DNA of 64,000 nucleotides from Thalassolituus hydrocarboniclasticus (GTDB lineage: Bacteria > Pseudomonadota > Gammaproteobacteria > Pseudomonadales > Oceanobacteraceae), in the NCBI RefSeq assembly GCF_025345565.1, contig NZ_CP054475.1, positions 1,704,448 to 1,768,447 on the forward strand. Direction: 5' to 3'. The notes under the pieces are model-generated. The model was not told the origin of the DNA, searched no databases, and saw only the letters and a list, made by a program, of their open reading frames with translations. Below, one piece after another: positions 1-64,000 of this stretch; positions within the stretch are counted from its first letter, which is position 1; each line of letters opens with the position of its first letter. A program made the position numbers and the translations under genes.

Positions 1-1581
1 GCGCTGGCGGCGAAAAAAGCAGAATATGAGGCTCTGGTTGAGCAGGCTAACGAAGCGGCTTACCAGCTGAAACAGGTACAGCAATTACTGGATGCGGTTA
101 ATTTGCTGCGCCATGTGAGTTTTGCCGATCAGATGCAGCAGATGCTGGATACCCAGTATCAGATGCAGCAGGCCGAACAGGCATTAAGCAATGTGGATCT
201 GTCTGACTTCTCGCAGCTTGAAAGTCAGTTCGATGCGCTGAAAGAAAAAGCCGATGATCTGGATGCCCAGATTAAAGAACTTGATGGTGAGCTGGGACGT
301 TTACAGCAACAGCTGAATGACAGCGAAAAGCAGTGCAAAAATCTGAGTGATCAGCAGGAACAGACATCGGAAGTGGCGGACAGCAAAGAAGAAGCCCTGC
401 GCCATATTGTCAGCGTCTGGCCGGAGTTCGATACCGAAGCCCGGCTGGCAGCAGCAGATACCGAAGCACAGGAAAGTCCGGCTGAAGCGATTGAAAATCA
501 CCGTAAAAGCATCAGTCAGGAGCTTAATTCCACGGCTTATGAAATCGAGCGCAATATTGCCGAACATAATCTGCGTTGTCAGACCATGGATGCCATTGTC
601 TATACCCCGGATTATCGTCAGGAACACAGTATTGCCTTCTTTAAAACCGTTTGTGGTCTGGAGCGCGAAGTCGAACGTGTTTATAACCGCCTGAAAAATA
701 ATATTCTGGTGGAGAAACAGGACAAACTGGTGCAGCTGCGCGAAAGCTTTAATAACGCTTTCGTAACCAACCTGTGTCACTCCATTTATCAGGCAATTAA
801 TGATGGTAAGCGCATCCTTGAAGACCTGAATAAAGAACTGGCACACCATCAGTTTGGTGCTGACCGGGAAACCTACTGGTTCGATTGGCAGTGGGTGCCG
901 GAGTACAAAGAATACTGGCAGTTCTTCGAAGAAATTATCAAAAATCCGAGCCTTGGCGACGGTGCGACACTCTTTACCGCTGATCTGTCGAAAAACTCCA
1001 AGCGTGTGCGTGATCACCTGATGACCATGCTGCTCGACGATGATGAGCAGAAAGCCATGCGTGAGCTGGAGCGGATTTCCGATTATCGTAATTACCGTGC
1101 CTACGAAATTTACAAGCAACCGGCCAATAAAGAGCCGATTGCACTGAGCCAGTACGGTACCGGCTCCGGCGGTCAGCTGGAAACTCCGGCTTATATTATC
1201 CGCTCGGCGGCTATTACCTCGGCCTTCCGCTTTAACGAAGGGGATACCCATCTGCGCGTGGTGCTGGTGGATGAAGCCTTCTCGAAAATGGATGAAACCC
1301 GCTCGAAAGAGGTGATTAATTACCTCACTGAAAGTCTGGGGCTGCAGCTGTTGTTTATTATGCCAACCAGTAAATCCGGTCCGTTTATGGATCTGATTTC
1401 CAACCAGTTTGTGTTCTCCAAAGTACCGCTGACCGGTGGTCAGAAAAAAGGTGAACTGCAGACCCGGGTACTGATTGACCGTCAGCAGTGCAATCAGGAA
1501 AAAGTCAAAGAGTTGTGGGCGAATCATCGTCGTACCATCCGCCATCAGGCAGCGCTCGACTTTATGGAGGAGTTTGCCTGA
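1..1581 (+). CDS. SMC-like ATPase (MukB/MksB/JetC type), C-terminal part
   Basis: The reading frame is open from the first base, so this is the last 526 residues of a longer protein. The first half is rich in Q, E, L and K with heptad spacing, as in a long coiled-coil arm. The C-terminal 150 residues form an ABC-type ATPase half: a signature-like GTGSGGQLETPAY, then a Walker B (RVVLVDEAFSKMD), then LQLLFIMPTSKSG. This pattern is the SbcC/MukB-like Walker B domain of MksB and JetC proteins, which load onto DNA with kleisin partners for chromosome organisation or plasmid defence. Partner genes would lie left of the window. No JetD-like gene follows; a globin gene does, with its ATG overlapping this stop by one base. 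That favours housekeeping MksB over a Wadjet system, but the missing N-terminus prevents a firm choice. Confidence 0.8.
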   Translation, partial: ALAAKKAEYEALVEQANEAAYQLKQVQQLLDAVNLLRHVSFADQMQQMLDTQYQMQQAEQALSNVDLSDFSQLESQFDALKEKADDLDAQIKELDGELGRLQQQLNDSEKQCKNLSDQQEQTSEVADSKEEALRHIVSVWPEFDTEARLAAADTEAQESPAEAIENHRKSISQELNSTAYEIERNIAEHNLRCQTMDAIVYTPDYRQEHSIAFFKTVCGLEREVERVYNRLKNNILVEKQDKLVQLRESFNNAFVTNLCHSIYQAINDGKRILEDLNKELAHHQFGADRETYWFDWQWVPEYKEYWQFFEEIIKNPSLGDGATLFTADLSKNSKRVRDHLMTMLLDDDEQKAMRELERISDYRNYRAYEIYKQPANKEPIALSQYGTGSGGQLETPAYIIRSAAITSAFRFNEGDTHLRVVLVDEAFSKMDETRSKEVINYLTESLGLQLLFIMPTSKSGPFMDLISNQFVFSKVPLTGGQKKGELQTRVLIDRQQCNQEKVKELWANHRRTIRHQAALDFMEEFA

Positions 1582-1997
1582 TGAATGACTCGGTAGAAGA
1601 AAAACGTCCTTATGGGCAGGGCGATGCCTCTTTTCAGGCAGCCGGTGGCTTTGATGGTATCAAAGCCCTGGTTGATGATTTTTATACGGCGATGGATACC
1701 CTGCCGGAAGCGGCGCATATCCGCGCGATGCATCCGGCCGATTTATCAACCTCGGCGGATAAACTGACGCGCTTTTTGTGTGGCTGGCTCGGTGGTCCGC
1801 GTTTATTCAGCGAAAAATACGGCCCGATTGCGATTCCTAAATTTCATCAGGCATTTCCTATCGGTCCGGCGGAGCGCGACGCCTGGTTGCTGTGCATGAA
1901 AGTCGCAGCGGCGAAGCAGCCCTTTGCTGATGACTTTAAAACTTACCTGCTGGAGCAGCTCTATGTGCCGGCGGAACGCAGTCGCAGCCGCGATTAA
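1581..1997 (+). CDS. Group II truncated hemoglobin
   Basis: A 138-residue protein of the size and pattern of bacterial group II (trHbO/YjbI) globins. FLCGWLGGPRLFSEKYG matches the family's conserved CD-E region. IPKFHQAFPIG contains the likely proximal histidine, and DAWLLCM carries the conserved tryptophan of helix G. Such globins bind O2 or NO in the cytoplasm and are linked to redox and nitrosative stress; the role here is unknown. The ATG overlaps the upstream stop (TGATG), so it is probably translationally coupled to the ATPase. An in-frame extension back to 1488 lies inside the upstream gene and is not needed. Confidence 0.9.
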   Translation: MNDSVEEKRPYGQGDASFQAAGGFDGIKALVDDFYTAMDTLPEAAHIRAMHPADLSTSADKLTRFLCGWLGGPRLFSEKYGPIAIPKFHQAFPIGPAERDAWLLCMKVAAAKQPFADDFKTYLLEQLYVPAERSRSRD

Positions 1998-2925
1998 GCT
2001 CGTTATCTTCTGGCTGCTGAGCGCTTCCGTTGCTCAGGCAGCCGTGTACCGCTGGGTTGATGAACGCGGCCAGGTACACTTTTCTGATAAGCCCCATAAA
2101 CAGGCCGAAGTGCTGGAGCTGAAAACGCAGGGTAATAATGGCTGGCAGCCATTGGATATCCGCGTTATTCAGGAGGGCAGTCTGGCTTCAGCCGCCCAGC
2201 AGCTGGATCTGGCGCGTATTCAGCGTGAAGTGAATGAGGTTTACCGCTTTTACGATCAGGTGATTTATTTTGATTTTTACCGCCAGGTGCCGGTGAAAAT
2301 TCATCTGCTGGCTGATCAGCGTGAATATATGGCCTTTGTGAAGCGTATCTCCGGATACTCGGCCGCCAATTCCCTGGGGGTATATCTGTCAAAAACCCAT
2401 GAAATTGCGGTGTTTATTCACGATGATGCTCTGGGCGGAATTGAAAGCACTTACAGAACCATCCGCCACGAAGCCAGTCATGCGATTCTGCATTCTCTGG
2501 CGCAGATACTACCGGACTGGCTGAATGAAGGCATGGCCGAGCAAATGGAAACACTCAGCTATAGCCCGGAAGGCTTTTTAATCAGCAGTCATGACAGTAA
2601 CCGCCGCAGTTTTCTGGCCCGGAAAAACAAGGCGATGGACGTGCTGAAATTTATCGAAGTACGCAGCGACGACTGGCGTAATTCCAATCACCGGCGTGGG
2701 GTCAATCAGCAGATGGCGGGGCAGCTGGTGTATATGCTGCTGTCGACCACTTATGGCCGTAGTCTGATTACGCGTTTATTGCAGGATTATAAACGTGGGG
2801 TGAATATGCGCGCGTTTTACTTACTGGATGAACACTATATTGGTGGTTCCCAGGCGCTGAAAACACACTGGGAAAACTGGCTTAAAACAGAGATGCGGCA
2901 ACCAGCGATAATTCGTCTGCAATAA
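1963..2925 (+). CDS. Exported DUF4124 protein with metallopeptidase-like HExxH motif
   Basis: A 320-residue protein. From this start a clear signal peptide is made (KLVIFWLLSASVAQA, cleaved near residue 26), and GGAG lies 7 bases before the ATG. An upstream in-frame ATG at 1924 would spoil the signal. Residues after the signal (VYRWVDERGQVHFSDKP) are a DUF4124 domain. The middle carries RHEASH (HExxH) followed about 20 residues later by NEGMAE, the layout of gluzincin-type zinc peptidases (peptidase MA-like). It is inferred to act in the periplasm. The first 35 bases overlap the end of the globin gene in another frame. Substrate unknown. Confidence 0.8.
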   Translation: MCRRNAVAAAIKLVIFWLLSASVAQAAVYRWVDERGQVHFSDKPHKQAEVLELKTQGNNGWQPLDIRVIQEGSLASAAQQLDLARIQREVNEVYRFYDQVIYFDFYRQVPVKIHLLADQREYMAFVKRISGYSAANSLGVYLSKTHEIAVFIHDDALGGIESTYRTIRHEASHAILHSLAQILPDWLNEGMAEQMETLSYSPEGFLISSHDSNRRSFLARKNKAMDVLKFIEVRSDDWRNSNHRRGVNQQMAGQLVYMLLSTTYGRSLITRLLQDYKRGVNMRAFYLLDEHYIGGSQALKTHWENWLKTEMRQPAIIRLQ

Positions 2926-2943
2926 GCATAAAACGGCCGCGGT

Positions 2944-3588
2944 TCAGCGGCGGATAATCCCATGATCCAGCGCGTAGCGGATTAACCCGGCAGAATTACC
3001 GATGCCCAGCTTTTGTTTGATCTTCAGCCGGTGCGCTTCCACCGTACGGACAGAAATATCCAGTTCGCGGGCGATTTCTTTATTACCCAGTCCTTCGGCC
3101 AGGCGGGCCAGTACGTCTTCTTCGCGTGGGCTTAATACATCTTCGCTGGCAGCGGGGCGGGGGCGGCCAAATTCGCTGAACAGGGTTTTGGCAACGCTGG
3201 AGCTGAAGTAAGTACCACCCTGATGTACGGTCTGCACGGCAAGAATCAGCTCTTCCGGCGCCACGTCTTTTAACACGTAACCGGCGGCTCCGGCCTGAAT
3301 CACTTTCATAATGTATTCGCGGTCATCGTGCATGGTAATGATCAGCAAGCGGATGTCCGGCATCTGTTCCTGAAAGGCGATACAGGCTTCGAGACCGTTC
3401 ATGACCGGCATGGATATATCCAGCAAGACAACGTCCGGATGGTGCTCTGCCGCAGCTGCCAGCGCTTCTTCACCATTACTGACATCGGCGACCACGCTCA
3501 GGCCTTCGCTTTCGAGGCTGACTTTAAGCCCTTCACGCACCATCGGGTGGTCATCGGCAATAATCAGGCGAATGGGTTTGCTGTTCAT
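2944..3588 (-). CDS. NarL/LuxR-family response regulator
   Basis: A 214-residue regulator with an N-terminal receiver domain (acidic pocket D12/D13, phospho-acceptor D57 in DVVLLD, K107 in YVLKD) and a C-terminal LuxR-type helix-turn-helix (about residues 150-200, LSPREEDVLARLAEGLGN and VRTVEAHRLKIKQKLG). Its ATG overlaps the stop of the histidine kinase gene by 4 bases, so the two are one operon. Both lie directly downstream of a TRAP transporter operon on the same strand, which makes control of that transporter a reasonable guess. The regulated promoter is not proven by the sequence. Confidence 0.93.
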   Translation of the reverse strand: MNSKPIRLIIADDHPMVREGLKVSLESEGLSVVADVSNGEEALAAAAEHHPDVVLLDISMPVMNGLEACIAFQEQMPDIRLLIITMHDDREYIMKVIQAGAAGYVLKDVAPEELILAVQTVHQGGTYFSSSVAKTLFSEFGRPRPAASEDVLSPREEDVLARLAEGLGNKEIARELDISVRTVEAHRLKIKQKLGIGNSAGLIRYALDHGIIRR

Positions 3589-4988
3589 AATTGATTGGCC
3601 TCGTCCGGATTAAGGAAAAATTCCGCGCGAATGAGTGTACCCTGTGTGCGCCGGCTGCGGACACTAAACTTTCCGCCTACAAGTTCGACCCGTTCACGCA
3701 TGTTCATCAGGCCGATACCGCTCTGATCTTCTTCGAGAGAAAACCCGCAGCCGTTGTCTTCCATTTCAATCAGAACGCTCTGCAGGTTATGGCTGATATT
3801 CAGGCTGACCTGAGTCGCTTCGGCATGTTTTTGTACATTGGTAATGGCTTCCTGTACCAGACGATACAATGTCATTTCAATGGCATCGGGCAGGCGGGTT
3901 TCCGGCAGGCGGATACGCCGTTTTACCCGTATTTTTCCCGACTCGCTGATATTGTCGAGCAGACTGTGCAATGCCGCTTCAAGGCCCAGATCATCAAGCA
4001 TCACCGGACGCAGATTGTGTGATACCCGGCGTACTTCCTGAATCGACATATTAAGCATGTCGGTGGCTTTATGCAGATGTTCACGGGCATCTTCATGGGG
4101 CCATTTTTTATCCGCCAGGTTTAAGCGCAATTTGGCGGATACCAGCATCTGATTAATGCCATCATGCAACTCTCGGGCAAAGGTCCGGCGCTGCATAACC
4201 TGAAAGGCGACCGAACGGTGTGCCAGATCCTGCAGGCGCTGATCGGCCAGCTGGGTGGCATGAATATTAATAATAATAACGATGATAACGACCAGCGCTA
4301 GGGTAACGGCCAGCAACACGGACGCTGCGAGAAAGGTGCGGCGTACATTGGTATTTACTTTATTCTGCAGTGAGCGGGTTTCAGCGGCGATGTCATCGAC
4401 GTACAGGCCGGTGCCCATCATCCAGTTAAGGTAGGGAATATTGACGACGTAACTGAGCTTGTTTTCCTGACCGGACAGTGATGGTTTATTCCAGATATAA
4501 CGGTAAAACCCACCACCTTTACCCGCCAGTGCCAGCAGATCGCGGATAACATACTGGCCGTTATCGTCCTGAAAATCGATCATGGGTTGGCCGACCAGAT
4601 CCGGCTGTGCCGGGTGCACAAGGTTGGTGCCCTTCTGGTCGTAAACAAAAAAGTAGCCATCGTTGCCGTAGGTGAGCCCTTGCAGGATGCGTTTGATTTC
4701 ATACTCTGCCCGTGACTGGTCGAGGCCATATTCCAGTTCTTCCAGAACCGGATTAATCGATGTCATGGCCAGGCTGACATAATCGACCAGTGCTTTGCGT
4801 TTACTGGCCAGTACATTTTCTTCGAATATGGCCACCTGTTGCTGTGCCAGTTGCTGTGCCTGACGCTGGGTTATCCAGGTAATAGTCAGGGTGAGTGCAA
4901 CCAGTGGCAATACGGTAAGCAGCAGGATCTTGGCTTTTAACGTCAGATTCATACCCGGTGGCCGTGGCGGAATTAAGATGTTACTCAT
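3585..4988 (-). CDS. Sensor histidine kinase, Cache sensor and HisKA_3 type
   Basis: A 467-residue membrane kinase. TM1 is at about residues 18-40. A periplasmic single-Cache sensor follows, whose GNDGYFFVYDQKGTNLVHP and YVVNIPYLNWMMGTGLYVDD segments are typical of ligand-binding Cache_2 domains. TM2 is at about 218-242, then a HisKA_3 dimerisation helix with the phospho-accepting H275 (ARELHDGINQ) and a HATPase domain (N-box QEAITNVQKHA, then DNGCGF). It pairs with the overlapping NarL-type regulator. Cache kinases beside TRAP systems commonly sense small carboxylates; the ligand here is inferred only. A second ATG at residue 13 is an alternative start. Confidence 0.92.
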   Translation of the reverse strand: MSNILIPPRPPGMNLTLKAKILLLTVLPLVALTLTITWITQRQAQQLAQQQVAIFEENVLASKRKALVDYVSLAMTSINPVLEELEYGLDQSRAEYEIKRILQGLTYGNDGYFFVYDQKGTNLVHPAQPDLVGQPMIDFQDDNGQYVIRDLLALAGKGGGFYRYIWNKPSLSGQENKLSYVVNIPYLNWMMGTGLYVDDIAAETRSLQNKVNTNVRRTFLAASVLLAVTLALVVIIVIIINIHATQLADQRLQDLAHRSVAFQVMQRRTFARELHDGINQMLVSAKLRLNLADKKWPHEDAREHLHKATDMLNMSIQEVRRVSHNLRPVMLDDLGLEAALHSLLDNISESGKIRVKRRIRLPETRLPDAIEMTLYRLVQEAITNVQKHAEATQVSLNISHNLQSVLIEMEDNGCGFSLEEDQSGIGLMNMRERVELVGGKFSVRSRRTQGTLIRAEFFLNPDEANQL

Positions 4989-5106
4989 CTTAGAGCCTGT
5001 GAGCCCGGATAGATAGCGTACAGATATGGCTCTGTACCATGGGGGTTGATTCGCTGATCATGGTATTTCTTATCATTATTATTGTTAGCTGAACGGGGCT
5101 GATAAG

Positions 5107-5142
5107 CAGGCTTCTGCAACCGTGTCCGGTTGCAGAAGCCTG
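5107..5142 (-). terminator. Strong hairpin at the end of the TRAP operon
   Basis: A perfect 16-bp inverted repeat (arms 5107-5122 and 5127-5142, loop TGTC) sits just downstream of the dctM stop and before the histidine kinase gene. There is no clear U-tract on the minus strand, so it may be a 3' end stabiliser or a terminator needing other factors. Confidence 0.6.
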
Positions 5143-5149
5143 GTTTGTA

Positions 5150-6442
5150 TTAGTCGAGCAGGCCATACCATTCAGGGAACAGCAGGATGGAGATCACCAC
5201 GCCGACCTGCATTAAAATAAAAGGAATAACGCCGCGATAAATATCCATAGTGCGGACACCGGCGGGTGCGACCCCTTTTAAATAGAACAGGCTGAAACCA
5301 AAAGGCGGTGTCAGGAAAGATGTCTGCAGGTTCATGGCAATCAGAATGGCGAACCAGACCGGAGCAATGCCCAGTGCATTAGCAACCGGTGCCAGAATCG
5401 GTACGATGATAAAGCTGATTTCCACGAAGTCGATAAAGAAGCCAAGAATCATAATGGCCACCATCGACAGAATCAGGAAGCCCATCGCGCCACCAGGCAT
5501 ATCAGACAGCAGTTCCTCAACAATATAATCGCCACCGGTATAACTGAATGCCATGGAGAACGCCGTTGCACCAAGCAGAATAGCAAATACCATAGCCGTA
5601 ATTTTTACCGTTTCCTGCGACGCTTCATACACCATTTTCCAGTTAAACTGGCCATAAACAGCCGCCAGAAGCAGGGCGCCAACACCACCCAGTGCAGACG
5701 ATTCTGTCGGTGTGGCAATACCGGCGAAAATAGAACCCAACACGACCAGAATAAGAGCCAGAGGAGGAATAATCGCTTTTAATGCGCGGATATATTGCTC
5801 ATGACGATGGGTTAAATCGTCGTCCATCGGCAGGGCAGGTGCAGCTTCTGGTTTAATCCAGGTGTAGATCAGGATATACACCACGTAGCAGCCAATCAGC
5901 ACCAGACCGGGCGCTAATGCTGCCTGGAATAAGTCGCCAACGGGAATGCCTAATACATCACCGAGAATAATCAGAATAATGGATGGCGGAATAATCTGCC
6001 CCAGTGTTCCGGAGGCACAGATAGTGCCGCAGGCAAGGGATTTATCGTAATTGTATTTCAGCATAACCGGCAGGGAGATTAATCCCATCGCAACAACCGA
6101 TGCGCCAACAACGCCGGTAGAGGCGGCTAATAAAGCACCGACAAGAACCGTGGAAATAGCCAGGCCACCACGCACACCACCAAAGAGTTTACCCATGGCC
6201 TCCAGCAGCTGTTCTGCCAGCTTGGTACGCTGCAGAACGATACCCATAAAGATAAACAGTGGCACTGCCATCAGGGTGACGTTTTCCATAATGCTCTGCA
6301 CGCGGAAAGGCATAAAAGCAAAAATGTCCGGGCCTTCAGCAAACACACCAAAAATAAGGGCGACACCGCCAAAGGTAAACGCCACCGGGAAGCCGAAAAT
6401 CAGCATCAGCAGTGCGACGAAAAACATAATAATACCGATCAT
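5150..6442 (-). CDS. dctM: TRAP transporter large permease, DctM type
   Basis: A 430-residue, strongly hydrophobic protein of the usual DctM length with about 12 membrane segments. Family-typical motifs include PLFIFMGIVLQ, the GASVVAMGLISLPVM segment, IIPPSIILIILGD and NLQTSFLTPPFGFSLFYLKG. It forms the Na+-driven transport channel in the inner membrane with DctQ, and the periplasmic protein DctP delivers the substrate. Its ATG overlaps the dctQ stop by 4 bases. The operon order is dctP-dctQ-dctM. Confidence 0.96.
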   Translation of the reverse strand: MIGIIMFFVALLMLIFGFPVAFTFGGVALIFGVFAEGPDIFAFMPFRVQSIMENVTLMAVPLFIFMGIVLQRTKLAEQLLEAMGKLFGGVRGGLAISTVLVGALLAASTGVVGASVVAMGLISLPVMLKYNYDKSLACGTICASGTLGQIIPPSIILIILGDVLGIPVGDLFQAALAPGLVLIGCYVVYILIYTWIKPEAAPALPMDDDLTHRHEQYIRALKAIIPPLALILVVLGSIFAGIATPTESSALGGVGALLLAAVYGQFNWKMVYEASQETVKITAMVFAILLGATAFSMAFSYTGGDYIVEELLSDMPGGAMGFLILSMVAIMILGFFIDFVEISFIIVPILAPVANALGIAPVWFAILIAMNLQTSFLTPPFGFSLFYLKGVAPAGVRTMDIYRGVIPFILMQVGVVISILLFPEWYGLLD

Positions 6443-6969
6443 AAAAGCCCCCGGTCGATTTTGGTTTCATGCTCATCTTTCAGGGCAATTACGCTGTTCA
6501 GAATCATTGCAATACCGGATATAGCCGTGGCAAAAAATGCAAATGGAATAACGGCTTTAATAATCCAGCGATTGCTCAGGCCACCGGGATCGCCGGAGGT
6601 TTCGCCCAGGTTCCAGGCTTCATGCGCAAAATCGATACCGTACCAGCCGACCAGCAGGCAAAACGGGATCAGTAACAGCAGGCCGCCGGCAATATCAATA
6701 ATGGCTTTGCGGCGGATGGATAAATTTTCATACACCAGATCCACGCGCACATGACCACCGGCCCGCAGCGTGTAAGGAACACCCAGCATGAACATGGCGG
6801 CAAACAGATGCCATTCCATTTCCTGCATCGCGATGGAAACTTCGTTCAGGGCGTAACGCATGACAACGTCAATAAACACGTTCATCAGCATCAGAATAAA
6901 AAGCACAGCGGCGACTGTGCCGAGAAAATCGGAAAAGCGATTAATGGCCCGTTCTGCCTTAATCAGCAT
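6439..6969 (-). CDS. dctQ: TRAP transporter small permease, DctQ type
   Basis: A 176-residue protein with four membrane segments, the size and layout of DctQ. QEMEWHLFAAMFMLG and LRAGGHVRVDLVYE are the conserved DctQ loop and helix. It helps assemble the TRAP permease. The ATG has GGGAG about 6 bases upstream. It is separated from dctP by a stable hairpin (6987-7015), so its expression is probably lower than that of the binding protein. Confidence 0.95.
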   Translation of the reverse strand: MLIKAERAINRFSDFLGTVAAVLFILMLMNVFIDVVMRYALNEVSIAMQEMEWHLFAAMFMLGVPYTLRAGGHVRVDLVYENLSIRRKAIIDIAGGLLLLIPFCLLVGWYGIDFAHEAWNLGETSGDPGGLSNRWIIKAVIPFAFFATAISGIAMILNSVIALKDEHETKIDRGLL

Positions 6970-6986
6970 AATGCACTCCCGTTTGC

Positions 6987-7015
6987 CCCCGCCGGACTGG
7001 GTAAGTCCGGCGGGG
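6987..7015 (-). other. Intercistronic hairpin between dctP and dctQ
   Basis: A perfect 12-bp GC-rich inverted repeat (6987-6998 and 7004-7015) with a 5-base loop lies in the 72-base gap between dctP and dctQ. There is no U-tract after it. Such hairpins commonly protect the upstream binding-protein message or reduce read-through into the permease genes. Confidence 0.6.
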
Positions 7016-7041
7016 CGTCTGTCGTTGTTATTGGGGCCTGA

Positions 7042-8115
7042 TCAGTCGGCGCTGTTCAGGTACGCTTTATCAGAGATGTCAGTCCAGCGGCGGGCTTTTT
7101 TCAGATAAGTCGCCTGCGAGTCGAGAATTTCTTTAGCCAGCGGATCTTTTGCCGCGCTTTCTGCCAGCAATTCGCTGTTGGCTTCAGCCAGTGCTTTCAT
7201 GACGTCAGCCGGGAAAGTACGGATCTGAACTTTAGGATAGTCTTTATCCAGTACGGCCATGTTCTCGGCGGATTCGTGGTACGACTGGATATACATATCG
7301 TAGGCTGCGGTACGCATAGCGACGCGCAGGATTTCCTGCAGATCCGCAGGCAGGCGGTCCCATGAACGCTTGTTGATCATGAATTGCAGTTCGGTCGCAG
7401 GCTCATGCCAGCCGGTATAGTAGTAAGGGGCGATCTTGTGGAAGCCCATGCGCAGATCCAGAGACGGGCCAACCCATTCCAGTGCATCGATGGTGCGGCG
7501 CTCAAGGGCAGTGTACAGCTCGCCTGGCGGGATATTGGTCGGGCTGGCGCCCAGTTTGGCCAGAACCTCACCGGCAAAGCCCGGAATACGCATTTTCAGG
7601 CCTTTCAGGTCTTCCAGACTGTTGATTTCTTTCTGGAACCAACCACCCATCTGGTTACCGGTGTTACCGCCCGGGAAGCTCAGGATATTGAACTCACCGT
7701 ACACTTTTTCCATCAGCTCCATGCCGCCGCCGTAGTAGAACCAGGCATATTGTTCAGGTGCTGTCATACCGAATGGCATGGTGGTGAAATACAGCGTATT
7801 CGGTACTTTGCCTTTCCAGTAATAAGACGCTGAGTGGCCCATATCGTACTGACCGGCACGCACCATATCGAACACGCCAAAGGCTGACTTGTGCTTGTTG
7901 GCGGAGTCGATGGTGATCTGCAAACGGCCATTCGACATTTTCTCAGCCATGGCAGCCATATTACGCGGTGCATCACCAAAAACGGGGAAGTTCGTCGGCC
8001 AGCTTTCGGCCAGTTTCAGACGGTATACTTTCTCGTCTGCCTGAGCAGTACCAAAGATAGCCAGACTGCAGGCAGCGGCTACCAGTACCTGTTTAAAGCG
8101 GGATAGGCGGATCAT
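7042..8115 (-). CDS. dctP: TRAP transporter solute-binding protein, DctP family
   Basis: A 357-residue periplasmic binding protein with a signal peptide (FKQVLVAAACSLAIFGTAQA). The ATG at 8115 is preceded by AAAAGGA; an in-frame start 20 codons earlier would disrupt the signal. LKMRIPGFAGEVLAKLGA carries the family's substrate-carboxylate arginine, and LERRTIDALEWVGPSLDLRM is the second signature. The GGNTGNQMGGWF and GWHEPATELQFM segments resemble the 2-oxoacid-binding TakP subgroup more than malate-type DctP. Pyruvate or another keto or hydroxy acid is therefore a plausible but untested ligand. First gene of dctPQM. Confidence 0.92.
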   Translation of the reverse strand: MIRLSRFKQVLVAAACSLAIFGTAQADEKVYRLKLAESWPTNFPVFGDAPRNMAAMAEKMSNGRLQITIDSANKHKSAFGVFDMVRAGQYDMGHSASYYWKGKVPNTLYFTTMPFGMTAPEQYAWFYYGGGMELMEKVYGEFNILSFPGGNTGNQMGGWFQKEINSLEDLKGLKMRIPGFAGEVLAKLGASPTNIPPGELYTALERRTIDALEWVGPSLDLRMGFHKIAPYYYTGWHEPATELQFMINKRSWDRLPADLQEILRVAMRTAAYDMYIQSYHESAENMAVLDKDYPKVQIRTFPADVMKALAEANSELLAESAAKDPLAKEILDSQATYLKKARRWTDISDKAYLNSAD

Positions 8116-8368
8116 GGTTATTATCCTTTTTAGTGTTTCAGATTGATTGTGCGCACCTGTAAAAAGGCACAGCACACCCTGACTTTTCGAGTGTGCAAGT
8201 CATGGCTGTTGATGACTATCCGCAGGACTGCGGTTTTGTAAGTAGTTCTGGCAACAGCGCGTAAGTAGTTTTACCAGTATGCTGATGGCCTGCTAATTTG
8301 TGTCATGAAGGGAGAAATGGCTGCAGCCCTTATTTTTACTGGGCTCAGGCTTCGGAAATAAGATGAAT

Positions 8369-8387
8369 ATATTGGTATGACCAATAT
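8369..8387. promoter_or_regulatory. GntR/FadR-type operator palindrome
   Basis: ATATTGGT-ATG-ACCAATAT is a perfect 8-3-8 palindrome whose TTGGTnnnACCAA core is the consensus of PdhR/LldR-type GntR regulators of pyruvate and lactate genes. It lies in the 385-base divergent region between dctP (254 bases from its ATG) and the chromate transporter (about 114 bases from its ATG). No GntR gene of that subfamily is in the window. The rest of this intergenic stretch shows nothing else clear. Confidence 0.6.
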
Positions 8388-8500
8388 TCCATGAGATCCT
8401 AGACTTTGGTCGGGTAAGTAGCGAAATGCGCGGATTCAGACATTCAGCGCCTCTTCTTCTGACATAATCCGGCGCTTCGATATTCTCAGTGCAGACAGCA

Positions 8501-9763
8501 ATGACAACACCAGCGAAAAAATCCGTAACGGCCTCCCCGGGCCTCCGTACAGAGAGGCCAGAAACGTTTCATATTCAATTATGGAACGTATTCCGCCGGT
8601 TTTTCTGGCTGGGTTGCATCAGTTTTGGCGGGCCCGCAGCGCATCTCGGGTATTTTCAGCGTGTCTTTGTCCAGCGCCTGCAGTGGCTGAGTGCAGAGCA
8701 TTATGCGCAGCTGGTGGCGCTGGCGCAGTTTCTGCCCGGGCCGGCTTCCAGTCAGGTCGGCTTTGCAATTGGCATGCAACGGGCCGGAGTGGCAGGTGGT
8801 ATCAGCGCGTTTATTGCCTTTACCTTGCCGTCTTTCTTACTGATGCTGGCGCTGGCCGGCGGTCTTCATACCCTGCTGACTTATCACTGGTTTCCGGCGC
8901 TGATTCACGGCCTGAAATTGCTGGCCGTGATGATTGTGGCCGATGCCACACTGAGCATGGCGAAGACCTTCTGCAGCACCGCCTTCAGCCGGGTATTGAT
9001 GCTTCTTACCGCCGTTGCGCTCTGGCTGACGCCGCTGCCGGTGTGGCTGTTGCTGAGTCTGGCAGCGTTCGGCGGCTGGATATATGCGCGCTGGCAGGGC
9101 AGCAGACTGGCAGATTCTGCCGGGCAGGCAGAGCAACAGGTGCAGCCGTTTCAGTCATATCCGGGCAAACGTCTGGTGCTGATTATCGGACTGCTGCTCT
9201 GGGCGGGTCTGTATTTACTCAGTCATCTGTTCAGCCTGAACGAGACGGCAGACGCAATGGGCATTTTCGCCGCCTTTTATCAGACCGGCAGTCTGGTGTT
9301 TGGTGGCGGCCATGTGGTGTTGCCTCTGGTACAGCAGCAGTTTGCCGGGCTGCTGACTGCCGAAACCCTGTTGACCGGCTATGGCGCTGCACAGCTGGTG
9401 CCGGGGCCAATGTTTACCTTCGCCACGTTTTTAGGTGCTGAATTATTGCCAGATGCCCGGGTGAACGGTGCTTTACTGGCAACGCTGGGTGTATTTTTAC
9501 CGGGTTTTATTCTGTTAGTTGCGCTGCAGCCGTTATGGTCGCAGTGGTTGGTTAAACCCGGTTTAAAGCACGCCTTAACGGGAGTGAATGCGGCGGTTAC
9601 AGGCTTATTGCTGGCGACACTGGTCACACCGGTGGCCAGCTCAAGTCTGCTGAGTGGCGCCGATGCTGTTTTTGTTATTGCGGGTTTTATTGCCCTGCGG
9701 CGGAAAGCACTCAATGTGATCGGCTTGATTCCGCTGGCACTGGGGTTTGGTTTGCTGACCTGA
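8501..9763 (+). CDS. chrA: Chromate transporter, ChrA family
   Basis: A 420-residue membrane protein made of two homologous halves, as in full-length ChrA. The half signatures are LGCISFGGPAAHLGYFQ near the N-terminus and GSLVFGGGHVVLPLV in the second half, with QFLPGPASSQVG and QLVPGPMFTFATFLG as the paired LPGP motifs. It exports chromate across the inner membrane, perhaps among other anions. An in-frame GTG at 8489 is an alternative start. No ribosome site is strong for either. Confidence 0.93.
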   Translation: MTTPAKKSVTASPGLRTERPETFHIQLWNVFRRFFWLGCISFGGPAAHLGYFQRVFVQRLQWLSAEHYAQLVALAQFLPGPASSQVGFAIGMQRAGVAGGISAFIAFTLPSFLLMLALAGGLHTLLTYHWFPALIHGLKLLAVMIVADATLSMAKTFCSTAFSRVLMLLTAVALWLTPLPVWLLLSLAAFGGWIYARWQGSRLADSAGQAEQQVQPFQSYPGKRLVLIIGLLLWAGLYLLSHLFSLNETADAMGIFAAFYQTGSLVFGGGHVVLPLVQQQFAGLLTAETLLTGYGAAQLVPGPMFTFATFLGAELLPDARVNGALLATLGVFLPGFILLVALQPLWSQWLVKPGLKHALTGVNAAVTGLLLATLVTPVASSSLLSGADAVFVIAGFIALRRKALNVIGLIPLALGFGLLT

Positions 9764-9795
9764 TAACCGGGAGGTTTGTCAGTGATGATCAGAGT

Positions 9796-10070
9796 GTGAA
9801 AAAAGATAAAATATACGAACGGATTTCAGCGGGAGTTCCGTAACCGGCGTTTCCGATTCCGTTGCCGCGCGATTGCTTCTTTTGTATTCGGCGTTGTATT
9901 TCTTGTCTGGGACGTTCGCTATTCGTCCACCGGCTTCGGCCTTTATACGGTTATCGTTTTTCTGCATTTTTCCCGGAAGTTATTATTGGGCCGCTTATAA
10001 ACTCTGGCGTTTTCCGGGGTGCGATTCACGCTTTGCGCTGGGCCGTCGTTCCGGGCCAGCATCGTCCTGA
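9796..10070 (+). pseudogene. Possible frameshifted small membrane protein
   Basis: A GTG at 9796 opens MKKDKIYERISAGVP and stops at 9841-9843. The +2 frame, open across the same place, continues with VTGVSDSVAARLLLLYSALY, a second hydrophobic run (AFIRLSFFCIF) and YYWAAYKLWRF to a stop near 10070. Read together they look like one short protein with an N-terminal cytosolic tail and two membrane segments, broken by a single-base change near 9840. No family was recognised. Otherwise the 9764-10126 gap holds nothing clear. It could be chance. Confidence 0.25.
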
Positions 10071-10126
10071 GTGGTTGCCTGTAATGGCTGTAGCATAACT
10101 TATTGGTGAGTCAGCTTATTGGTGGC

Positions 10127-10771
10127 TCAATAATTCACAAACCAGTGCCGTTCCCAGGTCAGCATAACTTTTTCCGGGTATTTGGTGCGGCCAAGGCTGC
10201 CGTTGTAGCGTGCTAATGCACGAATCCAGTCGCCTTTTTCTTTATCGAGATAATGTTTGAGGATGGTACAGCCGTAACGCAGGTTGGTGGCAGGGTGCAT
10301 CAGGTTGTCGTCGGTGCGGCCGATTTCTTTTTTCCAGAAGGGCATCACCTGCATATACCCCTGGGCGCCGACGTAAGACAGGGCAAAACGGTCAAAGGCG
10401 CTTTCGACCTGAATCACCGATAATACCAGTTCCGGTGATAAACCTGCCCGGCTGGCTTCTTTATGAATCAGGCTGAGTAATTCCAGCCGTTGTTTATCAT
10501 TTTTGATATAGCGTTTAAGGCGTGCCGACATATCGACCAGCCAGACCTGAGCATCGTATTTATCTTCAAAGGATTCGCTGCTGTTAACCGCATCTTTTAA
10601 TGCGTTGCGCAGTTCCGGATCAATACTTTGTGCAGAGCTCTGCGTAGCACTATAGGAGGGCAGGCTGATCAACATCAGAGCCAGCAGAGCGAAAAAAACC
10701 AGCGAACGCACAAGGCGTCCACTGGTTTCAGCTGTGAAGTCCCGGTTCGGAGTCTGCACAGAGGTCAGCAT
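10127..10771 (-). CDS. Lytic transglycosylase, Slt family
   Basis: A 214-residue exported enzyme. A hydrophobic segment (residues 22-42, FFALLALMLISLPSYSA) acts as signal or anchor. The SLT domain contains the catalytic glutamate in VLSVIQVESAFDRFALS, then YVGAQGYMQVMP and the ALARYNGSLGRTKYPEKV motif. It cleaves peptidoglycan glycan strands to anhydro-muropeptides in the periplasm. The ATG directly abuts the proS stop (TAAATG), so the two genes are co-transcribed, a pairing seen in other gammaproteobacteria such as pseudomonads. Confidence 0.93.
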   Translation of the reverse strand: MLTSVQTPNRDFTAETSGRLVRSLVFFALLALMLISLPSYSATQSSAQSIDPELRNALKDAVNSSESFEDKYDAQVWLVDMSARLKRYIKNDKQRLELLSLIHKEASRAGLSPELVLSVIQVESAFDRFALSYVGAQGYMQVMPFWKKEIGRTDDNLMHPATNLRYGCTILKHYLDKEKGDWIRALARYNGSLGRTKYPEKVMLTWERHWFVNY

Positions 10772-12505
10772 TTAACCAATCTGCTGCTTAAGAAAATCAA
10801 GGATGTCGGCCAGTGGGATATCCTGAGCTTCGCCATGGCGGCGCGCTTTGTATTCCACATTACCGGCTTCCAGACCACGGTCGCTGATCACGATACGATG
10901 TGGCAGGCCCATCAGTTCCATATCGGCGAATTTAACCCCAGGGCTGGTTTTCTTGTCGCGGTCGTCCAGATACACGTCGAAGCCCGCAGCAGTCAGCTGA
11001 GCGTACAGCTCATCGGTGGTCTTGGTGACGGCTTCGGATTTCTGGTAAGCCATAGGCACAATACCGATGTTGAACGGTGCAATCGCATCCGGCCAGATAA
11101 TGCCTTTGTCGTCGTGGTTCTGTTCGATCGCTGAAGCAACAACACGGCTGACACCGATGCCGTAACAACCCATCACCAGCGTACGGTCTTTACCGTTCTC
11201 ATCCAGCACTTTGGCTTTCATGGCTTCGGAGTACTTGGTACCGAGCTGGAAAATATGGCCCACTTCGATACCGCGTTTGATTTCCAGTGTGCCTTTGCCG
11301 CATGGGCTTGGGTCGCCGGCAACCACGTTACGCAGATCACGGACTTCCGGCAGCTCGCAGTCACGTTCCCAGTTAAAGCCGGTCAGGTGGGTGTCAGCGG
11401 CATTGGCGCCACAGATAAAGTCGGCCATGTGCGCCGCAGAACGGTCAACATAGCACTTGGCCTGGATGCCCTGCGGGCCGACAAAACCACTGACGCCGCC
11501 AATGGCTGCGATTTCAGCTTCAGAAGCAAACTGCAGTGGTGCTGCGACACCGGCAATCTTCTCGGCTTTGATTTCGTTCAGCTCGTGGTCGCCACGCAGG
11601 AACAGCACCACAGGAGCCGGTTCGCCCAGCGCGTTTTCTTCGGTGTGTTCACCACGTACAACGATGGCTTTCAGCACCTGAGCCGGGCTGGCTTTGAGGA
11701 AGCTGGCAACGTCTTCGATGCTGGTCATCGCCGGCGTGGTAACGCTGGTCAGCGCAGCCGTGGCCGCCGGACGCTCACCCGCCGGTGCTACGGCTTCGGC
11801 CAGTTCGACGTTGGCGGCGTAATCGCTCTCATTGGAGAAGGCAATATCGTCTTCACCGGAAGAAGCCAGTACGTGGAATTCGTGTGAAGACGCACCGCCG
11901 ATTGAGCCGGTATCGGCCAGAACCGGACGGAAATCCAGACCCAGACGGGTAAAGATGCGCGAGTAGGCTTCGTGCATTTTGTCGTAGGTAATCTGCAGAC
12001 TGGCTTCGTCGGCATGGAAGGAATAAGCATCCTTCATGATGAATTCACGCGCGCGCATCACACCAAAACGCGGACGGGTTTCGTCGCGGAATTTGGTCTG
12101 AATCTGGTACAGGTTAACCGGCAGCTGCTTGTAGCTCGACAGCTGGTTACGGGCCAGATCGGTGATCACTTCTTCGTGGGTCGGGCCGATACAGAAGTCA
12201 CGGTTGTGGCGGTCTTTTACGCGCAGCAGTTCGCCGCCGTACTGGAACCAGCGCCCGGTTTCTTCCCACAGCTCGGCAGGCTGTACCGCGGGCATCAGCA
12301 CTTCCTGAGCGCCGGCGCGGTTCATTTCTTCACGCACAATGGCTTCGACCTTGCGCAGGGTGCGCAGACCAAGCGGCATCCAGGTGTACAGGCCGGCGGC
12401 CAGTTTGCGGATCATGCCGGAGCGCATCATCAGCTGATGGCTGACGACAACGGCATCGGCCGGGGTTTCTTTTTCGGTTGCAATCAGAAATTCGGTGGCG
12501 CGCAT
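10772..12505 (-). CDS. proS: Prolyl-tRNA synthetase, bacterial type
   Basis: A 577-residue class II synthetase of the E. coli-like form. It starts at [18 protein letters not shown]; an in-frame extension of 28 codons has no family similarity. Motif 2 is around [21 protein letters not shown], motif 3 around [11 protein letters not shown], and the editing (INS/YbaK-like) insertion lies in the middle (about residues 225-400). The C-terminal anticodon-binding domain is intact. It charges tRNA-Pro in the cytoplasm. Divergent from the DUF938 methyltransferase gene. Confidence 0.98.
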
Positions 12506-12730
12506 AAGCTTTGTCTGGATTCCACATGAGTGAATAGGAGGAGATTGCCGCGATTTTATCGCTTGCGCGCTCCGGCGGCAATTTACCATTTGGCCGGCTT
12601 TTGTAATGTGCTACCCCGGTAGCTGTCTGTTCGTTGCCGGGCTGACATATAAAATTCACCGCAGGGCTCTTGTGCAGTCACTCAGCTATGACATACTCGC
12701 GGTCCATTCGTCCGTGTAAAAGGTGATGTC

Positions 12731-13393
12731 ATGGCGGAGGCCGACGATTTGCACAGTGCGGCGCACAATATGCAGGCAAAGCAGGTTACAGCTTCTGCTG
12801 AAGCACCGGTATCTGAAGCCTGCCTGCGTAATCAACAACCCATTGCCGATATGCTGGAACGGGAGCTGCCACCGCACTCTGTTGTGTTGGAAATTGGCAG
12901 CGGTACCGGTCAGCATGCTGCCTTTATCAGCCGCCGTTTGCCGGGTATTAAATGGCAACCGTCTGAGCTTGCTGACCGTATTGCCGGTATCAATGCCTGG
13001 CGCGAACGCGCGCAGAACAGTAATTTTCTGCCGCCTCTGGTGCTGGATGTGGCGCAGGACCTGTGGCCGGTTAAACAGGTGGATGCGGTATTCAGCGCCA
13101 ACGTGGTGCATTTTATCGGCTGGCCTAAAGTACGTGCCATGATGGCGGGTATCGGCCGGGTGCTGAAGCATACCGGTCTGGCATTTTTTTACGGCCCGTT
13201 TAATTACGGCGGTCAGTTCACCAGTGACGGTAACCGCCTTCTGGATCAGTGGCTGCGTGAGCGTGATCCGGACTCGGGCATTAAAGACTTTGAACAAATC
13301 GTGCTGGCGGCGCGTAAAGAAAAACTGCGTCTGCTGAAAGATATCGCCATGCCCGCCAATAACCGTCTGCTGGTGCTGCAAAAATATGTCTGA
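12731..13393 (+). CDS. DUF938 class I SAM-dependent methyltransferase
   Basis: A 220-residue Rossmann methyltransferase. VVLEIGSGTGQHAAF is the SAM-binding motif I, WQPSELA motif II, and VDAVFSANVVHFIGW the post-I region. The whole pattern, with FFYGPFNYGGQFTS and a DPDSGIKDFE segment, is that of the DUF938 family, which has no settled substrate. The end overlaps the tag start by 8 bases, so it is translationally coupled to a DNA repair gene. Confidence 0.9.
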   Translation: MAEADDLHSAAHNMQAKQVTASAEAPVSEACLRNQQPIADMLERELPPHSVVLEIGSGTGQHAAFISRRLPGIKWQPSELADRIAGINAWRERAQNSNFLPPLVLDVAQDLWPVKQVDAVFSANVVHFIGWPKVRAMMAGIGRVLKHTGLAFFYGPFNYGGQFTSDGNRLLDQWLRERDPDSGIKDFEQIVLAARKEKLRLLKDIAMPANNRLLVLQKYV

Positions 13394-13979
13394 TACATCG
13401 TCTTCTGCTGTAAAAGCACTCACTCCCTGCGCCTGGGCGAAAGGGGATGATTATCTTGAATATCACAACAAGGAATGGGGCATCCCTAATTACGACCGGC
13501 AGAAACTGTTTGAAAAACTCTGCCTTGAAGGTCAGCAGGCGGGTTTAAGCTGGATTACCGTATTGCGTAAGCGCGACCATTACCGCCAATGTTTTTACGG
13601 CTTTAATCCGCAAAAAATCGCCCGCATGACGGATGAACAGATTGAGACATTACTGACCGATACCGGACTGATCCGTAACCGCTTAAAACTGTATGGCATC
13701 CGCAAAAATGCTCTGGCCTTGCTGGCGCTGGAAAAACAGGGTATCGATTTTGTTGAATTGCTCTGGAGTTTTGTTGGCGGCAAACCTGTGATTAACCGTT
13801 TTGCCAGTATGAAAGAGGTTCCGGCCGAGACGGCTGCCGCTAAAGCCATGAGTAAAGCGCTGAAAAAAGCCGGTTTTACCTTTGTTGGCCCGACCATCTG
13901 TTATGCCTTTATGCAAAGTATGGGGTTGGTGAACGACCATATGACCGACTGTCCCTGTCATCCGGATAACCAGCGCTGA
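13386..13979 (+). CDS. tag: DNA-3-methyladenine glycosylase I
   Basis: A 197-residue protein with the Tag signature: CAWAKGDDYLEYHNKEWG near the N-terminus and NDHMTDCPCH near the C-terminus supply the structural zinc ligands (Cys/His pairs). LCLEGQQAGLSWITVLRKR and FVGPTICYAFMQSMG are strongly conserved in the family. It removes 3-methyladenine from alkylated DNA, starting base excision repair. It overlaps the upstream DUF938 gene by 8 bases. Confidence 0.97.
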   Translation: MSDTSSSAVKALTPCAWAKGDDYLEYHNKEWGIPNYDRQKLFEKLCLEGQQAGLSWITVLRKRDHYRQCFYGFNPQKIARMTDEQIETLLTDTGLIRNRLKLYGIRKNALALLALEKQGIDFVELLWSFVGGKPVINRFASMKEVPAETAAAKAMSKALKKAGFTFVGPTICYAFMQSMGLVNDHMTDCPCHPDNQR

Positions 13980-14029
13980 AGCGGGTTATGCTGTATTTTT
14001 GTATTCAATTTAAAAGGAATTATGCTCTG

Positions 14030-14389
14030 ATGATCGTCTGCAGATCCGTGGCCGCCGCATTGCTGATGGCTCTTACTCCGTTTGGTTTTGCTCAGAAAAA
14101 AAGCAGCGCTGACGATACTATATTTGTGTATCTGGACGAAGTCGGCGGCCCGTATTTTGATGAATGGTATCTGCACGGCGATATCGCCCGGCCGGAACGG
14201 CTGACACTGCAGCGCAGCGGTAAATCCGGCGAATTGTCGGTTCCTGTGACGGTCGACTGTCACGCCGCAACGGTGAGCGTCAGCGGGCCGGGGCTGGTGT
14301 TTGAAAGTATGGATATCAGCGCTGGTGAGGCGCAGGAATATATTATTGCGCCCCTTGCTGAGGCGGTTATTCAGAAAGTCTGTCCTTAA
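14030..14389 (+). CDS. Small exported protein of unknown function
   Basis: A 119-residue protein from the ATG at 14030, which gives a good signal peptide (SVAAALLMALTPFGFA). AAAAGGA lies about 11 bases upstream. An in-frame start at 13988 would put 14 extra residues before the signal. The mature part is about 100 residues, probably beta-rich, with two cysteines (VTVDCHAAT and the C-terminal VCP) that could form a disulfide. No family was recognised. It follows tag by 50 bases on the same strand. The 207-base gap that follows shows nothing definite. Confidence 0.6.
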   Translation: MIVCRSVAAALLMALTPFGFAQKKSSADDTIFVYLDEVGGPYFDEWYLHGDIARPERLTLQRSGKSGELSVPVTVDCHAATVSVSGPGLVFESMDISAGEAQEYIIAPLAEAVIQKVCP

Positions 14390-14596
14390 TCTGGCGTTTA
14401 TTCGCAGTGCTCATAAGTGGTGCCCATAAGTAGCGCTCAAAAATGGCGCTCAGGCACCACCATAATCCCCGTTTTATCTGTCTTCTTTTTCTGTCAGCAA
14501 CCGCGCTTATCAGTGCTCAGCGGTTTGACGAACCGGCTGATATGAACCAGTTTTTATAACAGGTTGTATTTTTCAGACGGGTAAAGGAGCAGACCT

Positions 14597-15292
14597 TTGA
14601 TACTCAGCAGTGATGAAACCGAAATGCTGGTGCGCTTACTGACGGCGCTGGCGGCGGGAGTTCTGATTGGTTACGAACGTTCTTACAGTGGCCGGCCGGC
14701 GGGCTTCCGTACTCATGGTCTGGTCAGTCTGGCGTCCTGTATGCTGATGCTGGTCACCGTTTATGAAGCGCATTGGCTGCGCACATCGGTTGATTTAATC
14801 CGTCTTGATCCGACCCGTATGGCGCAGGGCATTATGACCGGCATTGGTTTTTTAGGTGCCGGTGTGATTATGAAAGACGGCATTTCGGTACGTGGTTTAA
14901 CCACGGCGGCGTCTATCTGGATTACCGCGACCATCGGTATTCTTGCCGGTATCGGTTTTTATGTACCGATGCTTATCTCCATCGTTCTTACGCTGGGTAC
15001 GCTGTCATTATTTCGCTGGCTGGAAGCCTTTATGCCCAGTCAGGCCTATTACCATTTTGATGTTAAGGTCGCGCGTACATCGGATATGACGGAAGCAACA
15101 TTGCGTGCGCTGTTGAAAGAACATGGCTTCAGCATTGCCAATTTCAGCTACCGGCTGGATGGTGAAGAACAGATGCGGCGCCACGGTATGGTGTTGCGTA
15201 CCTCAGACCGCAGCAGTGTTGGCCGCTTATTCACCACACTGGAAACACTGGATTCGATCCAGCAGTTCCGTATTACACCAACCGGTGACTGA
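14597..15292 (+). CDS. MgtC/SapB family membrane protein
   Basis: A 231-residue protein starting at TTG, with AAGGAG 7 bases upstream supporting that start. The N-terminal half has four to five membrane segments and the MgtC signature: GVLIGYERSYSGRPAGFRTH, QGIMTGIGFLGAGVIMKDG and VRGLTTAASIWITATIG. The C-terminal part is a soluble ACT-like domain (about 155-231), as in full-length MgtC proteins. The family is linked to magnesium limitation and acid tolerance. No Mg-sensing leader was seen upstream. Confidence 0.92.
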   Translation: MILSSDETEMLVRLLTALAAGVLIGYERSYSGRPAGFRTHGLVSLASCMLMLVTVYEAHWLRTSVDLIRLDPTRMAQGIMTGIGFLGAGVIMKDGISVRGLTTAASIWITATIGILAGIGFYVPMLISIVLTLGTLSLFRWLEAFMPSQAYYHFDVKVARTSDMTEATLRALLKEHGFSIANFSYRLDGEEQMRRHGMVLRTSDRSSVGRLFTTLETLDSIQQFRITPTGD

Positions 15293-15304
15293 AAGTCACC
15301 GCCA

Positions 15305-16480
15305 TCAGTCGAGCCGCTTTTTAAAGCGTAATGCCGCGAATACCAAACCTCCCAGAGTGAAGGCTGCGAGCCACAGGGCATCGCGCTGTAAATCCCAGAG
15401 CAAGGCATCGCGTAAGACAATTCCCCGTACCATGCGCATAAAATGCGTGGCCGGCAGCGCTTCAGAAATTACCTGTGCCGGCTGCGGCATGGCCTCGTAG
15501 GGGAACATAAAGCCCGATAATAAAATCGATGGCATTAAAATAAATACCGTCATCTGCATCGCCTGCAGCTGGGTTTTGGCAATGGTTGAAATAACCAGTC
15601 CCAGAGTCAGACTGGCGAAAATAAACAGCAGTGCAGCCACCAGTAAGGTCAGTAAACCACCCCGTACCGGCACCGAAAAAAGCAGGTGTCCGATGCCTAA
15701 GATAATGCCGACCTGAATTAAACCAACCAGTACATAAGGCACGATTTTACCGATCATTAATTCCATCGGTTTTACCGGTGTGGCAATCAGAAATTCCATA
15801 TTGCCCTGTTCGCGTTCGCGCACGATAGCGGCGGAGGTAAACATAATCATGGTCATGGTCAGAATAATGGCCAGCAGACCAGGCACAATATTGACTACGC
15901 TGCGCTGCTGTGGATTAAAAAACTGCACCACTTCAAAGGTGGGGACGTTATCTTTTAATGCCCGCCCGGCCAGAGTATCCAGCGGCAGCTGACGCAGACT
16001 GCGGATGCTGGCGGCAATCACGGTATCACCGCCATCAACCAGCCACTGGCCAACAGGCTGCAGGGTTTGGCTGTTACTGCGGCCGCTGTCGCGGTTAAAG
16101 GCCGGATGCACACTCAGGCGCTGACCGAGATTGGCGGGCAGGTAAAGCACGGCTTTAACATCACCGCGGACAATGGCTTGTTCTGCTTCCTGGGCTGAGG
16201 CGTAGACCCGTACAAAGTCGACGGTCTGACTGGCCTCGGTAATGGCAATGAGTTCGCGGCTGTAAGACGACTGACTCAGGTCGACCAGTCCGGCCGGTAT
16301 ATGGCGCACATCGGTGTTGATGGCGTAGCCAAACAGCAGCAGCTGTACCAGTGGAATCATCACAATCATGCCAAAGGTCATGCGGTCGCGTGCCAGCTGG
16401 CGGATTTCTTTAACCACTATGGCGGCTACACGGCGCCAGGTGGCCAGCAGCGGATTGTGTTGTATACGCAGCTCAGACAT
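15305..16480 (-). CDS. ABC-2 type export permease
   Basis: A 391-residue permease with one N-terminal membrane helix (about 30-50), a large extracytoplasmic domain (about 55-190) and five or six C-terminal helices, the layout of YbhS/YhhJ-type ABC-2 permeases. REREQGNMEFLIATPVKPMELMIGK is split over the typical coupling region. The ATG at 16480 (MSELRIQ) has GGGAG upstream and overlaps the ATPase gene by 8 bases; a longer in-frame start was rejected. With the ATPase and the HlyD-type lipoprotein it forms a drug or metabolite exporter. Only one permease gene is present, where ybh-type operons have two. Confidence 0.92.
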   Translation of the reverse strand: MSELRIQHNPLLATWRRVAAIVVKEIRQLARDRMTFGMIVMIPLVQLLLFGYAINTDVRHIPAGLVDLSQSSYSRELIAITEASQTVDFVRVYASAQEAEQAIVRGDVKAVLYLPANLGQRLSVHPAFNRDSGRSNSQTLQPVGQWLVDGGDTVIAASIRSLRQLPLDTLAGRALKDNVPTFEVVQFFNPQQRSVVNIVPGLLAIILTMTMIMFTSAAIVREREQGNMEFLIATPVKPMELMIGKIVPYVLVGLIQVGIILGIGHLLFSVPVRGGLLTLLVAALLFIFASLTLGLVISTIAKTQLQAMQMTVFILMPSILLSGFMFPYEAMPQPAQVISEALPATHFMRMVRGIVLRDALLWDLQRDALWLAAFTLGGLVFAALRFKKRLD

Positions 16481-17441
16481 GGCGTTCTCCCTGCTCAGCA
16501 GCCGGACTGATGACGGATGCGGGGGGCGCCGAGTGCTGACCGGTGCAGGCAACAAACACATCTTCCAGACTGGGGCGTACCGCTTCGATACGGCGGCCAT
16601 TGACCTGAGCCTGCAGCCACTGTTGTGGTTGTTCGGTCTGATCGCGTACCAGTACCCGCAGGCGGGTGCCCAGCTGCGCGGCTGACAGCACCTGCGGGCA
16701 TTGCACCAGCTGGCTTTTCAGGGTACGCAGATCGTTGCCTTCCACTTCCAGCACATGCGCGCCCATGGTGGCCATTAATTCAGCCGGTGATCCGTCGGCG
16801 CGTTTAACACCGTTTTCCAGAATGGCCAGTGCATGGCAGCGTTCGGCCTCATCCATATAGTGGGTGGAGACCAGAATGGTGGTGCCGGCGTTACACAGGT
16901 CGAACAGCCGCTCCCAGAATTCACGGCGGTTTTCCGGATCGACCGCCGAGGTTGGTTCATCCAGAAACAGCAGATCCGGGTGATGCAGGGTGGCAGCTGC
17001 CAGTGCCAGCCGTTGTTTCTGACCGCCACTGAGTGAGCCGGCCAGCTGCGTCTGGCGCTTATCCAGTGCATACAGGGCGAGTAATTCGTTGACCCGCTCA
17101 CGGCTCTGACGGCTGTTAAAGCCGTAAATCTGCGCAACAAAACTGAGGTTCTCGCGGATGCTGAGGTTGTCGTACAGCGAGAATTTCTGCGTCATATAGC
17201 CAATGCGCAGGCGCAGGGCTTCGGCTTCTTCCGGCAGGCGCTGGCCCAGTACTTCCAGCTCGCCGGAAGTGGGGGTCAGCAGGCCGGTCAGCATGCGGAT
17301 CGAGGTGGATTTACCGCAGCCGTTGGGGCCTAAAAAACCGTAAATAGTCCCGCGCGGAATCTGCAGGTCGAGATGATCGACCGCGATATTGTTACCAAAG
17401 CAGCGGGTCATTTTCTGTACGTTAATCGCCAGATCGCTCAT
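16473..17441 (-). CDS. ABC exporter ATP-binding protein
   Basis: A 322-residue ATPase: Walker A GPNGCGKST, Q-loop in YMTQKFSLYD, signature LSGGQKQRLALA, Walker B LLFLDEPTSAVD and H-loop in VSTHYMDEAERC. The C-terminal extension (about 225-322) with RIEAVRPSLEDVFV is the usual DUF4162-like tail of ABC-2 exporters. It overlaps its permease gene by 8 bases and the HlyD gene by 4. It energises export across the inner membrane. Confidence 0.96.
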   Translation of the reverse strand: MSDLAINVQKMTRCFGNNIAVDHLDLQIPRGTIYGFLGPNGCGKSTSIRMLTGLLTPTSGELEVLGQRLPEEAEALRLRIGYMTQKFSLYDNLSIRENLSFVAQIYGFNSRQSRERVNELLALYALDKRQTQLAGSLSGGQKQRLALAAATLHHPDLLFLDEPTSAVDPENRREFWERLFDLCNAGTTILVSTHYMDEAERCHALAILENGVKRADGSPAELMATMGAHVLEVEGNDLRTLKSQLVQCPQVLSAAQLGTRLRVLVRDQTEQPQQWLQAQVNGRRIEAVRPSLEDVFVACTGQHSAPPASVISPAAEQGERHV

Positions 17442-18409
17442 GGTTTGCTTCCCTGTGCTGAAGCGTCGTCTGGCAGTAAAACCTCAACCGCCAGACCGCT
17501 GGCGAGCCCGGCGGGCATATCGCTCAGTACGATTTCCGTCAGATGCATCAGTCGTGCGCGGTCGCGTTCATTCAGGGCGAAATACGGGGTATAGGCGGGC
17601 TGCGCACGGACATTCCGCACCCGGCCATGCAGTGTTTGCGGCAGGCCTTCGACCCGTACCTCGACCTCTGTGCCAACACTCAGCGCGGCGATCTTGCTTT
17701 GCGGTACATACACCCGCACATAGGGTTCGGCATCGGCCAGTAAGGTCAGCAGGGGCGTACCGGCATTCACCCGAGAGCCGGCTTCGGCAGCAATCAGATC
17801 AATGCGTGCTGCCAGCGGTGCACGCAGGGTTAAGTCATCCAGATTCTTCTGTTCAGCGGCCAGACGGGCTTCGGCGGCTCTGAGTGCGGCCTGGGCCTGA
17901 CGGATTTTTTCCGGCCGCGTACCGTTGGTTAGCTGACGCAGTTGTTCTTCGGCCTGATCGAGTCGGGCAGCAGCGGCATCGTGCTGGGCGACGGCGTTAT
18001 CCAGCTCGGCCTGACCAATCATCTGCTGTTTAAACAGGGTACGGTTACGGTTCAGACGCTGGCTGGCTTCGGTCAGACTGGCGCGCGCTGCTTCAGCTGC
18101 TGCTGCTGCGGCGGCGCGTTCTTCGCGGCGGGCACCGGCCAGCAATTCATCCAGCGTGGCGCGGGCACTGTCGAGTTCGGCCTGACGCTGCTGCAGACGG
18201 CTTTCAGCCAGTGTGCTGTCGAGGGTCAGCAGGATATCGCCGGGCTGAACGCTCTGACCTTCAGTCACGTTCAGGGTGCGGATGACTTCGCTGACCGGGG
18301 CGCTCAGGCTGATACGGTCGCGTTCCAGCGTGCCCAGAGCAACGGATGAATCGTCGCTGCCGCAGGCGCACAGCAACAGGTAAAAGGGGGTAAGCCATAG
18401 CGTTTTCAT
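17438..18409 (-). CDS. HlyD-family membrane fusion lipoprotein
   Basis: A 323-residue periplasmic adaptor with a lipobox (LLLCAC, Cys at residue 15). After an N-terminal lipoyl half, a long alanine-rich alpha-helical hairpin (about 75-190) is followed by the second lipoyl half (LTLRAPLAARIDLIAAEAG) and a beta-barrel domain. This is the adaptor of the downstream ABC-2 exporter and would connect it to an outer-membrane channel. Its ATG overlaps the TetR gene stop by 4 bases and its end overlaps the ATPase gene, so all four genes form one tightly coupled operon. Confidence 0.93.
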   Translation of the reverse strand: MKTLWLTPFYLLLCACGSDDSSVALGTLERDRISLSAPVSEVIRTLNVTEGQSVQPGDILLTLDSTLAESRLQQRQAELDSARATLDELLAGARREERAAAAAAAEAARASLTEASQRLNRNRTLFKQQMIGQAELDNAVAQHDAAAARLDQAEEQLRQLTNGTRPEKIRQAQAALRAAEARLAAEQKNLDDLTLRAPLAARIDLIAAEAGSRVNAGTPLLTLLADAEPYVRVYVPQSKIAALSVGTEVEVRVEGLPQTLHGRVRNVRAQPAYTPYFALNERDRARLMHLTEIVLSDMPAGLASGLAVEVLLPDDASAQGSKP

Positions 18410-19176
18410 TTCAGGTTCTCCCCGCTGGTGTTCTGATCGGCAGCGGATTCTGGCGGTGTGAATACGCCCTGGCTGAACAGGCGGCTGTTATGACCGGCCA
18501 GTGCTGCCAGAGTGTCGGGATTAATGCTGATGCCCAGGCGGCGCAAAATTAAAGGGGGCGCGACCAGCGGGAATACCATCAGGCTGATAAACGACAGCCG
18601 GGCAAACTGTGGATTAACATTCTGATCAAACTGACCGGGCAGCAGCAGGGCCTGTTTCAGCCAGCTGTCGGACGCCTGGACAACATCGGCGAAGACGCGG
18701 CTGAGAATGGCAAAAGGCTCAAGATCATCGCCTTCGTTCAGAATGCGGAACACCAGCCGCGGCAGATGCGGATGGCGCGCCATAATCCGGTAATAGGTCT
18801 GCATCAGGTGCTCGGCCTGTTGTTGTGCTGCAGGGAGCTGGCCTGCTGTCGTCGTGTCAGCTCCGGCCTTACGCAGAGCATCCAGCACCGGTGCCAGGGT
18901 TTCGCGCATCATCGCCTCAAACAGGCCGGCCTTGCCGCCAAAGTAGTAACGCACCAGTGCGGCATCGACTCCGGCATAACGGGCGACTTCGCGCAGGGTC
19001 ACGGTGCGGTAGGGACGATTGGCAAAGAGTTCACGGGCGGTTTCCAGTAAAGCCTCACGGGCATCGGAATCGCCCAATGGGCGGCCACGGCGTGTTTTTT
19101 TAGCATCGGCTGTTGCAGCGTTGGGTGCTGCATCCGGACCTTTGCTGTGGGTGTTCTCTGAAGGGGACTGTTCCAT
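18406..19176 (-). CDS. TetR-family repressor, CecR-like
   Basis: A 256-residue regulator. The helix-turn-helix lies at about residues 40-85 (LLETARELFANRPYRTVTLREVA and DAALVRYYFGGKAGLFEAMM). The long C-terminal ligand domain resembles the DUF1956 domain of CecR/YbiH, which controls the ybhGFSR exporter in E. coli. The gene leads the exporter operon it presumably represses. A perfect 16-bp palindrome 15 bases before its ATG (19191-19206) is a likely auto-operator. The first 30 residues are low-complexity and polar. Confidence 0.88.
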   Translation of the reverse strand: MEQSPSENTHSKGPDAAPNAATADAKKTRRGRPLGDSDAREALLETARELFANRPYRTVTLREVARYAGVDAALVRYYFGGKAGLFEAMMRETLAPVLDALRKAGADTTTAGQLPAAQQQAEHLMQTYYRIMARHPHLPRLVFRILNEGDDLEPFAILSRVFADVVQASDSWLKQALLLPGQFDQNVNPQFARLSFISLMVFPLVAPPLILRRLGISINPDTLAALAGHNSRLFSQGVFTPPESAADQNTSGENLK

Positions 19177-19190
19177 GCTGATTGCCTGTT

Positions 19191-19206
19191 TTCATCACTT
19201 GATGAA
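19191..19206. promoter_or_regulatory. Palindromic operator upstream of the tetR-exporter operon
   Basis: TTCATCA-CT-TGATGAA is a perfect 7-2-7 palindrome immediately before the TetR gene. Its position between the expected promoter and the ATG suits autorepression. The assignment is by position only. Confidence 0.5.
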
Positions 19207-19440
19207 TATCCTAGGGCAGAGTTATCAGGATTGGCAGCGGAATAATTCTGCGGATAGCGGTTGCTGATGAATTAAGGGGGCTTAGCCGTGCGTTGTTGGT
19301 TTGTGGTTTATTGACTAAGTACTCAGCTCAATACAGACTGGCTGCCAAGATTACTGGGATATACGTTGCGGATTGATTGCGCTGATAGCTGTCTGAACGG
19401 TTTATCTGAGCGTGGATGTAATAACAGGATTGGGGCGTTT

Positions 19441-20013
19441 ATGGTGCGACAGATAATTTTACGGGCGTTTTCAGTCATAAAATTCTCACTTAGATTTTTC
19501 TTTAAAAGTGCGGGTGGTGGTCTTTTCTGTTGTCTGCTTGCAACGCCATCTGTTGATGCAAGTGCTGATTTGCTAGCGACTGATTTGCAAACCGTTGATC
19601 TGGTAACGGTCGATAAGTCGGAAAGAAAAATGTACCTGCTGTCGGGCGGTAAAATCGTTAAAGAATACCGTGTGGCTCTGGGAGCAAACCCGCAAGGTCA
19701 TAAGCAGCAGGAAGGTGATGAAAGAACCCCTGAGGGTGATTACACACTCGATTATAAAAAGGAAGATTCTGCTTATTATCGGGCTATGCACATTAGCTAT
19801 CCGAACGCCGCAGATGTTGCTGAAGCCGAGAAAAATGGTATCGCTCCGGGTGGTTTTATCATGGTGCACGGTCAGCGTAACGGACTGGGATGGCTCGCAC
19901 CGCTTGTGCAGTATTTCAACTGGACAAACGGCTGTATTGCACTTACCGATGCAGAAATGGATGAGTTTATGAATCTTGTCAGCGTCGGAACAACAATCCG
20001 GATTGAGTGGTAA
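19441..20013 (+). CDS. L,D-transpeptidase (YkuD) family protein
   Basis: A 190-residue exported protein. The ATG at 19441 gives a charged N-terminus and a hydrophobic signal (GGGLFCCLLATPSVDASA). The YkuD domain starts at VDLVTVDKSERKMYLLSGG; the substrate loop is GDERTPEGDYTL. The active site is the HGQRNG plus TNGCIALTDAEMDEF pair with a catalytic cysteine in NGCIAL. The arginine usual after SHGC(I/V)R is replaced by alanine (CIAL), a common variant in exported YafK/ErfK-like members. It would cross-link or anchor peptidoglycan in the periplasm. It is followed after 6 bases by an acetyltransferase gene. Confidence 0.9.
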   Translation: MVRQIILRAFSVIKFSLRFFFKSAGGGLFCCLLATPSVDASADLLATDLQTVDLVTVDKSERKMYLLSGGKIVKEYRVALGANPQGHKQQEGDERTPEGDYTLDYKKEDSAYYRAMHISYPNAADVAEAEKNGIAPGGFIMVHGQRNGLGWLAPLVQYFNWTNGCIALTDAEMDEFMNLVSVGTTIRIEW

Positions 20014-20019
20014 ATCATT

Positions 20020-20460
20020 GTGTATACAGAACGGGCAACACAGGCGGACTATCCGCAGCTGATAGAACTATGGGAAGCATCGGTGCGGGCAACTCATGAT
20101 TTTTTAGCCGAGCAGGATCTGGTTGAGTTAAAACCACTGATTCTGGAGCAGTATTTTGCTGCAGTTGAATTAACGGTGGCAAAAGATACTGATGCTCAGA
20201 TTCTGGGATTTATCGGCGTCAGTGAGGGCAATATTGAAATGCTGTTTATTGCGCCAGAGTCCAGGGGGCTGGGCGTGGGGAAGCTGCTTACCTGTTATGC
20301 CATCAGTTGTCAGCAGGCTACCAGAGTGGATGTGAACGAACAGAATGAGCAGGCGCTGGGGTTTTATCAGCATCTGGGTTTTTCGGTTATCGGACGCTCG
20401 CCGCAGGACGGACAGGGCAAACCTTACCCGCTGTTGCATATGGAGCTGACAGTCGTTTAA
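20020..20460 (+). CDS. GNAT-family N-acetyltransferase
   Basis: A 146-residue acetyltransferase starting at GTG. The acetyl-CoA motif A is seen as MLFIAPESRGLGVGKLL (R/Q-x-x-G-x-G/A), followed by VDVNEQNEQALGFYQHLGF (motif B). The pattern resembles the YjaB subgroup. The substrate cannot be told. It is six bases downstream of the L,D-transpeptidase gene, so probably co-transcribed. Confidence 0.9.
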   Translation: MYTERATQADYPQLIELWEASVRATHDFLAEQDLVELKPLILEQYFAAVELTVAKDTDAQILGFIGVSEGNIEMLFIAPESRGLGVGKLLTCYAISCQQATRVDVNEQNEQALGFYQHLGFSVIGRSPQDGQGKPYPLLHMELTVV

Positions 20461-20490
20461 CGGACGGAAACATAAGATAAGGACATTGCT

Positions 20491-20919
20491 ATGAGTGAAC
20501 CGGCTATGTGGGTTCGTAATCTTTATACCGGCGCCGGTGGTGGTGCGTATTCCGGCCCCGGCGGAGGCATGTATCGTGGCCCAGGAGGCGGTGCTTCTGT
20601 CGGTCCAGGCGGCGGCCTGTACCGCGGACCGGGTGGCGGGGCATATAAAGGCCCCGGCGGTGGATTGTATACCGGGCCTGGCGGAGGTGCTTATGCTGGC
20701 CCGGGAGGCGGTTTATATATGGGGCCTGGCGGTGGTTTATACACTGGCCCGGGCGGTGGCCTCTATGCTGGTCCGGGCGGTGGGCTGTACACCGGCGCAG
20801 ACGCGAATCCTTTTATGGCTAACTTTCCTCCATGGCCTGTTTTTGTCCGTGAGCTCAGGGCGATGGGCAAACAGCGGGAGGCGGACTTAATTGAAAAAGC
20901 ACTGCGAAGTACGGGGTGA
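20491..20919 (+). CDS. Octapeptide-repeat glycine-rich protein
   Basis: A 142-residue protein with three parts. The leader is MSEPAMWVRNLYT. Eleven tandem octapeptides of pattern G-P-G-G-G-(L/A/M)-Y-x follow (residues 14-101). The tail is a 41-residue non-repetitive segment (NPFMANFPPWPVFVRELRAMG, shown here in part, ending in a short amphipathic helix). There is no signal peptide. The repeat is 24 bp at the DNA level (20530-20793). Codons vary between copies, so the protein repeat is being kept, not merely copied. The tail has a W/P-rich docking look. A good ribosome site (AAGATAAGGA) precedes the ATG. Function unknown. Confidence 0.75.
   Translation: MSEPAMWVRNLYTGAGGGAYSGPGGGMYRGPGGGASVGPGGGLYRGPGGGAYKGPGGGLYTGPGGGAYAGPGGGLYMGPGGGLYTGPGGGLYAGPGGGLYTGADANPFMANFPPWPVFVRELRAMGKQREADLIEKALRSTG
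20530..20793 (+). repeat. 24-bp tandem repeat coding for GPGGGxYx octads
   Basis: Eleven in-frame 24-base units encode the octapeptide array. The first has GAGGG in place of GPGGG, and the third has ASV in place of xYx. Synonymous differences between units are frequent. Confidence 0.9.
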
Positions 20920-20940
20920 ATTTCAGCGCATGATAAAGAC

Positions 20941-20987
20941 AGGCCTGTACTCATCGGTCACCTTCTTGCCCGGTGAGCACAGGACCT
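20941..20987. terminator. Weak bidirectional hairpin between convergent genes
   Basis: Imperfect inverted repeats (AGGCCTGT and ACAGGACCT as outer arms, GGTCACC and GGTGAGC as inner arms) lie between the stops of the glycine-rich protein and the following minus-strand gene. It is a candidate shared terminator without strong T-tracts. Confidence 0.35.
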
Positions 20988-21005
20988 GAATAGCAAAATA
21001 AACCG

Positions 21006-21914
21006 TCAGATATAGTCAATCATAATCCGGCTCCACATATCCTCCGCTAACAATCCAATCTTCTCGTCGTCCGTGGGAAAGGCTGGTCCCTCTCTGAAGG
21101 CGCCGCCAAACTTTCTTTCGAGTTCTGTTTTGTTGTGCAGGATGGCGCTCTTCAGCAAGAGATGTATCTGTGCTTTAAGCTGGTCTTTTGCCGGAATTTC
21201 ATACCAGCCGATATTTTCCGTTTCGTAAAAGCGGACAACGCTGTGCGCCCGATAGGCTTTGCCTTTGGTTTTAAAATCGAAAGTCAGGCGGAATTGTATT
21301 TCAACATTTTTGCCATCGTCATCGGGCAGGTCACAGATGATAAAGGCCATATCGCCTTTGATAGCGGGTGACGAGCGCGCAGGCAGTGATTCGGTGGTGA
21401 TGCTGCAATCAGACGGTTGCACATAGGTTTTATTGCCCAGAGAAAGAGCAATATTGTTGGTCTCACGACAGTCGTAATCGTTGACACATACTTTATTGCC
21501 AGCGCGCTGCACAAAGCGGTCACAGGCACTCGGGGCATCATCAGGGAAGGTGCTGCTGTCGCAGGTTCTGTTCAGTACCTGCCATTGTTTGCCAAGGTAA
21601 ATCGCCTGATGCTGATGCAGATTGCTGTTACGCAGGGAAAAACTCTTGCTGGCGAGTGCTTCTGCCTCGGTGGGAAAAGCAGCGGATATAAAATGTTCCT
21701 GATTAAAACAGTAACTGGCAATAAAAGCCTGCTCATGCTCATCGAAGGTAATCACCGCATGCTGGGTATCAATGGCGTCAAAGACAAAGAAATGCTGCCG
21801 CCAGCCAGCGCTGTTGCTGAATGTTGATGGGGTATTGTTACGGCTCAGCAGCGTGTTGCTCCAGCGTTGCAGGGTATCTTCCAGTGATGTCCTGATCTCG
21901 GGTGTAACGTCCAT
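21006..21914 (-). CDS. Hypothetical protein, 302 residues
   Basis: No family was recognised. The protein has no signal peptide or membrane segment. The N-terminal half (1-120) is mixed alpha/beta. A cysteine-rich middle (residues about 118-190: NRTCDSSTF, APSACDRF, NKVCVNDYDCRETNN, PSDCSITT, FIICDLPDD) may bind metal or form disulfides. The C-terminal part is beta-rich (EIQFRLTFDFKTKGKAYRAH) and then helical. It stands alone between convergent and divergent neighbours. Codon use looks like that of its surroundings. Confidence 0.65.
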   Translation of the reverse strand: MDVTPEIRTSLEDTLQRWSNTLLSRNNTPSTFSNSAGWRQHFFVFDAIDTQHAVITFDEHEQAFIASYCFNQEHFISAAFPTEAEALASKSFSLRNSNLHQHQAIYLGKQWQVLNRTCDSSTFPDDAPSACDRFVQRAGNKVCVNDYDCRETNNIALSLGNKTYVQPSDCSITTESLPARSSPAIKGDMAFIICDLPDDDGKNVEIQFRLTFDFKTKGKAYRAHSVVRFYETENIGWYEIPAKDQLKAQIHLLLKSAILHNKTELERKFGGAFREGPAFPTDDEKIGLLAEDMWSRIMIDYI

Positions 21915-22121
21915 ATTCCGGCTCGGTGATGACTTGGCCCGCCAGTATAACGTCCGCTAATGGGGTTATGAACAGGTTACATAATAATGTGGGCCAGCGG
22001 ATTGTGAGGGGCAACGCAAACTCCGGGCAAGACTCCGCGCGTAAAAACTGGATAATAGCGCTCATTCTGATCCGGGCAGGCTGAACGCCCGGCTGCAACC
22101 CGCTTATTCTGGTATTCCCGC

Positions 22122-24323
22122 ATGCAAATCAAGGTCAATTTTCTCGACAACCTCCGTCTGGAAGCCAAGTTCGACGACTTTACCGTGGTGGCTGATCAGC
22201 CGATCCGCTACAAGGGAGACGGTTCCGCACCAGGGCCGTTTGACTACTTTCTGGCCTCTTCAGCCTTGTGTGCGGCCTATTTCGTGAAGCTGTACTGCCA
22301 GACCCGTGATATCCCGACTGAGAATATCCGTCTGTCGCAGAACAATATCGTCGATCCGGAAAACCGTTATAACCAGATCTTCAAGATTCAGGTCGAGCTG
22401 CCGGAAGATATCTCCGAGAAAGACCGTCAGGGTATTCTGCGTTCCATTGACCGCTGTACGGTTAAAAAGGTTGTACAAACCGGCCCGGAGTTTGTCATTG
22501 AGGTGGTCGACAACCTCGACGAAGACGCACAGGCGCTGTTGATGACACTGCCGGCTGACAACGCGGCGACCTATATTCCGGGCAAGGATTTACCGCTGGA
22601 ACAGACCATTGCCAATATGTCGGGCAAGCTGGCCGATCTGGGCATGAAAATCGAGATCGCTTCCTGGCGTAATATCGTGCCGAATGTCTGGTCGCTGCAT
22701 ATCCGTGATGCCGATTCGCAGATGTGTTTTACCAATGGTAAAGGTTCGAGCAAAGAAAGTGCGCTGGCCTCGGCGCTGGGCGAATTTCTTGAACGCCTGA
22801 ACTGCAATTTCTTTTATAACGATCAGTTTTTTGGCGAAGAAATTGCCAATGCCGATTTTGTTCATTACCCACAGGAGCGCTGGTTTAAACCCGGCCCGAA
22901 CGATGAACTGCCGCAGGAAATTCTCGATGAATACTGTCTGGATATTTATAACCCGGATGGCGAACTGTGTGGCTCACACCTGTACGATACTAATTCGGGC
23001 AATGTTGAACGCGGTATCTGCTCGCTGCCCTATGTGCGTCAGTCTGACGGCGAAACGGTCTATTTCCCCTCGAATCTGATCGAAAACCTGTTTCTCAGTA
23101 ACGGCATGAGTGCCGGTAATACTCTGGCGGAAGCACAGGTACAGTGCCTGTCCGAAATTTTTGAACGCGCGGTAAAACGCGAAATTCTGGAAAATGAAAT
23201 CGCGCTGCCGGATGTACCAGAAGACGTGCTGGCGAAATATCCGGGTATTGTTGCCGGTATTCAGGGATTGGAAGAGCAGGGCTTTCCGGTGCTGGTAAAA
23301 GATGCCTCCCTTGGCGGGCGCTTCCCGGTCATGTGCGTTACCCTGATGAACCCGCGTACCGGCGGTGTATTTGCTTCTTTTGGCGCCCACCCGAGTTTTG
23401 AAGTAGCGCTGGAGCGCAGCCTGACTGAATTATTACAGGGCCGCAGTTTTGAAGGCTTAAATGATCTGCCGCAGCCAACCTTTGAAAGTCAGGCCGTGCA
23501 GGAGCCGAATAATTTCGTTGAACACTTTATTGATTCAACCGGGTTGGTGTCCTGGCGCTTTTTCAGTGCCAAAGCCGATGTCGATTTTGTTGAGTGGGAT
23601 TTTTCTGCCAATAACGAAAAATCCAATGAAGAAGAGGCGGCCAACCTGTTCGCCATTCTGGAAAAACTCGGGCTGGAAAGCTACATGGCGGTGTATAACG
23701 ATTTAGGCGTTAATGCCTGTCGGATTCTGGTGCCAGGGTATTCCGAGGTGTATCCGGTGGAAGACCTGATCTGGGATAACACCAATAAAGCGCTGTATTT
23801 CCGTGAAGATATTCTTAACCTGCACAGCCTTGATGATGAGCAACTGGAAGATCTGGTGGAGCGACTGGAAGAAAGCGGTCTGGATAACTATACCGATATT
23901 ATCACCCTGATCGGCGTTGAATTTGATGACAACACCGTCTGGGGTCAGCTCACCATTCTGGAACTGAAACTGCTGATTTATCTGGCTCTGGATCGTCTGG
24001 AAGAAGCGAAAGAGCTGACCGAAACCTTCCTGCAGTTTAACGACAATACGGTTGAGCGCGGGCTGTTTTATCAGGCGCTGAACGTGATGCTGGAAGTGGT
24101 GCTTGATGACGAACTGGAACCTGAAGACTACATCGGCAATTTCCGCCGTATGTACGGTAACGAGCGTATGGATGCTGTGGTCGGCTCCATTGAAGGCAGT
24201 GTGCGTTTTTACGGCTTAACACCAACCAATATGCAGCTTGAAGGGCTGGATAAACACCTGCGTTTGATAGCCAGTTATAAAAAGCTGCATGCAGCGCGGG
24301 CGGCAGCTGCTGGGCTTAATTAA
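22122..24323 (+). CDS. OsmC-YcaO fusion protein
   Basis: A 733-residue protein. Residues 1-140 are an OsmC-like domain (GDGSAPGPFDYFLASSALCAAYFV, with a Cys in the OsmC peroxidase region; the second OsmC Cys falls near DRCTVKKVV). Residues about 165-560 form a YcaO domain with the ATP-binding ExxxE-type segments (SKESALASALGEFLERLNC, AEAQVQCLSEIFERAVKRE, PSFEVALERSLTELLQGRS). A C-terminal region of about 170 residues is acidic and helical. E. coli YcaO, tied to RimO-dependent modification of ribosomal protein S12, lacks the OsmC part. YcaO enzymes activate amide backbones with ATP. The fused peroxidase-like domain suggests handling of thiol or sulfur chemistry, which is inference. Confidence 0.9.
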   Translation: MQIKVNFLDNLRLEAKFDDFTVVADQPIRYKGDGSAPGPFDYFLASSALCAAYFVKLYCQTRDIPTENIRLSQNNIVDPENRYNQIFKIQVELPEDISEKDRQGILRSIDRCTVKKVVQTGPEFVIEVVDNLDEDAQALLMTLPADNAATYIPGKDLPLEQTIANMSGKLADLGMKIEIASWRNIVPNVWSLHIRDADSQMCFTNGKGSSKESALASALGEFLERLNCNFFYNDQFFGEEIANADFVHYPQERWFKPGPNDELPQEILDEYCLDIYNPDGELCGSHLYDTNSGNVERGICSLPYVRQSDGETVYFPSNLIENLFLSNGMSAGNTLAEAQVQCLSEIFERAVKREILENEIALPDVPEDVLAKYPGIVAGIQGLEEQGFPVLVKDASLGGRFPVMCVTLMNPRTGGVFASFGAHPSFEVALERSLTELLQGRSFEGLNDLPQPTFESQAVQEPNNFVEHFIDSTGLVSWRFFSAKADVDFVEWDFSANNEKSNEEEAANLFAILEKLGLESYMAVYNDLGVNACRILVPGYSEVYPVEDLIWDNTNKALYFREDILNLHSLDDEQLEDLVERLEESGLDNYTDIITLIGVEFDDNTVWGQLTILELKLLIYLALDRLEEAKELTETFLQFNDNTVERGLFYQALNVMLEVVLDDELEPEDYIGNFRRMYGNERMDAVVGSIEGSVRFYGLTPTNMQLEGLDKHLRLIASYKKLHAARAAAAGLN

Positions 24324-24362
24324 GCACCCGTCATTACGCTTATATTGATTAATGCCAGACAA

Positions 24363-24419
24363 AGCCCTGCAGAGCAGGGCTGCTGTCCTACAGATTGGAG
24401 TGTCACAATGTCACTCCAA
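24363..24419. terminator. Two hairpins between convergent ycaO-like and cobA genes
   Basis: The first is an inverted repeat AGCCCTGC/GCAGGGCT (24363-24370, 24374-24381), the second TTGGAGTG/CACTCCAA (24395-24402, 24412-24419). They lie in the gap between the converging OsmC-YcaO and cobA genes and probably end both transcripts. Neither has a long T-tract directly attached; GGGTTTTTATA follows 27 bases later on the plus strand. Confidence 0.5.
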
Positions 24420-24457
24420 ACTGTGGGACGGCAGCGGTAGTAAAGGGTTTTTATACC

Positions 24458-25306
24458 TCAGGCTACCGCCTGTGCATTCAACTCAGCCTGCAGTTCTTTA
24501 TTGCTGCGTGCCATCGCTGCCACTTCCCCGACAATAATCAGCCCCGGACCATCGCTCTCGCTTTTCAGATAACGTTCGGCCAGATACGCAAGATCCATCA
24601 GTACGCCTTTAAAAACCTGTTGGTTGGCTAACGTACCGTTGGTGATTAAAGCCACCGGGGTGGATTCGTGCAGGCCTTCCTGCAGCAGTTGGGCGGTAAT
24701 CGGCCCGGCCTGGCGCAGGCCCATATAAAATACCCGGGTTGGATTCTGGCACGGAGAAAATTCGTTAAATTTGCTGTGGCCGGAATGCAGTACCAGCGCA
24801 TTGCCGTAATCGCGGTGGGTGAGGGGAATACCGGCTGCCGCGGCACAGCCTCCGGCGGCGGTAATGCCGGGGACAATATCCACTTCCACGCCGCGCTGTT
24901 GCAGGTATTCCATTTCTTCGCCGCCGCGACCAAAAATAAAAGGGTCACCGCCTTTTAAACGCACCACGCGCTGGTATTTTCCGGCTGCCGATAGTAAGGC
25001 TTTATTAATATCCTGCTGCGTCATTTTATGCGCGCCACAGCGTTTTCCGGTATGAATACGCGCACACTGGCGCGGCAGCAGGGCGAGAATATCGTCAGAA
25101 ATCAGGCTGTCGTACAGCACCACGTCGGCCTCGGCGATGACCCGCATGGCTTTTAAGGTCAGCAATTCCGGATCGCCCGGACCGGCGCCGACCAGCCAGA
25201 CTTTTCCTGAACCTTTCTGCTCTTTGCTGCCTGGTGGATTGGTCAGTTTGGATGCATGCAAAGAGGACGCACGTTTTACCGGATTTTTTGCCTGTATTGT
25301 CATCAT
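24458..25306 (-). CDS. cobA: Uroporphyrinogen-III C-methyltransferase
   Basis: A 282-residue SUMT. KVWLVGAGPGDPELLTLKA is the N-terminal P-loop-like SAM motif. VVRLKGGDPFIFGRGGEEME, VPGITAAGGCAAAAGIPLTHR and YMGLRQAG are family signatures. It makes precorrin-2, the precursor of siroheme, which nitrite reductase NirB needs. Its ATG overlaps the nasA stop by one base (TAATG), so cofactor and nitrate reductase are made together. No CysG oxidase/ferrochelatase half is fused here, so another gene must finish siroheme. The first 30 residues are a basic extension. Confidence 0.96.
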   Translation of the reverse strand: MMTIQAKNPVKRASSLHASKLTNPPGSKEQKGSGKVWLVGAGPGDPELLTLKAMRVIAEADVVLYDSLISDDILALLPRQCARIHTGKRCGAHKMTQQDINKALLSAAGKYQRVVRLKGGDPFIFGRGGEEMEYLQQRGVEVDIVPGITAAGGCAAAAGIPLTHRDYGNALVLHSGHSKFNEFSPCQNPTRVFYMGLRQAGPITAQLLQEGLHESTPVALITNGTLANQQVFKGVLMDLAYLAERYLKSESDGPGLIIVGEVAAMARSNKELQAELNAQAVA

Positions 25307-28062
25307 TATAATTCCACTGCAGTGCAGGCCGCGTCGCTGAACAGGGCTGCAGGTTGTGTATCGCTACCGGCGCTGTGGCTGGCCAGCAGGGTTTTTAATT
25401 CGGGAATGCAGGAGCCGCAATTGGTGCCGCAACGCAGAGCCTTGCCCAGTGCGTCGCTACTATCGCAACCGTTATTAATGGCCTGAATAATCTGTTTTTC
25501 ACCGATCTGGAAGCAGGAGCACACAATGGCACCATGATTCGGGGCATCAGCCGGTTGGCCAGCAAGCAGAGCACGGCGCTGCTGGCTGCTCAGTTCGCTC
25601 TGGGCAAAGCATTCGGTCAGCCACTGACGGTTACTGAACTGCAGATCTTTATGAACAAAAATGACGGCTTCAAGCTGGTTATTAACAATCAGAACATGGC
25701 GGTAATGTTGCTGAGCGGGGTCGCTCAGCGTTAACCACTGGCCTTTTAACGCTTGGTCCGGCAGCCGCTGACGCAGAGCATCGACAAACTCACCGGCATC
25801 GCCCTGACCAGCTACTTCGTAGACCATGCCAGGATGATGGATGTCGTCGCCAAACACACCGCAGGCCCAGTAAGCGCAATCCGGTGTGCCGATATCACGG
25901 CGGCTTAACACAAAGCCCTGCCACCCGGGGCGGAAAGGCTCGGCATTAACCGCACTGTATTTCAGTTCCGGCTGACCGGAGATGGCGTCCACGCTGTTGT
26001 CGGTCAGGGTGCCCATACGTGCGGCACTGGCGTAACGGCTGGTCCAGTGCATAGGTACAAATATTTCGCCGGTGCGCTGGTTATCACTGATATGGGCACG
26101 CAGCAGCAGGCTGCCACGGGGGTTGAATATCCGTACCAGTGAGCCGTCTTCAATCCCGCGCAGGGCGGCATCCTGCGGGTGAATATCGGCGTATGGTTCG
26201 CTGATATGCTGTGCCAGCCTCGGTGCTTTACCGGTGCGGGTCATGGTGTGCCAGTGATCGCGTACACGGCCGGTATTCATAATCAGATCGCCGCCAGTGC
26301 GTGGCAGTGGCAGTTCGGGAGCAACGGCAATAAAGCGTGCTTTACCGTTATCGGTATAGAAGCGACGGTCATCAAAAAAGCGTTGACGCCCCTGCGGATA
26401 TTGCGCATTCACCGGCCACTGTACCGGTGCCATGGCGTCGTACTGCGCGCGGCTCATACCGCTTAATCCGCTTAAATCAAAATCACGGCTGCCGTTATTT
26501 TCAAATGCCGAGAGTCTCGCATGTTCGTCAAAAATATCGGCCGGATGGCTGTAGTTAAATGCATCTGCATGACCCAGGGCATGGGCCACCTGGGTGACAA
26601 TCCACCAGTCGGGCATGGCTTCGCCCGGTGGTGGCAGAAAACCGCGCTGACGTGAAATGCGGCGTTCGGAGTTGGTGACGGTGCCGTTTTTCTCGCCCCA
26701 GCTGGCCGCTGGCAGCAATACATGGGCAGCGGCAGCAGTATCGGTATCGGCCATGCAATCGGAAACCACCACCAGTTCGCAGTGTTTGAGAGCTTCTTTT
26801 ACATCGTCGGCGTCGGGCATGCTGACCAGCGGGTTGGTGGACATAATCCACAGAAATTTGATCTCGCCGCGTTTAACGGCCTGAAACAGGTCAACGGCTT
26901 TCAGGCCCGGACGTTCGGCCAGATTGGATGCCTGCCAGAAGCGCCGTACCCGATCGCGCTCGGCAGCGGAAAAATCCATATGCGCAGCCAGCTGATTCGC
27001 CAGTCCGCCCACTTCACGGCCGCCCATGGCATTGGGCTGACCGGTAATGGAAAAGGGCGTGGCGCCGGGTTTACCAATACGGCCGGTGGCTAAATGCACA
27101 TTGATGATGGCATTGCCTTTATCGGTGCCGGTCGCGCTCTGGTTAATACCCTGAGAATAAAAAGTAACGGTGCGTGGGGTATCGGCAAACCAGTGAAAGA
27201 ACTGCGCCAGATCTGAGGCTTCTATATCCAGTTGCTCAGCAACCTCTTTCAGGCTGCGGCATTGTTGCCGTGCGGTCTCCAGCGCGCTGCCAAAGCCTTC
27301 GGTATGCAGGGCGATAAAATGGTGGTCGAGGTTATTGGTTTCACCGAGATACGCCAGCAGGGCGGTAAACAGAAAAGCATCACTGCCGGGGCGGATAGCC
27401 AGATGCAGATCGGCGAGATCACAGGTGGCGGTGCGGCGCGGATCAATCACCACCACTTTCATATCCGGGTTGGCTTTTTTCGCGGCCACCATGCGCTGAT
27501 ACAACACGGGGTGGGCCCATGCCGCATTGGAGCCGGTCAGCACCAGCAGGTCTGCCTGCTCTAAATCTTCGTAGCAGCCGGGGACGGTGTCGGAGCCAAA
27601 CGCACGCTTATAGGACGCCACGGCGGAAGCCATGCACAGACGGGAGTTGGTATCCATATTGGCGCTGCCGATAAAGCCCTTCATCAGCTTATTGGCAACG
27701 TAATAATCTTCGGTCAGCAGCTGGCCTGAGCCATAAAAGGCCACGGCATCCGGGCCATGGGTGTGGATTACCTGCTGAATTTTATCGGCAATCAGGTTGA
27801 TGGCCTGGCTCCAGCTGCTGCGCTGGCCGTTCATGAGCGGATACATCAGGCGGCCGTTATGGCTGATGGTTTCATGCAGCGCTGAACCTTTTACGCACAA
27901 GCGGCCGAAGTTAGACGGATGACGGCTGTCTCCGGCGACCGGTAACAGCTGTCCATTCTGCTGGCTGATATCAACGCCGCAGCCGACACCGCAGTAAGGG
28001 CAGGTGGTCTGCGTTTGCTGTGTGGCGGTTAACGGCGTTGCTGTCTGCTCAATGGCGCTCAT
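25306..28062 (-). CDS. nasA: Assimilatory nitrate reductase catalytic subunit
   Basis: A 918-residue molybdopterin oxidoreductase. The N-terminal [4Fe-4S] motif is CPYCGVGCGVDI with the fourth Cys in GRLCVKGS. The molybdopterin domains follow (YGSGQLLTEDYYVANKL, SRLCMASAVASYKRAFG, TGSNAAWAHPV, MWIMSTNP-type segment KFLWIMSTNPLVSMPD). The dinucleotide-binding domain is at about 690-810. A BFD-like [2Fe-2S] domain ends the protein (IVCSCFQIGEKQI, then RCGTNCGSCIPEL), as in Klebsiella NasA. It reduces nitrate to nitrite in the cytoplasm. The ATG at 28062 is chosen because the upstream in-frame extension overlaps the leader terminator. Confidence 0.96.
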   Translation of the reverse strand: MSAIEQTATPLTATQQTQTTCPYCGVGCGVDISQQNGQLLPVAGDSRHPSNFGRLCVKGSALHETISHNGRLMYPLMNGQRSSWSQAINLIADKIQQVIHTHGPDAVAFYGSGQLLTEDYYVANKLMKGFIGSANMDTNSRLCMASAVASYKRAFGSDTVPGCYEDLEQADLLVLTGSNAAWAHPVLYQRMVAAKKANPDMKVVVIDPRRTATCDLADLHLAIRPGSDAFLFTALLAYLGETNNLDHHFIALHTEGFGSALETARQQCRSLKEVAEQLDIEASDLAQFFHWFADTPRTVTFYSQGINQSATGTDKGNAIINVHLATGRIGKPGATPFSITGQPNAMGGREVGGLANQLAAHMDFSAAERDRVRRFWQASNLAERPGLKAVDLFQAVKRGEIKFLWIMSTNPLVSMPDADDVKEALKHCELVVVSDCMADTDTAAAAHVLLPAASWGEKNGTVTNSERRISRQRGFLPPPGEAMPDWWIVTQVAHALGHADAFNYSHPADIFDEHARLSAFENNGSRDFDLSGLSGMSRAQYDAMAPVQWPVNAQYPQGRQRFFDDRRFYTDNGKARFIAVAPELPLPRTGGDLIMNTGRVRDHWHTMTRTGKAPRLAQHISEPYADIHPQDAALRGIEDGSLVRIFNPRGSLLLRAHISDNQRTGEIFVPMHWTSRYASAARMGTLTDNSVDAISGQPELKYSAVNAEPFRPGWQGFVLSRRDIGTPDCAYWACGVFGDDIHHPGMVYEVAGQGDAGEFVDALRQRLPDQALKGQWLTLSDPAQQHYRHVLIVNNQLEAVIFVHKDLQFSNRQWLTECFAQSELSSQQRRALLAGQPADAPNHGAIVCSCFQIGEKQIIQAINNGCDSSDALGKALRCGTNCGSCIPELKTLLASHSAGSDTQPAALFSDAACTAVEL

Positions 28063-28086
28063 TGGCAATCCACTCTGAAAAATCCC

Positions 28087-28122
28087 AAAAAAAAGCGCCC
28101 ACAGGTTTTTACCTGTGAGCGC
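28087..28122 (-). terminator. Leader terminator (attenuator) of nasA
   Basis: On the minus strand a hairpin (arms 28122-28111 and 28106-28095, one mismatch, AAAA loop) is followed by eight U residues (28094-28087), 25 bases before the nasA ATG. An intrinsic terminator inside the 5' leader fits NasR-type antitermination, in which nitrate allows read-through. The nrtA leader holds a matching device and nasR is in the window. Confidence 0.8.
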
Positions 28123-28212
28123 CAATGCTCATTCTGCACAACATACGTTTCGTCGCGACAGGCCTTGTAAGCGCTGTGTATGACGGTTGGCATCTGCGTT
28201 GATGCCGGAAAC

Positions 28213-28229
28213 AGCCAGGTAGCGGCCAC
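28213..28229 (-). promoter_or_regulatory. Weak sigma-54 -24/-12 candidate for nasA
   Basis: The minus strand reads TGGCCGCTACCTGGCT, with GG and GC ten bases apart as sigma-54 needs, but the -12 half is poor. It would start transcription near 28202, giving a 140-base leader with the terminator in its second half, similar to nrtA. The rest of the 28123-28542 gap shows no gene I would support. Confidence 0.35.
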
Positions 28230-28542
28230 TTCGTTATCTGAAGCAATTCAAGATAAATGCCAATCCTGCAGAGCTGCCCTGAAAAAGAACGGCAAAGGCG
28301 CAGAATGGATCATCCGTGCAGGGCGGCACAGTATTTCGTCGGCCGGTATTGATTTGGCAAAGAATAAAAATGCGTTTTAGCGGAGCGCGGATTGGTCTTT
28401 ATGACTCAAATTGGTGCGAAGGTGCCTGTGATTTAGCAGGCACTGCCTGAGTTTGCGCTATAAGCAGGCAGAATCGTTGCTACACTCTGAAGATCGGCTC
28501 CAGGTGTGCCGGATCAATTTGTACAGAAAGGCCCGGTATGCG

Positions 28543-29883
28543 ATGACTGACGAAATAAATAACCCCGGAATAAAGCGACTGCTCGCCGAAATCCCTTTGC
28601 TGAATCGCCGTATTCAGCACTATCAGCCGGGTATGCCGATCACCATTCTGACGTTCGGTACCGGTACTGTACCGCCATCACTGGCGGAAAAAATCTGTGC
28701 GGCGGGTTACCGGCTGAAAGAGGTGGAATCCATATCGCATCTGCTGCATCACGAAGGTAATAACACCTGCGCCCTGATTGTTAATCTTGATTCTCTCAAT
28801 AACAAACAGCAGCAACGTGTGCTGCAGCTTGCACAGCAGAATCTGCATCTGCCGGTGCTGGCCATCAGCACAGCCAGCGGCCTGGAAGAGCGCATGGTCG
28901 CAATACGCATGGGGGCGCAGGCGTTTATTACCACGCCGGTTAACGATGATCAGGTTCTGGCGGAAATTAATGCTCTGACGGAGCGCTATGAACGCGACCC
29001 TTATCAGGTACTGATTGTTGACGATCAGCCTTCTGTGGCGGAGTTTCTTTCTTCTACTCTGCAGGAGGCGGGTTTTCATACCCATGTGATTACCAAGCCC
29101 ATGACCGAGCTTATGCCTTATCTGCAGAACCATATCCCCGATCTGATCCTGCTTGACCTCTATATGCCGGGCATTAATGGGCAGGAAATCGCCGGGGTTA
29201 TACGCCAGCAGGATAATCTGATCAGCGTGCCTATTGTTTTTCTGTCGAATGAAATCAGCCCCAAAGTTCAGGTGCAGGCCATGTGTACCGGCGCCGATGT
29301 TTTTTTAAGCAAACCGGTGCAGCCGGTTGATCTGTTGTTTGCCGTAGAATCGCGTATCCGTCGCGGCCGTATGGTACGAAATCTGGTGACCCGTGATTCG
29401 CTGACCGCGCTGCTGAACCGGCGTGAATCCATGCGCCGCCTGCAGGAAGAAGTGCTTCGCTGTCAGCGTTATGGCAATAAACTGTGCGTTGCGCTGCTCG
29501 ATCTGGACCGTTTTAAACGTATAAACGATACCTATGGTCATGCTGTCGGTGACCGGGTTATCAAACATTTTTCTTTGCAGTTAAAAGACAGTCTGCGTGA
29601 CGGCGACATTATTGGCCGTATCGGAGGAGAAGAATTTATAGTGGTGCTGCCGGAAACGACGCTGGCGGTTGCCCGGCGAACTTTTGAACGTCTGGCCGAA
29701 GAATTGCGCGAGAAACCGTTCAGTGATTTCTCCTATAGCTTTTCCGGAGGTCTGGTACGTTGCTTACCCGGGGTTATGGAAGATGCCCTGCTGGAGCAGG
29801 CAGACGTTGCCTTGTATGAAGCCAAAGCTGCGGGTCGTGATCGGGTTGTCTGTGTGGATCATCCGGTATCCGGACACGGATAA
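28543..29883 (+). CDS. PleD-like diguanylate cyclase, two receivers plus GGDEF
   Basis: A 446-residue protein. Residues about 25-120 form a degenerate receiver without a clear phospho-aspartate (LIVNLDSLNN). Residues about 128-245 are a full receiver (VLIVDDQPSVAEF, phospho-Asp in LILLDLYMPGING, Lys in VFLSKPVQP). The GGDEF domain follows (RDSLTALLNRRES, DLDRFKRINDTYGH) with active-site GGEEF and an inhibitory I-site RDGD five residues before it. It makes cyclic di-GMP in response to phosphorylation. The ATG at 28543 follows GAAAGG; in-frame codons upstream look non-coding. No partner kinase is adjacent. Confidence 0.92.
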   Translation: MTDEINNPGIKRLLAEIPLLNRRIQHYQPGMPITILTFGTGTVPPSLAEKICAAGYRLKEVESISHLLHHEGNNTCALIVNLDSLNNKQQQRVLQLAQQNLHLPVLAISTASGLEERMVAIRMGAQAFITTPVNDDQVLAEINALTERYERDPYQVLIVDDQPSVAEFLSSTLQEAGFHTHVITKPMTELMPYLQNHIPDLILLDLYMPGINGQEIAGVIRQQDNLISVPIVFLSNEISPKVQVQAMCTGADVFLSKPVQPVDLLFAVESRIRRGRMVRNLVTRDSLTALLNRRESMRRLQEEVLRCQRYGNKLCVALLDLDRFKRINDTYGHAVGDRVIKHFSLQLKDSLRDGDIIGRIGGEEFIVVLPETTLAVARRTFERLAEELREKPFSDFSYSFSGGLVRCLPGVMEDALLEQADVALYEAKAAGRDRVVCVDHPVSGHG

Positions 29884-29921
29884 AAAAAGCCACACGCGGA
29901 ATTCTCTGAATCCGGTGTGGC
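29882..29921 (-). terminator. Minus-strand terminator behind the GGDEF gene
   Basis: An imperfect hairpin (outer arms 29889-29895 and 29915-29921, GCCACAC/GTGTGGC) has a U7 tract only on the minus strand (29882-29888). On the plus strand no T-run follows. It thus looks like an intrinsic terminator for a transcript coming leftward from the 29.9-30.3 kb gap, where no minus-strand gene is evident. Confidence 0.5.
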
Positions 29922-30188
29922 GAGTGCGCGAATCCGCTTCACAGAGTGAGCGTTTAACGGCCTGAGCATCGCAGGAATCCAATCTCAGCGCAGCCCCTTT
30001 TATTACTCTTGCCTGCCAATCATGTCATTGTTTCTAAGCTTGTCTCATACCCAGTCTATGGCTTTACCTCTTTTGCACTTTTTTATTCCGGCTTGTCTTT
30101 CATTGGTGCCGTTGTCTGGTGTCTGAACGGCGCGGCGGCGGATCTTTTTGTGCAACCCTTACCGTAAATCTTCGCCCGGGATCATTAT

Positions 30189-30205
30189 TGCCCTTAATAA
30201 GGGCA
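30189..30205. promoter_or_regulatory. Palindrome upstream of nirB
   Basis: TGCCCTT-AAT-AAGGGCA is a perfect 7-3-7 palindrome about 105 bases upstream of the sigma-54 -24 element, where an activator would bind. It does not match the NarL 7-2-7 pattern and is a poor NtrC site. The 546-base gap between the GGDEF gene and nirB otherwise holds the minus-strand terminator and the promoter. Confidence 0.4.
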
Positions 30206-30309
30206 GGTTACGGTTTATCCGATATTTTCTGGTGCACTTTCCCTGCATAAAACCCGATCCGGCGCCATAAACAGGCTGTTGATTGCTGAAAACAGGGCAA
30301 ATTTATTCT

Positions 30310-30326
30310 TTGGCATTCATGTTGCT
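30310..30326 (+). promoter_or_regulatory. Sigma-54 promoter of nirBD
   Basis: TTGGCATTCATGTTGCT has GG and GC exactly ten bases apart and matches the TGGCAC-N5-TTGCA consensus at nearly every informative base. Transcription would start near 30338, about 93 bases before the nirB ATG. TGCACTTTCCCTGCA (30233-30247) upstream is a possible degenerate NtrC site. Nitrogen-limitation control is inferred. Confidence 0.75.
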
Positions 30327-30430
30327 AAACCCCTTGTGATGTTTTTGCACTGCAACGGCGTGGTGTGAAAATAGAGCAACGATGCAAATACAGGAGAAAT
30401 CAGATTATGACCCGATAGCGAGGCCATCCC

Positions 30431-32995
30431 ATGAGCAAAAAGCGTATTATCGTCGTTGGCAACGGCATGGTTGGACACAACTTTATCAACACTCTTGCCA
30501 CCTCCGAACATTCCTCCGAATTTGAACTCGTTACCTTCTCAGAAGAACCGCGTCTGGCTTATGACCGGGTACAGCTGAGCAAATACTTTTCCGGCTATAC
30601 CGCCGCTGATCTGGCACTGACCACAACAGATGATTATGAACGTCAGGGCGTGGTATTTACCCTGAACGATAAAGTCGTGGCCATTAACAGTCATGAAAAA
30701 ACCATCACCACCGCCAGTGGCCGTAAAGAAGGTTACGACAAGCTGGTACTGGCAACCGGTTCTTACCCTTTTGTTCCGCCAATTCCGGGCAAAGACCAGG
30801 ATCACTGTCTGGTTTACCGTACTATTGAAGATCTTGAAGCGATTTCTGCCTCGGCCGCCGTGAGTAAAACCGGTGTTGTTGTGGGGGGCGGGCTGTTAGG
30901 TCTGGAAGCCGCAAACGCGTTAAAACAGGCCGGGCTGGAAACCCATGTCGTGGAATTTGCGCCGCGTTTAATGGCCGTACAGCTGGACGAAGGCGGCGGT
31001 AAATTACTGCGCCGTAAAATCGAAGATCTGGGCGTTACTGTTCATACCGAAAAAAATACCAAAGAAATTGTTGCCGGGCAGGAATGCCGCTATCGCATGA
31101 ATTTTGCCGATGGCAGTTTTCTGGAAACCGATATGATTCTGTTCTCTGCCGGTATCCGTCCGCAGGATGAACTGGCGCGTCAGTTCGGACTGGATCTGGG
31201 TGAACGTGGCGGTATTGTTATTAACGATTACTGTCAGACATCCGATGACGATATTTATGCCATTGGTGAATGCGCACTGTGGGATAACAAAATTTTCGGT
31301 CTGGTTGCTCCCGGCTATCAGATGGCCAAAGTCAGTGCCGCACATATTGTCAGTTCGTTAATTACCCACGAAGAACCGGCACTGGCCTTTAAAGGTGCCG
31401 ATATGAGCACCAAACTTAAATTGCTGGGCGTTGATGTTGCCTCTATTGGTGATGCACACGGACATACTGCCGGCAGTCAGAGTTATGTATTTAATGACGA
31501 TATTGCCGAAGTCTATAAACGCCTGATTGTTTCTGCCGATGGTAAAAAATTGTTGGGTGCGGTGCTGGTGGGTGAGGCTGAGGCTTACGGTACGCTGTTG
31601 CAGTTAATGCTGAACGATATGGATATTCCCGGTAACCCGGCGGCACTGATTCTGCCAGCGGTGGATGGTGAAGCTTCCGTCGGACTGGGCGTTGCTGCCT
31701 TACCGGAAACGGCTCAGATCTGTTCCTGTTTTGATGTTACCAAAGGTGATCTGGCGGCAGCGGTGCAGGGCGGTTGTTGCACCATGGGGGATATTAAAGA
31801 CGCGACCAAAGCCTCAACCGGCTGTGGTGGTTGTTCTGCACTGGTGAAGCAGGTGATGGATTCTGAGCTGGTGGCTCTTGGTGTTGAGGTTAATAATAAT
31901 CTGTGCGAACACTTTGCTTATACCCGTGCTGAGCTGGCGGATATTATCCGTGTTAAAGGCTACACCACCTTTGCTCAGGTATTGCAGGGGCATGGTAAAG
32001 GCCATGGCTGTGAAATCTGTAAGCCAACGGTCGGTTCTGTACTGGCCTCCTTCCATAACGAATACATTCTGAAAGACGAGCATATCGGTCTGCAGGATAC
32101 CAATGATATCTTCCTCGGTAATATGCAGAAAGACGGTACTTACTCCATTGTGCCGCGTATTGCCGGTGGTGAAATTACGCCGGATAAACTGATCGTACTG
32201 GGTGAAATTGCCAAAGAATACGACCTATATACCAAAATTACCGGTGGACAGCGTATCGATTTATTCGGCGCGCAATTACACGAATTGCCGCAGATCTGGG
32301 AGCGTCTGGTTGCTGCCGGATTTGAAACCGGCCATGCCTACGGTAAATCGCTGCGCACGGTGAAATCCTGTGTTGGCAGTACCTGGTGTCGCTACGGTGT
32401 GCTCGACAGTGTGTCGATGGCGATTGCACTGGAGAACCGCTACAAAGGCCTGCGTGCACCACACAAAATTAAGTTCGCCGTATCCGGCTGTACCCGCGAA
32501 TGTGCGGAGGCACAGAGCAAAGACATCGGTGTTATTGCCACCGAAAAAGGCTGGAACTTATATGTCTGTGGTAATGGCGGTATGCGTCCGCGTCATGCCG
32601 ATTTATTTGCCACCGAACTGGACGATGAAACCCTGATTAAAACCATTGACCGTGTACTGATGTTTTATGTACGCACCGCCGACCGTCTGCAGCGCACGTC
32701 GGTATGGATGGAAAACCTTGAGGGCGGACTGGATTACCTGCGTGAGGTCGTGGTCGACGACAAACTGGGTATCTGCAGCGAACTGGAAGATGCCATGACC
32801 CGCGTCGTGAGTACTTACCAGTGCGAATGGAAAACAACACTGGAAAATCCGCAAAAACTCAAACGCTTCCAGCATTTTATTAATGCCGATGAAGATGACA
32901 GCAACCTGCTGTATGTGCGTGAACGTGGTCAGCGCCGTCCGGCAACCGCAACCGAGCGGATTGAACTGGTTAACCTCAGCAGTGTGCAGAACTGA
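30431..32995 (+). CDS. nirB: NADH-dependent nitrite reductase, large subunit
   Basis: An 854-residue protein of normal NirB length. FAD domain: IIVVGNGMVGHNF and the second dinucleotide motif GVVVGGGLLGLEAANAL. BFD-type [2Fe-2S] domain: QICSCFDVTKGDL with STGCGGCSALV. The siroheme/[4Fe-4S] nitrite reductase domain carries CVGSTWC (C-x5-C) and SGCTRECAEAQ (C-x3-C). It reduces nitrite to ammonium with NADH in the cytoplasm. The ATG has CGAGG 7 bases upstream. Next gene is nirD, 16 bases on. Confidence 0.98.
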   Translation: MSKKRIIVVGNGMVGHNFINTLATSEHSSEFELVTFSEEPRLAYDRVQLSKYFSGYTAADLALTTTDDYERQGVVFTLNDKVVAINSHEKTITTASGRKEGYDKLVLATGSYPFVPPIPGKDQDHCLVYRTIEDLEAISASAAVSKTGVVVGGGLLGLEAANALKQAGLETHVVEFAPRLMAVQLDEGGGKLLRRKIEDLGVTVHTEKNTKEIVAGQECRYRMNFADGSFLETDMILFSAGIRPQDELARQFGLDLGERGGIVINDYCQTSDDDIYAIGECALWDNKIFGLVAPGYQMAKVSAAHIVSSLITHEEPALAFKGADMSTKLKLLGVDVASIGDAHGHTAGSQSYVFNDDIAEVYKRLIVSADGKKLLGAVLVGEAEAYGTLLQLMLNDMDIPGNPAALILPAVDGEASVGLGVAALPETAQICSCFDVTKGDLAAAVQGGCCTMGDIKDATKASTGCGGCSALVKQVMDSELVALGVEVNNNLCEHFAYTRAELADIIRVKGYTTFAQVLQGHGKGHGCEICKPTVGSVLASFHNEYILKDEHIGLQDTNDIFLGNMQKDGTYSIVPRIAGGEITPDKLIVLGEIAKEYDLYTKITGGQRIDLFGAQLHELPQIWERLVAAGFETGHAYGKSLRTVKSCVGSTWCRYGVLDSVSMAIALENRYKGLRAPHKIKFAVSGCTRECAEAQSKDIGVIATEKGWNLYVCGNGGMRPRHADLFATELDDETLIKTIDRVLMFYVRTADRLQRTSVWMENLEGGLDYLREVVVDDKLGICSELEDAMTRVVSTYQCEWKTTLENPQKLKRFQHFINADEDDSNLLYVRERGQRRPATATERIELVNLSSVQN

Positions 32996-33011
32996 TTATT
33001 AGGAGCCGAAC

Positions 33012-33377
33012 ATGACTTTATTAAATACGCTGAACAACGCTCAGGAACAGAGCCAGGTGGAATGGAATACCGTGTGTCTGCTGGACGATATCGCTCCGGA
33101 TACCGGTGTGTGCGCGCTGTATCAGGGCGAGCAGGTCGCACTGTTCCGGATCGGTGACAGCGATCAGGTGTTTGCCATCAGTAATTACGATCCGCTGGGT
33201 GAGGCCAATGTGTTGTCACGCGGTATTGTCGGTTCCATTGGTGAGCGGCTGGTGGTGGCATCACCCTTATATAAACAGCATTACGATCTGGCGACCGGCG
33301 AGTGTCTGGAAGACAGTGATTTGTTGCTGAAAACCTACCGGGTAAGAGTGGAGCAGCAGCAGGTTCTTCTGGGCTGA
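33012..33377 (+). CDS. nirD: Nitrite reductase small subunit
   Basis: A 121-residue Rieske-fold protein that lacks the Cys/His cluster ligands, as NirD does (YDPLGEANVLSRGIVGS and VVASPLYKQHYDLATGECL). It partners NirB. AGGAG precedes the ATG. The next 330 bases are a TA-flanked mobile repeat, so the nirBD message may be separated from the transporter gene beyond. Confidence 0.96.
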   Translation: MTLLNTLNNAQEQSQVEWNTVCLLDDIAPDTGVCALYQGEQVALFRIGDSDQVFAISNYDPLGEANVLSRGIVGSIGERLVVASPLYKQHYDLATGECLEDSDLLLKTYRVRVEQQQVLLG

Positions 33378-33386
33378 GGCTGCATA

Positions 33387-33716
33387 GGGCCTGTCGACAC
33401 TAAGTAAATCCGGCCTGCTGAGAGCCAGTTTTTCTCAGAACAAGGAGAGAGGAGTGATATTAACGGGTTAAATGAATGACAAACGACGATGTTAATGGGG
33501 AAAACTGGCCTCAGCCCGAAGGGTTATGGCTAAAAATCCCTCATTCTGCGTTGCTGTTCGCTCGCTTAACCCGTTACCAATCTGTCTGGAACAGATTGGC
33601 GTGCCAACCCCTAAGGGGTGAAGCACAGGGATGTGCTGAACATCCCACACTCTCAGCGTCTTGCCTGAGAAATTTTTAGCCGATAACAGGTCTGTTTAAT
33701 TAGTGTCGACAGGCCC
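33387..33716. mobile_element. 330-bp MITE-like element with perfect 17-bp terminal repeats
   Basis: The ends are exact inverted copies, GGGCCTGTCGACACTAA (33387-33403) and its complement (33700-33716). Each is bordered by TA (33385-33386 and 33717-33718). A TA target duplication is the mark of IS630/Tc1-mariner transposition. The inside has no convincing coding frame. It is inferred to be a non-autonomous element moved by an IS630-type transposase encoded elsewhere. It occupies almost all of the nirD-transporter gap. Confidence 0.75.
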
Positions 33717-33736
33717 TAGCTTCAATTGTTGAAACG

Positions 33737-33755
33737 CTGCCCGGAAACCGGGCAG
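33737..33755 (+). other. Hairpin in the nitrate transporter leader
   Basis: CTGCCCGG-AAA-CCGGGCAG, a perfect 8-bp stem, sits 17 bases before the transporter ATG and just after the mobile element. There is no U-tract. It may be an old nirBD 3' end or an RNA structure affecting translation. Confidence 0.45.
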
Positions 33756-33771
33756 TGATATTAATTACCGG

Positions 33772-35268
33772 ATGAATTATCTGATGACGGTCGAAAAATT
33801 TAATCTGTTTAATTTCAGCGGTAAGATGAAAGTACTTCATCTTAGCTGGATCGCATTTTTTATTACCTTTGTTGTGTGGTTTAACCATGCGCCCATGCTG
33901 CAGGCGATTGCCGCCAGTCTGGGGCTGAGCGCTGCGGAAGTTAAAACACTGCTGATTCTTAACGTCGCGCTGACCATTCCGGCACGGGTTATTATTGGCA
34001 TGCTGACGGATCGTTTTGGTCCGCGTATTGTGTATTCTCTGCTGCTGGCCCTGTGTTCTGTTCCCTGTTTTATGTTTGCCCTGGCTGATGATTTTACCCA
34101 GGCCGCGATTGCCCGTTTTCTGCTGGGATTTATCGGTGCCGGTTTTGTGATTGGTATCCGTATGGTCAGTGAATGGTTTCCGGCTAACGAGCTGGGAACG
34201 GCCGAAGGTATTTACGGTGGTTGGGGTAACTTCGGCTCTGCGGCGGCGGCATTCACCTTGCCGGTTATTGCGCTGTTATTTGGCGGCGACGATGGCTGGC
34301 GTTATGCCATTGCTCTGACCGGTGTGCTTAGCCTGCTGTTCAGCGTTATTTATTATCGTAATGTTTCGGATACACCGAAAGGCTCTACCTACTTTAAGCC
34401 AAAGCATGTTGGTGCGCTGGAAGTCACCAGTAAAGGCGATTTTTTCTTTCTGCTGGTGATGAAGGTGCCTATGTATGCGGCGCTGGCATTATTGGCATGG
34501 AAGCTGTCTCCGGCGGGTGTCAGCATGCTGACCGATATCATGGCAGTGGGGATTTATATCGGCCTGGTGCTGTTGTATCTGTACGATGTCAGCCATGTCT
34601 GGAATGTTAATAAAACGGTTTTCAAAGAACCGGTTGCTGAAATTCATCGTTATAAATTCCGTCAGGTGGCGGTGCTGAATATTCTGTATTTTGCCACCTT
34701 CGGTTCTGAACTGGCGGTTATTTCCATGCTACCGCTGTTTTTTGCCGAAACATTTGAACTGACACCGGTTATGGCCGGCATGGTGGCTTCGGCTTATGCC
34801 TTTATGAACCTGATGTCACGTCCGGGGGGCGGTTGGTTGTCGGATAAATTCGGCCGTAAGCCAACCCTGCTGATTCTGACCCTGGGTCTGGCCATTGGTT
34901 ACTGTGCGATGGCCATGGTCGACAGCAGCTGGCCTTTGTGGCTTGCCGTTGTTGCGGCAATGGCCTGTTCGTTCTTTGTTCAGTCCGGCGAAGGTGCTGT
35001 GTTTGCTGTCGTGCCATTAATCAAACGCCGTCTGACCGGGCAGATTGCCGGTATGACCGGAGCCTACGGTAATGTTGGTGCCGTGACCTATTTAACGGTG
35101 TTGTCATTCGTGGATTATTCAACTTTCTTTATGGTGATCGCGGCGACGGCTGTCGTGGGCTTTATTGCTCTGTTGGCCATGGAAGAACCAGCAGGCCATA
35201 TTGCTGAGGTGCGCGATGATGGTACGGTTGAAATGATTGATGTGAACTCTGCTGCAACGGCGCGCTGA
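33772..35268 (+). CDS. NarK/NasA-type nitrate/nitrite transporter (MFS)
   Basis: A 498-residue major facilitator with 12 membrane segments. The two nitrate signatures of the NNP family are present: [16 protein letters not shown] in TM5 and [13 protein letters not shown] in TM11. The MFS loop [14 protein letters not shown] and its counterpart [11 protein letters not shown] are also clear, and the TM2 arginine (PARVIIG) that binds nitrate is present. It moves nitrate or nitrite across the inner membrane. An ATG four codons later (33784) is an alternative start. It lies between nirBD and the kinase gene, as in the Pseudomonas aeruginosa nitrate cluster. Confidence 0.95.
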
Positions 35269-35490
35269 GTTATAAGTATAACGATCGGGCGAACCAGACA
35301 TACGGTGACAGCAGGTGCTTACCTTCCTTCATCAGTTGTGCCGTGTTTGGATATATCGCCTATTGCGCTGTTGCGCACTGTGTAAAACGGGGCTGATATT
35401 AATGGCTACAGGGCAACCCTCTCATGCTTTGTGATTCATTATCGGTATGTCGTTTTACACAGGTTTTTTATTGCAGACCGTTGGGCTCTG

Positions 35491-37341
35491 ATGCCTGACT
35501 CCGAGACATCTATGCAGACTGACAGAGCATTAAACAAGGAATATGGTCTTGCCACTGAAGGTGACATTATCCGTCGGCCTTCTGCCAAACGCCTGATGGT
35601 CACGCTGGGCGGCTACTCTTCTGCAGGCCCGAAAGACGAAAATCAGGATGCCTTTGCCGCTTGTCTCACCACCCAGGAGCATTATAAAGGGGTGGCCCTG
35701 TGTGTCGCCGACGGTGTCAGCTGCAGCGAGCATGCGCAGCAGGCAAGCACCACCAGTGTGACGCATTTTCTGCAGGATTATTACAGCACGCCCGACAGCT
35801 GGGATGTAAAAACTGCAGCAGGAAGAGTTTTATCGTCACTGAATGCCTGGCTGTATCATCACGGTCAGCAGGCCAGTGCCCGCCATAACAGTCTGGTGAC
35901 GACCTTCAGTGGGCTGATTTTAAAATCCAATACTGCGCATTTACTGCATGTCGGCGACAGCCGGATTTATCGTTTGCGGGACGGTATGCTTGAGTTGCTG
36001 ACCCGCGATCATAATCATCAGCAGGGTGGGTGTCAGTATCTTAGCCGGGCGCTGGGCATGGATACCCATCTGGAAGTCGATTATCAGACTCAGCCCCTGC
36101 AACAGGGAGATGTATTTATGCTCACCAGCGATGGTGTGCATGGTTTTTTAACCGCCCAGCAATTACAGCAGACTCTGAATAATGCGTTGCAGGCTGCAAC
36201 CGGCAGCCACGGAATCAATCAGTATCAGCTGGAACAATGCAGCAAACAGCTGGTGCAACAGGCTTTGGCTCAGGGCGGCGACGACAATGCAACCTGCTGT
36301 CTGCTGGTGGTTGAACAATTACCGCAGACCAATCTGGAAGAGGCGCACCGCACTTTGTGTGAGCGGGTGATTCCGCCGGTAATGAAAACCGGCGATAAAA
36401 TTGATCATTTTCAGATACAGGAAATTCTGTATGCCGGTACGCGCAGCCATGTTTATCGGGTGCGTAACCTACGCGATAACAAAGATTATGTATTAAAAGC
36501 ACCGTCGCTGAATTTTCAGGATGATCTGGTTTATCTTGAGGGTTTTGTGCGCGAGCAATGGGTTGGCAGCCGGGTCGATCATCCGAATATTATGAAGATT
36601 TACCCGCCACTGGATAACAGCCGCTTTCTTTATCATATTTGTGAAAAGCTGGATGGCGACAGCCTGCGCCAGTGGTTGCATGACCACCCGGCTCCGTCTG
36701 CTGCCGATGTGCGTAAGCTCACAGGACAATTAATTCATGCCCTGCGGGCATTTCAGCGATTGGGCATGGTGCACCGTGATTTAAAGCCTGAAAATGTGCT
36801 GGTTGACCGCGATGGTGGTATTAAATTAATTGATTTTGGCACCGTTCAGGTGCGCGGCCTGGCAGAAATTAACAGCGCTGTTAAAGAAGAATGTCCGCAG
36901 GGATCGGTTAACTATATTGCACCCGAAACTGTTCTTGGTACGACAGGCCTGTACAATGCCAGCCATCAGAGTGACTTATTTTCGCTGGGCGTTATGGTCT
37001 ATGAGCTGTTCAGCGGTGCGCAGCCTTTTGCGATGGAGCAGGTACACCGGCGCGGAGCGAGATCGTTTTCGCAATGGCGTTACACGTCGCTGTTGCAGCA
37101 TCGTCCGGACTTGCCGCTGTGGCTGGATCTCTGTATTCAGAAAGCCTGTGAACCCAATCCGGCAGAGCGTTATCAGGCTTATTCTGAATTCTGGACCGAC
37201 CTGCATCAGCCGAATGCTTCGCTGCAGCGGCAATACCGGCAAAAGCCGTTACTGGAGCGTAACCCACTGCGTTTCTGGCAAATACTCAGTGGGCTTTTAC
37301 TGCTTGTGATTATTGTACAGACGCTGATTTTTTCCGGCTGA
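35491..37341 (+). CDS. Bifunctional PP2C phosphatase-Ser/Thr protein kinase
   Basis: A 616-residue fusion. The N-terminal PP2C domain (about 20-270) has SAGPKDENQDAFA, VADGVSCSEHA, LHVGDSRIYRL, TSDGVHGF and GGDDNATCC, giving all metal-binding aspartates. The kinase domain (about 310-570) has a degenerate glycine loop (LYAGTRSHVYRV), catalytic Lys in YVLKAPS, MVHRDLKPENVL, IDFGTVQV and SVNYIAPE. A C-terminal membrane helix (IILSGLLLLVIIVQTLIF-like) anchors it. The same fusion type lies in nitrate assimilation clusters of pseudomonads next to nirB and nasA. Its target is unknown. An ATG at 35512 is an alternative start. Confidence 0.94.
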   Translation: MPDSETSMQTDRALNKEYGLATEGDIIRRPSAKRLMVTLGGYSSAGPKDENQDAFAACLTTQEHYKGVALCVADGVSCSEHAQQASTTSVTHFLQDYYSTPDSWDVKTAAGRVLSSLNAWLYHHGQQASARHNSLVTTFSGLILKSNTAHLLHVGDSRIYRLRDGMLELLTRDHNHQQGGCQYLSRALGMDTHLEVDYQTQPLQQGDVFMLTSDGVHGFLTAQQLQQTLNNALQAATGSHGINQYQLEQCSKQLVQQALAQGGDDNATCCLLVVEQLPQTNLEEAHRTLCERVIPPVMKTGDKIDHFQIQEILYAGTRSHVYRVRNLRDNKDYVLKAPSLNFQDDLVYLEGFVREQWVGSRVDHPNIMKIYPPLDNSRFLYHICEKLDGDSLRQWLHDHPAPSAADVRKLTGQLIHALRAFQRLGMVHRDLKPENVLVDRDGGIKLIDFGTVQVRGLAEINSAVKEECPQGSVNYIAPETVLGTTGLYNASHQSDLFSLGVMVYELFSGAQPFAMEQVHRRGARSFSQWRYTSLLQHRPDLPLWLDLCIQKACEPNPAERYQAYSEFWTDLHQPNASLQRQYRQKPLLERNPLRFWQILSGLLLLVIIVQTLIFSG

Positions 37342-37343
37342 TT

Positions 37344-37365
37344 CAGGGCCTGTCAACAGGCCCTG
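37344..37365. terminator. Hairpin between convergent kinase and EamA genes
   Basis: CAGGGCCTG-TCAA-CAGGCCCTG, a perfect 9-bp stem, lies between the stops of the kinase-phosphatase and the EamA transporter. It probably ends both messages, though no T-tract is attached. Confidence 0.55.
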
Positions 37366-37373
37366 ATCGCAGA

Positions 37374-38342
37374 TCAGCGCTTTGCACTTTTCATCGCACA
37401 CATCACCATCAACACTATCAGCGCGCAAAAGAACAGTTGAGCGACAGTAATGCTGTCACGCAGCATCAGGCTGATAAATGCCAGGGTAAAAAACGGCTGC
37501 AGCAATTGCAGCTGACTGATTTTGGCAACCCCCGCCGTCGCCAGACTGCGATACCAGAAACGAAAGCCCCATAGCTGGCTGATCAGCCCCAGATAAAGCA
37601 GGGCAGACAGGCTGATGGCCAGGTTCTGCGGCTGCATCTTTTGCACTTCCTCAGCCCACAAACTACCCCATACCAGCGCCGCCGCTGGCAAATATAAAAC
37701 CACCATCCAGCAAATGGTTTGCCAGCCACCAATCATTGCGGCGGCTTTGGCTCCGGCGCTGTAACCCAGACCGCCAAACAGCAGGGTGGCGATCAGAGTC
37801 AGCACATGTTGTGGCTCAAAAGCAGGCAGACTGCCGATGGTGGTGATCACATAACCGGCGAGCAGGCTGCAACCGACAACGGAAAAAAACCAGAAGCGTG
37901 GCGGATGACGTTCGCCCTGCAGCAGGGTGGCCAGTAACGAGGTCACCAGCGGCAGGCCGGCCAGTACCACGCCCATATCCGCCGCGGGTATCCGGGTAAG
38001 GCTGAGGCTCAGTAAATACGGAAAGCCCAGTACCACACCAACACCGGCCAGCAGCAACCAGGGCAACGCCTGCAGCGGCGGACGTTGCCAGCCATTAATA
38101 ACGATGACAACCCAGGCCGTCAGGCCGGCGATGACGGCGCGGCTGGCGGCAATAAACTCGGCTGAAAAGCTGTTCAGTGCGACCTGAGTCATCGGAATAG
38201 TGAGGGCAAACAACATCACCGCAAACAAGGCCTGATGTACGGCACTGAATACGGGGATCGCGAATTTTCCGGGTTTGCTGTTAGCGGGTAAATTTGTCCT
38301 GCTGTCAGGAGGAGAAGGAATGGTCAGAGATGGATTTTGCAT
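37374..38342 (-). CDS. EamA/DMT-family transporter
   Basis: A 322-residue protein with ten predicted membrane segments in two EamA repeats (AASRAVIAGLTAWVVIVING and ISLSALLYLGLISQLWGFRF). The drug/metabolite transporter superfamily exports amino acids, purines or similar small molecules. The ATG at 38342 follows AAAGG at 6 bases; a longer frame with 15 more residues exists. It is divergent from a MocR regulator, the usual arrangement when MocR controls a transporter. Confidence 0.88.
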   Translation of the reverse strand: MQNPSLTIPSPPDSRTNLPANSKPGKFAIPVFSAVHQALFAVMLFALTIPMTQVALNSFSAEFIAASRAVIAGLTAWVVIVINGWQRPPLQALPWLLLAGVGVVLGFPYLLSLSLTRIPAADMGVVLAGLPLVTSLLATLLQGERHPPRFWFFSVVGCSLLAGYVITTIGSLPAFEPQHVLTLIATLLFGGLGYSAGAKAAAMIGGWQTICWMVVLYLPAAALVWGSLWAEEVQKMQPQNLAISLSALLYLGLISQLWGFRFWYRSLATAGVAKISQLQLLQPFFTLAFISLMLRDSITVAQLFFCALIVLMVMCAMKSAKR

Positions 38343-38435
38343 ACATGGCCTTTGTGCTGAATCGATGGATAACTGATGAATCATCATGCCGTGCTGTGGG
38401 TTACGGCAGCAGACGCAGGCCGGGAGAGAAGCAGC

Positions 38436-38506
38436 GGTACAGTAGCGCTGCTATTGGCAACTGTACTGGAATGAATTGGCCAAACTGTATCGGTTGGCGG
38501 TACAGT
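38436..38506. promoter_or_regulatory. Four GGTACAGT boxes between EamA and mocR
   Basis: The divergent region has two direct boxes GGTACAGT (38436-38443 and 38499-38506) and two in reverse orientation, AACTGTAC (38459-38466) and AACTGTAT (38483-38490). Repeated direct and inverted boxes like these are typical of MocR-type operators, where the dimer bridges distant sites. Confidence 0.6.
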
Positions 38507-38545
38507 TGTTTCTTTAGAATGCGCTTTGTCAGTGAGTAATTGGCC

Positions 38546-40081
38546 ATGGAGCCTATTCCACGCCGCCGATTCTATGCAGCCGTCAGTGCTCAGGAGTTCA
38601 CCGTGTTACAGCGCCAGACAGAACAACCCCTTTATCAGCAACTGGCTGGCCGGGTGGCGGAGGATATCCGCGCCGGTGTGTTTGCCGCCGGCAGCAAAGT
38701 GCCCAGTGTGCGTAAACTGGCAGGGCAGTATGGCGTGAGTATTTCGACGGTTACTCAGGCCTATGCCTGGCTTGAGGATCAGGGCTGGATTTCGGCCCGG
38801 CCACAATCGGGTTATTTTGTCCGTGGTCATGTCTCTCCGGCCGAGCAGCAGACACCACCGTTATCGGCAGGTGATAAACCCAGTGCTGTTACCAAGGCTG
38901 AATTTATTAATGGCATGCTGACCAAAATCAATCGTCCGGCCATGATCAATCTCGGTGCTGCGATTCCGCGTCCGGACTGGTTACCGCAGCGGGTGCTGCA
39001 GACCCATATTCAGAAAGTCAGTCGTTTTCATTCTGCCGAAGTATTTGATTATTTATTTTCACCCGGTCTGGAAGAGCTGCGTAATCAGGTTGCGGTACGT
39101 ATGCGCGATGTGAATGTGCGTTGTCAGGCGGATGATATCGTTATTACCCATGGCTGTGCCGAAGCGCTGGCCCTGTGTTTACGGGCTGTTACGAACCCCG
39201 GTGATCTGGTCGCGGTTGAATCGCCCTGTTATTACGGCTTTTTGCAGACCGCCGATATGCTGGGGCTGAAGATTATTGAAATACCCACCGACCCACAGCA
39301 GGGCATGAGTGTCGAGGCACTGCAGCTGGCATTACAGCAGTGGCCGGTAAAAGTGATTCAGGTCAGCAGCCGTTATTCCAATCCGACCGGTTGCAGTATG
39401 CCAGTAGAGCAACAGAAAAAACTGGTGGCACTGGCCAGCCAGTATCAGGTGCCGGTGATTGAAGATGATGTTTATGGTGAAACGGGATACCCGGTTGCAC
39501 GTGGACAGACTCAGTCACCGGCTTCGGTACTCAAGACCTACGACCGTGAAGGTATGGTGCTGTACTGCTCGTCGTTTTCCAAAACGGTTTCGGCCGGCTT
39601 GCGTGTGGGCTGGTGCATCCCCGGCCGCTGGTACCGGCAGGTAACAGAACGGCAGACATTTACCACCTTTTCGGCGGCGAGCCTGTCACAATACGCGATG
39701 CTGTCGTATCTGCAGAACGGCCACTACGACCGCCATCTGCGTCAGTTCCGGGTGCGTGCCGCGAACAGTATGCAGCGTTTTATTCATGCCATTCGTCAGT
39801 ATTTTCCTGCCGAAACTCGGGTGAGTGAGCCTGCCGGAGGATTTATTCTCTGGGTCTGTTTACCCGAAGGCGTCAGCGCAATGGATCTGCATTATGAAGC
39901 AGCACAGCGTTCGGTGATTATTATTCCCGGCGATGTATTTTCCAATACGGAGCATTTTTCTAATTATATCCGTATTAATACAGCCATTACCTGGAGCGTG
40001 GATGTGGAGGAGTCAATAAAGATGCTGGCGCAGCTGGTGAAAAGACAGCAGCAAAAATACAGTGGCAGTGTGGGAGCCTAG
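38546..40081 (+). CDS. MocR-type GntR regulator with aminotransferase domain
   Basis: A 511-residue protein. The winged helix is at about 25-95 ([39 protein letters not shown]). The fold-type I aminotransferase-like domain is at about 140-495 with the PLP lysine in [16 protein letters not shown] and the PLP-binding [12 protein letters not shown] and IEDDVYGE segments. MocR proteins sense PLP-bound ligands and usually control a divergent gene; here that is the EamA transporter. An in-frame TTG at 38540 is an alternative start. The SMR gene follows after 1 base. Confidence 0.94.
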
Positions 40082-40082
40082 T

Positions 40083-40415
40083 ATGAATACCTGGTGGATT
40101 CTGGCGATTGCGATTATCGCCGAAGTGATCGCAACCTCGGCGTTAAAAGTCAGCGAAGGTTTTACCCGTTTAATTCCTTCGCTGGTGGTGGTGGTTGGTT
40201 ATGGCATTGCCTTTTATGGTTTGGCCCTGACATTAAAAACCATTCCGGTCGGCGTTGCTTATGCTATCTGGTCGGGCATGGGCATTGTTCTGGTTACCCT
40301 GATTGGCTGGTTTTTATTCGATCAGAAACTCGATCCGGCGGCTATTATCGGTATGGTGCTGATTGTTGCCGGGGTCGTGGTGATGAATGTTTTTTCTGCC
40401 AGTAGCGGTCACTGA
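40083..40415 (+). CDS. Small multidrug resistance (EmrE-type) exporter
   Basis: A 110-residue, four-helix SMR protein. The essential membrane glutamate is in [13 protein letters not shown] (E14), and TM3 carries [13 protein letters not shown], both as in EmrE. It exports quaternary cations in exchange for protons. It starts two bases after the mocR stop codon and is probably co-transcribed. Confidence 0.95.
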
Positions 40416-40433
40416 TAATCTTTCAGCACCGTA

Positions 40434-41702
40434 TCAACAATACGCCTGGCCGAATAATAATGTTGGCCGCAGAGCGGTAACGCTGTCACCCTGTTGCATT
40501 AATTCATAATACCAGTGGCTGTCGGCGACATCGCCGACACACAGGGCCCCGACGATACGCTCATCGCGCAACAGTATTTTCTTATAAATACCCGCATGCT
40601 CATCCAGTAGTTGCAGAACTTCTGTGCTGCTGTCTGCTTCAAACTGACCGATGCTGTGAATATCGACACCGGATACTTTTAATTTGGTTAAATGCTCGCG
40701 CTCCTCATACGACAACAGAGGATCGGCAGTGCTTAATCTCTGCTGCTGACCGGTTTGATATTGCTGGTGCAGTTGGCGTGCAAGGATGCTGGCCTGTTCC
40801 CAGATAGGAGCGACCAGACCATAGGTATTGCCATTAAATTCGCAGCATTCGCCTAATGCATAAATATGCGGATGACTGGTACGCATCAATGCATCTACCT
40901 GAATCCCCTGACTACAACGGATGCCGGCACTTTCTGCCAGTTCTTTATTGGCAATAATACCGGTGGCAAATACCACCAGATCGGTATTCAGCTGTTGCTG
41001 ACTATTACTGTCCGCCTGTTCAAACTGAATAGTATTGATGTGCAGCTTTGGCGCATTGCTGCTGCACAAGTTAAGCGGGGTGCAGCCGGTGCATACATCA
41101 ATGCCACGGTTAAGCAGTTCTTTTTCCAGTAATGCCGACGCTGTGGCATCCAGCTGGCGGTTCATCAAAACAGGATTACGGTGCAGCAGGGTTACCTGAA
41201 TGCCGTGGCTGCGAAGTCCCGTGGCGGCTTCTACCCCTAATAACCCGGCGCCAATCACGGTAGCGTGTTGTATATCCGGCAAGCGTGCAAACATGGTGTC
41301 AACATCACGCAGACTGCGGAAACCAACAACATTGCTTGCATCTGCACCGGGAATATCAGGCACAAAAGAACGGGAGCCGGTGGCTAGTATCAGCGCATCA
41401 TAAGCAAAATGGTCACCACCGGAACAGATAACCTGCTGGGTTAGCGTATCAATGCGTTCAACATTCTGATTCAGATAAACAGCAATACGCCGGCTCTGAT
41501 ACCAGTCTTTATCATGCGGAGTAATGGCATTTAACGTTGTTTCGCCGGCCAGCAGTGGTGAGAGCATAATGCGATTGTAATGGGCCACAGGTTCATCGCT
41601 CAGAACCTGAATAGCGCTGAACGGATGGTTCTCGCCCAGTTGCTCCAGTACCCGGTTGGCTGCCAGACCATTGCCAATAATCACCAGAATGTTTGTCGCC
41701 AT
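40434..41702 (-). CDS. Assimilatory nitrate reductase NADH/FAD electron-transfer subunit
   Basis: A 422-residue flavoprotein closely patterned on the N-terminal part of NirB: ILVIIGNGLAANRVLEQLG for FAD, ALILATGSRSFVPDIPG, and ATVIGAGLLGVEAATGL for NADH, with PHIYALGECCEFNG near the C-terminus. It lacks the siroheme domains and any BFD cluster. By comparison with Klebsiella NasC it should feed electrons to NasA. The ATG at 41702 has AAGGAG upstream. It is the last gene of the nrtABD-porin operon, while its presumed partner nasA lies 12 kb away. Confidence 0.9.
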   Translation of the reverse strand: MATNILVIIGNGLAANRVLEQLGENHPFSAIQVLSDEPVAHYNRIMLSPLLAGETTLNAITPHDKDWYQSRRIAVYLNQNVERIDTLTQQVICSGGDHFAYDALILATGSRSFVPDIPGADASNVVGFRSLRDVDTMFARLPDIQHATVIGAGLLGVEAATGLRSHGIQVTLLHRNPVLMNRQLDATASALLEKELLNRGIDVCTGCTPLNLCSSNAPKLHINTIQFEQADSNSQQQLNTDLVVFATGIIANKELAESAGIRCSQGIQVDALMRTSHPHIYALGECCEFNGNTYGLVAPIWEQASILARQLHQQYQTGQQQRLSTADPLLSYEEREHLTKLKVSGVDIHSIGQFEADSSTEVLQLLDEHAGIYKKILLRDERIVGALCVGDVADSHWYYELMQQGDSVTALRPTLLFGQAYC

Positions 41703-41724
41703 GTTCTGTCTCCTTCGCTGACAG

Positions 41725-41750
41725 ATGGCGGTACCACAGGGCACCGCCAT
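41725..41750 (-). other. Intercistronic hairpin before the FAD subunit gene
   Basis: ATGGCGGT (41725-41732) pairs with ACCGCCAT (41743-41750) in the 84-base gap between the porin and FAD reductase genes. It has no U-tract. It may set relative expression within the operon. Confidence 0.4.
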
Positions 41751-41786
41751 ATTGCTTTAAGACTGAGTATTAAGGCTGATGCTTAA

Positions 41787-42962
41787 TCAGAATTTTGCTT
41801 CCAGCCACAGCCAGGCTTTGTCGCTGTCGGTGCCGGTATCACCGGCGCTGTAGGCGGCGTATTTCACACCAGCGCTGTAATGCTCAGCAAAGCTTTTAGC
41901 GGCGAGAAAATTAACCTCACTGCCTTTATCATCACTGCCTTCGTCAGTGCTGTAGTCATGGTACATGGCCAGCAATTTGACACCGGCGACGGCACCCGTG
42001 GCTTTAATATAGGTATCACTCAGACCATCGGCCGGAGTTACCAGGAATTTGTCTGCCCAGCCATTAAACGCATGTTTGGTGGCTAACGGGGTCTGGAATC
42101 CATAGGCGCCGTCATCACTGCCAAGGGTTTCATTGCCCAGTGCGAGAGTAATGCCGGATAACACCACGCCGCCTTCCAGGGCATAATAACCGGCATCAAA
42201 ATCATCGCTGGATTGGGTGGCAAATTCAGCACTGTAAATCAGGTTAATATCATTGACGGCCGTTTTTCCGGCAAAGCGCACACCATAGGTATCCAGCTTG
42301 GCGTCACTGTCGTCATCCTTTAATAAATAGGCGTAACCGGTCAGGTTTCCGGCTTTGAGTCCGGAGTAGGTGGCATTAAGTAAATGGCTGGTAACGTCGG
42401 CATCAAATTTACGCAGAATACCGTTCACCTGATCGATGTAAGCGTATTGAAGGTTAAGATCGCCGGTTTTATAGCCTGCTTTTAGCGCATCAAACGTTTG
42501 TTCATTCTGACGCCAGCCGACATTACCGACGAAGCGGGCATTATCGAGAATAATACGCTGACGACCGGCTACAAGGCTGAAGCCATCTTTGCTGTAGCTG
42601 ATCTGGGCACGGTTGATCTCGGTGTTCTCCGGATCGGCAACGGTATCATAATCGGTATTTTCCGGAGCATAGTCGTCGATAACTGCGCGTACATCTTCAA
42701 TTTCGTACAGCACTTTAAAGCCGTTGAAATCGGCTGTTTCGTACCCCAGGCGTGAACGCAGAGTGAGTGCCGTGGCAGAGTCTTTATCGGCAGCATCGTC
42801 ATCATCAACGCTTTCATAGCGCAGGCGAAGATCAATAATGGCGTCACCTTTTTTCAGCATATCAACAGCCGTCTCTTCTGCCAGTACACTCTGACTGAAG
42901 ACAAGCTGGCTGATGGCTAAACTCAGGGCAGTAGCTGACAACGTTTTTTTTGTTTGCATCAT
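41787..42962 (-). CDS. Outer-membrane porin of the alginate-export type
   Basis: A 391-residue exported protein with signal peptide (TALSLAISQLVFSQSVLA). Alternating beta strands with aromatic girdles follow throughout (LRLRYESVDDDDA, NLQYAYIDQVN, LIYSAEFATQS), and a terminal phenylalanine (WLWLEAKF) serves assembly of beta barrels. It resembles the alginate_export family of barrels. Position between nrtD and the FAD subunit gene suggests it brings nitrate across the outer membrane; that is inference. A second ATG one codon in is possible. Confidence 0.85.
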   Translation of the reverse strand: MMQTKKTLSATALSLAISQLVFSQSVLAEETAVDMLKKGDAIIDLRLRYESVDDDDAADKDSATALTLRSRLGYETADFNGFKVLYEIEDVRAVIDDYAPENTDYDTVADPENTEINRAQISYSKDGFSLVAGRQRIILDNARFVGNVGWRQNEQTFDALKAGYKTGDLNLQYAYIDQVNGILRKFDADVTSHLLNATYSGLKAGNLTGYAYLLKDDDSDAKLDTYGVRFAGKTAVNDINLIYSAEFATQSSDDFDAGYYALEGGVVLSGITLALGNETLGSDDGAYGFQTPLATKHAFNGWADKFLVTPADGLSDTYIKATGAVAGVKLLAMYHDYSTDEGSDDKGSEVNFLAAKSFAEHYSAGVKYAAYSAGDTGTDSDKAWLWLEAKF

Positions 42963-42986
42963 TCTTTCTCCGGTATTTGATTAAAA

Positions 42987-43925
42987 TCAGGCAGTTTTTA
43001 ACTGGTTAGCTTTATCCTGATCCGGTGTATGAGCATGGGAATGCCCGGCCGGGGTGTTTATCGCGCGGGTTTCATTATTTTCTTTTATTATTTGGGAACC
43101 TGAGACCTGACCATGGGGTTGCGTGGCAGGCAGGCTGTCATCAGTCTTACGCTGTTTTTCATAAAGGAAACTCAGCACCTGATGGCGGTAATGGTTGTAG
43201 CGTGGGTCATCAGCTAACTGCAGGCGGTTACGTGGCCGCTCCAGATCGATGTCCAGAATTTCACCGATGGTAGCGGCGGGGCCGTTGGTCATCATAACGA
43301 TGCGGTCAGACAGTAAGACCGCTTCATCGACATCATGGGTAATCATAATGACGGTGTTATTCAGCTCTTTCTGGATGTCCATTAATGAATCCTGAAGGTG
43401 CGCACGCGTCAGGGCGTCGAGTGCACCAAAAGGCTCATCCATTAATAACACCTGAGGCTCCATCGCCAGTGCCCGGGCGATGCCCACGCGTTGCTTCATG
43501 CCACCGGAAATTTCATCCGGACGTTTATGCATGGCATGGGTCATATGCACCAGCTCCAGATTGTGCTCAATCCAGGCTTTCATTTCGGCTTTGGATTTTT
43601 TGCCACGGAATACCTGTTTTACTGCCAGCTCGACATTTTCATAAGCACTGAGCCAGGGCAGCAGGGAGTGGTTCTGAAAAACCACCGCACGTTCAGGACC
43701 TGGCTCGTTCACTTCTTTACCATTCAGAACTACGCCGCCTTCGGTTGCCTGCAGCAGACCGGCAACAATATTCAGCACGGTGGATTTGCCGCAGCCGGAG
43801 TGGCCGATCAGTGAAATATACTCACCTTTATTAATCTTAAGATCGACACTCTGCAACGCGCGGAAACTGCCTTTTGCGGTGCTGAATTCAATACCTACCT
43901 GAGTCAGTTCGAGTAGTGGGTTCAT
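42987..43925 (-). CDS. nrtD: Nitrate ABC transporter ATP-binding protein
   Basis: A 312-residue ATPase: Walker A GHSGCGKST, signature ISGGMKQRVGIARALA, Walker B VLLMDEPFGALD, and ITHDVDEAVLLSDR. This is the NrtD/SsuB/TauB subgroup used for nitrate, sulfonate and taurine. A C-terminal tail of about 50 residues is polar with a His-rich AGHSHAHT stretch and no counterpart in the core domain. Energises uptake through NrtB. In the operon nrtA-nrtB-nrtD-porin-FAD subunit. Confidence 0.95.
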   Translation of the reverse strand: MNPLLELTQVGIEFSTAKGSFRALQSVDLKINKGEYISLIGHSGCGKSTVLNIVAGLLQATEGGVVLNGKEVNEPGPERAVVFQNHSLLPWLSAYENVELAVKQVFRGKKSKAEMKAWIEHNLELVHMTHAMHKRPDEISGGMKQRVGIARALAMEPQVLLMDEPFGALDALTRAHLQDSLMDIQKELNNTVIMITHDVDEAVLLSDRIVMMTNGPAATIGEILDIDLERPRNRLQLADDPRYNHYRHQVLSFLYEKQRKTDDSLPATQPHGQVSGSQIIKENNETRAINTPAGHSHAHTPDQDKANQLKTA

Positions 43926-43940
43926 AATTTTCTCCGATTC

Positions 43941-44957
43941 TCAGCGTAAGGTGGCGGACTTATCCCAGGAAACACTCCGTTGCAGCAGCAACATAATGCG
44001 GTCAAGGGCAAAACCAATTAAGCCGATGGTAATAACCGCGACCATAATACGGCCGAGGGAATTTGAGCTGCCGTTCTGGAATTCGTCCCAGACGAATTTT
44101 CCGAGTCCGGGGTTTTGTGCCAGCATTTCCGCCGCAATCAGCACCATCCAGGCGATACTCAGCGACAGACGAAGACCGGTAAACATCATCGGAATAGCGG
44201 CAGGTAACACAATTTTCCGTACATGAGTCAGCCAGCTTAAACGCAGCACCTGACTGACATTTTTTAAATCCTGAGAAATAGAGGCGACGCCCACGGCGGT
44301 ATTAATAACGGTTGGCCACAGGCAGCAGAGCATGACGGTAATCATGGAAGTGACAAAAGACTTTGCTACAACCGGGTCATCGCTGACATAGACAGCGCTG
44401 ACCACCATAGTGACCAGTGGCAGCCAGGCCAGAGGTGATACCGGTTTGAAAATCTGAATCACCGGGTTAAATGCTGAGTACAGGTTGGCACTTAAACCAA
44501 TAACTATACCCAGCGGAATGGCGATCAGTGAGGCAATCAGAAAACCGCTCAGAACTGTAATCAGGCTGGTACCAATCTGATCGACGTAGGTTGGCTTACC
44601 GGTGTAGTCGCGGATTTTGACGATATAATCCGGGTCCTGTGCCAGACGCCGGGCATTACGTTCATCCTGGCGCTGGTAGAACGCTGCGGCTTTTTCACGT
44701 TCGGTAATATGTTCGCTGATCAGGGTTTTACTCTGGATCAGGACATCGGCAGGTCCGGGGAATTTTCCCAGAGAGGTGTTAATGCTTGATGCGGCCGCAT
44801 GCCAGATCATTAAAAACACCAGAATCCCTGCCAGAGGAATGCCGATGGCTTTGGCAATAATGCTCAGGTTCTGGCTTCGGTTTTCTCCCTGAGCGGCTTT
44901 AATCATCGGTTCCAGCCAGCTTATTTTGCTTAATGTTTGGGTCAGGGCAATGCTCAT
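43941..44957 (-). CDS. nrtB: Nitrate ABC transporter permease
   Basis: A 338-residue permease of the BPD type with the EAA-like loop (ILRLSWLTHVRKIVLPAAIP split around it) and GLRLSLSIAWMVLIAAEML, both standard in NrtB. A long cytosolic or periplasmic insert (about 75-125, ADVLIQSKTLISEHITEREKA) follows the first helix. It forms the inner-membrane channel with NrtD ATPase. Confidence 0.95.
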   Translation of the reverse strand: MSIALTQTLSKISWLEPMIKAAQGENRSQNLSIIAKAIGIPLAGILVFLMIWHAAASSINTSLGKFPGPADVLIQSKTLISEHITEREKAAAFYQRQDERNARRLAQDPDYIVKIRDYTGKPTYVDQIGTSLITVLSGFLIASLIAIPLGIVIGLSANLYSAFNPVIQIFKPVSPLAWLPLVTMVVSAVYVSDDPVVAKSFVTSMITVMLCCLWPTVINTAVGVASISQDLKNVSQVLRLSWLTHVRKIVLPAAIPMMFTGLRLSLSIAWMVLIAAEMLAQNPGLGKFVWDEFQNGSSNSLGRIMVAVITIGLIGFALDRIMLLLQRSVSWDKSATLR

Positions 44958-45015
44958 AGGATCTCCTTGACGGATTCAGTTGACTGCACAATGTCGATGA
45001 ATGTGTGATGGTTTT

Positions 45016-45035
45016 CCGGCTGTTTTAACAGCCGG
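45016..45035 (-). other. Intercistronic hairpin between nrtA and nrtB
   Basis: CCGGCTGTT-TT-AACAGCCGG, a perfect 9-bp stem, sits in the 91-base gap between nrtA and nrtB. As in the dctP-dctQ gap, it falls right behind the binding-protein gene and probably raises its message level over the permease. Confidence 0.55.
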
Positions 45036-45048
45036 CTTATTCCCTGTG

Positions 45049-46446
45049 TTACAGCTTTTGCTCGCCTTTCAGGCCGATAGCAAACTTCTGCAGGTAAGCA
45101 TTCGGTTGCTGACCGTCATAGGTGATGTTGTCGATAAATTCCGTTTGTGGGGCACGGAAGCCGCTTTCATTGCTGAAGTCAGGAAAGTCTTTGGCATCGG
45201 CTTTACCTTCAGCAATCAGTGCTTTGGCTGCTTCTGCGTAAATGTCAGGGCGATACACTTTTTTCGCGATGTCTTTGTACCAGTCATCCGGTTTAGCTTC
45301 GGCAATCTGGCCCCAGCGGCGCATCTGTGTCAGATACCAGATGGCATCGGAGTAATAAGGGTAGGTGGCGTTGTAGCGGAAAAAGACATTGAAATCCGGT
45401 ACAGAGCGCTTATCGCCTTTTTCATACTCGAAAGTACCGGTCATGGAGTTAGCAATCACTTTGTAATCGGCACCGACATACTGTGGTTTGGCCAGAATTT
45501 TTACCGCCTCCTCGCGGTTGGCATTATTATTTTCATCAAGCCAGGCGGCAGCACGGATCAGTGCTTTGACCACACGCTTGTGAGTGTTCGGATATTTTTC
45601 TGCCCAGGTTTTGCTGACGCCAAATACTTTTTCCGGATTGTTTTTCCAGATTTCGTAGTCGGTAATCACCGGAACACCAATGCCTTTAAAGACGGCCTGC
45701 TGGTTCCAGGGTTCGCCTACGCAATAACCATAAATCGTACCGGCTTCCATCGTTGCCGGCATTTGTGGTGGCGGTGTAACCGAAAGCAGGGCATCAGCAT
45801 TCAGCTGACCGGAGGTATCGCCTTTTGCCGGAGCGTAATAACCCGGGTTAATACCGCCAGCCGCCAGCCAGTAGCGTAATTCGTAGTTGTGGGTGGATAC
45901 CGGAAAAACCATGCCCATATTAAATGGCTTACCCTGGGCTTTGTATTTTTCTATAACGGGTTTCAGGTAATCGGCTTTAATCGGGTGTACGGGTTTCCCT
46001 TCAGAATCTTTGGGGATAAAGGGTTTCATTTGCTGCCAGACATCATTGGAAACAGTAATGGCATTGCCGTTTAAATCCATACTGAAGGCGGTAATGATAT
46101 CGGCTTTGGTGCCAAATCCGATGGTTGCGCCCAATGGCTGGCCCGCCAGCATATGAGCGCCATCCAGCTGGCCATCAATCACGCGGTCGAGTAATACTTT
46201 CCAGTTTGCCTGTGCTTCGAGGGTGACATACAAGCCTTCGTCCTCAAAGAAACCCTTTTCATAGGCAATAGCGAGCGGTGCCATATCGGTTAATTTAATA
46301 AAACCGAATTTAAGCTCTTCTTTTTCCGGATAATCATCAGCATGACTGAGTGGTATCGATAATGCCGATAAACCACAGGCCAGACCTGTGGTCAGAATCA
46401 ATGCACTTTTTATCAGAGTGCGGCGCAGAGTGTTCAGTCCTTGCAT
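45049..46446 (-). CDS. nrtA: Nitrate ABC transporter substrate-binding protein
   Basis: A 465-residue CmpA/NrtA-family binding protein. The N-terminus has a twin-arginine-like signal ([12 protein letters not shown], then hydrophobic core to SHA), so export may be by Tat. [20 protein letters not shown] opens the fold; [16 protein letters not shown] and [15 protein letters not shown] are NrtA ligand-site segments. It binds nitrate in the periplasm. The ATG at 46446 follows AAGGGGA; a start eight codons earlier is less likely. First gene of its operon, with an attenuated leader. Confidence 0.95.
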
Positions 46447-46468
46447 GGTCTTCCCCTTTCTTGGCAAC

Positions 46469-46507
46469 AAAAAAAAGGCGCCACAACGGTTGCCCGTTGT
46501 AAGCGCC
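46469..46507 (-). terminator. Leader terminator (attenuator) of nrtA
   Basis: The minus-strand RNA forms a stem of GGCGCTTACAACGG with CCGTTGTGGCGCC (46507-46494 and 46489-46477, one bulge, four-base loop), followed by eight U (46476-46469), 22 bases before the nrtA ATG. This is an intrinsic terminator in the 5' leader, matching NasR control of nasF in Klebsiella. Confidence 0.85.
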
Positions 46508-46534
46508 TTTGCTGTTAAAATGTGTCAGTACGGT

Positions 46535-46550
46535 TACCCGCCATTGGGTA
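46535..46550 (-). promoter_or_regulatory. Hexaloop hairpin, likely NasR (ANTAR) target
   Basis: On the minus strand UACCC-AAUGGC-GGGUA forms a 5-bp stem with a six-base loop that has A at position 1 and G at position 4. That is the signature of ANTAR-protein binding hairpins. It lies about 28 bases upstream of the leader terminator and about 20 bases after the predicted start. A second, adjoining hexaloop was not clear. Confidence 0.6.
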
Positions 46551-46580
46551 TGCACTGAATAAGAAATTCAGAATAAGTAT

Positions 46581-46597
46581 TGCCAGAAGCGTGCCAG
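46581..46597 (-). promoter_or_regulatory. Sigma-54 promoter of nrtA operon
   Basis: The minus strand reads CTGGCACGCTTCTGGCA, with TGGCACG at -24 and GGCA at -12 and GG/GC exactly ten bases apart. Transcription would begin near 46570, giving a 124-base leader. The element lies between nasR and nrtA. Confidence 0.7.
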
Positions 46598-46710
46598 AGT
46601 TTTCGGACAATGTCCGTCTATGGCGTTTTTTACGCATTTAAATCCGCTAACTTCCTGTTTTTATTTGGATTGCAATCAACCGTAAGGCTTTTAAAAGCGG
46701 TTGTCGGGAA

Positions 46711-46750
46711 TAAAAAAATCCCTGCGTTTTTACGGCAAGGATTTTTTTTT
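46711..46750 (-). terminator. Intrinsic terminator of nasR
   Basis: Minus-strand AATCCTTGC pairs with GCAGGGATT around a short loop, followed by a U7 tract. The plus strand also has a T9 run after the stem, so it could work both ways. It ends nasR transcription 60 bases after the stop and insulates the nrtA promoter. Confidence 0.75.
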
Positions 46751-46810
46751 GCTCTGCTGAAGAGCAGGTTATGCGCTGGTGCTGCGACTTGGTGCAGTGC
46801 ACAACCTGAT

Positions 46811-48097
46811 TTAAAGAAGCTCGGTCATGCTTAATAAACCGGCAGCAACATCGACCAGACGACGGTTCTGATTCATCGCCATACTGCGTAATAACGCATA
46901 GGCTTCCTGTTCGCTCATCTGGCGGCGCTGAATCAGTTCACGTTTGGCGCGGTCAATCAGTTTGCGCTCATGCAGTTCTGTACGGGCGGCATCGAGTTCA
47001 TCATTCAGGCTTTTTAAGCGTTGGCCCTGAGCTTCGATTAATTCGACCACCGGCTTACTGACGTTATGTACCATATCGTCATCAGGGCCGCTGAGGGTGT
47101 GGTCTGACTCATGCCCGGCGGACTGTGAATGGCTGACGTACAGAGCAAACGAAGGAACATCGTCGAACGCTCCGCGTTGCAGGTCATGGCCTTGTTGGTC
47201 GGGACTTAATGCCGCTTCGCGTACCGCAAGAATGCGTTGCTGGCTGTGGGAGAGGAGTTGAGTTTCCAACACTTCTTCGACATATTTGATGGCATCCAGC
47301 CGTTCAGAACAGCAGATAAACCAGCGCACATCATAATCAGCGGCTGCCAGTGACTGCGGACCGGCAGTCAGGGCCAGACGCCGCAGGCGTTCAAATTCGA
47401 GCTGGAATTCACCGCGCTGAACCTGTTCCCAGGCGCTCAAAGCTTCGTCACTGGCGTAGTCGGTAAAGATATGAAAACAGCGATCCTGGCGGTCAATTAA
47501 TTGTGTCAGGCGCTGGCGCAGGCCGGGGTCAAATTCATGAGCGGAAAATCCGGCAGCACCACAGGCGCGCTCCTGTCCGGCCAGCTCTTTGCCCTGCATT
47601 AAATTAAACATGGCGACGAGAATGCGCGCGGTGATTTCATCGGCCGCGTTGCCTGCGGCCTCGAACACCACGGCCAGTAAGCTCTGGATCATTTCGGAAT
47701 AGGCTTTGATGGCAACGGTGGTATTGAATTTCAGCTGCTCTACATCCTGACGCAGTTGTGGCAACCGTTCGAGACTGTGCAGGGCATAACCCAGACGGCG
47801 AAACCAGCGCGCGGGAAAAGCATGCTGCCCGTGCTCTGGCAGTAAGTTGGCCAGAGCCTTATGAAACAGCGCCAGCTGCTCATTACTGCTGTGCCACTGT
47901 TGTTGCAGTTCTTGCTGGCAGCGCAGGCCGGCACTGCCGAGAAAACGGTTGGATAATCCGCGTTCGTACTGCAGCTGATGCAACAGATTGCTGATGGCAA
48001 TCACCAGTTGGCCGGTACGGGCAAACTGTTCAAGTTCCTGTATTTCCTGTTGCTGACCGAGGTTCAGAAAGTAGGCAACGCTGTGAAGATCCTGCAC
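46811..48097 (-). CDS. nasR: Nitrate-responsive antiterminator NasR (NIT-ANTAR)
   Basis: A 428-residue protein starting at GTG with AAGGA about 10 bases upstream. The N-terminal NIT domain (about 30-290) is helical with the family's QLQYERGLSNRFLGS segment; this domain binds nitrate in Klebsiella NasR. The C-terminal ANTAR domain (about 360-428) reads DRAKRELIQRRQMSEQEAYA then LLRSMAMNQNRRLVDVAAGL. It binds leader RNA and prevents termination when nitrate is present. Likely targets are the nrtA and nasA leaders in this window. It lies directly upstream of nrtA, as in other nas clusters. Confidence 0.95.
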   Translation of the reverse strand: MQDLHSVAYFLNLGQQQEIQELEQFARTGQLVIAISNLLHQLQYERGLSNRFLGSAGLRCQQELQQQWHSSNEQLALFHKALANLLPEHGQHAFPARWFRRLGYALHSLERLPQLRQDVEQLKFNTTVAIKAYSEMIQSLLAVVFEAAGNAADEITARILVAMFNLMQGKELAGQERACGAAGFSAHEFDPGLRQRLTQLIDRQDRCFHIFTDYASDEALSAWEQVQRGEFQLEFERLRRLALTAGPQSLAAADYDVRWFICCSERLDAIKYVEEVLETQLLSHSQQRILAVREAALSPDQQGHDLQRGAFDDVPSFALYVSHSQSAGHESDHTLSGPDDDMVHNVSKPVVELIEAQGQRLKSLNDELDAARTELHERKLIDRAKRELIQRRQMSEQEAYALLRSMAMNQNRRLVDVAAGLLSMTELL

Positions 48098-48364
48098 GGA
48101 AATGAATCCTTATAAACCAATAAACAGAGAGACTGCCCATGAGCGGTGCAAAATGAGTACCAGCTGTTAAATATTGTTTAATAAAAAGGAGCAGTTAACG
48201 GATGTGCAGTCGTTGATCAGATTAACGTTGTGTTATCGGTATCGTGGACAGGGAAAAGCCTCTGAGCCGGTCAGAGAGCAGGGTTTAGGCAGACTGCTTG
48301 CGCTGTAAAGCGGCAGAGCGATATAAAATCGCTCTGTTCTGGTGCAAAGCTGCCAGTGGCCGTT

Positions 48365-49489
48365 TCAGCCGCTGGCACAGTCCTGAGCGGGCAGGGTATC
48401 AATCCAGGCACGTATTAAAGCCACCGCTTCGTCGTCGGCGACACTGCGTCCTATCGGCGGCATGCGGTCGGCTGCACCGTTTAACTCCATGCGCAATGGC
48501 AGGCTGGAGTCATCACCACGGCCGGGCCAGATATCAAAACCACCACCACGCCAGCCATGGGCCGAGTTACAGATCCCGTGGGAATATCCGAGATTGCGCC
48601 AGTATTCCAGCCGCAGGCCGGACAGGGCTGCCGAGCCGTTATCGTTGTGGCAGTGCGCGCAGTTAATATCCAGATAGGCCTTGGCACGTTGTTGCAGCGG
48701 TGCCGATGTATCGCGCCAGTTGGGAGCATACGGATGTTCACCGGCCGGTAAGGTAATAATGCCCAGCGATTGCCAGTATTGCAGTTGATTAACGATCTGA
48801 CCGTTGACTTCGATGGGCTGGTTCAGGTGGCGGATTTTCGGGCCTATCGGGCCAAAGCGGAGTTGTTCATCATCGCCGATCTGGTGGCAGATCTGACACG
48901 TGAGCTGTGACGGTGATTCATAGGTCAGGGTCAGCTGTTCACCGTTATGGCTGAAGCTTACAGGTGTCCGGCTGCCGGCGGTCGCCAGACGTGCATCATT
49001 AATACTGTTATCCCAGACATAAGGAATAAATACCCAGCCATTACTGCGTTTGACCAGCAGGCGGACCTCCATAATGTCTTCTGCGCTGCTAGTGGTGCTT
49101 TCTGTGGGCATAGCAAAGACTTTGACAATGACACTGCCGGTTGGAAAATCGAGCACATCCTGTTGTTGGTAACCGAGCTGAGTGCCTTGCGGCAGAAAGA
49201 TATAGCGGTATTTGCGGGCATGATCGGTAAATAATTCACTGCCCAATTTATAATACATACCGCCATTACTGCTTTTATTATCGGAGGGTAATCCTTTAAA
49301 CAGACCGTATTGCGATAATAGCGGACAGCGCGTCTGTTGCAGCGCCTGCCAGTTAACACTGTTGGTGTCATGCTGGCAAAGCGGATCAGCGTTAAACAGG
49401 TCCGTAGCGTTATCAGCGGTGTTTTCTGCACCGCAGCCACTCAGTAACAGCAGTAAAAAAAGGGCGCCGAGGCGCCCGTCAATATTCAT
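48365..49489 (-). CDS. SO2930-type diheme cytochrome c lipoprotein, copy 2
   Basis: A 374-residue lipoprotein (lipobox LLLSGC) with two c-type heme sites, CQICH (about residue 200) and CAHCH (about residue 285). A methionine-containing RMPPIGRSVADDEAVALIRAW near the end has the look of the heme-ligand segment of MPPIG-type cytochromes. It shares its whole layout with the gene just upstream. The ATG is inside the upstream stop (TAATG), so they are translationally coupled. This family is known from Shewanella SO_2930 and Hyphomonas HNE_0200 and has no known function. It is probably anchored on the periplasmic face. Confidence 0.88.
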   Translation of the reverse strand: MNIDGRLGALFLLLLLSGCGAENTADNATDLFNADPLCQHDTNSVNWQALQQTRCPLLSQYGLFKGLPSDNKSSNGGMYYKLGSELFTDHARKYRYIFLPQGTQLGYQQQDVLDFPTGSVIVKVFAMPTESTTSSAEDIMEVRLLVKRSNGWVFIPYVWDNSINDARLATAGSRTPVSFSHNGEQLTLTYESPSQLTCQICHQIGDDEQLRFGPIGPKIRHLNQPIEVNGQIVNQLQYWQSLGIITLPAGEHPYAPNWRDTSAPLQQRAKAYLDINCAHCHNDNGSAALSGLRLEYWRNLGYSHGICNSAHGWRGGGFDIWPGRGDDSSLPLRMELNGAADRMPPIGRSVADDEAVALIRAWIDTLPAQDCASG

Positions 49490-50691
49490 TAATCGCACAG
49501 TGCCGGGTCCAGACTGTCAATCCAGGCTTTAATCAGTGCCGTGCCTTCGGTATGAATAACCGCGCGGCCCAGTGGTGGCATCGCCTTACCTGGTTCTGCG
49601 GTATGCAGGCGGTTGTACACCAGCGAGTTAGATGAATCACCGGGGACAATAATCAATGTCGAACCGGATTGTGAGCCGGAAACCGGTTTTGCGCAGGCAC
49701 CATGATACTGCTCGTTACCCTGCCATAGGACATTGTAGTCAGCACGGAAGCCGGTATTGCTGGCCTGACCTTCGGTGCGGTGGCAATGAGCACAGTTAAT
49801 ATCGATCCAGGATTTAGCCGTTGCAGTCAGCAGTTCTGGTGTACCACTGTATTCACCGAGAGATTTATAGTCACTGAAATCTGCCGCTTTCTGAATGCTG
49901 CTGTTTTCGTCCGGCAGTCCGGACAGCATATTTTCCTCTACCCATTTGTTGAGCTGATTTTTCGGGCCCTGGCCAAAGTCATAATCCGTATTGAGATAGC
50001 GGGCTTTTGGGCCGATTGGGCTGAAGTATGCAGGAGTTGGGTCAACGCCGTTAACGGCATCGTGATTGCCGTTGGGATTAAACTGATGACAGCTGACGCA
50101 GGCGTTCTGATCGGGAACAGCATAATTAAACGACAGGGTATCTTCGCCATGCTGCAGGTTATTAATGGCTACCAGCTCGCCGTTCTTATCACGTACGGCT
50201 TCGGTTCCTGCTTCATTCCAGACATAGGCGCGGGCAACCCAACCGTTGGCCTTTTTAATCAGCAGGCGGGTTTCAATCATTCTTTCTTTTGCTATGCCGC
50301 GATCAGAGGTGTCGGCTGGCATGGTAAAGGTTTTGGTAATCACCGTACCCTCTGGAAATTCAAACACTTCTTTTTCTGAGTAGGTGGCTGTTTGTCCTTC
50401 GGGGATAAATACAAAACGGTATTTGGATGCATAGTCGGTAAATAACGGTGCTGACAAGGTATAAGGCAGGCCGCGTTCGCTGGCATTCTGGCTGGGGTCA
50501 CAGGGGTTATCGAATAATTGGTATTCGGCTAGAGTATTGGCATCAGCCTGCAGGACTTTTTCCCAGTTAACCGATTTTTCCGATGAGATACAGGCAGACG
50601 AATCGGTATTGTCGCTATTGCTGCTTTCGCCGCCACAGGCCGTCAGTAATACAGCGGCTGAAATTACTGCCAGAGAATTGATATATTTCAT
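49489..50691 (-). CDS. SO2930-type diheme cytochrome c lipoprotein, copy 1
   Basis: A 400-residue lipoprotein (VLLTAC lipobox, Cys at about residue 19) with heme motifs CVSCH and CAHCH, and KAMPPLGRAVIHTEGTALIK at the C-terminal end. Parallels with copy 2 run the full length (SAPLFTDYASKYRFVFIPEG against SELFTDHARKYRYIFLPQG), so the two are tandem duplicates that have diverged widely. The ATG at 50691 gives the clean signal; five extra in-frame residues are possible. The beta-helix lipoprotein gene sits 57 bases upstream in the same operon. Confidence 0.9.
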   Translation of the reverse strand: MKYINSLAVISAAVLLTACGGESSNSDNTDSSACISSEKSVNWEKVLQADANTLAEYQLFDNPCDPSQNASERGLPYTLSAPLFTDYASKYRFVFIPEGQTATYSEKEVFEFPEGTVITKTFTMPADTSDRGIAKERMIETRLLIKKANGWVARAYVWNEAGTEAVRDKNGELVAINNLQHGEDTLSFNYAVPDQNACVSCHQFNPNGNHDAVNGVDPTPAYFSPIGPKARYLNTDYDFGQGPKNQLNKWVEENMLSGLPDENSSIQKAADFSDYKSLGEYSGTPELLTATAKSWIDINCAHCHRTEGQASNTGFRADYNVLWQGNEQYHGACAKPVSGSQSGSTLIIVPGDSSNSLVYNRLHTAEPGKAMPPLGRAVIHTEGTALIKAWIDSLDPALCD

Positions 50692-50748
50692 AAATTTAAT
50701 CCGCAATACAGACTTGGAGAAGCCGGGGGCCTATGGCCCCCGTGGAGA

Positions 50749-52491
50749 TTACAGAGCGCAGGACGGTTTTTCGCTGTCGTCAGCGGTGCAACCAAAGGTT
50801 TGAGCATTAAAGGTAACGGTGGCCGGTGAGCCTTCGTAACCTGATGCGCAATCCATTACGCCACTCGGGTCGGCCATAATGGCTCCCGCAAGGCTGAGAT
50901 TACCGCTGAGCTGTTCCAGTTTGGTAAGCGGTGAGCCGTCGACAAAGGTGCCGGCGGTTGCGCTGGTCTCATAGACAGAAGCCGCGAACAGATTCTGGCC
51001 GTCGATACCATTATCGGATTGGCAGACGCCACCATCGGTTGCGTAAGGGGCAAACTTGTCCAGATCAATCGGGGTGTAATCAGGAGCACCAGGAATGTTG
51101 GCTTTTACTGCAGCCGCTACCTGATTAATGCCGCCGGCGATCGCGTACAGAATGCTTTCACCTTCACCATCCGGATTTGGCGTATTGGCCAGCAGTTCAC
51201 CAACACCATCATAAAGAATGTGCGGTACGGTGGTTTTGCCGCTGGCAATATCCGGCTGCATATTATGGAAGGCATTGTAACCGTTGATCAGATCCTCAAT
51301 CAGGTCACCCTGTGGGTTATTCAGCCCGGCGGCGAGGCTGATGCTGTTGTTATGGATATTGATATTGCGCACTAATGGCGACCAGCCATCCATGATGGCT
51401 TTCGAATGTGGGTGAATGTCCTCATAGCTGGTTACTTCTGTACCAACATTCAGGTTAGGTGCGGCGGCCACGGTTTCGTCAGCAAGCAGGTAAGAGGTAA
51501 TAGCAACAGAGGTTGTCTGGTGGTCTTTGATGGTGTTGTTGTAAATCTCGACGTCGGAAGTCGACAGCACGATCACACCCGTACCCGGTGGCACAATATG
51601 AACACCACCGGCAAAGGTACCGACGTTAGCGAAGTTTGGTGCATTATTCGCATCGACCAGATTATCGAATACGCGCACGCCGGAGCCGTATTTACCACTG
51701 CCGATTGGCAGGTCGAAAATCAGAATGCCGCCGGTATTACCGCGGGCGGTATTGCCGTATACGTCCGCCTCGGTACTGTTTTCAATTTCGATACCGGCAA
51801 CGTTTTTCTCGGCGATGTTATTACGCACAACGATCTTGTCAGACTGACCCACATAGATACCGGCATCGGCAGAGCCTTTCACGTAACAGTCTTCAATCAG
51901 CACGTTGCTGGTCTGTACCGGATACAGGCCATAGGCGCCATTGGTTGACTGGTAATCGGTTTCCCACACCGTTGCCATACGGCGCATAATCACCCCGTCA
52001 GACTGAATCACTTTGAGGGCGTTGTTGTTTGACTCGTAGATGGCAAAATCTTCAAAAATCAGATTGTCGGTATACTGAATCAGGAAGCCGTCGCCGCTTA
52101 CACCACTGGCGTCGATAATGGTTTTGTCCATACCCGCACCGCGGAAGGTGAGGTCGGTTACTTTAAGACCGTCGGTTTGGCCTGAGTAGCTGATGGTGGC
52201 ATTAAAAGCGTAGCGGCCCTGAGGAAGTACAAAGGTATCCCCGGTTTGTGCTTCAGTCAGAGCATCAATCAGCTCATCCTGAACGGCCTGATCGCTCAGG
52301 TCGTTAGCCGAGCCGATACAGATCACCCGTGCCCCCTGAACGTTACTGTCGGTACAGTTAAAAACTTTTTTCAGACCTGTGTCACTGCTGCTTTTATTAT
52401 CGCTGCCGCCGCAGGCGGTCAGGCCGATGGCGGCAATGGCCATCGCCAGCACCAGCGGCTTGTGAGCGCGGGAGGTGTGTGCTTTCTGCAT
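50749..52491 (-). CDS. Parallel beta-helix lipoprotein, SO2929 type
   Basis: A 580-residue lipoprotein (IGLTAC lipobox) with repeated right-handed beta-helix rungs between about residues 90 and 300 (NLIFEDFAIYESNNNALKVI, NVLIEDCYVKGSADAGIYVG, DKIVVRNNIAEKNVAGIEIE, each one rung). RYAFNATISYSGQTDGLKV and FRGAGMDKTIIDASG resemble pectate-lyase-like folds. Families of this kind occur in pairs with the SO2930 cytochromes, and the pair has no known function. A polysaccharide-binding or lyase role is only a structural guess. Six cysteines in the mature protein could form disulfides. Confidence 0.88.
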   Translation of the reverse strand: MQKAHTSRAHKPLVLAMAIAAIGLTACGGSDNKSSSDTGLKKVFNCTDSNVQGARVICIGSANDLSDQAVQDELIDALTEAQTGDTFVLPQGRYAFNATISYSGQTDGLKVTDLTFRGAGMDKTIIDASGVSGDGFLIQYTDNLIFEDFAIYESNNNALKVIQSDGVIMRRMATVWETDYQSTNGAYGLYPVQTSNVLIEDCYVKGSADAGIYVGQSDKIVVRNNIAEKNVAGIEIENSTEADVYGNTARGNTGGILIFDLPIGSGKYGSGVRVFDNLVDANNAPNFANVGTFAGGVHIVPPGTGVIVLSTSDVEIYNNTIKDHQTTSVAITSYLLADETVAAAPNLNVGTEVTSYEDIHPHSKAIMDGWSPLVRNINIHNNSISLAAGLNNPQGDLIEDLINGYNAFHNMQPDIASGKTTVPHILYDGVGELLANTPNPDGEGESILYAIAGGINQVAAAVKANIPGAPDYTPIDLDKFAPYATDGGVCQSDNGIDGQNLFAASVYETSATAGTFVDGSPLTKLEQLSGNLSLAGAIMADPSGVMDCASGYEGSPATVTFNAQTFGCTADDSEKPSCAL

Positions 52492-52919
52492 GATGAATAC
52501 CTTTTATCTTTGTTGTTATTCGCCCGGATTCCTTTCCTGAGCATTATGTCGGTAGCGTCCAGGCCGCATTTATCAAAGCGGAAGGTTTGGAAGGGGTAAA
52601 AGCAAATCGTGCTGCAAACTCTGGAGGTGGTTGTGCATTTTTTGAAAAGTCAGTGTTTATGGGGCTTGCAGGGCTTCCGCAGGCTGCAGAAAAGAGGCTG
52701 TGCAAAAGTTAAAACGCAGGATGTGCACAGTCTTTCGGGGAGTGTTTTGGTACGTATTCGGGTGTTTTTTCGGGCCTCTTGCAGGTACCTGATGAAAGAA
52801 AGGGCGTCCCTTTGGCAGCATCCGTTTGGCGCCTGGAGTGAGTATCGCAAGAGGGGGCTTTTTAATTACCCGCTAATAGGAACCACTTCGGGAACTTCAG
52901 TGCTGAAGCAGGATAGAAA

Positions 52920-52948
52920 AATACCGTATGGCCGGAGAATCCTCCGGC
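52920..52948 (-). terminator. Hairpin after the AraC regulator gene
   Basis: GCCGGAG-AATC-CTCCGGC (52931-52948) follows the araC-type stop at 52955, with a short U-run (TATTTTTC) about 8 bases further on the minus strand. Upstream of this, the 52492-52919 gap between it and the beta-helix gene shows only an inverted CTGTGCA/TGCACAG pair (52709-52741) and no supported gene. Confidence 0.5.
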
Positions 52949-52954
52949 ACAGAA

Positions 52955-53995
52955 TCAGTTGTGTGGTGGCTGGCCGCGGTGTTCGCGGTAATCGGACGGT
53001 GTGCTGTTGTGGATCTTACGGAAGGCACGGTTAAACGAACTCATGGTGCGGTAGCCAACGTCGAGCGCGATATTGGTAATCGGGGTTTCGGCTTCATTCA
53101 GCAGGCGATCGGCGGCTTCGCCGATACGCAGCTCGTTAATGTACTCGTTAAAGTTGTTGTAATTCAGCGCCTTGTTGATGGTGGCGCGCAAACGGTATTC
53201 CGGAATGCCAAGTTCCTGAGCGAGAATGGCCAGCGTCAGGTTTTCACGCCGGTAAAAACCCTGATTCATCAATTCCTGCAGCATCTGCAGTTCTTCGCAA
53301 CTTTGCTGGCTGAGGGCCAGAGTGGTGCCTGCTGGCGCCTCGTCTGTATTGTTGTCGGCTGGCGCAGGCTGTGGCAGTAAACGCCACAACTCAGAACGTC
53401 CCTGCATCAGCAGCCAGGCGAGAATCAGGATGGAAACGTCGAGGGCCAGGTAGCGTGAGGTGCTGTCGCCGATATTCATATTGAACGAAAAAATACCCCA
53501 GCCAACGGCCAGACCCGTTGCCAGCATCACGCCGCCACGCAGGCGGCGGCGGGCTTCGACCAGGTCGTTATTCCAGTTGCTGATGACTTCCCACAGGCCG
53601 GCCAGAATCAGCAGGTACTCCAGCCACTGCGGAATACCTTTCAGCAACAGGTGCAGGCTATCCGGGGTGCCGGCCAGTAAATACAGTAGCGGACCTAAGA
53701 AACTGTAAAAGGCCAGTCCCCAGAGAAGACGGCGCGGTTCATCGGGGGCGACAAAGGTCAGGCGGCAGCACATCCAGAACAGGGCCGGTGTGGCACTTTG
53801 CACAACATAGGAGTAGCCGTGCCAGGCCTGAGGCAGCCAGGGGTGAAACAGATGCATATTGGCGGCAACCAGCAGCAGGATAAACAACCGGGCAGTCAGG
53901 GTATGAAAAAAATCCCGGGCAATAATCGCCGCCAGTATCAGGCTCAATCCGGCTCCGAAAGCCGCAAAAAACAACAGAGGATCAAAGGGTGGCAT
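52955..53995 (-). CDS. AraC-family regulator with seven-TM sensor domain
   Basis: A 346-residue protein. The N-terminal 215 residues contain about seven hydrophobic segments (LLFFAAFGAGLSLILAAII, LFILLLVAANMHLFHPWL, ALDVSILILAWLLMQ among them). The C-terminal 110 residues are an AraC DNA-binding domain with two helix-turn-helix motifs (LTLAILAQELGIPEYRLRAT; ITNIALDVGYRTMSSFNRAF). It is a membrane-bound regulator that probably senses an envelope signal. It lies upstream of the beta-helix and cytochrome genes on the same strand and most likely controls them. Confidence 0.9.
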   Translation of the reverse strand: MPPFDPLLFFAAFGAGLSLILAAIIARDFFHTLTARLFILLLVAANMHLFHPWLPQAWHGYSYVVQSATPALFWMCCRLTFVAPDEPRRLLWGLAFYSFLGPLLYLLAGTPDSLHLLLKGIPQWLEYLLILAGLWEVISNWNNDLVEARRRLRGGVMLATGLAVGWGIFSFNMNIGDSTSRYLALDVSILILAWLLMQGRSELWRLLPQPAPADNNTDEAPAGTTLALSQQSCEELQMLQELMNQGFYRRENLTLAILAQELGIPEYRLRATINKALNYNNFNEYINELRIGEAADRLLNEAETPITNIALDVGYRTMSSFNRAFRKIHNSTPSDYREHRGQPPHN

Positions 53996-54261
53996 AGGTT
54001 GGCTCGTACGTTTTTCTTATTTTGAGCGCTATTTGCGCAGCTCCCGATACTCGGCCAGTACGCGCAAAAAGACAAGACGATGGTGCGGATAAAATGGCGG
54101 AAAGGTAAAAAACAGCCTGTGAATCACGGAATAGTCCATATAAAAACAAAGGGAATAGAAGCGTGAAATGATCGCGAAAGGCAGGGAATATTTTACCTTT
54201 CACCTTTTGTCTGCCCGTGTAATTTGGGACAATAGCGGCCGTTTTTTCCCGGTCCGGACTT

Positions 54262-56415
54262 ATGACTCAGCCAGCGCAACACCTGTTTTCTTACTACCCC
54301 TACTGGGCCGAATGTTTCGGCACAGCTCCTTTCCTGCCCATGTCCCGTGAAGAGATGGATGTGCTGGGCTGGGACAGCTGTGATGTGATCCTGGTAACCG
54401 GTGATGCCTACGTTGATCATCCGAGCTTCGGCATGGCGGTATTGGGCCGACTGCTTGAGGCTCAGGGCTTCCGTGTCGGCATTATTGCCCAGCCGGACTG
54501 GAACAACCCGGAAGAGTTTAAAAAACTGGGTAAGCCTAATCTGTATTTCGGTGTTACCGCCGGTAATATGGATTCGCTGATCAACAAATACACCGCCGAC
54601 CTGAAAGTCCGCAGCGATGACGCCTATACCCCGCACGGCGAGCCGGGCAAGCGCCCGGACCGCGCGGTGATTGTGTATTCGCAGAAATGCCGTCAGGTGT
54701 ATAAAGACGTACCTATCGTGATTGGCGGCATTGAGGCCAGCCTGCGCCGTATCGCCCAGTACGATTACTGGAGCAACCAGATCCGCCGCTCGGTATTAAT
54801 CGATTCCGGTGCCGATATTCTGCTGTACGGTAACGCCGAGCGTGCGCTGGTGGAACTGACCCATGCGCTGGCGGAAGGTAAAACCCTGGACGATCTGCAG
54901 GACCTGCGCGGTACGGCGGTGGTGCGTGATGCCACCCCGGCAGGCTGGAGCGAAGTCGATTCCACCCGCATTGACTGGCCGGGGCATATTGACCAGATTC
55001 CAAATCCGTATGAAATGAAAGATACGGAAAATATGAGCTGCAGCACGAATGGCACTAGCGGTGATTCAGCCGAAGGCGCCGATGATGTGATGCCGGTAAA
55101 AATCGTGCCGATGCCTCTGCAGCGTAAGGCCGGTCTTGATCCGGATAAAACCTGTATCCGTTTGCCATCCTTTGAAAAAGTCCGCAACGACAGTGCCCTG
55201 TATGCCCATGCTTCACGGGTTCTGCATCAGGAAGCCAACCCCTATAACGCGCGGCCATTAATTCAGAAACACGGTCATCAGGAAGTGTGGATTAACCCAC
55301 CGCCGATTCCGCTGGAAACCGATGAAATGGATTCGGTATTCGGCTTCGCCTATCAGCGTGTGCCACACCCGAGTTACGGCGATGCGAAAATTCCTGCTTA
55401 CGATATGATCCGTTTTTCGGTCAATATTATGCGCGGTTGTTTCGGCGGCTGTACCTTCTGTTCGATTACCGAACACGAAGGACGGATTATCCAGAACCGC
55501 TCACAGGAATCTATCCTGCACGAGCTGGAAGAAATCCGCGATAAAGTACCGGGCTTTACCGGCACCATTTCCGATTTGGGCGGCCCGACCGCCAATATGT
55601 ATCGCCTGCACTGTAAGAGTGAAACCATTCTGAAAAGCTGCCGGCGTTTGTCCTGCGTGTTTCCGGGCATCTGTAAAAATCTGGAAACCAGCCACGAACA
55701 CACAACGGCGCTGTACCGTGCGGCGCGTAAAATTCCCGGCATTAAACGCATCGCCATTGCTTCCGGCCTGCGCTACGACCTCGCCGTGCGTGATCCGGAA
55801 TACGTACGTGAGCTGGTTACCCACCATGTGGGCGGCTTGCTGAAAATTGCTCCGGAGCACACCGAAGAAAACGTGCTGAATAAAATGATGAAGCCGGGTA
55901 TGGGCACCTACGACGCCTTTAAGAAAATGTTCGACCGTTTCTCAAAAGAGGCGGGCAAAGAACAATATCTGGTACCGTATTTTATTGCCGCCCACCCGGG
56001 TTCAGAAAATAAAGACATGATGAATCTGGCGCTGTGGCTGAAACGCCAGAAAATGCGTGTAGATCAGGTGCAGACCTTCTATCCGTCGCCGATGTCGCTG
56101 GCAACCGCCATGTACCATTCTGAACGCGATCCACTGCACCGCATGAGTTATAAATCGGACAAGATTTATATCCCGCGCGATCTGAATCAGCGTCGCCTGC
56201 AGAAAGCCTTCCTGCGTTATCACGATCCGAAAAACTGGCCATTATTACGACAGGCTCTGAAGGATATGGGGCGCACTGACCTGATCGGCAGCGGCCCGAA
56301 AGCGCTGATTCCGGCAGAAGAGGAGGCGGTATTGCGTAATACTCCGCGTCCGGGTTTTGCTAAAAACAGTAAAGCCGGTGTGCGTAATAAACGGCCTGTG
56401 CGTAAGCCACGTTAA
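54262..56415 (+). CDS. YgiQ-family radical SAM protein
   Basis: A 717-residue protein of normal YgiQ length. The N-terminal domain has the family's [20 protein letters not shown] and [13 protein letters not shown] segments. The radical SAM cluster CxxxCxxC is in [18 protein letters not shown]. The C-terminal extension (about 590-717) contains the [20 protein letters not shown] segment typical of DUF3362. The reaction is not settled. It is monocistronic with its own promoter region and about 130 bases to the next gene. Confidence 0.93.
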
Positions 56416-56547
56416 TACTGGTTTGCCCCTGCTGCTGCGGGGGCAGATTGCGCTGACGTGGTTTGAGCGGCTGGAGCCTGCACGTATCGGTTTGAGCTGA
56501 ATGGCAAAAGGCGGTACGGTGACCTGAAACTCTGTCGGGATGACCCT

Positions 56548-57585
56548 ATGGTTGAGCTCCCCCCGGTTCCGGATACCGCATGGCTTATATCGCTGGTTGA
56601 AAAAATACTCGATAACTCCATTTCGCCGTATTTATTGCGGGCAGAAGTCAGTGAGTTAGCTGCTGCTCTCAAATCGTTGGGATACGAACATCCTGAGGGC
56701 CTGTCAGGCACTGCTGCTAAAGGAACGTTAACCGCAAACGGCCTGGCACTGGCACCGGATATGGCGGCAACCTGCGCTGATGATGCTGTCCGGACAATTA
56801 TGTTCCTGCGTGGCACACGGGCGGCTATTGCTGATCAATATGCTCAGGGTTCAGGTGGTCCGGTACGGATTTTATATGCGGGCTGTGGGCCATATGCCAT
56901 TCTGGCTGTGCCTCTGATGCTGGTTCTTAGCGCTGAAGAAGCTTCTTTTACACTTGTCGATATTCATCCGGAATCGGTCGTTTCTGCAGAGCGTATCATT
57001 ACTGCCCTGAATCTTGCGGATGCGGTTTTCGATATGAAGGTTGTGGACGCTACCGGGTATCTGGCAGACCCGGATTTTTCTGCGGATATTATTCTGACAG
57101 AGGTGATGCAGGCGTGTCTGCAGACCGAGCCTCAGGTTGCGGTTGTCCGCCACCTGTTATCGCAGTCACCGTCAGCACTTGTTATTCCTCAGGAAGTCCG
57201 TATTGATCTTGTTTATGCTGATCCGGCGGTTGAGTTTTCTGCAACGCGAAGGGCGGTTGCTGGCCAGAGTGCGCAGGACGGGCGTGTTTATGCCGGTTCT
57301 GTGTTTATTCTGAATAATGAGGCTGTTTTCTCATGGAAGAATGTCAGCGGCAGTTATTTGCCTGGTTTATCGGTAGAGGTTAATCATCTTCCTGATGACC
57401 GTTACCAGCCAATGTTGTTTACCGATATTTGTGTGTATCAACAATACCGCATTGGTGCTTATGAATCCGGCCTGACCTTTCCGCGAATGCTGGAATCGGC
57501 TGAGAAAATATCCTCCGGAGCGCAGCTGCATTTTCAATACCGGCTGGGAGATAATCCGGGCGTTTTTATTGCAGCGGTTGGATAG
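56548..57585 (+). CDS. Methyltransferase-like protein of unplaced family
   Basis: A 345-residue protein. A short N-terminal helical part (1-100) is followed by a Rossmann methyltransferase core: VRILYAGCGPYAILAVPL is motif I, FTLVDIHPESVVSAERI motif II, and ADIILTEVMQACLQTEP motif III with an acidic residue where arginine methyltransferases have theirs. The C-terminal half (about 220-345) is beta-rich, as in PRMT barrels. The family was not recognised beyond this. It is isolated between YgiQ and a nitroreductase on the other strand. Codons are somewhat AT-richer than in its neighbours. Confidence 0.65.
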   Translation: MVELPPVPDTAWLISLVEKILDNSISPYLLRAEVSELAAALKSLGYEHPEGLSGTAAKGTLTANGLALAPDMAATCADDAVRTIMFLRGTRAAIADQYAQGSGGPVRILYAGCGPYAILAVPLMLVLSAEEASFTLVDIHPESVVSAERIITALNLADAVFDMKVVDATGYLADPDFSADIILTEVMQACLQTEPQVAVVRHLLSQSPSALVIPQEVRIDLVYADPAVEFSATRRAVAGQSAQDGRVYAGSVFILNNEAVFSWKNVSGSYLPGLSVEVNHLPDDRYQPMLFTDICVYQQYRIGAYESGLTFPRMLESAEKISSGAQLHFQYRLGDNPGVFIAAVG

Positions 57586-57635
57586 CCGAATGCATTATCA
57601 AATACCGTTTTTTCCGTTTCTCTCATAGTCACAAT

Positions 57636-57668
57636 AAAAAAAGAAGGCCAGCGGGCCTTCTTTTTTAT
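57636..57668. terminator. Bidirectional intrinsic terminator
   Basis: GAAGGCC-AGCG-GGCCTTC (57643-57660) is flanked by A7 on the left and T6 on the right, so it serves both the methyltransferase-like gene (plus) and the nitroreductase (minus). Confidence 0.92.
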
Positions 57669-57691
57669 TATGTGTCTGAATATTGCGAAGA

Positions 57692-58330
57692 TTATTTTAC
57701 TTCAGTAATAAAACCATCGTGACTGCGGCGCACCTTCTGCAGATTCACCAGCCAGTCGCCTTCTTCAGCGCGATAGCCTAATGGCAGCAGAATAACCGAG
57801 CGTAAGCCTTTTTCTTTCAGGCCCAGGATTTCGTCTACTTTTTCCGGGACAAAGCCTTCCATCGGTGTGCTGTCTACCCGTGCTTCGGCGGCGGCGATTA
57901 ATGCCGACCCCAGGCCGATATAAGCCTGTCGGGCAGCATGTTGGTAGTTGGCTTCAGCATCACGTTGCGGGTAGATGCCCAGCAGCATTGCGCGGTAATT
58001 TTCCCAGCCTTCGTTTTTAAAACCACGGATTTCGTTGGTCAGATCGAACATATGGTTAATGCGTTCTGCGGTGTAATTATCCCAGGCGGCAAACACCAGC
58101 AGGTGAGAACAATCGGTAATCTGTTCCTGATTCCAGGCATGGGGTTTGATTTGTTCACGTATTTCTTTGTTGGTCACAACCAGTACTTCATAGGGTTGCA
58201 GCCCGCTGGACGTTGCGGTCAGGCGAATCGCTTCGAGGATAGTATCGAGCTTTTCCTGCTCAACAGTACGGCTTGGGTCGAATTTTTTGGTGGCGTAGCG
58301 CCATTGCAGATTACTGATTACATCAGACAT
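57692..58330 (-). CDS. NAD(P)H-dependent nitroreductase family oxidoreductase
   Basis: A 212-residue flavoprotein of the NfsB/YdgI type. LQWRYATKKFDPSRTV is the N-terminal FMN-binding RRSxRxF-like segment; TATSSGLQPYEVLVV, HLLVFAAWDNYT, and IGLGSALIAAAEARVDSTPMEGF are family motifs. It reduces nitro groups, quinones or similar with FMN. Upstream of it, beyond the start, lies a 500-base stretch with tandem repeats. Confidence 0.92.
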   Translation of the reverse strand: MSDVISNLQWRYATKKFDPSRTVEQEKLDTILEAIRLTATSSGLQPYEVLVVTNKEIREQIKPHAWNQEQITDCSHLLVFAAWDNYTAERINHMFDLTNEIRGFKNEGWENYRAMLLGIYPQRDAEANYQHAARQAYIGLGSALIAAAEARVDSTPMEGFVPEKVDEILGLKEKGLRSVILLPLGYRAEEGDWLVNLQKVRRSHDGFITEVK

Positions 58331-58510
58331 AAAAAACTTCCACAGAAACAGTGATACGAGGCCGGAGCGGCTGTTTGGGCTGGTACAGCATCAGGCTGTT
58401 GGCGCAAGTATACGCTTGTCAGCGAGAGGCTTTGAGTCGCGGTGGCGGGTAACACTATTGCGCTGATCCGGTTAATCCCCGGTACCTGAGGGCTGCAGCC
58501 CCGGCGCTAC

Positions 58511-58650
58511 TGACTCTGCGCTACTGTGACTCTGCGCTACTGTGACTCTGCGCTACTGTGACTCTGCGCTACTGTGACTCTGCGCTACTGTGACTCTGCG
58601 CTACTGTGACTCTGCGCTACTGTGACTCTGCGCTACTGTGACTCTGCGCT
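58511..58650. repeat. 16-bp tandem repeat, 8.75 copies
   Basis: Unit TGACTCTGCGCTACTG is repeated eight times exactly (58511-58638) and then 12 bases more. A further eight-base partial copy precedes it. All full copies look identical, so the array is young or is kept homogeneous. It lies between the nitroreductase start and the TonB receptor promoter, non-coding on both sides. Nothing else clear was found in 58331-58770. Confidence 0.95.
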
Positions 58651-58773
58651 GCAGATCCGGTCAATGCGACCACTTCAACCTGACTCTATTGTCCGGCTTT
58701 TCTCCTCAGTATCCGGCTCAGGGTGATGATAAGGACATTTCTGGTCATTTTGGGGTTTGACTCAGTTGCAATT

Positions 58774-58797
58774 CGTAATGATAATGAGTATCAATAA
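58774..58797 (+). promoter_or_regulatory. Fur box upstream of the TonB receptor
   Basis: The segment AATGATAATGAGTATC matches the GATAATGATAATCATTATC iron-box consensus closely. It sits about 37 bases before the receptor ATG, where Fur would block transcription when iron is sufficient. Confidence 0.8.
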
Positions 58798-58833
58798 CTA
58801 TTGGTTTAAGTCTGCAGGTTCTGGGGAGGACTG

Positions 58834-60993
58834 ATGAATACACAACGATTAAACCGCCTGGCGTGGAGTATTGCGCTATTGAATGTGGCCTCTGTGACAT
58901 TGGCAGAAACCACAGTGGGCCAAGAGGCGGGAGCGCAGATCGCCGATACTGATAATGCGCCGGAACAGAGTGAGGTGCGCCTCGATAAAACCGTCGTTCG
59001 TGCGGAACTGACCAACTTTGGCGCGACCAAATCCAGTGTGCCTGTTGTTGAAACTGCGCGCTCTGTCTCGGTAGAAACCAGCGAACAATTTGAAGAAAAA
59101 GGCGCGCTGAATCTTTCTCAGGCTACCTCCTATATGGCCGGTGTGACCGCCGAAACTTATGGTTTTGCCACCCGTGGGGATGCTATTCACGCCCGTGGTC
59201 TGAGCCTGCCACGTTACCGCGATTCTATTCAGGAATTATTCGGCAGCTACAACACTACCCGTGCCGAAGTGTATACGCTGGAACAGGTCGAAGTGCTGAA
59301 AGGCCCGGTGTCGGTACTCTATGGGCAGGGCACGCCCGGCGGTATTGTTAACTATGTGTCGAAAACGCCGAAGGCGGACGCCGCGACCGAAATTGTTGCC
59401 GAGCTGGGCAACAATAACCGCAAGCAGCTGGCCGTCGACTCAACCGGTAAACTGGGCAGTGACAAATGGCTGTACCGTATGGTGGCGATGAAGCGCGACA
59501 GCGACACTCAGGTGGATTATGTTGAAGATAATACGCTGGTGCTGATGCCATCGGTCAGTTATGTACCGTCAGCGACCAGCCGTTACACCTTAATCGCTAT
59601 GCATCAGAACACCGACAGCGATACCGGTGCGCAGTTTGTACCGGTGGAAGGAACCTTAAAACCGTTAAAAGACGGTACCTACCTCGATCAGGATGTGTAT
59701 ACCGGTGAGCCGGGCTGGAATAAATACGATACCCGCTCCAATCAGTTAACCGCTCTGGTTGAGCAGCAGCTGACAAACAATCTGGCACTGGAAGCGACCG
59801 CTTTATGGCGTGAAGGCAGCGCTGATTATAATCAGGCCTGGCCGGTCTTTACCGGTGCCGGTAACAGCCGCTATCTGAATGATATTCTCGGTACCAATGC
59901 CTTTACCGACACCACTGTGGCGCGGACTTTTTATAAAGCCGATAACGAATTTCAGCTGTATGCGTTGGATGTTCGCCTGTTAGCCGATTTTGATACCGGC
60001 GCGCTGCGTCATCAGATTCTGGTTGGTGCACAAAAGCAGAGTGTGACCACGGATAATGACACCGCACGTTCCGCCGATGGTGGTGCGTCATCCGGTAATT
60101 TTGATTACGTACTGGATCTGAAAAACCCGAAATACACCGGTGCGCCGGATGATTCGATGTTTACCTACACCGATAATCCGGAGCAGAAAATCGACAGTAT
60201 CGGTTTGTATGTGTCCGATCAGATCAGTTATGACAACTGGCGTTTTACCGCCGGCCTGCGCTATGACGAAGTCGATAATGACACCGGCAGCCGCAAACAA
60301 TCAGACGATGCGTTATCGGCCAGTGCCGGTGTGTTGTATGCCTTTGATAATGGCCTGGCACCTTACATCAGCTATTCCGAATCTTTCGAAACCGTGGTCG
60401 GTATTGATGCCAACGGTAAACAGCTGGAACCACGCGAAGCAACACAATATGAAGCGGGTCTGAAATTTGAACCTAACGGTTTCCCCGGATTATTTACGCT
60501 GTCGTATTTCGATATCGAAATTACCAATCTGCCCAACCCGAATGGCGTACCAGGCACCAATTCACAACAGCAGGGCGTAGCAAAAATTGACGGTGTTGAA
60601 CTGGAAGGTAAGGCCAACGTCGGTGATTTTTATATTCAGGGTGCGCTGAGCACACTGAATACAGAAGATCAGAACGGCTACCAGTATGCGGCTGAGCCGG
60701 ATAGCAATGCTTCGCTCTGGGTAGCCTGGAAACCGGCCGGAAAATTCCGCATGGGTGGCGGTGTGCGTTATGTCGGAGAAAGCGTGTCTGAAACGGCAAC
60801 GGTTAAATACGTTACGCCGGATTACACCCTGGTCGACATGATGCTGGGCTACGAAGCAACCGAGCAGCTGGATCTGGCGCTGAACGTACGCAACCTGGGC
60901 GATGAGGAATACCTCACTTCCTGTCTGGCCCGTGGCGATTGTTTCCCGGGCGTGCGCCGTACCGTTAATGCCCGTGTTACTTACAACTTCTGA
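58834..60993 (+). CDS. TonB-dependent siderophore receptor
   Basis: A 719-residue outer-membrane receptor. A signal peptide (LAWSIALLNVASVTLA) precedes a TonB box region (LDKTVVRAEL), then the plug domain (AETYGFATRGDAIHARGLSL; VEVLKGPVSVLYGQGTPGG, the siderophore-receptor plug signature), then the 22-strand barrel ending in aromatic VTYNF. The plug motifs match the FhuA/FoxA-type hydroxamate receptors. Fur box upstream and the PepSY-TM protein downstream support iron uptake. The ligand cannot be named from sequence. Confidence 0.95.
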   Translation: MNTQRLNRLAWSIALLNVASVTLAETTVGQEAGAQIADTDNAPEQSEVRLDKTVVRAELTNFGATKSSVPVVETARSVSVETSEQFEEKGALNLSQATSYMAGVTAETYGFATRGDAIHARGLSLPRYRDSIQELFGSYNTTRAEVYTLEQVEVLKGPVSVLYGQGTPGGIVNYVSKTPKADAATEIVAELGNNNRKQLAVDSTGKLGSDKWLYRMVAMKRDSDTQVDYVEDNTLVLMPSVSYVPSATSRYTLIAMHQNTDSDTGAQFVPVEGTLKPLKDGTYLDQDVYTGEPGWNKYDTRSNQLTALVEQQLTNNLALEATALWREGSADYNQAWPVFTGAGNSRYLNDILGTNAFTDTTVARTFYKADNEFQLYALDVRLLADFDTGALRHQILVGAQKQSVTTDNDTARSADGGASSGNFDYVLDLKNPKYTGAPDDSMFTYTDNPEQKIDSIGLYVSDQISYDNWRFTAGLRYDEVDNDTGSRKQSDDALSASAGVLYAFDNGLAPYISYSESFETVVGIDANGKQLEPREATQYEAGLKFEPNGFPGLFTLSYFDIEITNLPNPNGVPGTNSQQQGVAKIDGVELEGKANVGDFYIQGALSTLNTEDQNGYQYAAEPDSNASLWVAWKPAGKFRMGGGVRYVGESVSETATVKYVTPDYTLVDMMLGYEATEQLDLALNVRNLGDEEYLTSCLARGDCFPGVRRTVNARVTYNF

Positions 60994-61051
60994 TTATCGC
61001 GGCCAGCTGCCTGCGTATTAAGCAGGCAGCAGGCCCGGACGGATATTTATC

Positions 61052-61597
61052 ATGATGTTATTTCTGATGGCAGCTGTCCCTGCGTTATGCGGGGTTGGTT
61101 GTCTTTTTTGTTCGTGGAAATCCGCACGGAAATACGGACGCAGCCTGGTTGTTTATGGCTGGCTGCTGCTGGCTTTGTCGCTGCTGGGCTGGATACAGCT
61201 GGCCGGGGCCGAATACGGCGTTGTGTTTGCGCTGTTATTTCCCGCTTTTTTTGCCTGGCTGATGATTGTTTTTCAGCGCCGCAAAGGCCGTCGTAAAACG
61301 TCAGCGCCAAAGACTGTTCAGCCCATGCCTGCGCCATCCTGGCAGGGAATTGGGCGGAATATTGCGCGCTTTCTCTGGTTATTTGCCGGCCTGGGTGTGG
61401 CCATGCTGTTGGTGAGTGTGGCACTGGTTATGCAATTTCCCTTTGCCGCCAATCTGAATCTGGCATCAGCATTGTTGTTATTTCCTCTGCTGTGGGCCGC
61501 CTCGGTGTGCTGGTTTCTGAGCAGTCGCAAACCCTGGAAAGTATCGTTACTGAGCACCGTAGCGGCACTGGTGTCATCCTTATGGTTATTGGTTTGA
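61052..61597 (+). CDS. Small inner-membrane protein of the iron-uptake operon
   Basis: A 181-residue protein with about five membrane segments in two blocks (LMAAVPALCGVGCLF, LVVYGWLLLALSLLGWIQ, EYGVVFALLFPAFFAWLMIV; then LWLFAGLGVAMLLVSVALV, LLLFPLLWAASVCWFL). Between the blocks is a basic loop (RRKGRRKTSAPKTV). No specific family was recognised. Similar two-block membrane proteins often accompany PepSY-TM ferric-siderophore genes. It is 58 bases after the receptor and 7 before the PepSY gene. Confidence 0.75.
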   Translation: MMLFLMAAVPALCGVGCLFCSWKSARKYGRSLVVYGWLLLALSLLGWIQLAGAEYGVVFALLFPAFFAWLMIVFQRRKGRRKTSAPKTVQPMPAPSWQGIGRNIARFLWLFAGLGVAMLLVSVALVMQFPFAANLNLASALLLFPLLWAASVCWFLSSRKPWKVSLLSTVAALVSSLWLLV

Positions 61598-61604
61598 TGG
61601 TGTT

Positions 61605-63035
61605 ATGAAATATTCCAGACAATTAGTGAAATCCAGTCTCAGCGCACACAGCTGGCTGGGCATTGGCATGGCAGCGGTGCTGTATCTTATTATTCTGAGC
61701 GGTACGCTGGTGGTGTTTCATACGCATATCGAACGCTGGGAGCAACCGCTGGCAGCGGAGTTCCATGAGTTTGATGCGGCCGCGGTTGAAAGCGCATTTA
61801 ATGAATATCTGACCACGCCCGATAATCTGACGCCGCATATGTATCTGGTCTTTCCGTCAGACGCGATGCCGCGGATTAAATTCGCCAACGAGCAGCAGGG
61901 CGAATACCGTAATGCCGATGGCAGTGCCGGAGTGCCGGCCTATGACGACTGGGCGCACCAACTCAGCGACCTGCACTATTACCTGCACCTGCCGACAAAT
62001 ATCGGCATAATTCTGGTGAGTGCGATGGGGGTTATTCTGCTGGCGCTGATCATCAGCGGTTTACTGGCGCATCCATCTATTATCAAAGATGCCTTTGCTT
62101 GGCGTTCCGGTTCTGAACGCATTCATTTTACCGATCTGCATAACCGTCTGAGCGTCTGGGGTTTGCCATTTCATCTGATGATGGCCTTTACCGGTGCGTA
62201 TTTTGGCCTGGCCGGGCTGATTATTCTGATTGCTGCTGAAGCCTTTCATGATGGCGACCGGGAAGCGGTAACGCGGCAATTTTTCAGTGGCGACCCGGTG
62301 GTAGAAGCACAGCCATTACAGGTGGATATTCAGCAGCCGCTGCAGTATCTGAATGCCAACGTGCCCGATGGTCAGTTATTGTTTATGACCATCCACGAAG
62401 CCGACAGCGAACAACGCTTTCAGGAATATTATGTGCAGCAACCGGGGCGGCTGATTTATTCCGAAAATTACCGCTTCGATATGCAGGGCAATTTCCTCAA
62501 CCGTGCCGGCTATTCCGACGGTGATCTGGCCAAACAGATTGTGTATTCCATTTATCGCCTGCATTTCGGCAATTTTGCCGGTATGGGCAGCAAGCTGCTT
62601 TATTTTGTAATGGGGCTGGCCCTTACGGTCGTCTGCGTCAGCGGCATTAATATCTGGCTGAACCGGCGCAAACACGAAGATCTGCTCAACCGCTTATGGG
62701 TAGCAGTGGTGTGGGGCGCACCGCTGGCCATTACCGTCTCCGCCATCAGCGGCGTGTTAGCGCGCTGGCCATCGGTAATACCTTTCTGGAGCGTACTGCT
62801 GGCAGCGCTGGTATTGGCGGTAATTGCTCAGCCAGCGGCCCGGTTCCGGCGCCAGATTCAGCTTGCCGGAATACTGACCGTATTCGTGCTGTTGGCAGGC
62901 TATGCCATTCAATTCGGGCTGGCAGCTGCTTTTGGCGCCGGATTACTGCTGACCTGCGGCCTGTTGGTGTGGGCGCTGGTGCTCGCTGTGTTTGTGATCC
63001 GAAGCTCAGGGACTGGGGTGGGAAAAACCGGGTAA
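61605..63035 (+). CDS. PepSY-TM protein (FoxB/PiuB-like)
   Basis: A 476-residue protein with an N-terminal membrane helix (GMAAVLYLIILSGTLVVF), a periplasmic PepSY-type domain, GSERIHFTDLHNRLSVWGLP with the characteristic HxxLSVWGLPFH motif, and several more helices to the C-terminus. PepSY-TM proteins beside siderophore receptors are thought to reduce or release ferric siderophores in the periplasm using histidine-bound heme. The role here follows from context: it is the third gene of the Fur-controlled operon. Confidence 0.9.
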   Translation: MKYSRQLVKSSLSAHSWLGIGMAAVLYLIILSGTLVVFHTHIERWEQPLAAEFHEFDAAAVESAFNEYLTTPDNLTPHMYLVFPSDAMPRIKFANEQQGEYRNADGSAGVPAYDDWAHQLSDLHYYLHLPTNIGIILVSAMGVILLALIISGLLAHPSIIKDAFAWRSGSERIHFTDLHNRLSVWGLPFHLMMAFTGAYFGLAGLIILIAAEAFHDGDREAVTRQFFSGDPVVEAQPLQVDIQQPLQYLNANVPDGQLLFMTIHEADSEQRFQEYYVQQPGRLIYSENYRFDMQGNFLNRAGYSDGDLAKQIVYSIYRLHFGNFAGMGSKLLYFVMGLALTVVCVSGINIWLNRRKHEDLLNRLWVAVVWGAPLAITVSAISGVLARWPSVIPFWSVLLAALVLAVIAQPAARFRRQIQLAGILTVFVLLAGYAIQFGLAAAFGAGLLLTCGLLVWALVLAVFVIRSSGTGVGKTG

Positions 63036-63078
63036 GTGCAGGGCAGGGGGGCGGAGAGGGAAGAGAGAAAATTGGTAT

Positions 63079-63109
63079 CGGACACCTGGTCAGTTTGACT
63101 TGGTGTCCG
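63079..63109. terminator. Hairpin between convergent PepSY and cassette genes
   Basis: CGGACACC (63079-63086) pairs with GGTGTCCG (63102-63109) across a 15-base loop. It lies between the PepSY gene and the stop of the next minus-strand gene. It may be a terminator or the left boundary repeat of the cassette region; there is no T-tract. Confidence 0.4.
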
Positions 63110-63125
63110 TTAAAGCGGGGCAGGA

Positions 63126-63569
63126 TCAACCTCGCTCCTTTGACCAGCTGTTTACTGCTTTTTGTAGCAACTGCCTTGTACGTTGGCTGAATAATTTATC
63201 TTGCGATGCATCGAATAGTAACTGAGCCGACTCTTCGGATAACTCTATGACTGGAACCCATTCTGCAGCCATTTCAGCCCAGCGCGACATCCTTTGCTCG
63301 AAGGAGAATATTACAGGCACATGAAATGGGAACGATTCCGCTAGCTCTGACTCGAAACCATTTTCGAGTAAACCAGCTTTCAGTAATTCTAGCTGGCGCT
63401 CATAGCTTTCTCCGTAGCCCTTTTTCATTATAGGTAAAAGCATTAATCCGGATTTCCCTTCACCTATTTTTATCGGGCTATCCTTGTCGATATACCACTC
63501 ACCATCAGAATATGAGACATACGCGGACCAGCCTCCAGCATTGGTAAACAGTGGTCCAATCCATTTCAT
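63126..63569 (-). CDS. Hypothetical cassette protein, 147 residues
   Basis: No family was recognised. The N-terminus is WIGPLFTNAGGWSAYVSYS with a possible small beta domain; the middle is helical (GYGESYERQLELLKAGLLEN) and the C-terminal part (SQRTRQLLQKAVNSWSKERG) is basic. No signal or membrane segment. The gene is AT-richer than the chromosome around it. GAGGAG lies 9 bases before the ATG, and an attC-like site ends 20 bases upstream, as expected for a gene cassette. It is probably horizontally acquired. Confidence 0.65.
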   Translation of the reverse strand: MKWIGPLFTNAGGWSAYVSYSDGEWYIDKDSPIKIGEGKSGLMLLPIMKKGYGESYERQLELLKAGLLENGFESELAESFPFHVPVIFSFEQRMSRWAEMAAEWVPVIELSEESAQLLFDASQDKLFSQRTRQLLQKAVNSWSKERG

Positions 63570-63588
63570 GGTGATAATTCTCCTCGGA

Positions 63589-63649
63589 CACTAACGCTTA
63601 CAGCAGAGGCGTGAGCTTGCGAGCGTCCTCCTGCCTGTTTTTGTTAGAT
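63589..63649 (-). other. Integron attC-like recombination site
   Basis: A 61-base imperfect palindrome. Outer simple sites are ATCTAAC and GTTAGTG on the minus strand; the inner stem is GCAGAGGCG (63603-63611) against CGTCCTCCTGC (63624-63634), which pairs with two extra unpaired bases, the mark of attC sites. The TAA stop of the SIR2 gene lies inside the ATCTAAC box, as is usual in cassettes. The GTTAGTG box departs from the GTTRRRY consensus at two positions. Confidence 0.65.
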
Positions 63650-64000
63650 GTTTTTTCCTATATCTTTAAGAATCCTCGGTATTTCGTCATAACTTTCATA
63701 CCAAATAATATTCACGCCAAGTTCCCGCATGACCTCTTCATTTAGGCTGTGGTGCCTCTCGAGGAATGTTCTTATCGTAGTAGCTGACGCGTTTACTACG
63801 CTCTTTCCACCTTCTTTAGCGAATTCTTCGTAATCTATCCTCTTAAGGAATGCGAAGTGCTTTGGCTTATCCAGTGATTTCGCGGATATTTCAAGCAGCC
63901 TTCTTAAGTTCGGATCGGTAAGCGAAAGACCAACCATCAAACATGCTGTTTCTTTTAAGCTATTTAGCTGTATTAAGTTCGACCAATGATATGCCTCACC
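63644..64000 (-). CDS. SIR2-like domain protein, C-terminal end, cut by the window
   Basis: The frame is open to the window edge, giving the last 118 residues. TACLMVGLSLTDPNLRRLLE is the closing motif of the SIR2-like domain found in bacterial proteins of the SIR2_2 type, many of which are anti-phage NAD-degrading effectors. The end (ELGVNIIWYESYDEIPRILK) is also typical. Catalytic Asn/His and NAD-binding glycines would lie to the right and cannot be checked. It precedes an attC-like site and is AT-rich, so it is likely a cassette gene. Defence function is inference. Confidence 0.7.
   Translation of the reverse strand, partial: GEAYHWSNLIQLNSLKETACLMVGLSLTDPNLRRLLEISAKSLDKPKHFAFLKRIDYEEFAKEGGKSVVNASATTIRTFLERHHSLNEEVMRELGVNIIWYESYDEIPRILKDIGKNI

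Follow-up and report, generated by a model that had tools for sequence, protein, structure and literature searches.

Dual-hexaloop leaders before nrtA and nasA of Thalassolituus hydrocarboniclasticus as probable targets of a single nitrate-sensing antiterminator

The stretch of Thalassolituus hydrocarboniclasticus DNA analysed here, referred to as the window, is 64,000 nucleotides long and belongs to a genome of 4.07 Mb assembled as a single contig. Two transcription units for nitrate assimilation run along its minus strand, nrtA-nrtB-nrtD-porin-nasB (46446 to 40434) and nasA-cobA (28062 to 24458), with nirBD and narK placed between them on the plus strand. The start codons of nasA and nrtA are 18.4 kb apart, in agreement with an earlier sequence-only reading, which had put the two genes in separate operons at a distance of about 18 kb and had also coupled cobA to nasA; the stop codon of nasA and the start codon of cobA do overlap by one base (TAATG, 25308-25304). 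The features of the locus are collected in Table 1. Genes were named on the basis of Pfam domains, similarity and gene order; NCBIfam cut-offs were passed by cobA, nirB and nirD, and not by nasA, nrtA or nrtB among the matches listed. The nasA product carries the Pfam domains Molybdopterin, Molydop_binding, Molybdop_Fe4S4 and Fer2_BFD, and its NCBIfam matches, that to NasC (460.6 bits) included, all fall under the cut-off among the 25 matches listed. The nrtB product reaches 161.9 bits against TIGR01183, under its cut-off of 209.05, and no NCBIfam name above cut-off was found for nrtA.

Table 1. Genes, leader elements and promoter-like sites of the nitrate assimilation locus (window coordinates)
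Feature	Position	Strand	Details
cobA, uroporphyrinogen-III C-methyltransferase	24458..25306	-	TIGR01469 272.2 bits, over cut-off
nasA, assimilatory-kind molybdopterin nitrate reductase	25306..28062	-	name from domains and context
nasA leader terminator with U8	28087..28123	-	13-bp stem 28123-28094, 8 T at 28094-28087
nasA leader P2 hairpin	28116..28131	-	UGAGC-AUUGGC-GCUCA; overlaps terminator
nasA P1-P2 linker	28132..28188	-	57 nt; clade-specific, nearly invariant insert (~37 nt)
nasA leader P1 hairpin	28189..28206	-	GGCAUC-AACGCA-GAUGCC
sigma54-like site of nasA	28247..28262	-	TGGCATTTATCTTGAA; 9/11 consensus positions
sigma54-like site upstream of nirB	30311..30326	+	
nrtB, nrtD, Alginate_exp-type porin, nasB-like FAD reductase	40434..44957	-	remainder of nrt operon
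nrtA, nitrate-type ABC substrate-binding protein	45049..46446	-	NMT1_2 338.5 bits (Pfam); name from context
nrtA leader terminator with U8	46469..46507	-	hairpin 46507-46477, 8 T at 46476-46469
nrtA leader P2 hairpin	46502..46513	-	AGC-AAAGGC-GCU; 3 bp; overlaps terminator
nrtA leader P1 hairpin	46535..46550	-	UACCC-AAUGGC-GGGUA
sigma54-like site of nrtA	46581..46596	-	TGGCACGCTTCTGGCA; 10/11 consensus positions
terminator between nasR and nrtA, 3' of nasR	46716..46744	-	hairpin and T run
nasR, NIT and ANTAR one-component nitrate sensor/antiterminator	46811..48097	-	directly upstream of nrtA; Pfam, PDB match
sigma54-like site upstream of nasR	48147..48162	-	TGGTACTCATTTTGCA; 10/11 positions; weak alone

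The regulator had been described as a nasR with NIT and ANTAR domains beside nrtA, and both domains are found by Pfam above their cut-offs, NIT with 168.5 bits (4.4e-49) and then ANTAR with 59 bits (3.9e-16). The protein is 99% identical to NasR of Thalassolituus alkanivorans TMPB967 and a distant relative of Klebsiella oxytoca NasR (PDB 4akk; 5.6e-43, 150.9 bits). It gives the only ANTAR match in the host genome at E <= 0.001, and is thus the sole ANTAR effector found there for the leaders described below. Positions required for RNA binding or predicted to form the nitrate pocket of K. oxytoca NasR (PMC7496416) were compared, without the row of one relative (L022, from genome G037). E175, R176, R340, K341, K347, R366 and N373 (K. 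oxytoca numbering) are kept, tyrosine stands for W362, and K345 is replaced by arginine, a change tolerated in K. oxytoca. The contacts between the NIT and ANTAR domains are partly kept, with E191 changed to glycine and E359 to glutamine; position 191 is variable among relatives. Since alteration of E191 in K. oxytoca raised read-through irrespective of nitrate, as described in PMC7496416, it is possible that nitrate control is looser in the window's bacterium.

An intrinsic terminator with a tract of eight U had been reported 22-25 bases before each start codon, and the terminators do end 24 nt (nasA) and 22 nt (nrtA) before the ATG. Both leaders fold more stably than expected (z -3.29 for nasA and -6.56 for nrtA), with none of 200 shuffles being equally stable in either case. 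Terminator-like sites are, however, common in this region (44 between 28000 and 47999, compared to 23.2 +/- 5.0 in shuffles) and therefore by themselves prove little; it is the dual hexaloop that makes the case. The decisive feature, absent from the sequence-only reading, is an ANTAR signature in each leader. The ANTAR recognition motif consists of two hairpins with hexaloops bearing A at position 1 and G at position 4, the second hairpin sharing bases with a terminator (Ramesh et al. 2012, PMC3369931), and in vitro selection (SELEX) with K. oxytoca NasR yielded hexaloops with A1, G4 and a C:G closing pair (PMC7496416). Both window leaders show this A1/G4 pattern in hexaloops on stems of at least 3 bp, all four hairpins have the C:G loop-closing pair of the SELEX consensus, and P2 extends into the 5' arm of the terminator in both cases.

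When both strands of the 64 kb were scanned, a P2-like hairpin lay over a terminator at six sites, and only at two of these, those of nasA and nrtA, was it accompanied by a P1. Thirty dinucleotide shuffles contained on average 0.57 P2-like sites each, and the combination of P1, P2 and terminator appeared in none. The same scan found no dual hexaloop with terminator upstream of nirB (29880-30460) or narK (33370-33800). An Rfam scan of the window gave nothing at gathering score and no ANTAR match; its best match below threshold, to sok (E 0.048) and lying over the nrtA leader, was taken as chance.

A sigma54-like site precedes each leader. Sites before nrtA and nasA leaders score 9 or 10 of 11 consensus positions, many of them with GT or GA instead of the usual GC at -12, and the pattern as such is present in the window at chance number (45 observed, 49.0 expected). 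It is therefore from their fixed place before the leaders that we infer a promoter layer: each of the 23 nrtA leaders examined has such a site starting 26-44 nt 5' of the P1 segment, and each of the 21 nasA leaders examined has one starting 52-87 nt 5' of P1. Control by NtrC is known of nas genes. No attenuator was found behind the sigma54-like sites of nirB or nasR.

Conservation was followed in 44 genomes of the GTDB family of the window (G000 being the window's own genome). Of the 21 nasA leaders with references (27 nasA leaders were matched in all), 19 entered alignment A1, and of the 23 nrtA leaders with references (29 in all), 19 entered alignment A2; from these 19 leaders each, models R1 (nasA) and R2 (nrtA) were built, and these, like a third model R3, match their own training leaders by construction. 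In ANTAR genomes, an automatic scan picked out leaders at 19 of 28 nrtA loci, some with a doubtful P1, and found both hairpins at 22 of 29 nasA loci, one P1 being doubtful; most of the leaders that it missed were read by eye or matched by R1 or R2.

In A1, 97.4% of the cells of P1 and terminator are paired and 10 pairs are changed on both sides, with a covariation of 0.411 compared to 0.212 in shuffled alignments (reached by 0 of 500) and at most 0.099 when the structure is slid. The corresponding values in A2 are 86.7% paired and 0.351 against 0.149, above all 500 shuffles. Among relatives, four of the six P1 pairs of the nasA leader and five of the six of the nrtA leader are changed on both sides, while P2 of the nasA leaders shows hardly any variation within its class. 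P2 was examined across classes in alignment A4, which comprises 27 leaders (10 of nrtA, 10 of nasA with the long-linker ones left out, and 7 of the FNT class described below). Here P1 and P2 are 91.5% paired with a covariation of 0.747 compared to 0.265 when shuffled; P2 alone has 95.4% of its cells paired and three of four pairs changed on both sides. The 3' columns of P2 in A4 also pair with the other half of the terminator, P1 and terminator being 93.2% paired, so that a two-state design is visible in the alignment, in which the shared arm is predicted to pair either in P2 or in the terminator. Of the five measures used, two were matched by many shuffles: further pair types (171 of 500 for A1, 270 for A2, 482 for P1 and P2 of A4, 280 for P1 and terminator of A4) and, except in A1, pairs changed on both sides (82, 300 and 261 of 500 for A2 and the two A4 structures, in the same order); kinship among the sequences inflates the remaining covariation measures, and the shuffle counts are not to be read as probabilities.

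A third leader lies outside the window, at a distance of about 207 kb from its first base, before a gene for a formate/nitrite transporter (FNT; PF01226, 226.5 bits, C1:1497664-1496822). It has a sigma54-like site (TGGCACGTCTTCTGCT), a P1 hairpin CACAUC-AACGGC-GAUAUG with one mismatch, a P2 hairpin GGAU-AACGGC-GUCC whose loop is closed by U.G and not C:G, and a terminator. This leader was missed by R1, R2 and the strict scan and was seen by eye, after which the scan was relaxed to allow U.G closing and any outer stem. The relaxed scan, which has no shuffle control, gave an FNT leader with both hairpins in 16 of 25 loci of ANTAR genomes and, in G043, a seventeenth with P2 only; in genomes lacking an ANTAR protein it gave none at five loci. 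The sequence-only reading had the same switch placed at two sites; this holds for both window leaders, but the count was too low, at least three such leaders being present in the genome.

Model R3, built partly from the host FNT leader and so matching that leader by construction, finds the nrtA, FNT and nasA leaders in the host genome (E <= 5) together with one further match, C1:990877 (36.2 bits), which is a terminator between convergent genes with no P2 hairpin seen and was rejected. Weak matches of R1 at C1:1419286, 648977 and 603937 (30.7, 28.0 and 24.6 bits) were discarded as well, the scan having found no P1, P2 and terminator there. The three leaders are matched by R3 in eight of nine genomes of the genus, partly as training rows; among the matches outside the training set are the FNT leaders of G036, G039, G041, G042 and G043, and in G037 R3 matches a nasA leader and a porin-nasB leader (29.2 bits). 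The next gene after FNT encodes a PP2C-kinase protein similar to one encoded at 35431-37341 in the window.

An ANTAR protein is present in 31 of the 44 family genomes and an nrtA orthologue (>=76% identity) in 35, 29 of which have both. All 29 of these carry an nrtA leader, compared to none of the six genomes with nrtA and no ANTAR protein (G004, G006, G007, G009, G010 and G012), whose upstream stretches gave no leader by R1, R2 or scan. The 29 comprise 24 leaders matched by R2 (19 of them training leaders, chosen by scan or by eye), one by R1 (G002) and four by scan (G021, G023, G025, G026). A Fisher test on a more cautious count (27/29 against 0/6, the leaders of G021 and G025 being disregarded) gives 1.7e-5, but since the six are one genus the co-occurrence does not represent many independent events. 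For nasA, a leader is found in 27 of the 31 ANTAR genomes, 26 by R1 (19 of them training leaders) and that of G013 by R2 and scan, and in none of the eight readable upstream stretches of ANTAR-less genomes. In all eight, however, nasA lies 3' of a nasB-like gene and may therefore not head an operon, which makes this a weak control; in a ninth genome, G011, the available sequence does not reach beyond the start of nasA, and the Fisher test for nasA (27/31 against 0/9) was set aside.

Taken as a prediction from sequence, control of both nasA and nrtA by NasR is well supported, and the proposal that a single antiterminator probably governs the two operons gains from the conserved, covarying NasR/ANTAR motif and from NasR being the sole ANTAR protein of the genome. 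From the observed motif, terminators, conservation, covariation and single ANTAR protein we infer NasR binding and nitrate dependence in addition to the promoter class, and consider it very likely that a two-layer nitrate regulon exists, with initiation by NtrC and sigma54 and antitermination by NasR at the nrtA, nasA and FNT leaders. Under nitrogen limitation, NtrC and sigma54 would start transcription at the three promoters. When nitrate is absent, the leader terminator would fold and RNA polymerase would stop. When it is present, the NIT domain of NasR would bind nitrate and the ANTAR domain would grip the A1/G4 hexaloops of both hairpins while the leader is being transcribed; formation of P2 would remove the 5' arm of the terminator, allowing read-through into nrtABD-porin-nasB, nasA-cobA and the FNT operon. 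The nasA linker of 57 nt, the 3-bp stem of the nrtA P2 and the E191 and E359 changes in NasR all speak against such a regulon.

The linker between P1 and P2 of the nasA leader gives rise to the alternative that only the nrtA leader (and that of FNT) answers to NasR, the nasA leader having drifted out of the regulon in the window's clade with P1 now too far from P2 and its terminator either setting a fixed basal level or responding to another factor. The linker measures 57 nt in G000, G036, G039 and G042, compared to 20-28 nt in 16 of the 21 nasA leaders in which the automatic scan found P1. The linker of the nrtA leader measures 21 nt, and both window linkers are outside the 5-12 nt range of EutV, in which a 14-nt linker cut induction (PMC3369931) and antitermination in vitro was lost on extension by 20 nt (PMC8934654), so that EutV tolerates no such extension; NasR binding to the nasF leader requires a portion of its linker (PMC3369936). 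Furthermore, of the three leaders that of nasA receives the lowest R3 score (40.5 bits), and the match runs via a stem in the linker rather than P1. The leader has nevertheless hardly changed: among the four genomes, variable columns number 2 of 37 in the insert, 1 of 18 in P1 and 1 of 45 in P2 and terminator, compared to 23 of 38 in the upstream spacer, so P1 looks to be still under selection. Long linkers are also found in the leaders of G002 (47 nt) and G003 (read by eye), where the extension is a different one. Loss of nasA from NasR control thus appears unlikely.

It is also conceivable that the terminators are ordinary ones which insulate the genes from upstream transcription and have no regulatory role, as the excess of terminator-like sites throughout the region might suggest. 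There is little to insulate, however, since nasA is preceded by a divergently oriented gene and nasR is followed by a terminator of its own, and neither the dual hexaloop nor its covariation would be explained; we regard this as highly improbable. Alternatively, the leaders could be attenuators under another ANTAR protein such as NasT, with NasR acting elsewhere. A NasT-like protein is indeed the sole ANTAR protein beside like leaders in seven other genomes of the family, but the host genome encodes one ANTAR domain only, that of NasR, and this explanation can hardly apply there.

The insert in the nasA linker can fold (-11.7 kcal/mol) but is not unusually stable (z 0.29), and the idea of a special hairpin was dropped; the inserts of G002 and G003 fold better (z -1.30 and -3.06), with an outer pair kept through a change from G-C to A-U. 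Ten bases of the insert are identical to the nrtA leader, scoring above shuffles (p 0.002 for G000 and 0.051 for G042). That the insert is a copy of part of this leader was nevertheless rejected, as equally high scores occur elsewhere in the window and shuffled versions of the insert give matches just as good (median best 24.5 compared to 23); no second copy of the insert was found in the host genome. With nasA linkers of 22-25 nt and of 57 nt within one genus, these leaders provide a natural test of the need of ANTAR proteins for closeness of P1 and P2.

The system most like that proposed here is K. oxytoca NasR with its nasF leader, which shares the NIT-ANTAR nitrate sensor, the A1/G4 hexaloops of P1 and P2 with C:G closing, and a P2 exclusive with the terminator. 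In K. oxytoca, however, one leader serves nasFEDCBA, whereas in the window's bacterium the operons are split and leaders stand at nrtA and nasA within the window and at FNT outside it; the K. oxytoca-type layout, with all nas genes behind one leader, is thus not the one seen there, the nasA, nrtA and FNT leaders being separate. The contrast originally drawn with the single nas operon of Klebsiella (PMC7496416) is a fair one, and the form with one operon and one leader also exists inside the family. The predicted switch does recur at separate leaders, but this is less unusual than was implied, as ANTAR regulators with several targets have been published (PMC3369931). In the Enterococcus faecalis EutV regulon one ANTAR protein likewise acts on several dual-hexaloop attenuators, four eut sites and ef0120 (PMC3369931, PMC7496416); it differs in its ethanolamine signal, received via a kinase, and in its short linkers. 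The regulons predicted by Ramesh et al. 2012 in Pelobacter and Desulfotomaculum, with other regulators in other lineages, have several operons with an ANTAR leader each, and many of the predicted targets belong to nitrogen metabolism: nitrogenase, glutamate synthase, nitrate/nitrite transporters (PMC3369931).

NasST of Pseudomonas aeruginosa and Bradyrhizobium is similar in its nitrate-controlled ANTAR antitermination and different in its two-protein sensor, and within the family NasT-like proteins accompany nasA and nrtA leaders in genomes without NasR. The P. aeruginosa target nirBD-PA1779-cobA reportedly ends in cobA. Bradyrhizobium NasT has several targets (nos, nap and nirA; PMC6759348). 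In listings and abstracts of the open-licence literature, no report was found of NasR at more than one leader or in this lineage. The mechanism is a known one, here probably used by one nitrate sensor at three or more sites of the genome, so that NasR would be more than the switch of a single operon and would govern a dispersed regulon. Less ordinary are the 57-nt linker with its nearly invariant insert and the finding of like leaders in genomes with NasR, a second NIT-ANTAR protein or NasT as the ANTAR protein.

The arrangement of leaders and genes varies within the family. In G021, G023 and G026 a single leader serves an unbroken nrtA-nrtB-nrtD-porin-nasB-nasA-cobA operon, preceded by NasT- and NasS-like genes, which is a Klebsiella-like state. 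In other genomes the cluster is cut and the pieces carry leaders: nrtA and nasA in the host, nasB as a third in G014 and G020, and porin-nasB in G037. At two loci outside the family (L007 and L008) one leader stands before nirB with nasA downstream. The layout of a dispersed regulon can thus be compared genome by genome, from one leader on the uncut operon of one genus to two or three on cut operons elsewhere.

The regulators of leader genomes vary too. An ANTAR protein like NasR of the window is found in six, a second NIT-ANTAR protein with 33-37% identity in 14, a NasT-like protein alone in seven, and a NasT-like together with the second NIT-ANTAR protein in four; NasT-like proteins were assigned by length and neighbours, receiver and ANTAR domains having been shown for that of G014 only, and a second leader of G013 (C20:11910, 41.5 bits) is left out of this comparison. 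NIT-ANTAR loci are present in 11 of 369 genomes of the class, the host included, and no leader was found by scanning ten new ones beyond the family (up to 1.5 kb on each side). We tentatively suggest, as an idea that falls somewhat short of an even chance, that the leaders are fixed RNA sockets which outlive their regulator, being read by NasR, the second NIT-ANTAR protein or NasST, with one at pieces of a cut nrtABD-porin-nasB-nasA-cobA operon, and that the nasA switch of the window's clade functions at 57 nt, the inserted linker element replacing the short spacing thought to be obligatory for antitermination by ANTAR proteins. In G040 and G041 the FNT leader adjoins the gene of the second NIT-ANTAR protein.

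Part of the linker between the two hairpins of the nasA leaders is conserved as a GTGTTGTG-like stretch, which reads ATGTTGTGC in the window and was not seen in the nrtA leaders when the aligned leaders were compared. Since RNAalifold pairs part of this stretch with P2, the hairpin overlapping the terminator, it may act in the predicted fold to disfavour P2. A gene for a response regulator with a GGDEF domain (28453-29883) is read divergently from nasA, the two having one upstream region in common; near cobA lies an OsmC-YcaO fusion carrying a YcaO_C domain (22122-24323).

A third NasR-type leader, elsewhere in the same genome, is followed by a formate/nitrite transporter gene and then by a gene encoding a relative of the window's PP2C-kinase fusion. 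The fusion is a candidate for protein-level control of nitrate/nitrite transport.

The element beside narK has inverted ends, starting TAGGGCCTGTCGACACTAA..., that are 96% complementary, and 12 more copies, full or shortened, are present in the genome (identity of the best pieces 86-96%); the element and its copies look like a MITE family.

Features and their coordinates (window positions unless stated; A1, alignment of 19 nasA leaders; G000:C1, the window's own genome and contig; L196, locus of the third leader)
Feature	Position	Strand	Remarks
GTGTTGTG-like linker stretch, nasA leader	28144-28136; A1 columns 63-71	minus	conserved
334-bp element	33385-33718		between nirD and narK; 24-bp inverted ends
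PP2C phosphatase-Ser/Thr kinase fusion	35431-37341		adjoins narK
Third NasR-type leader	G000:C1:1497807-1497714 (= L196:2321-2414)	minus	outside window
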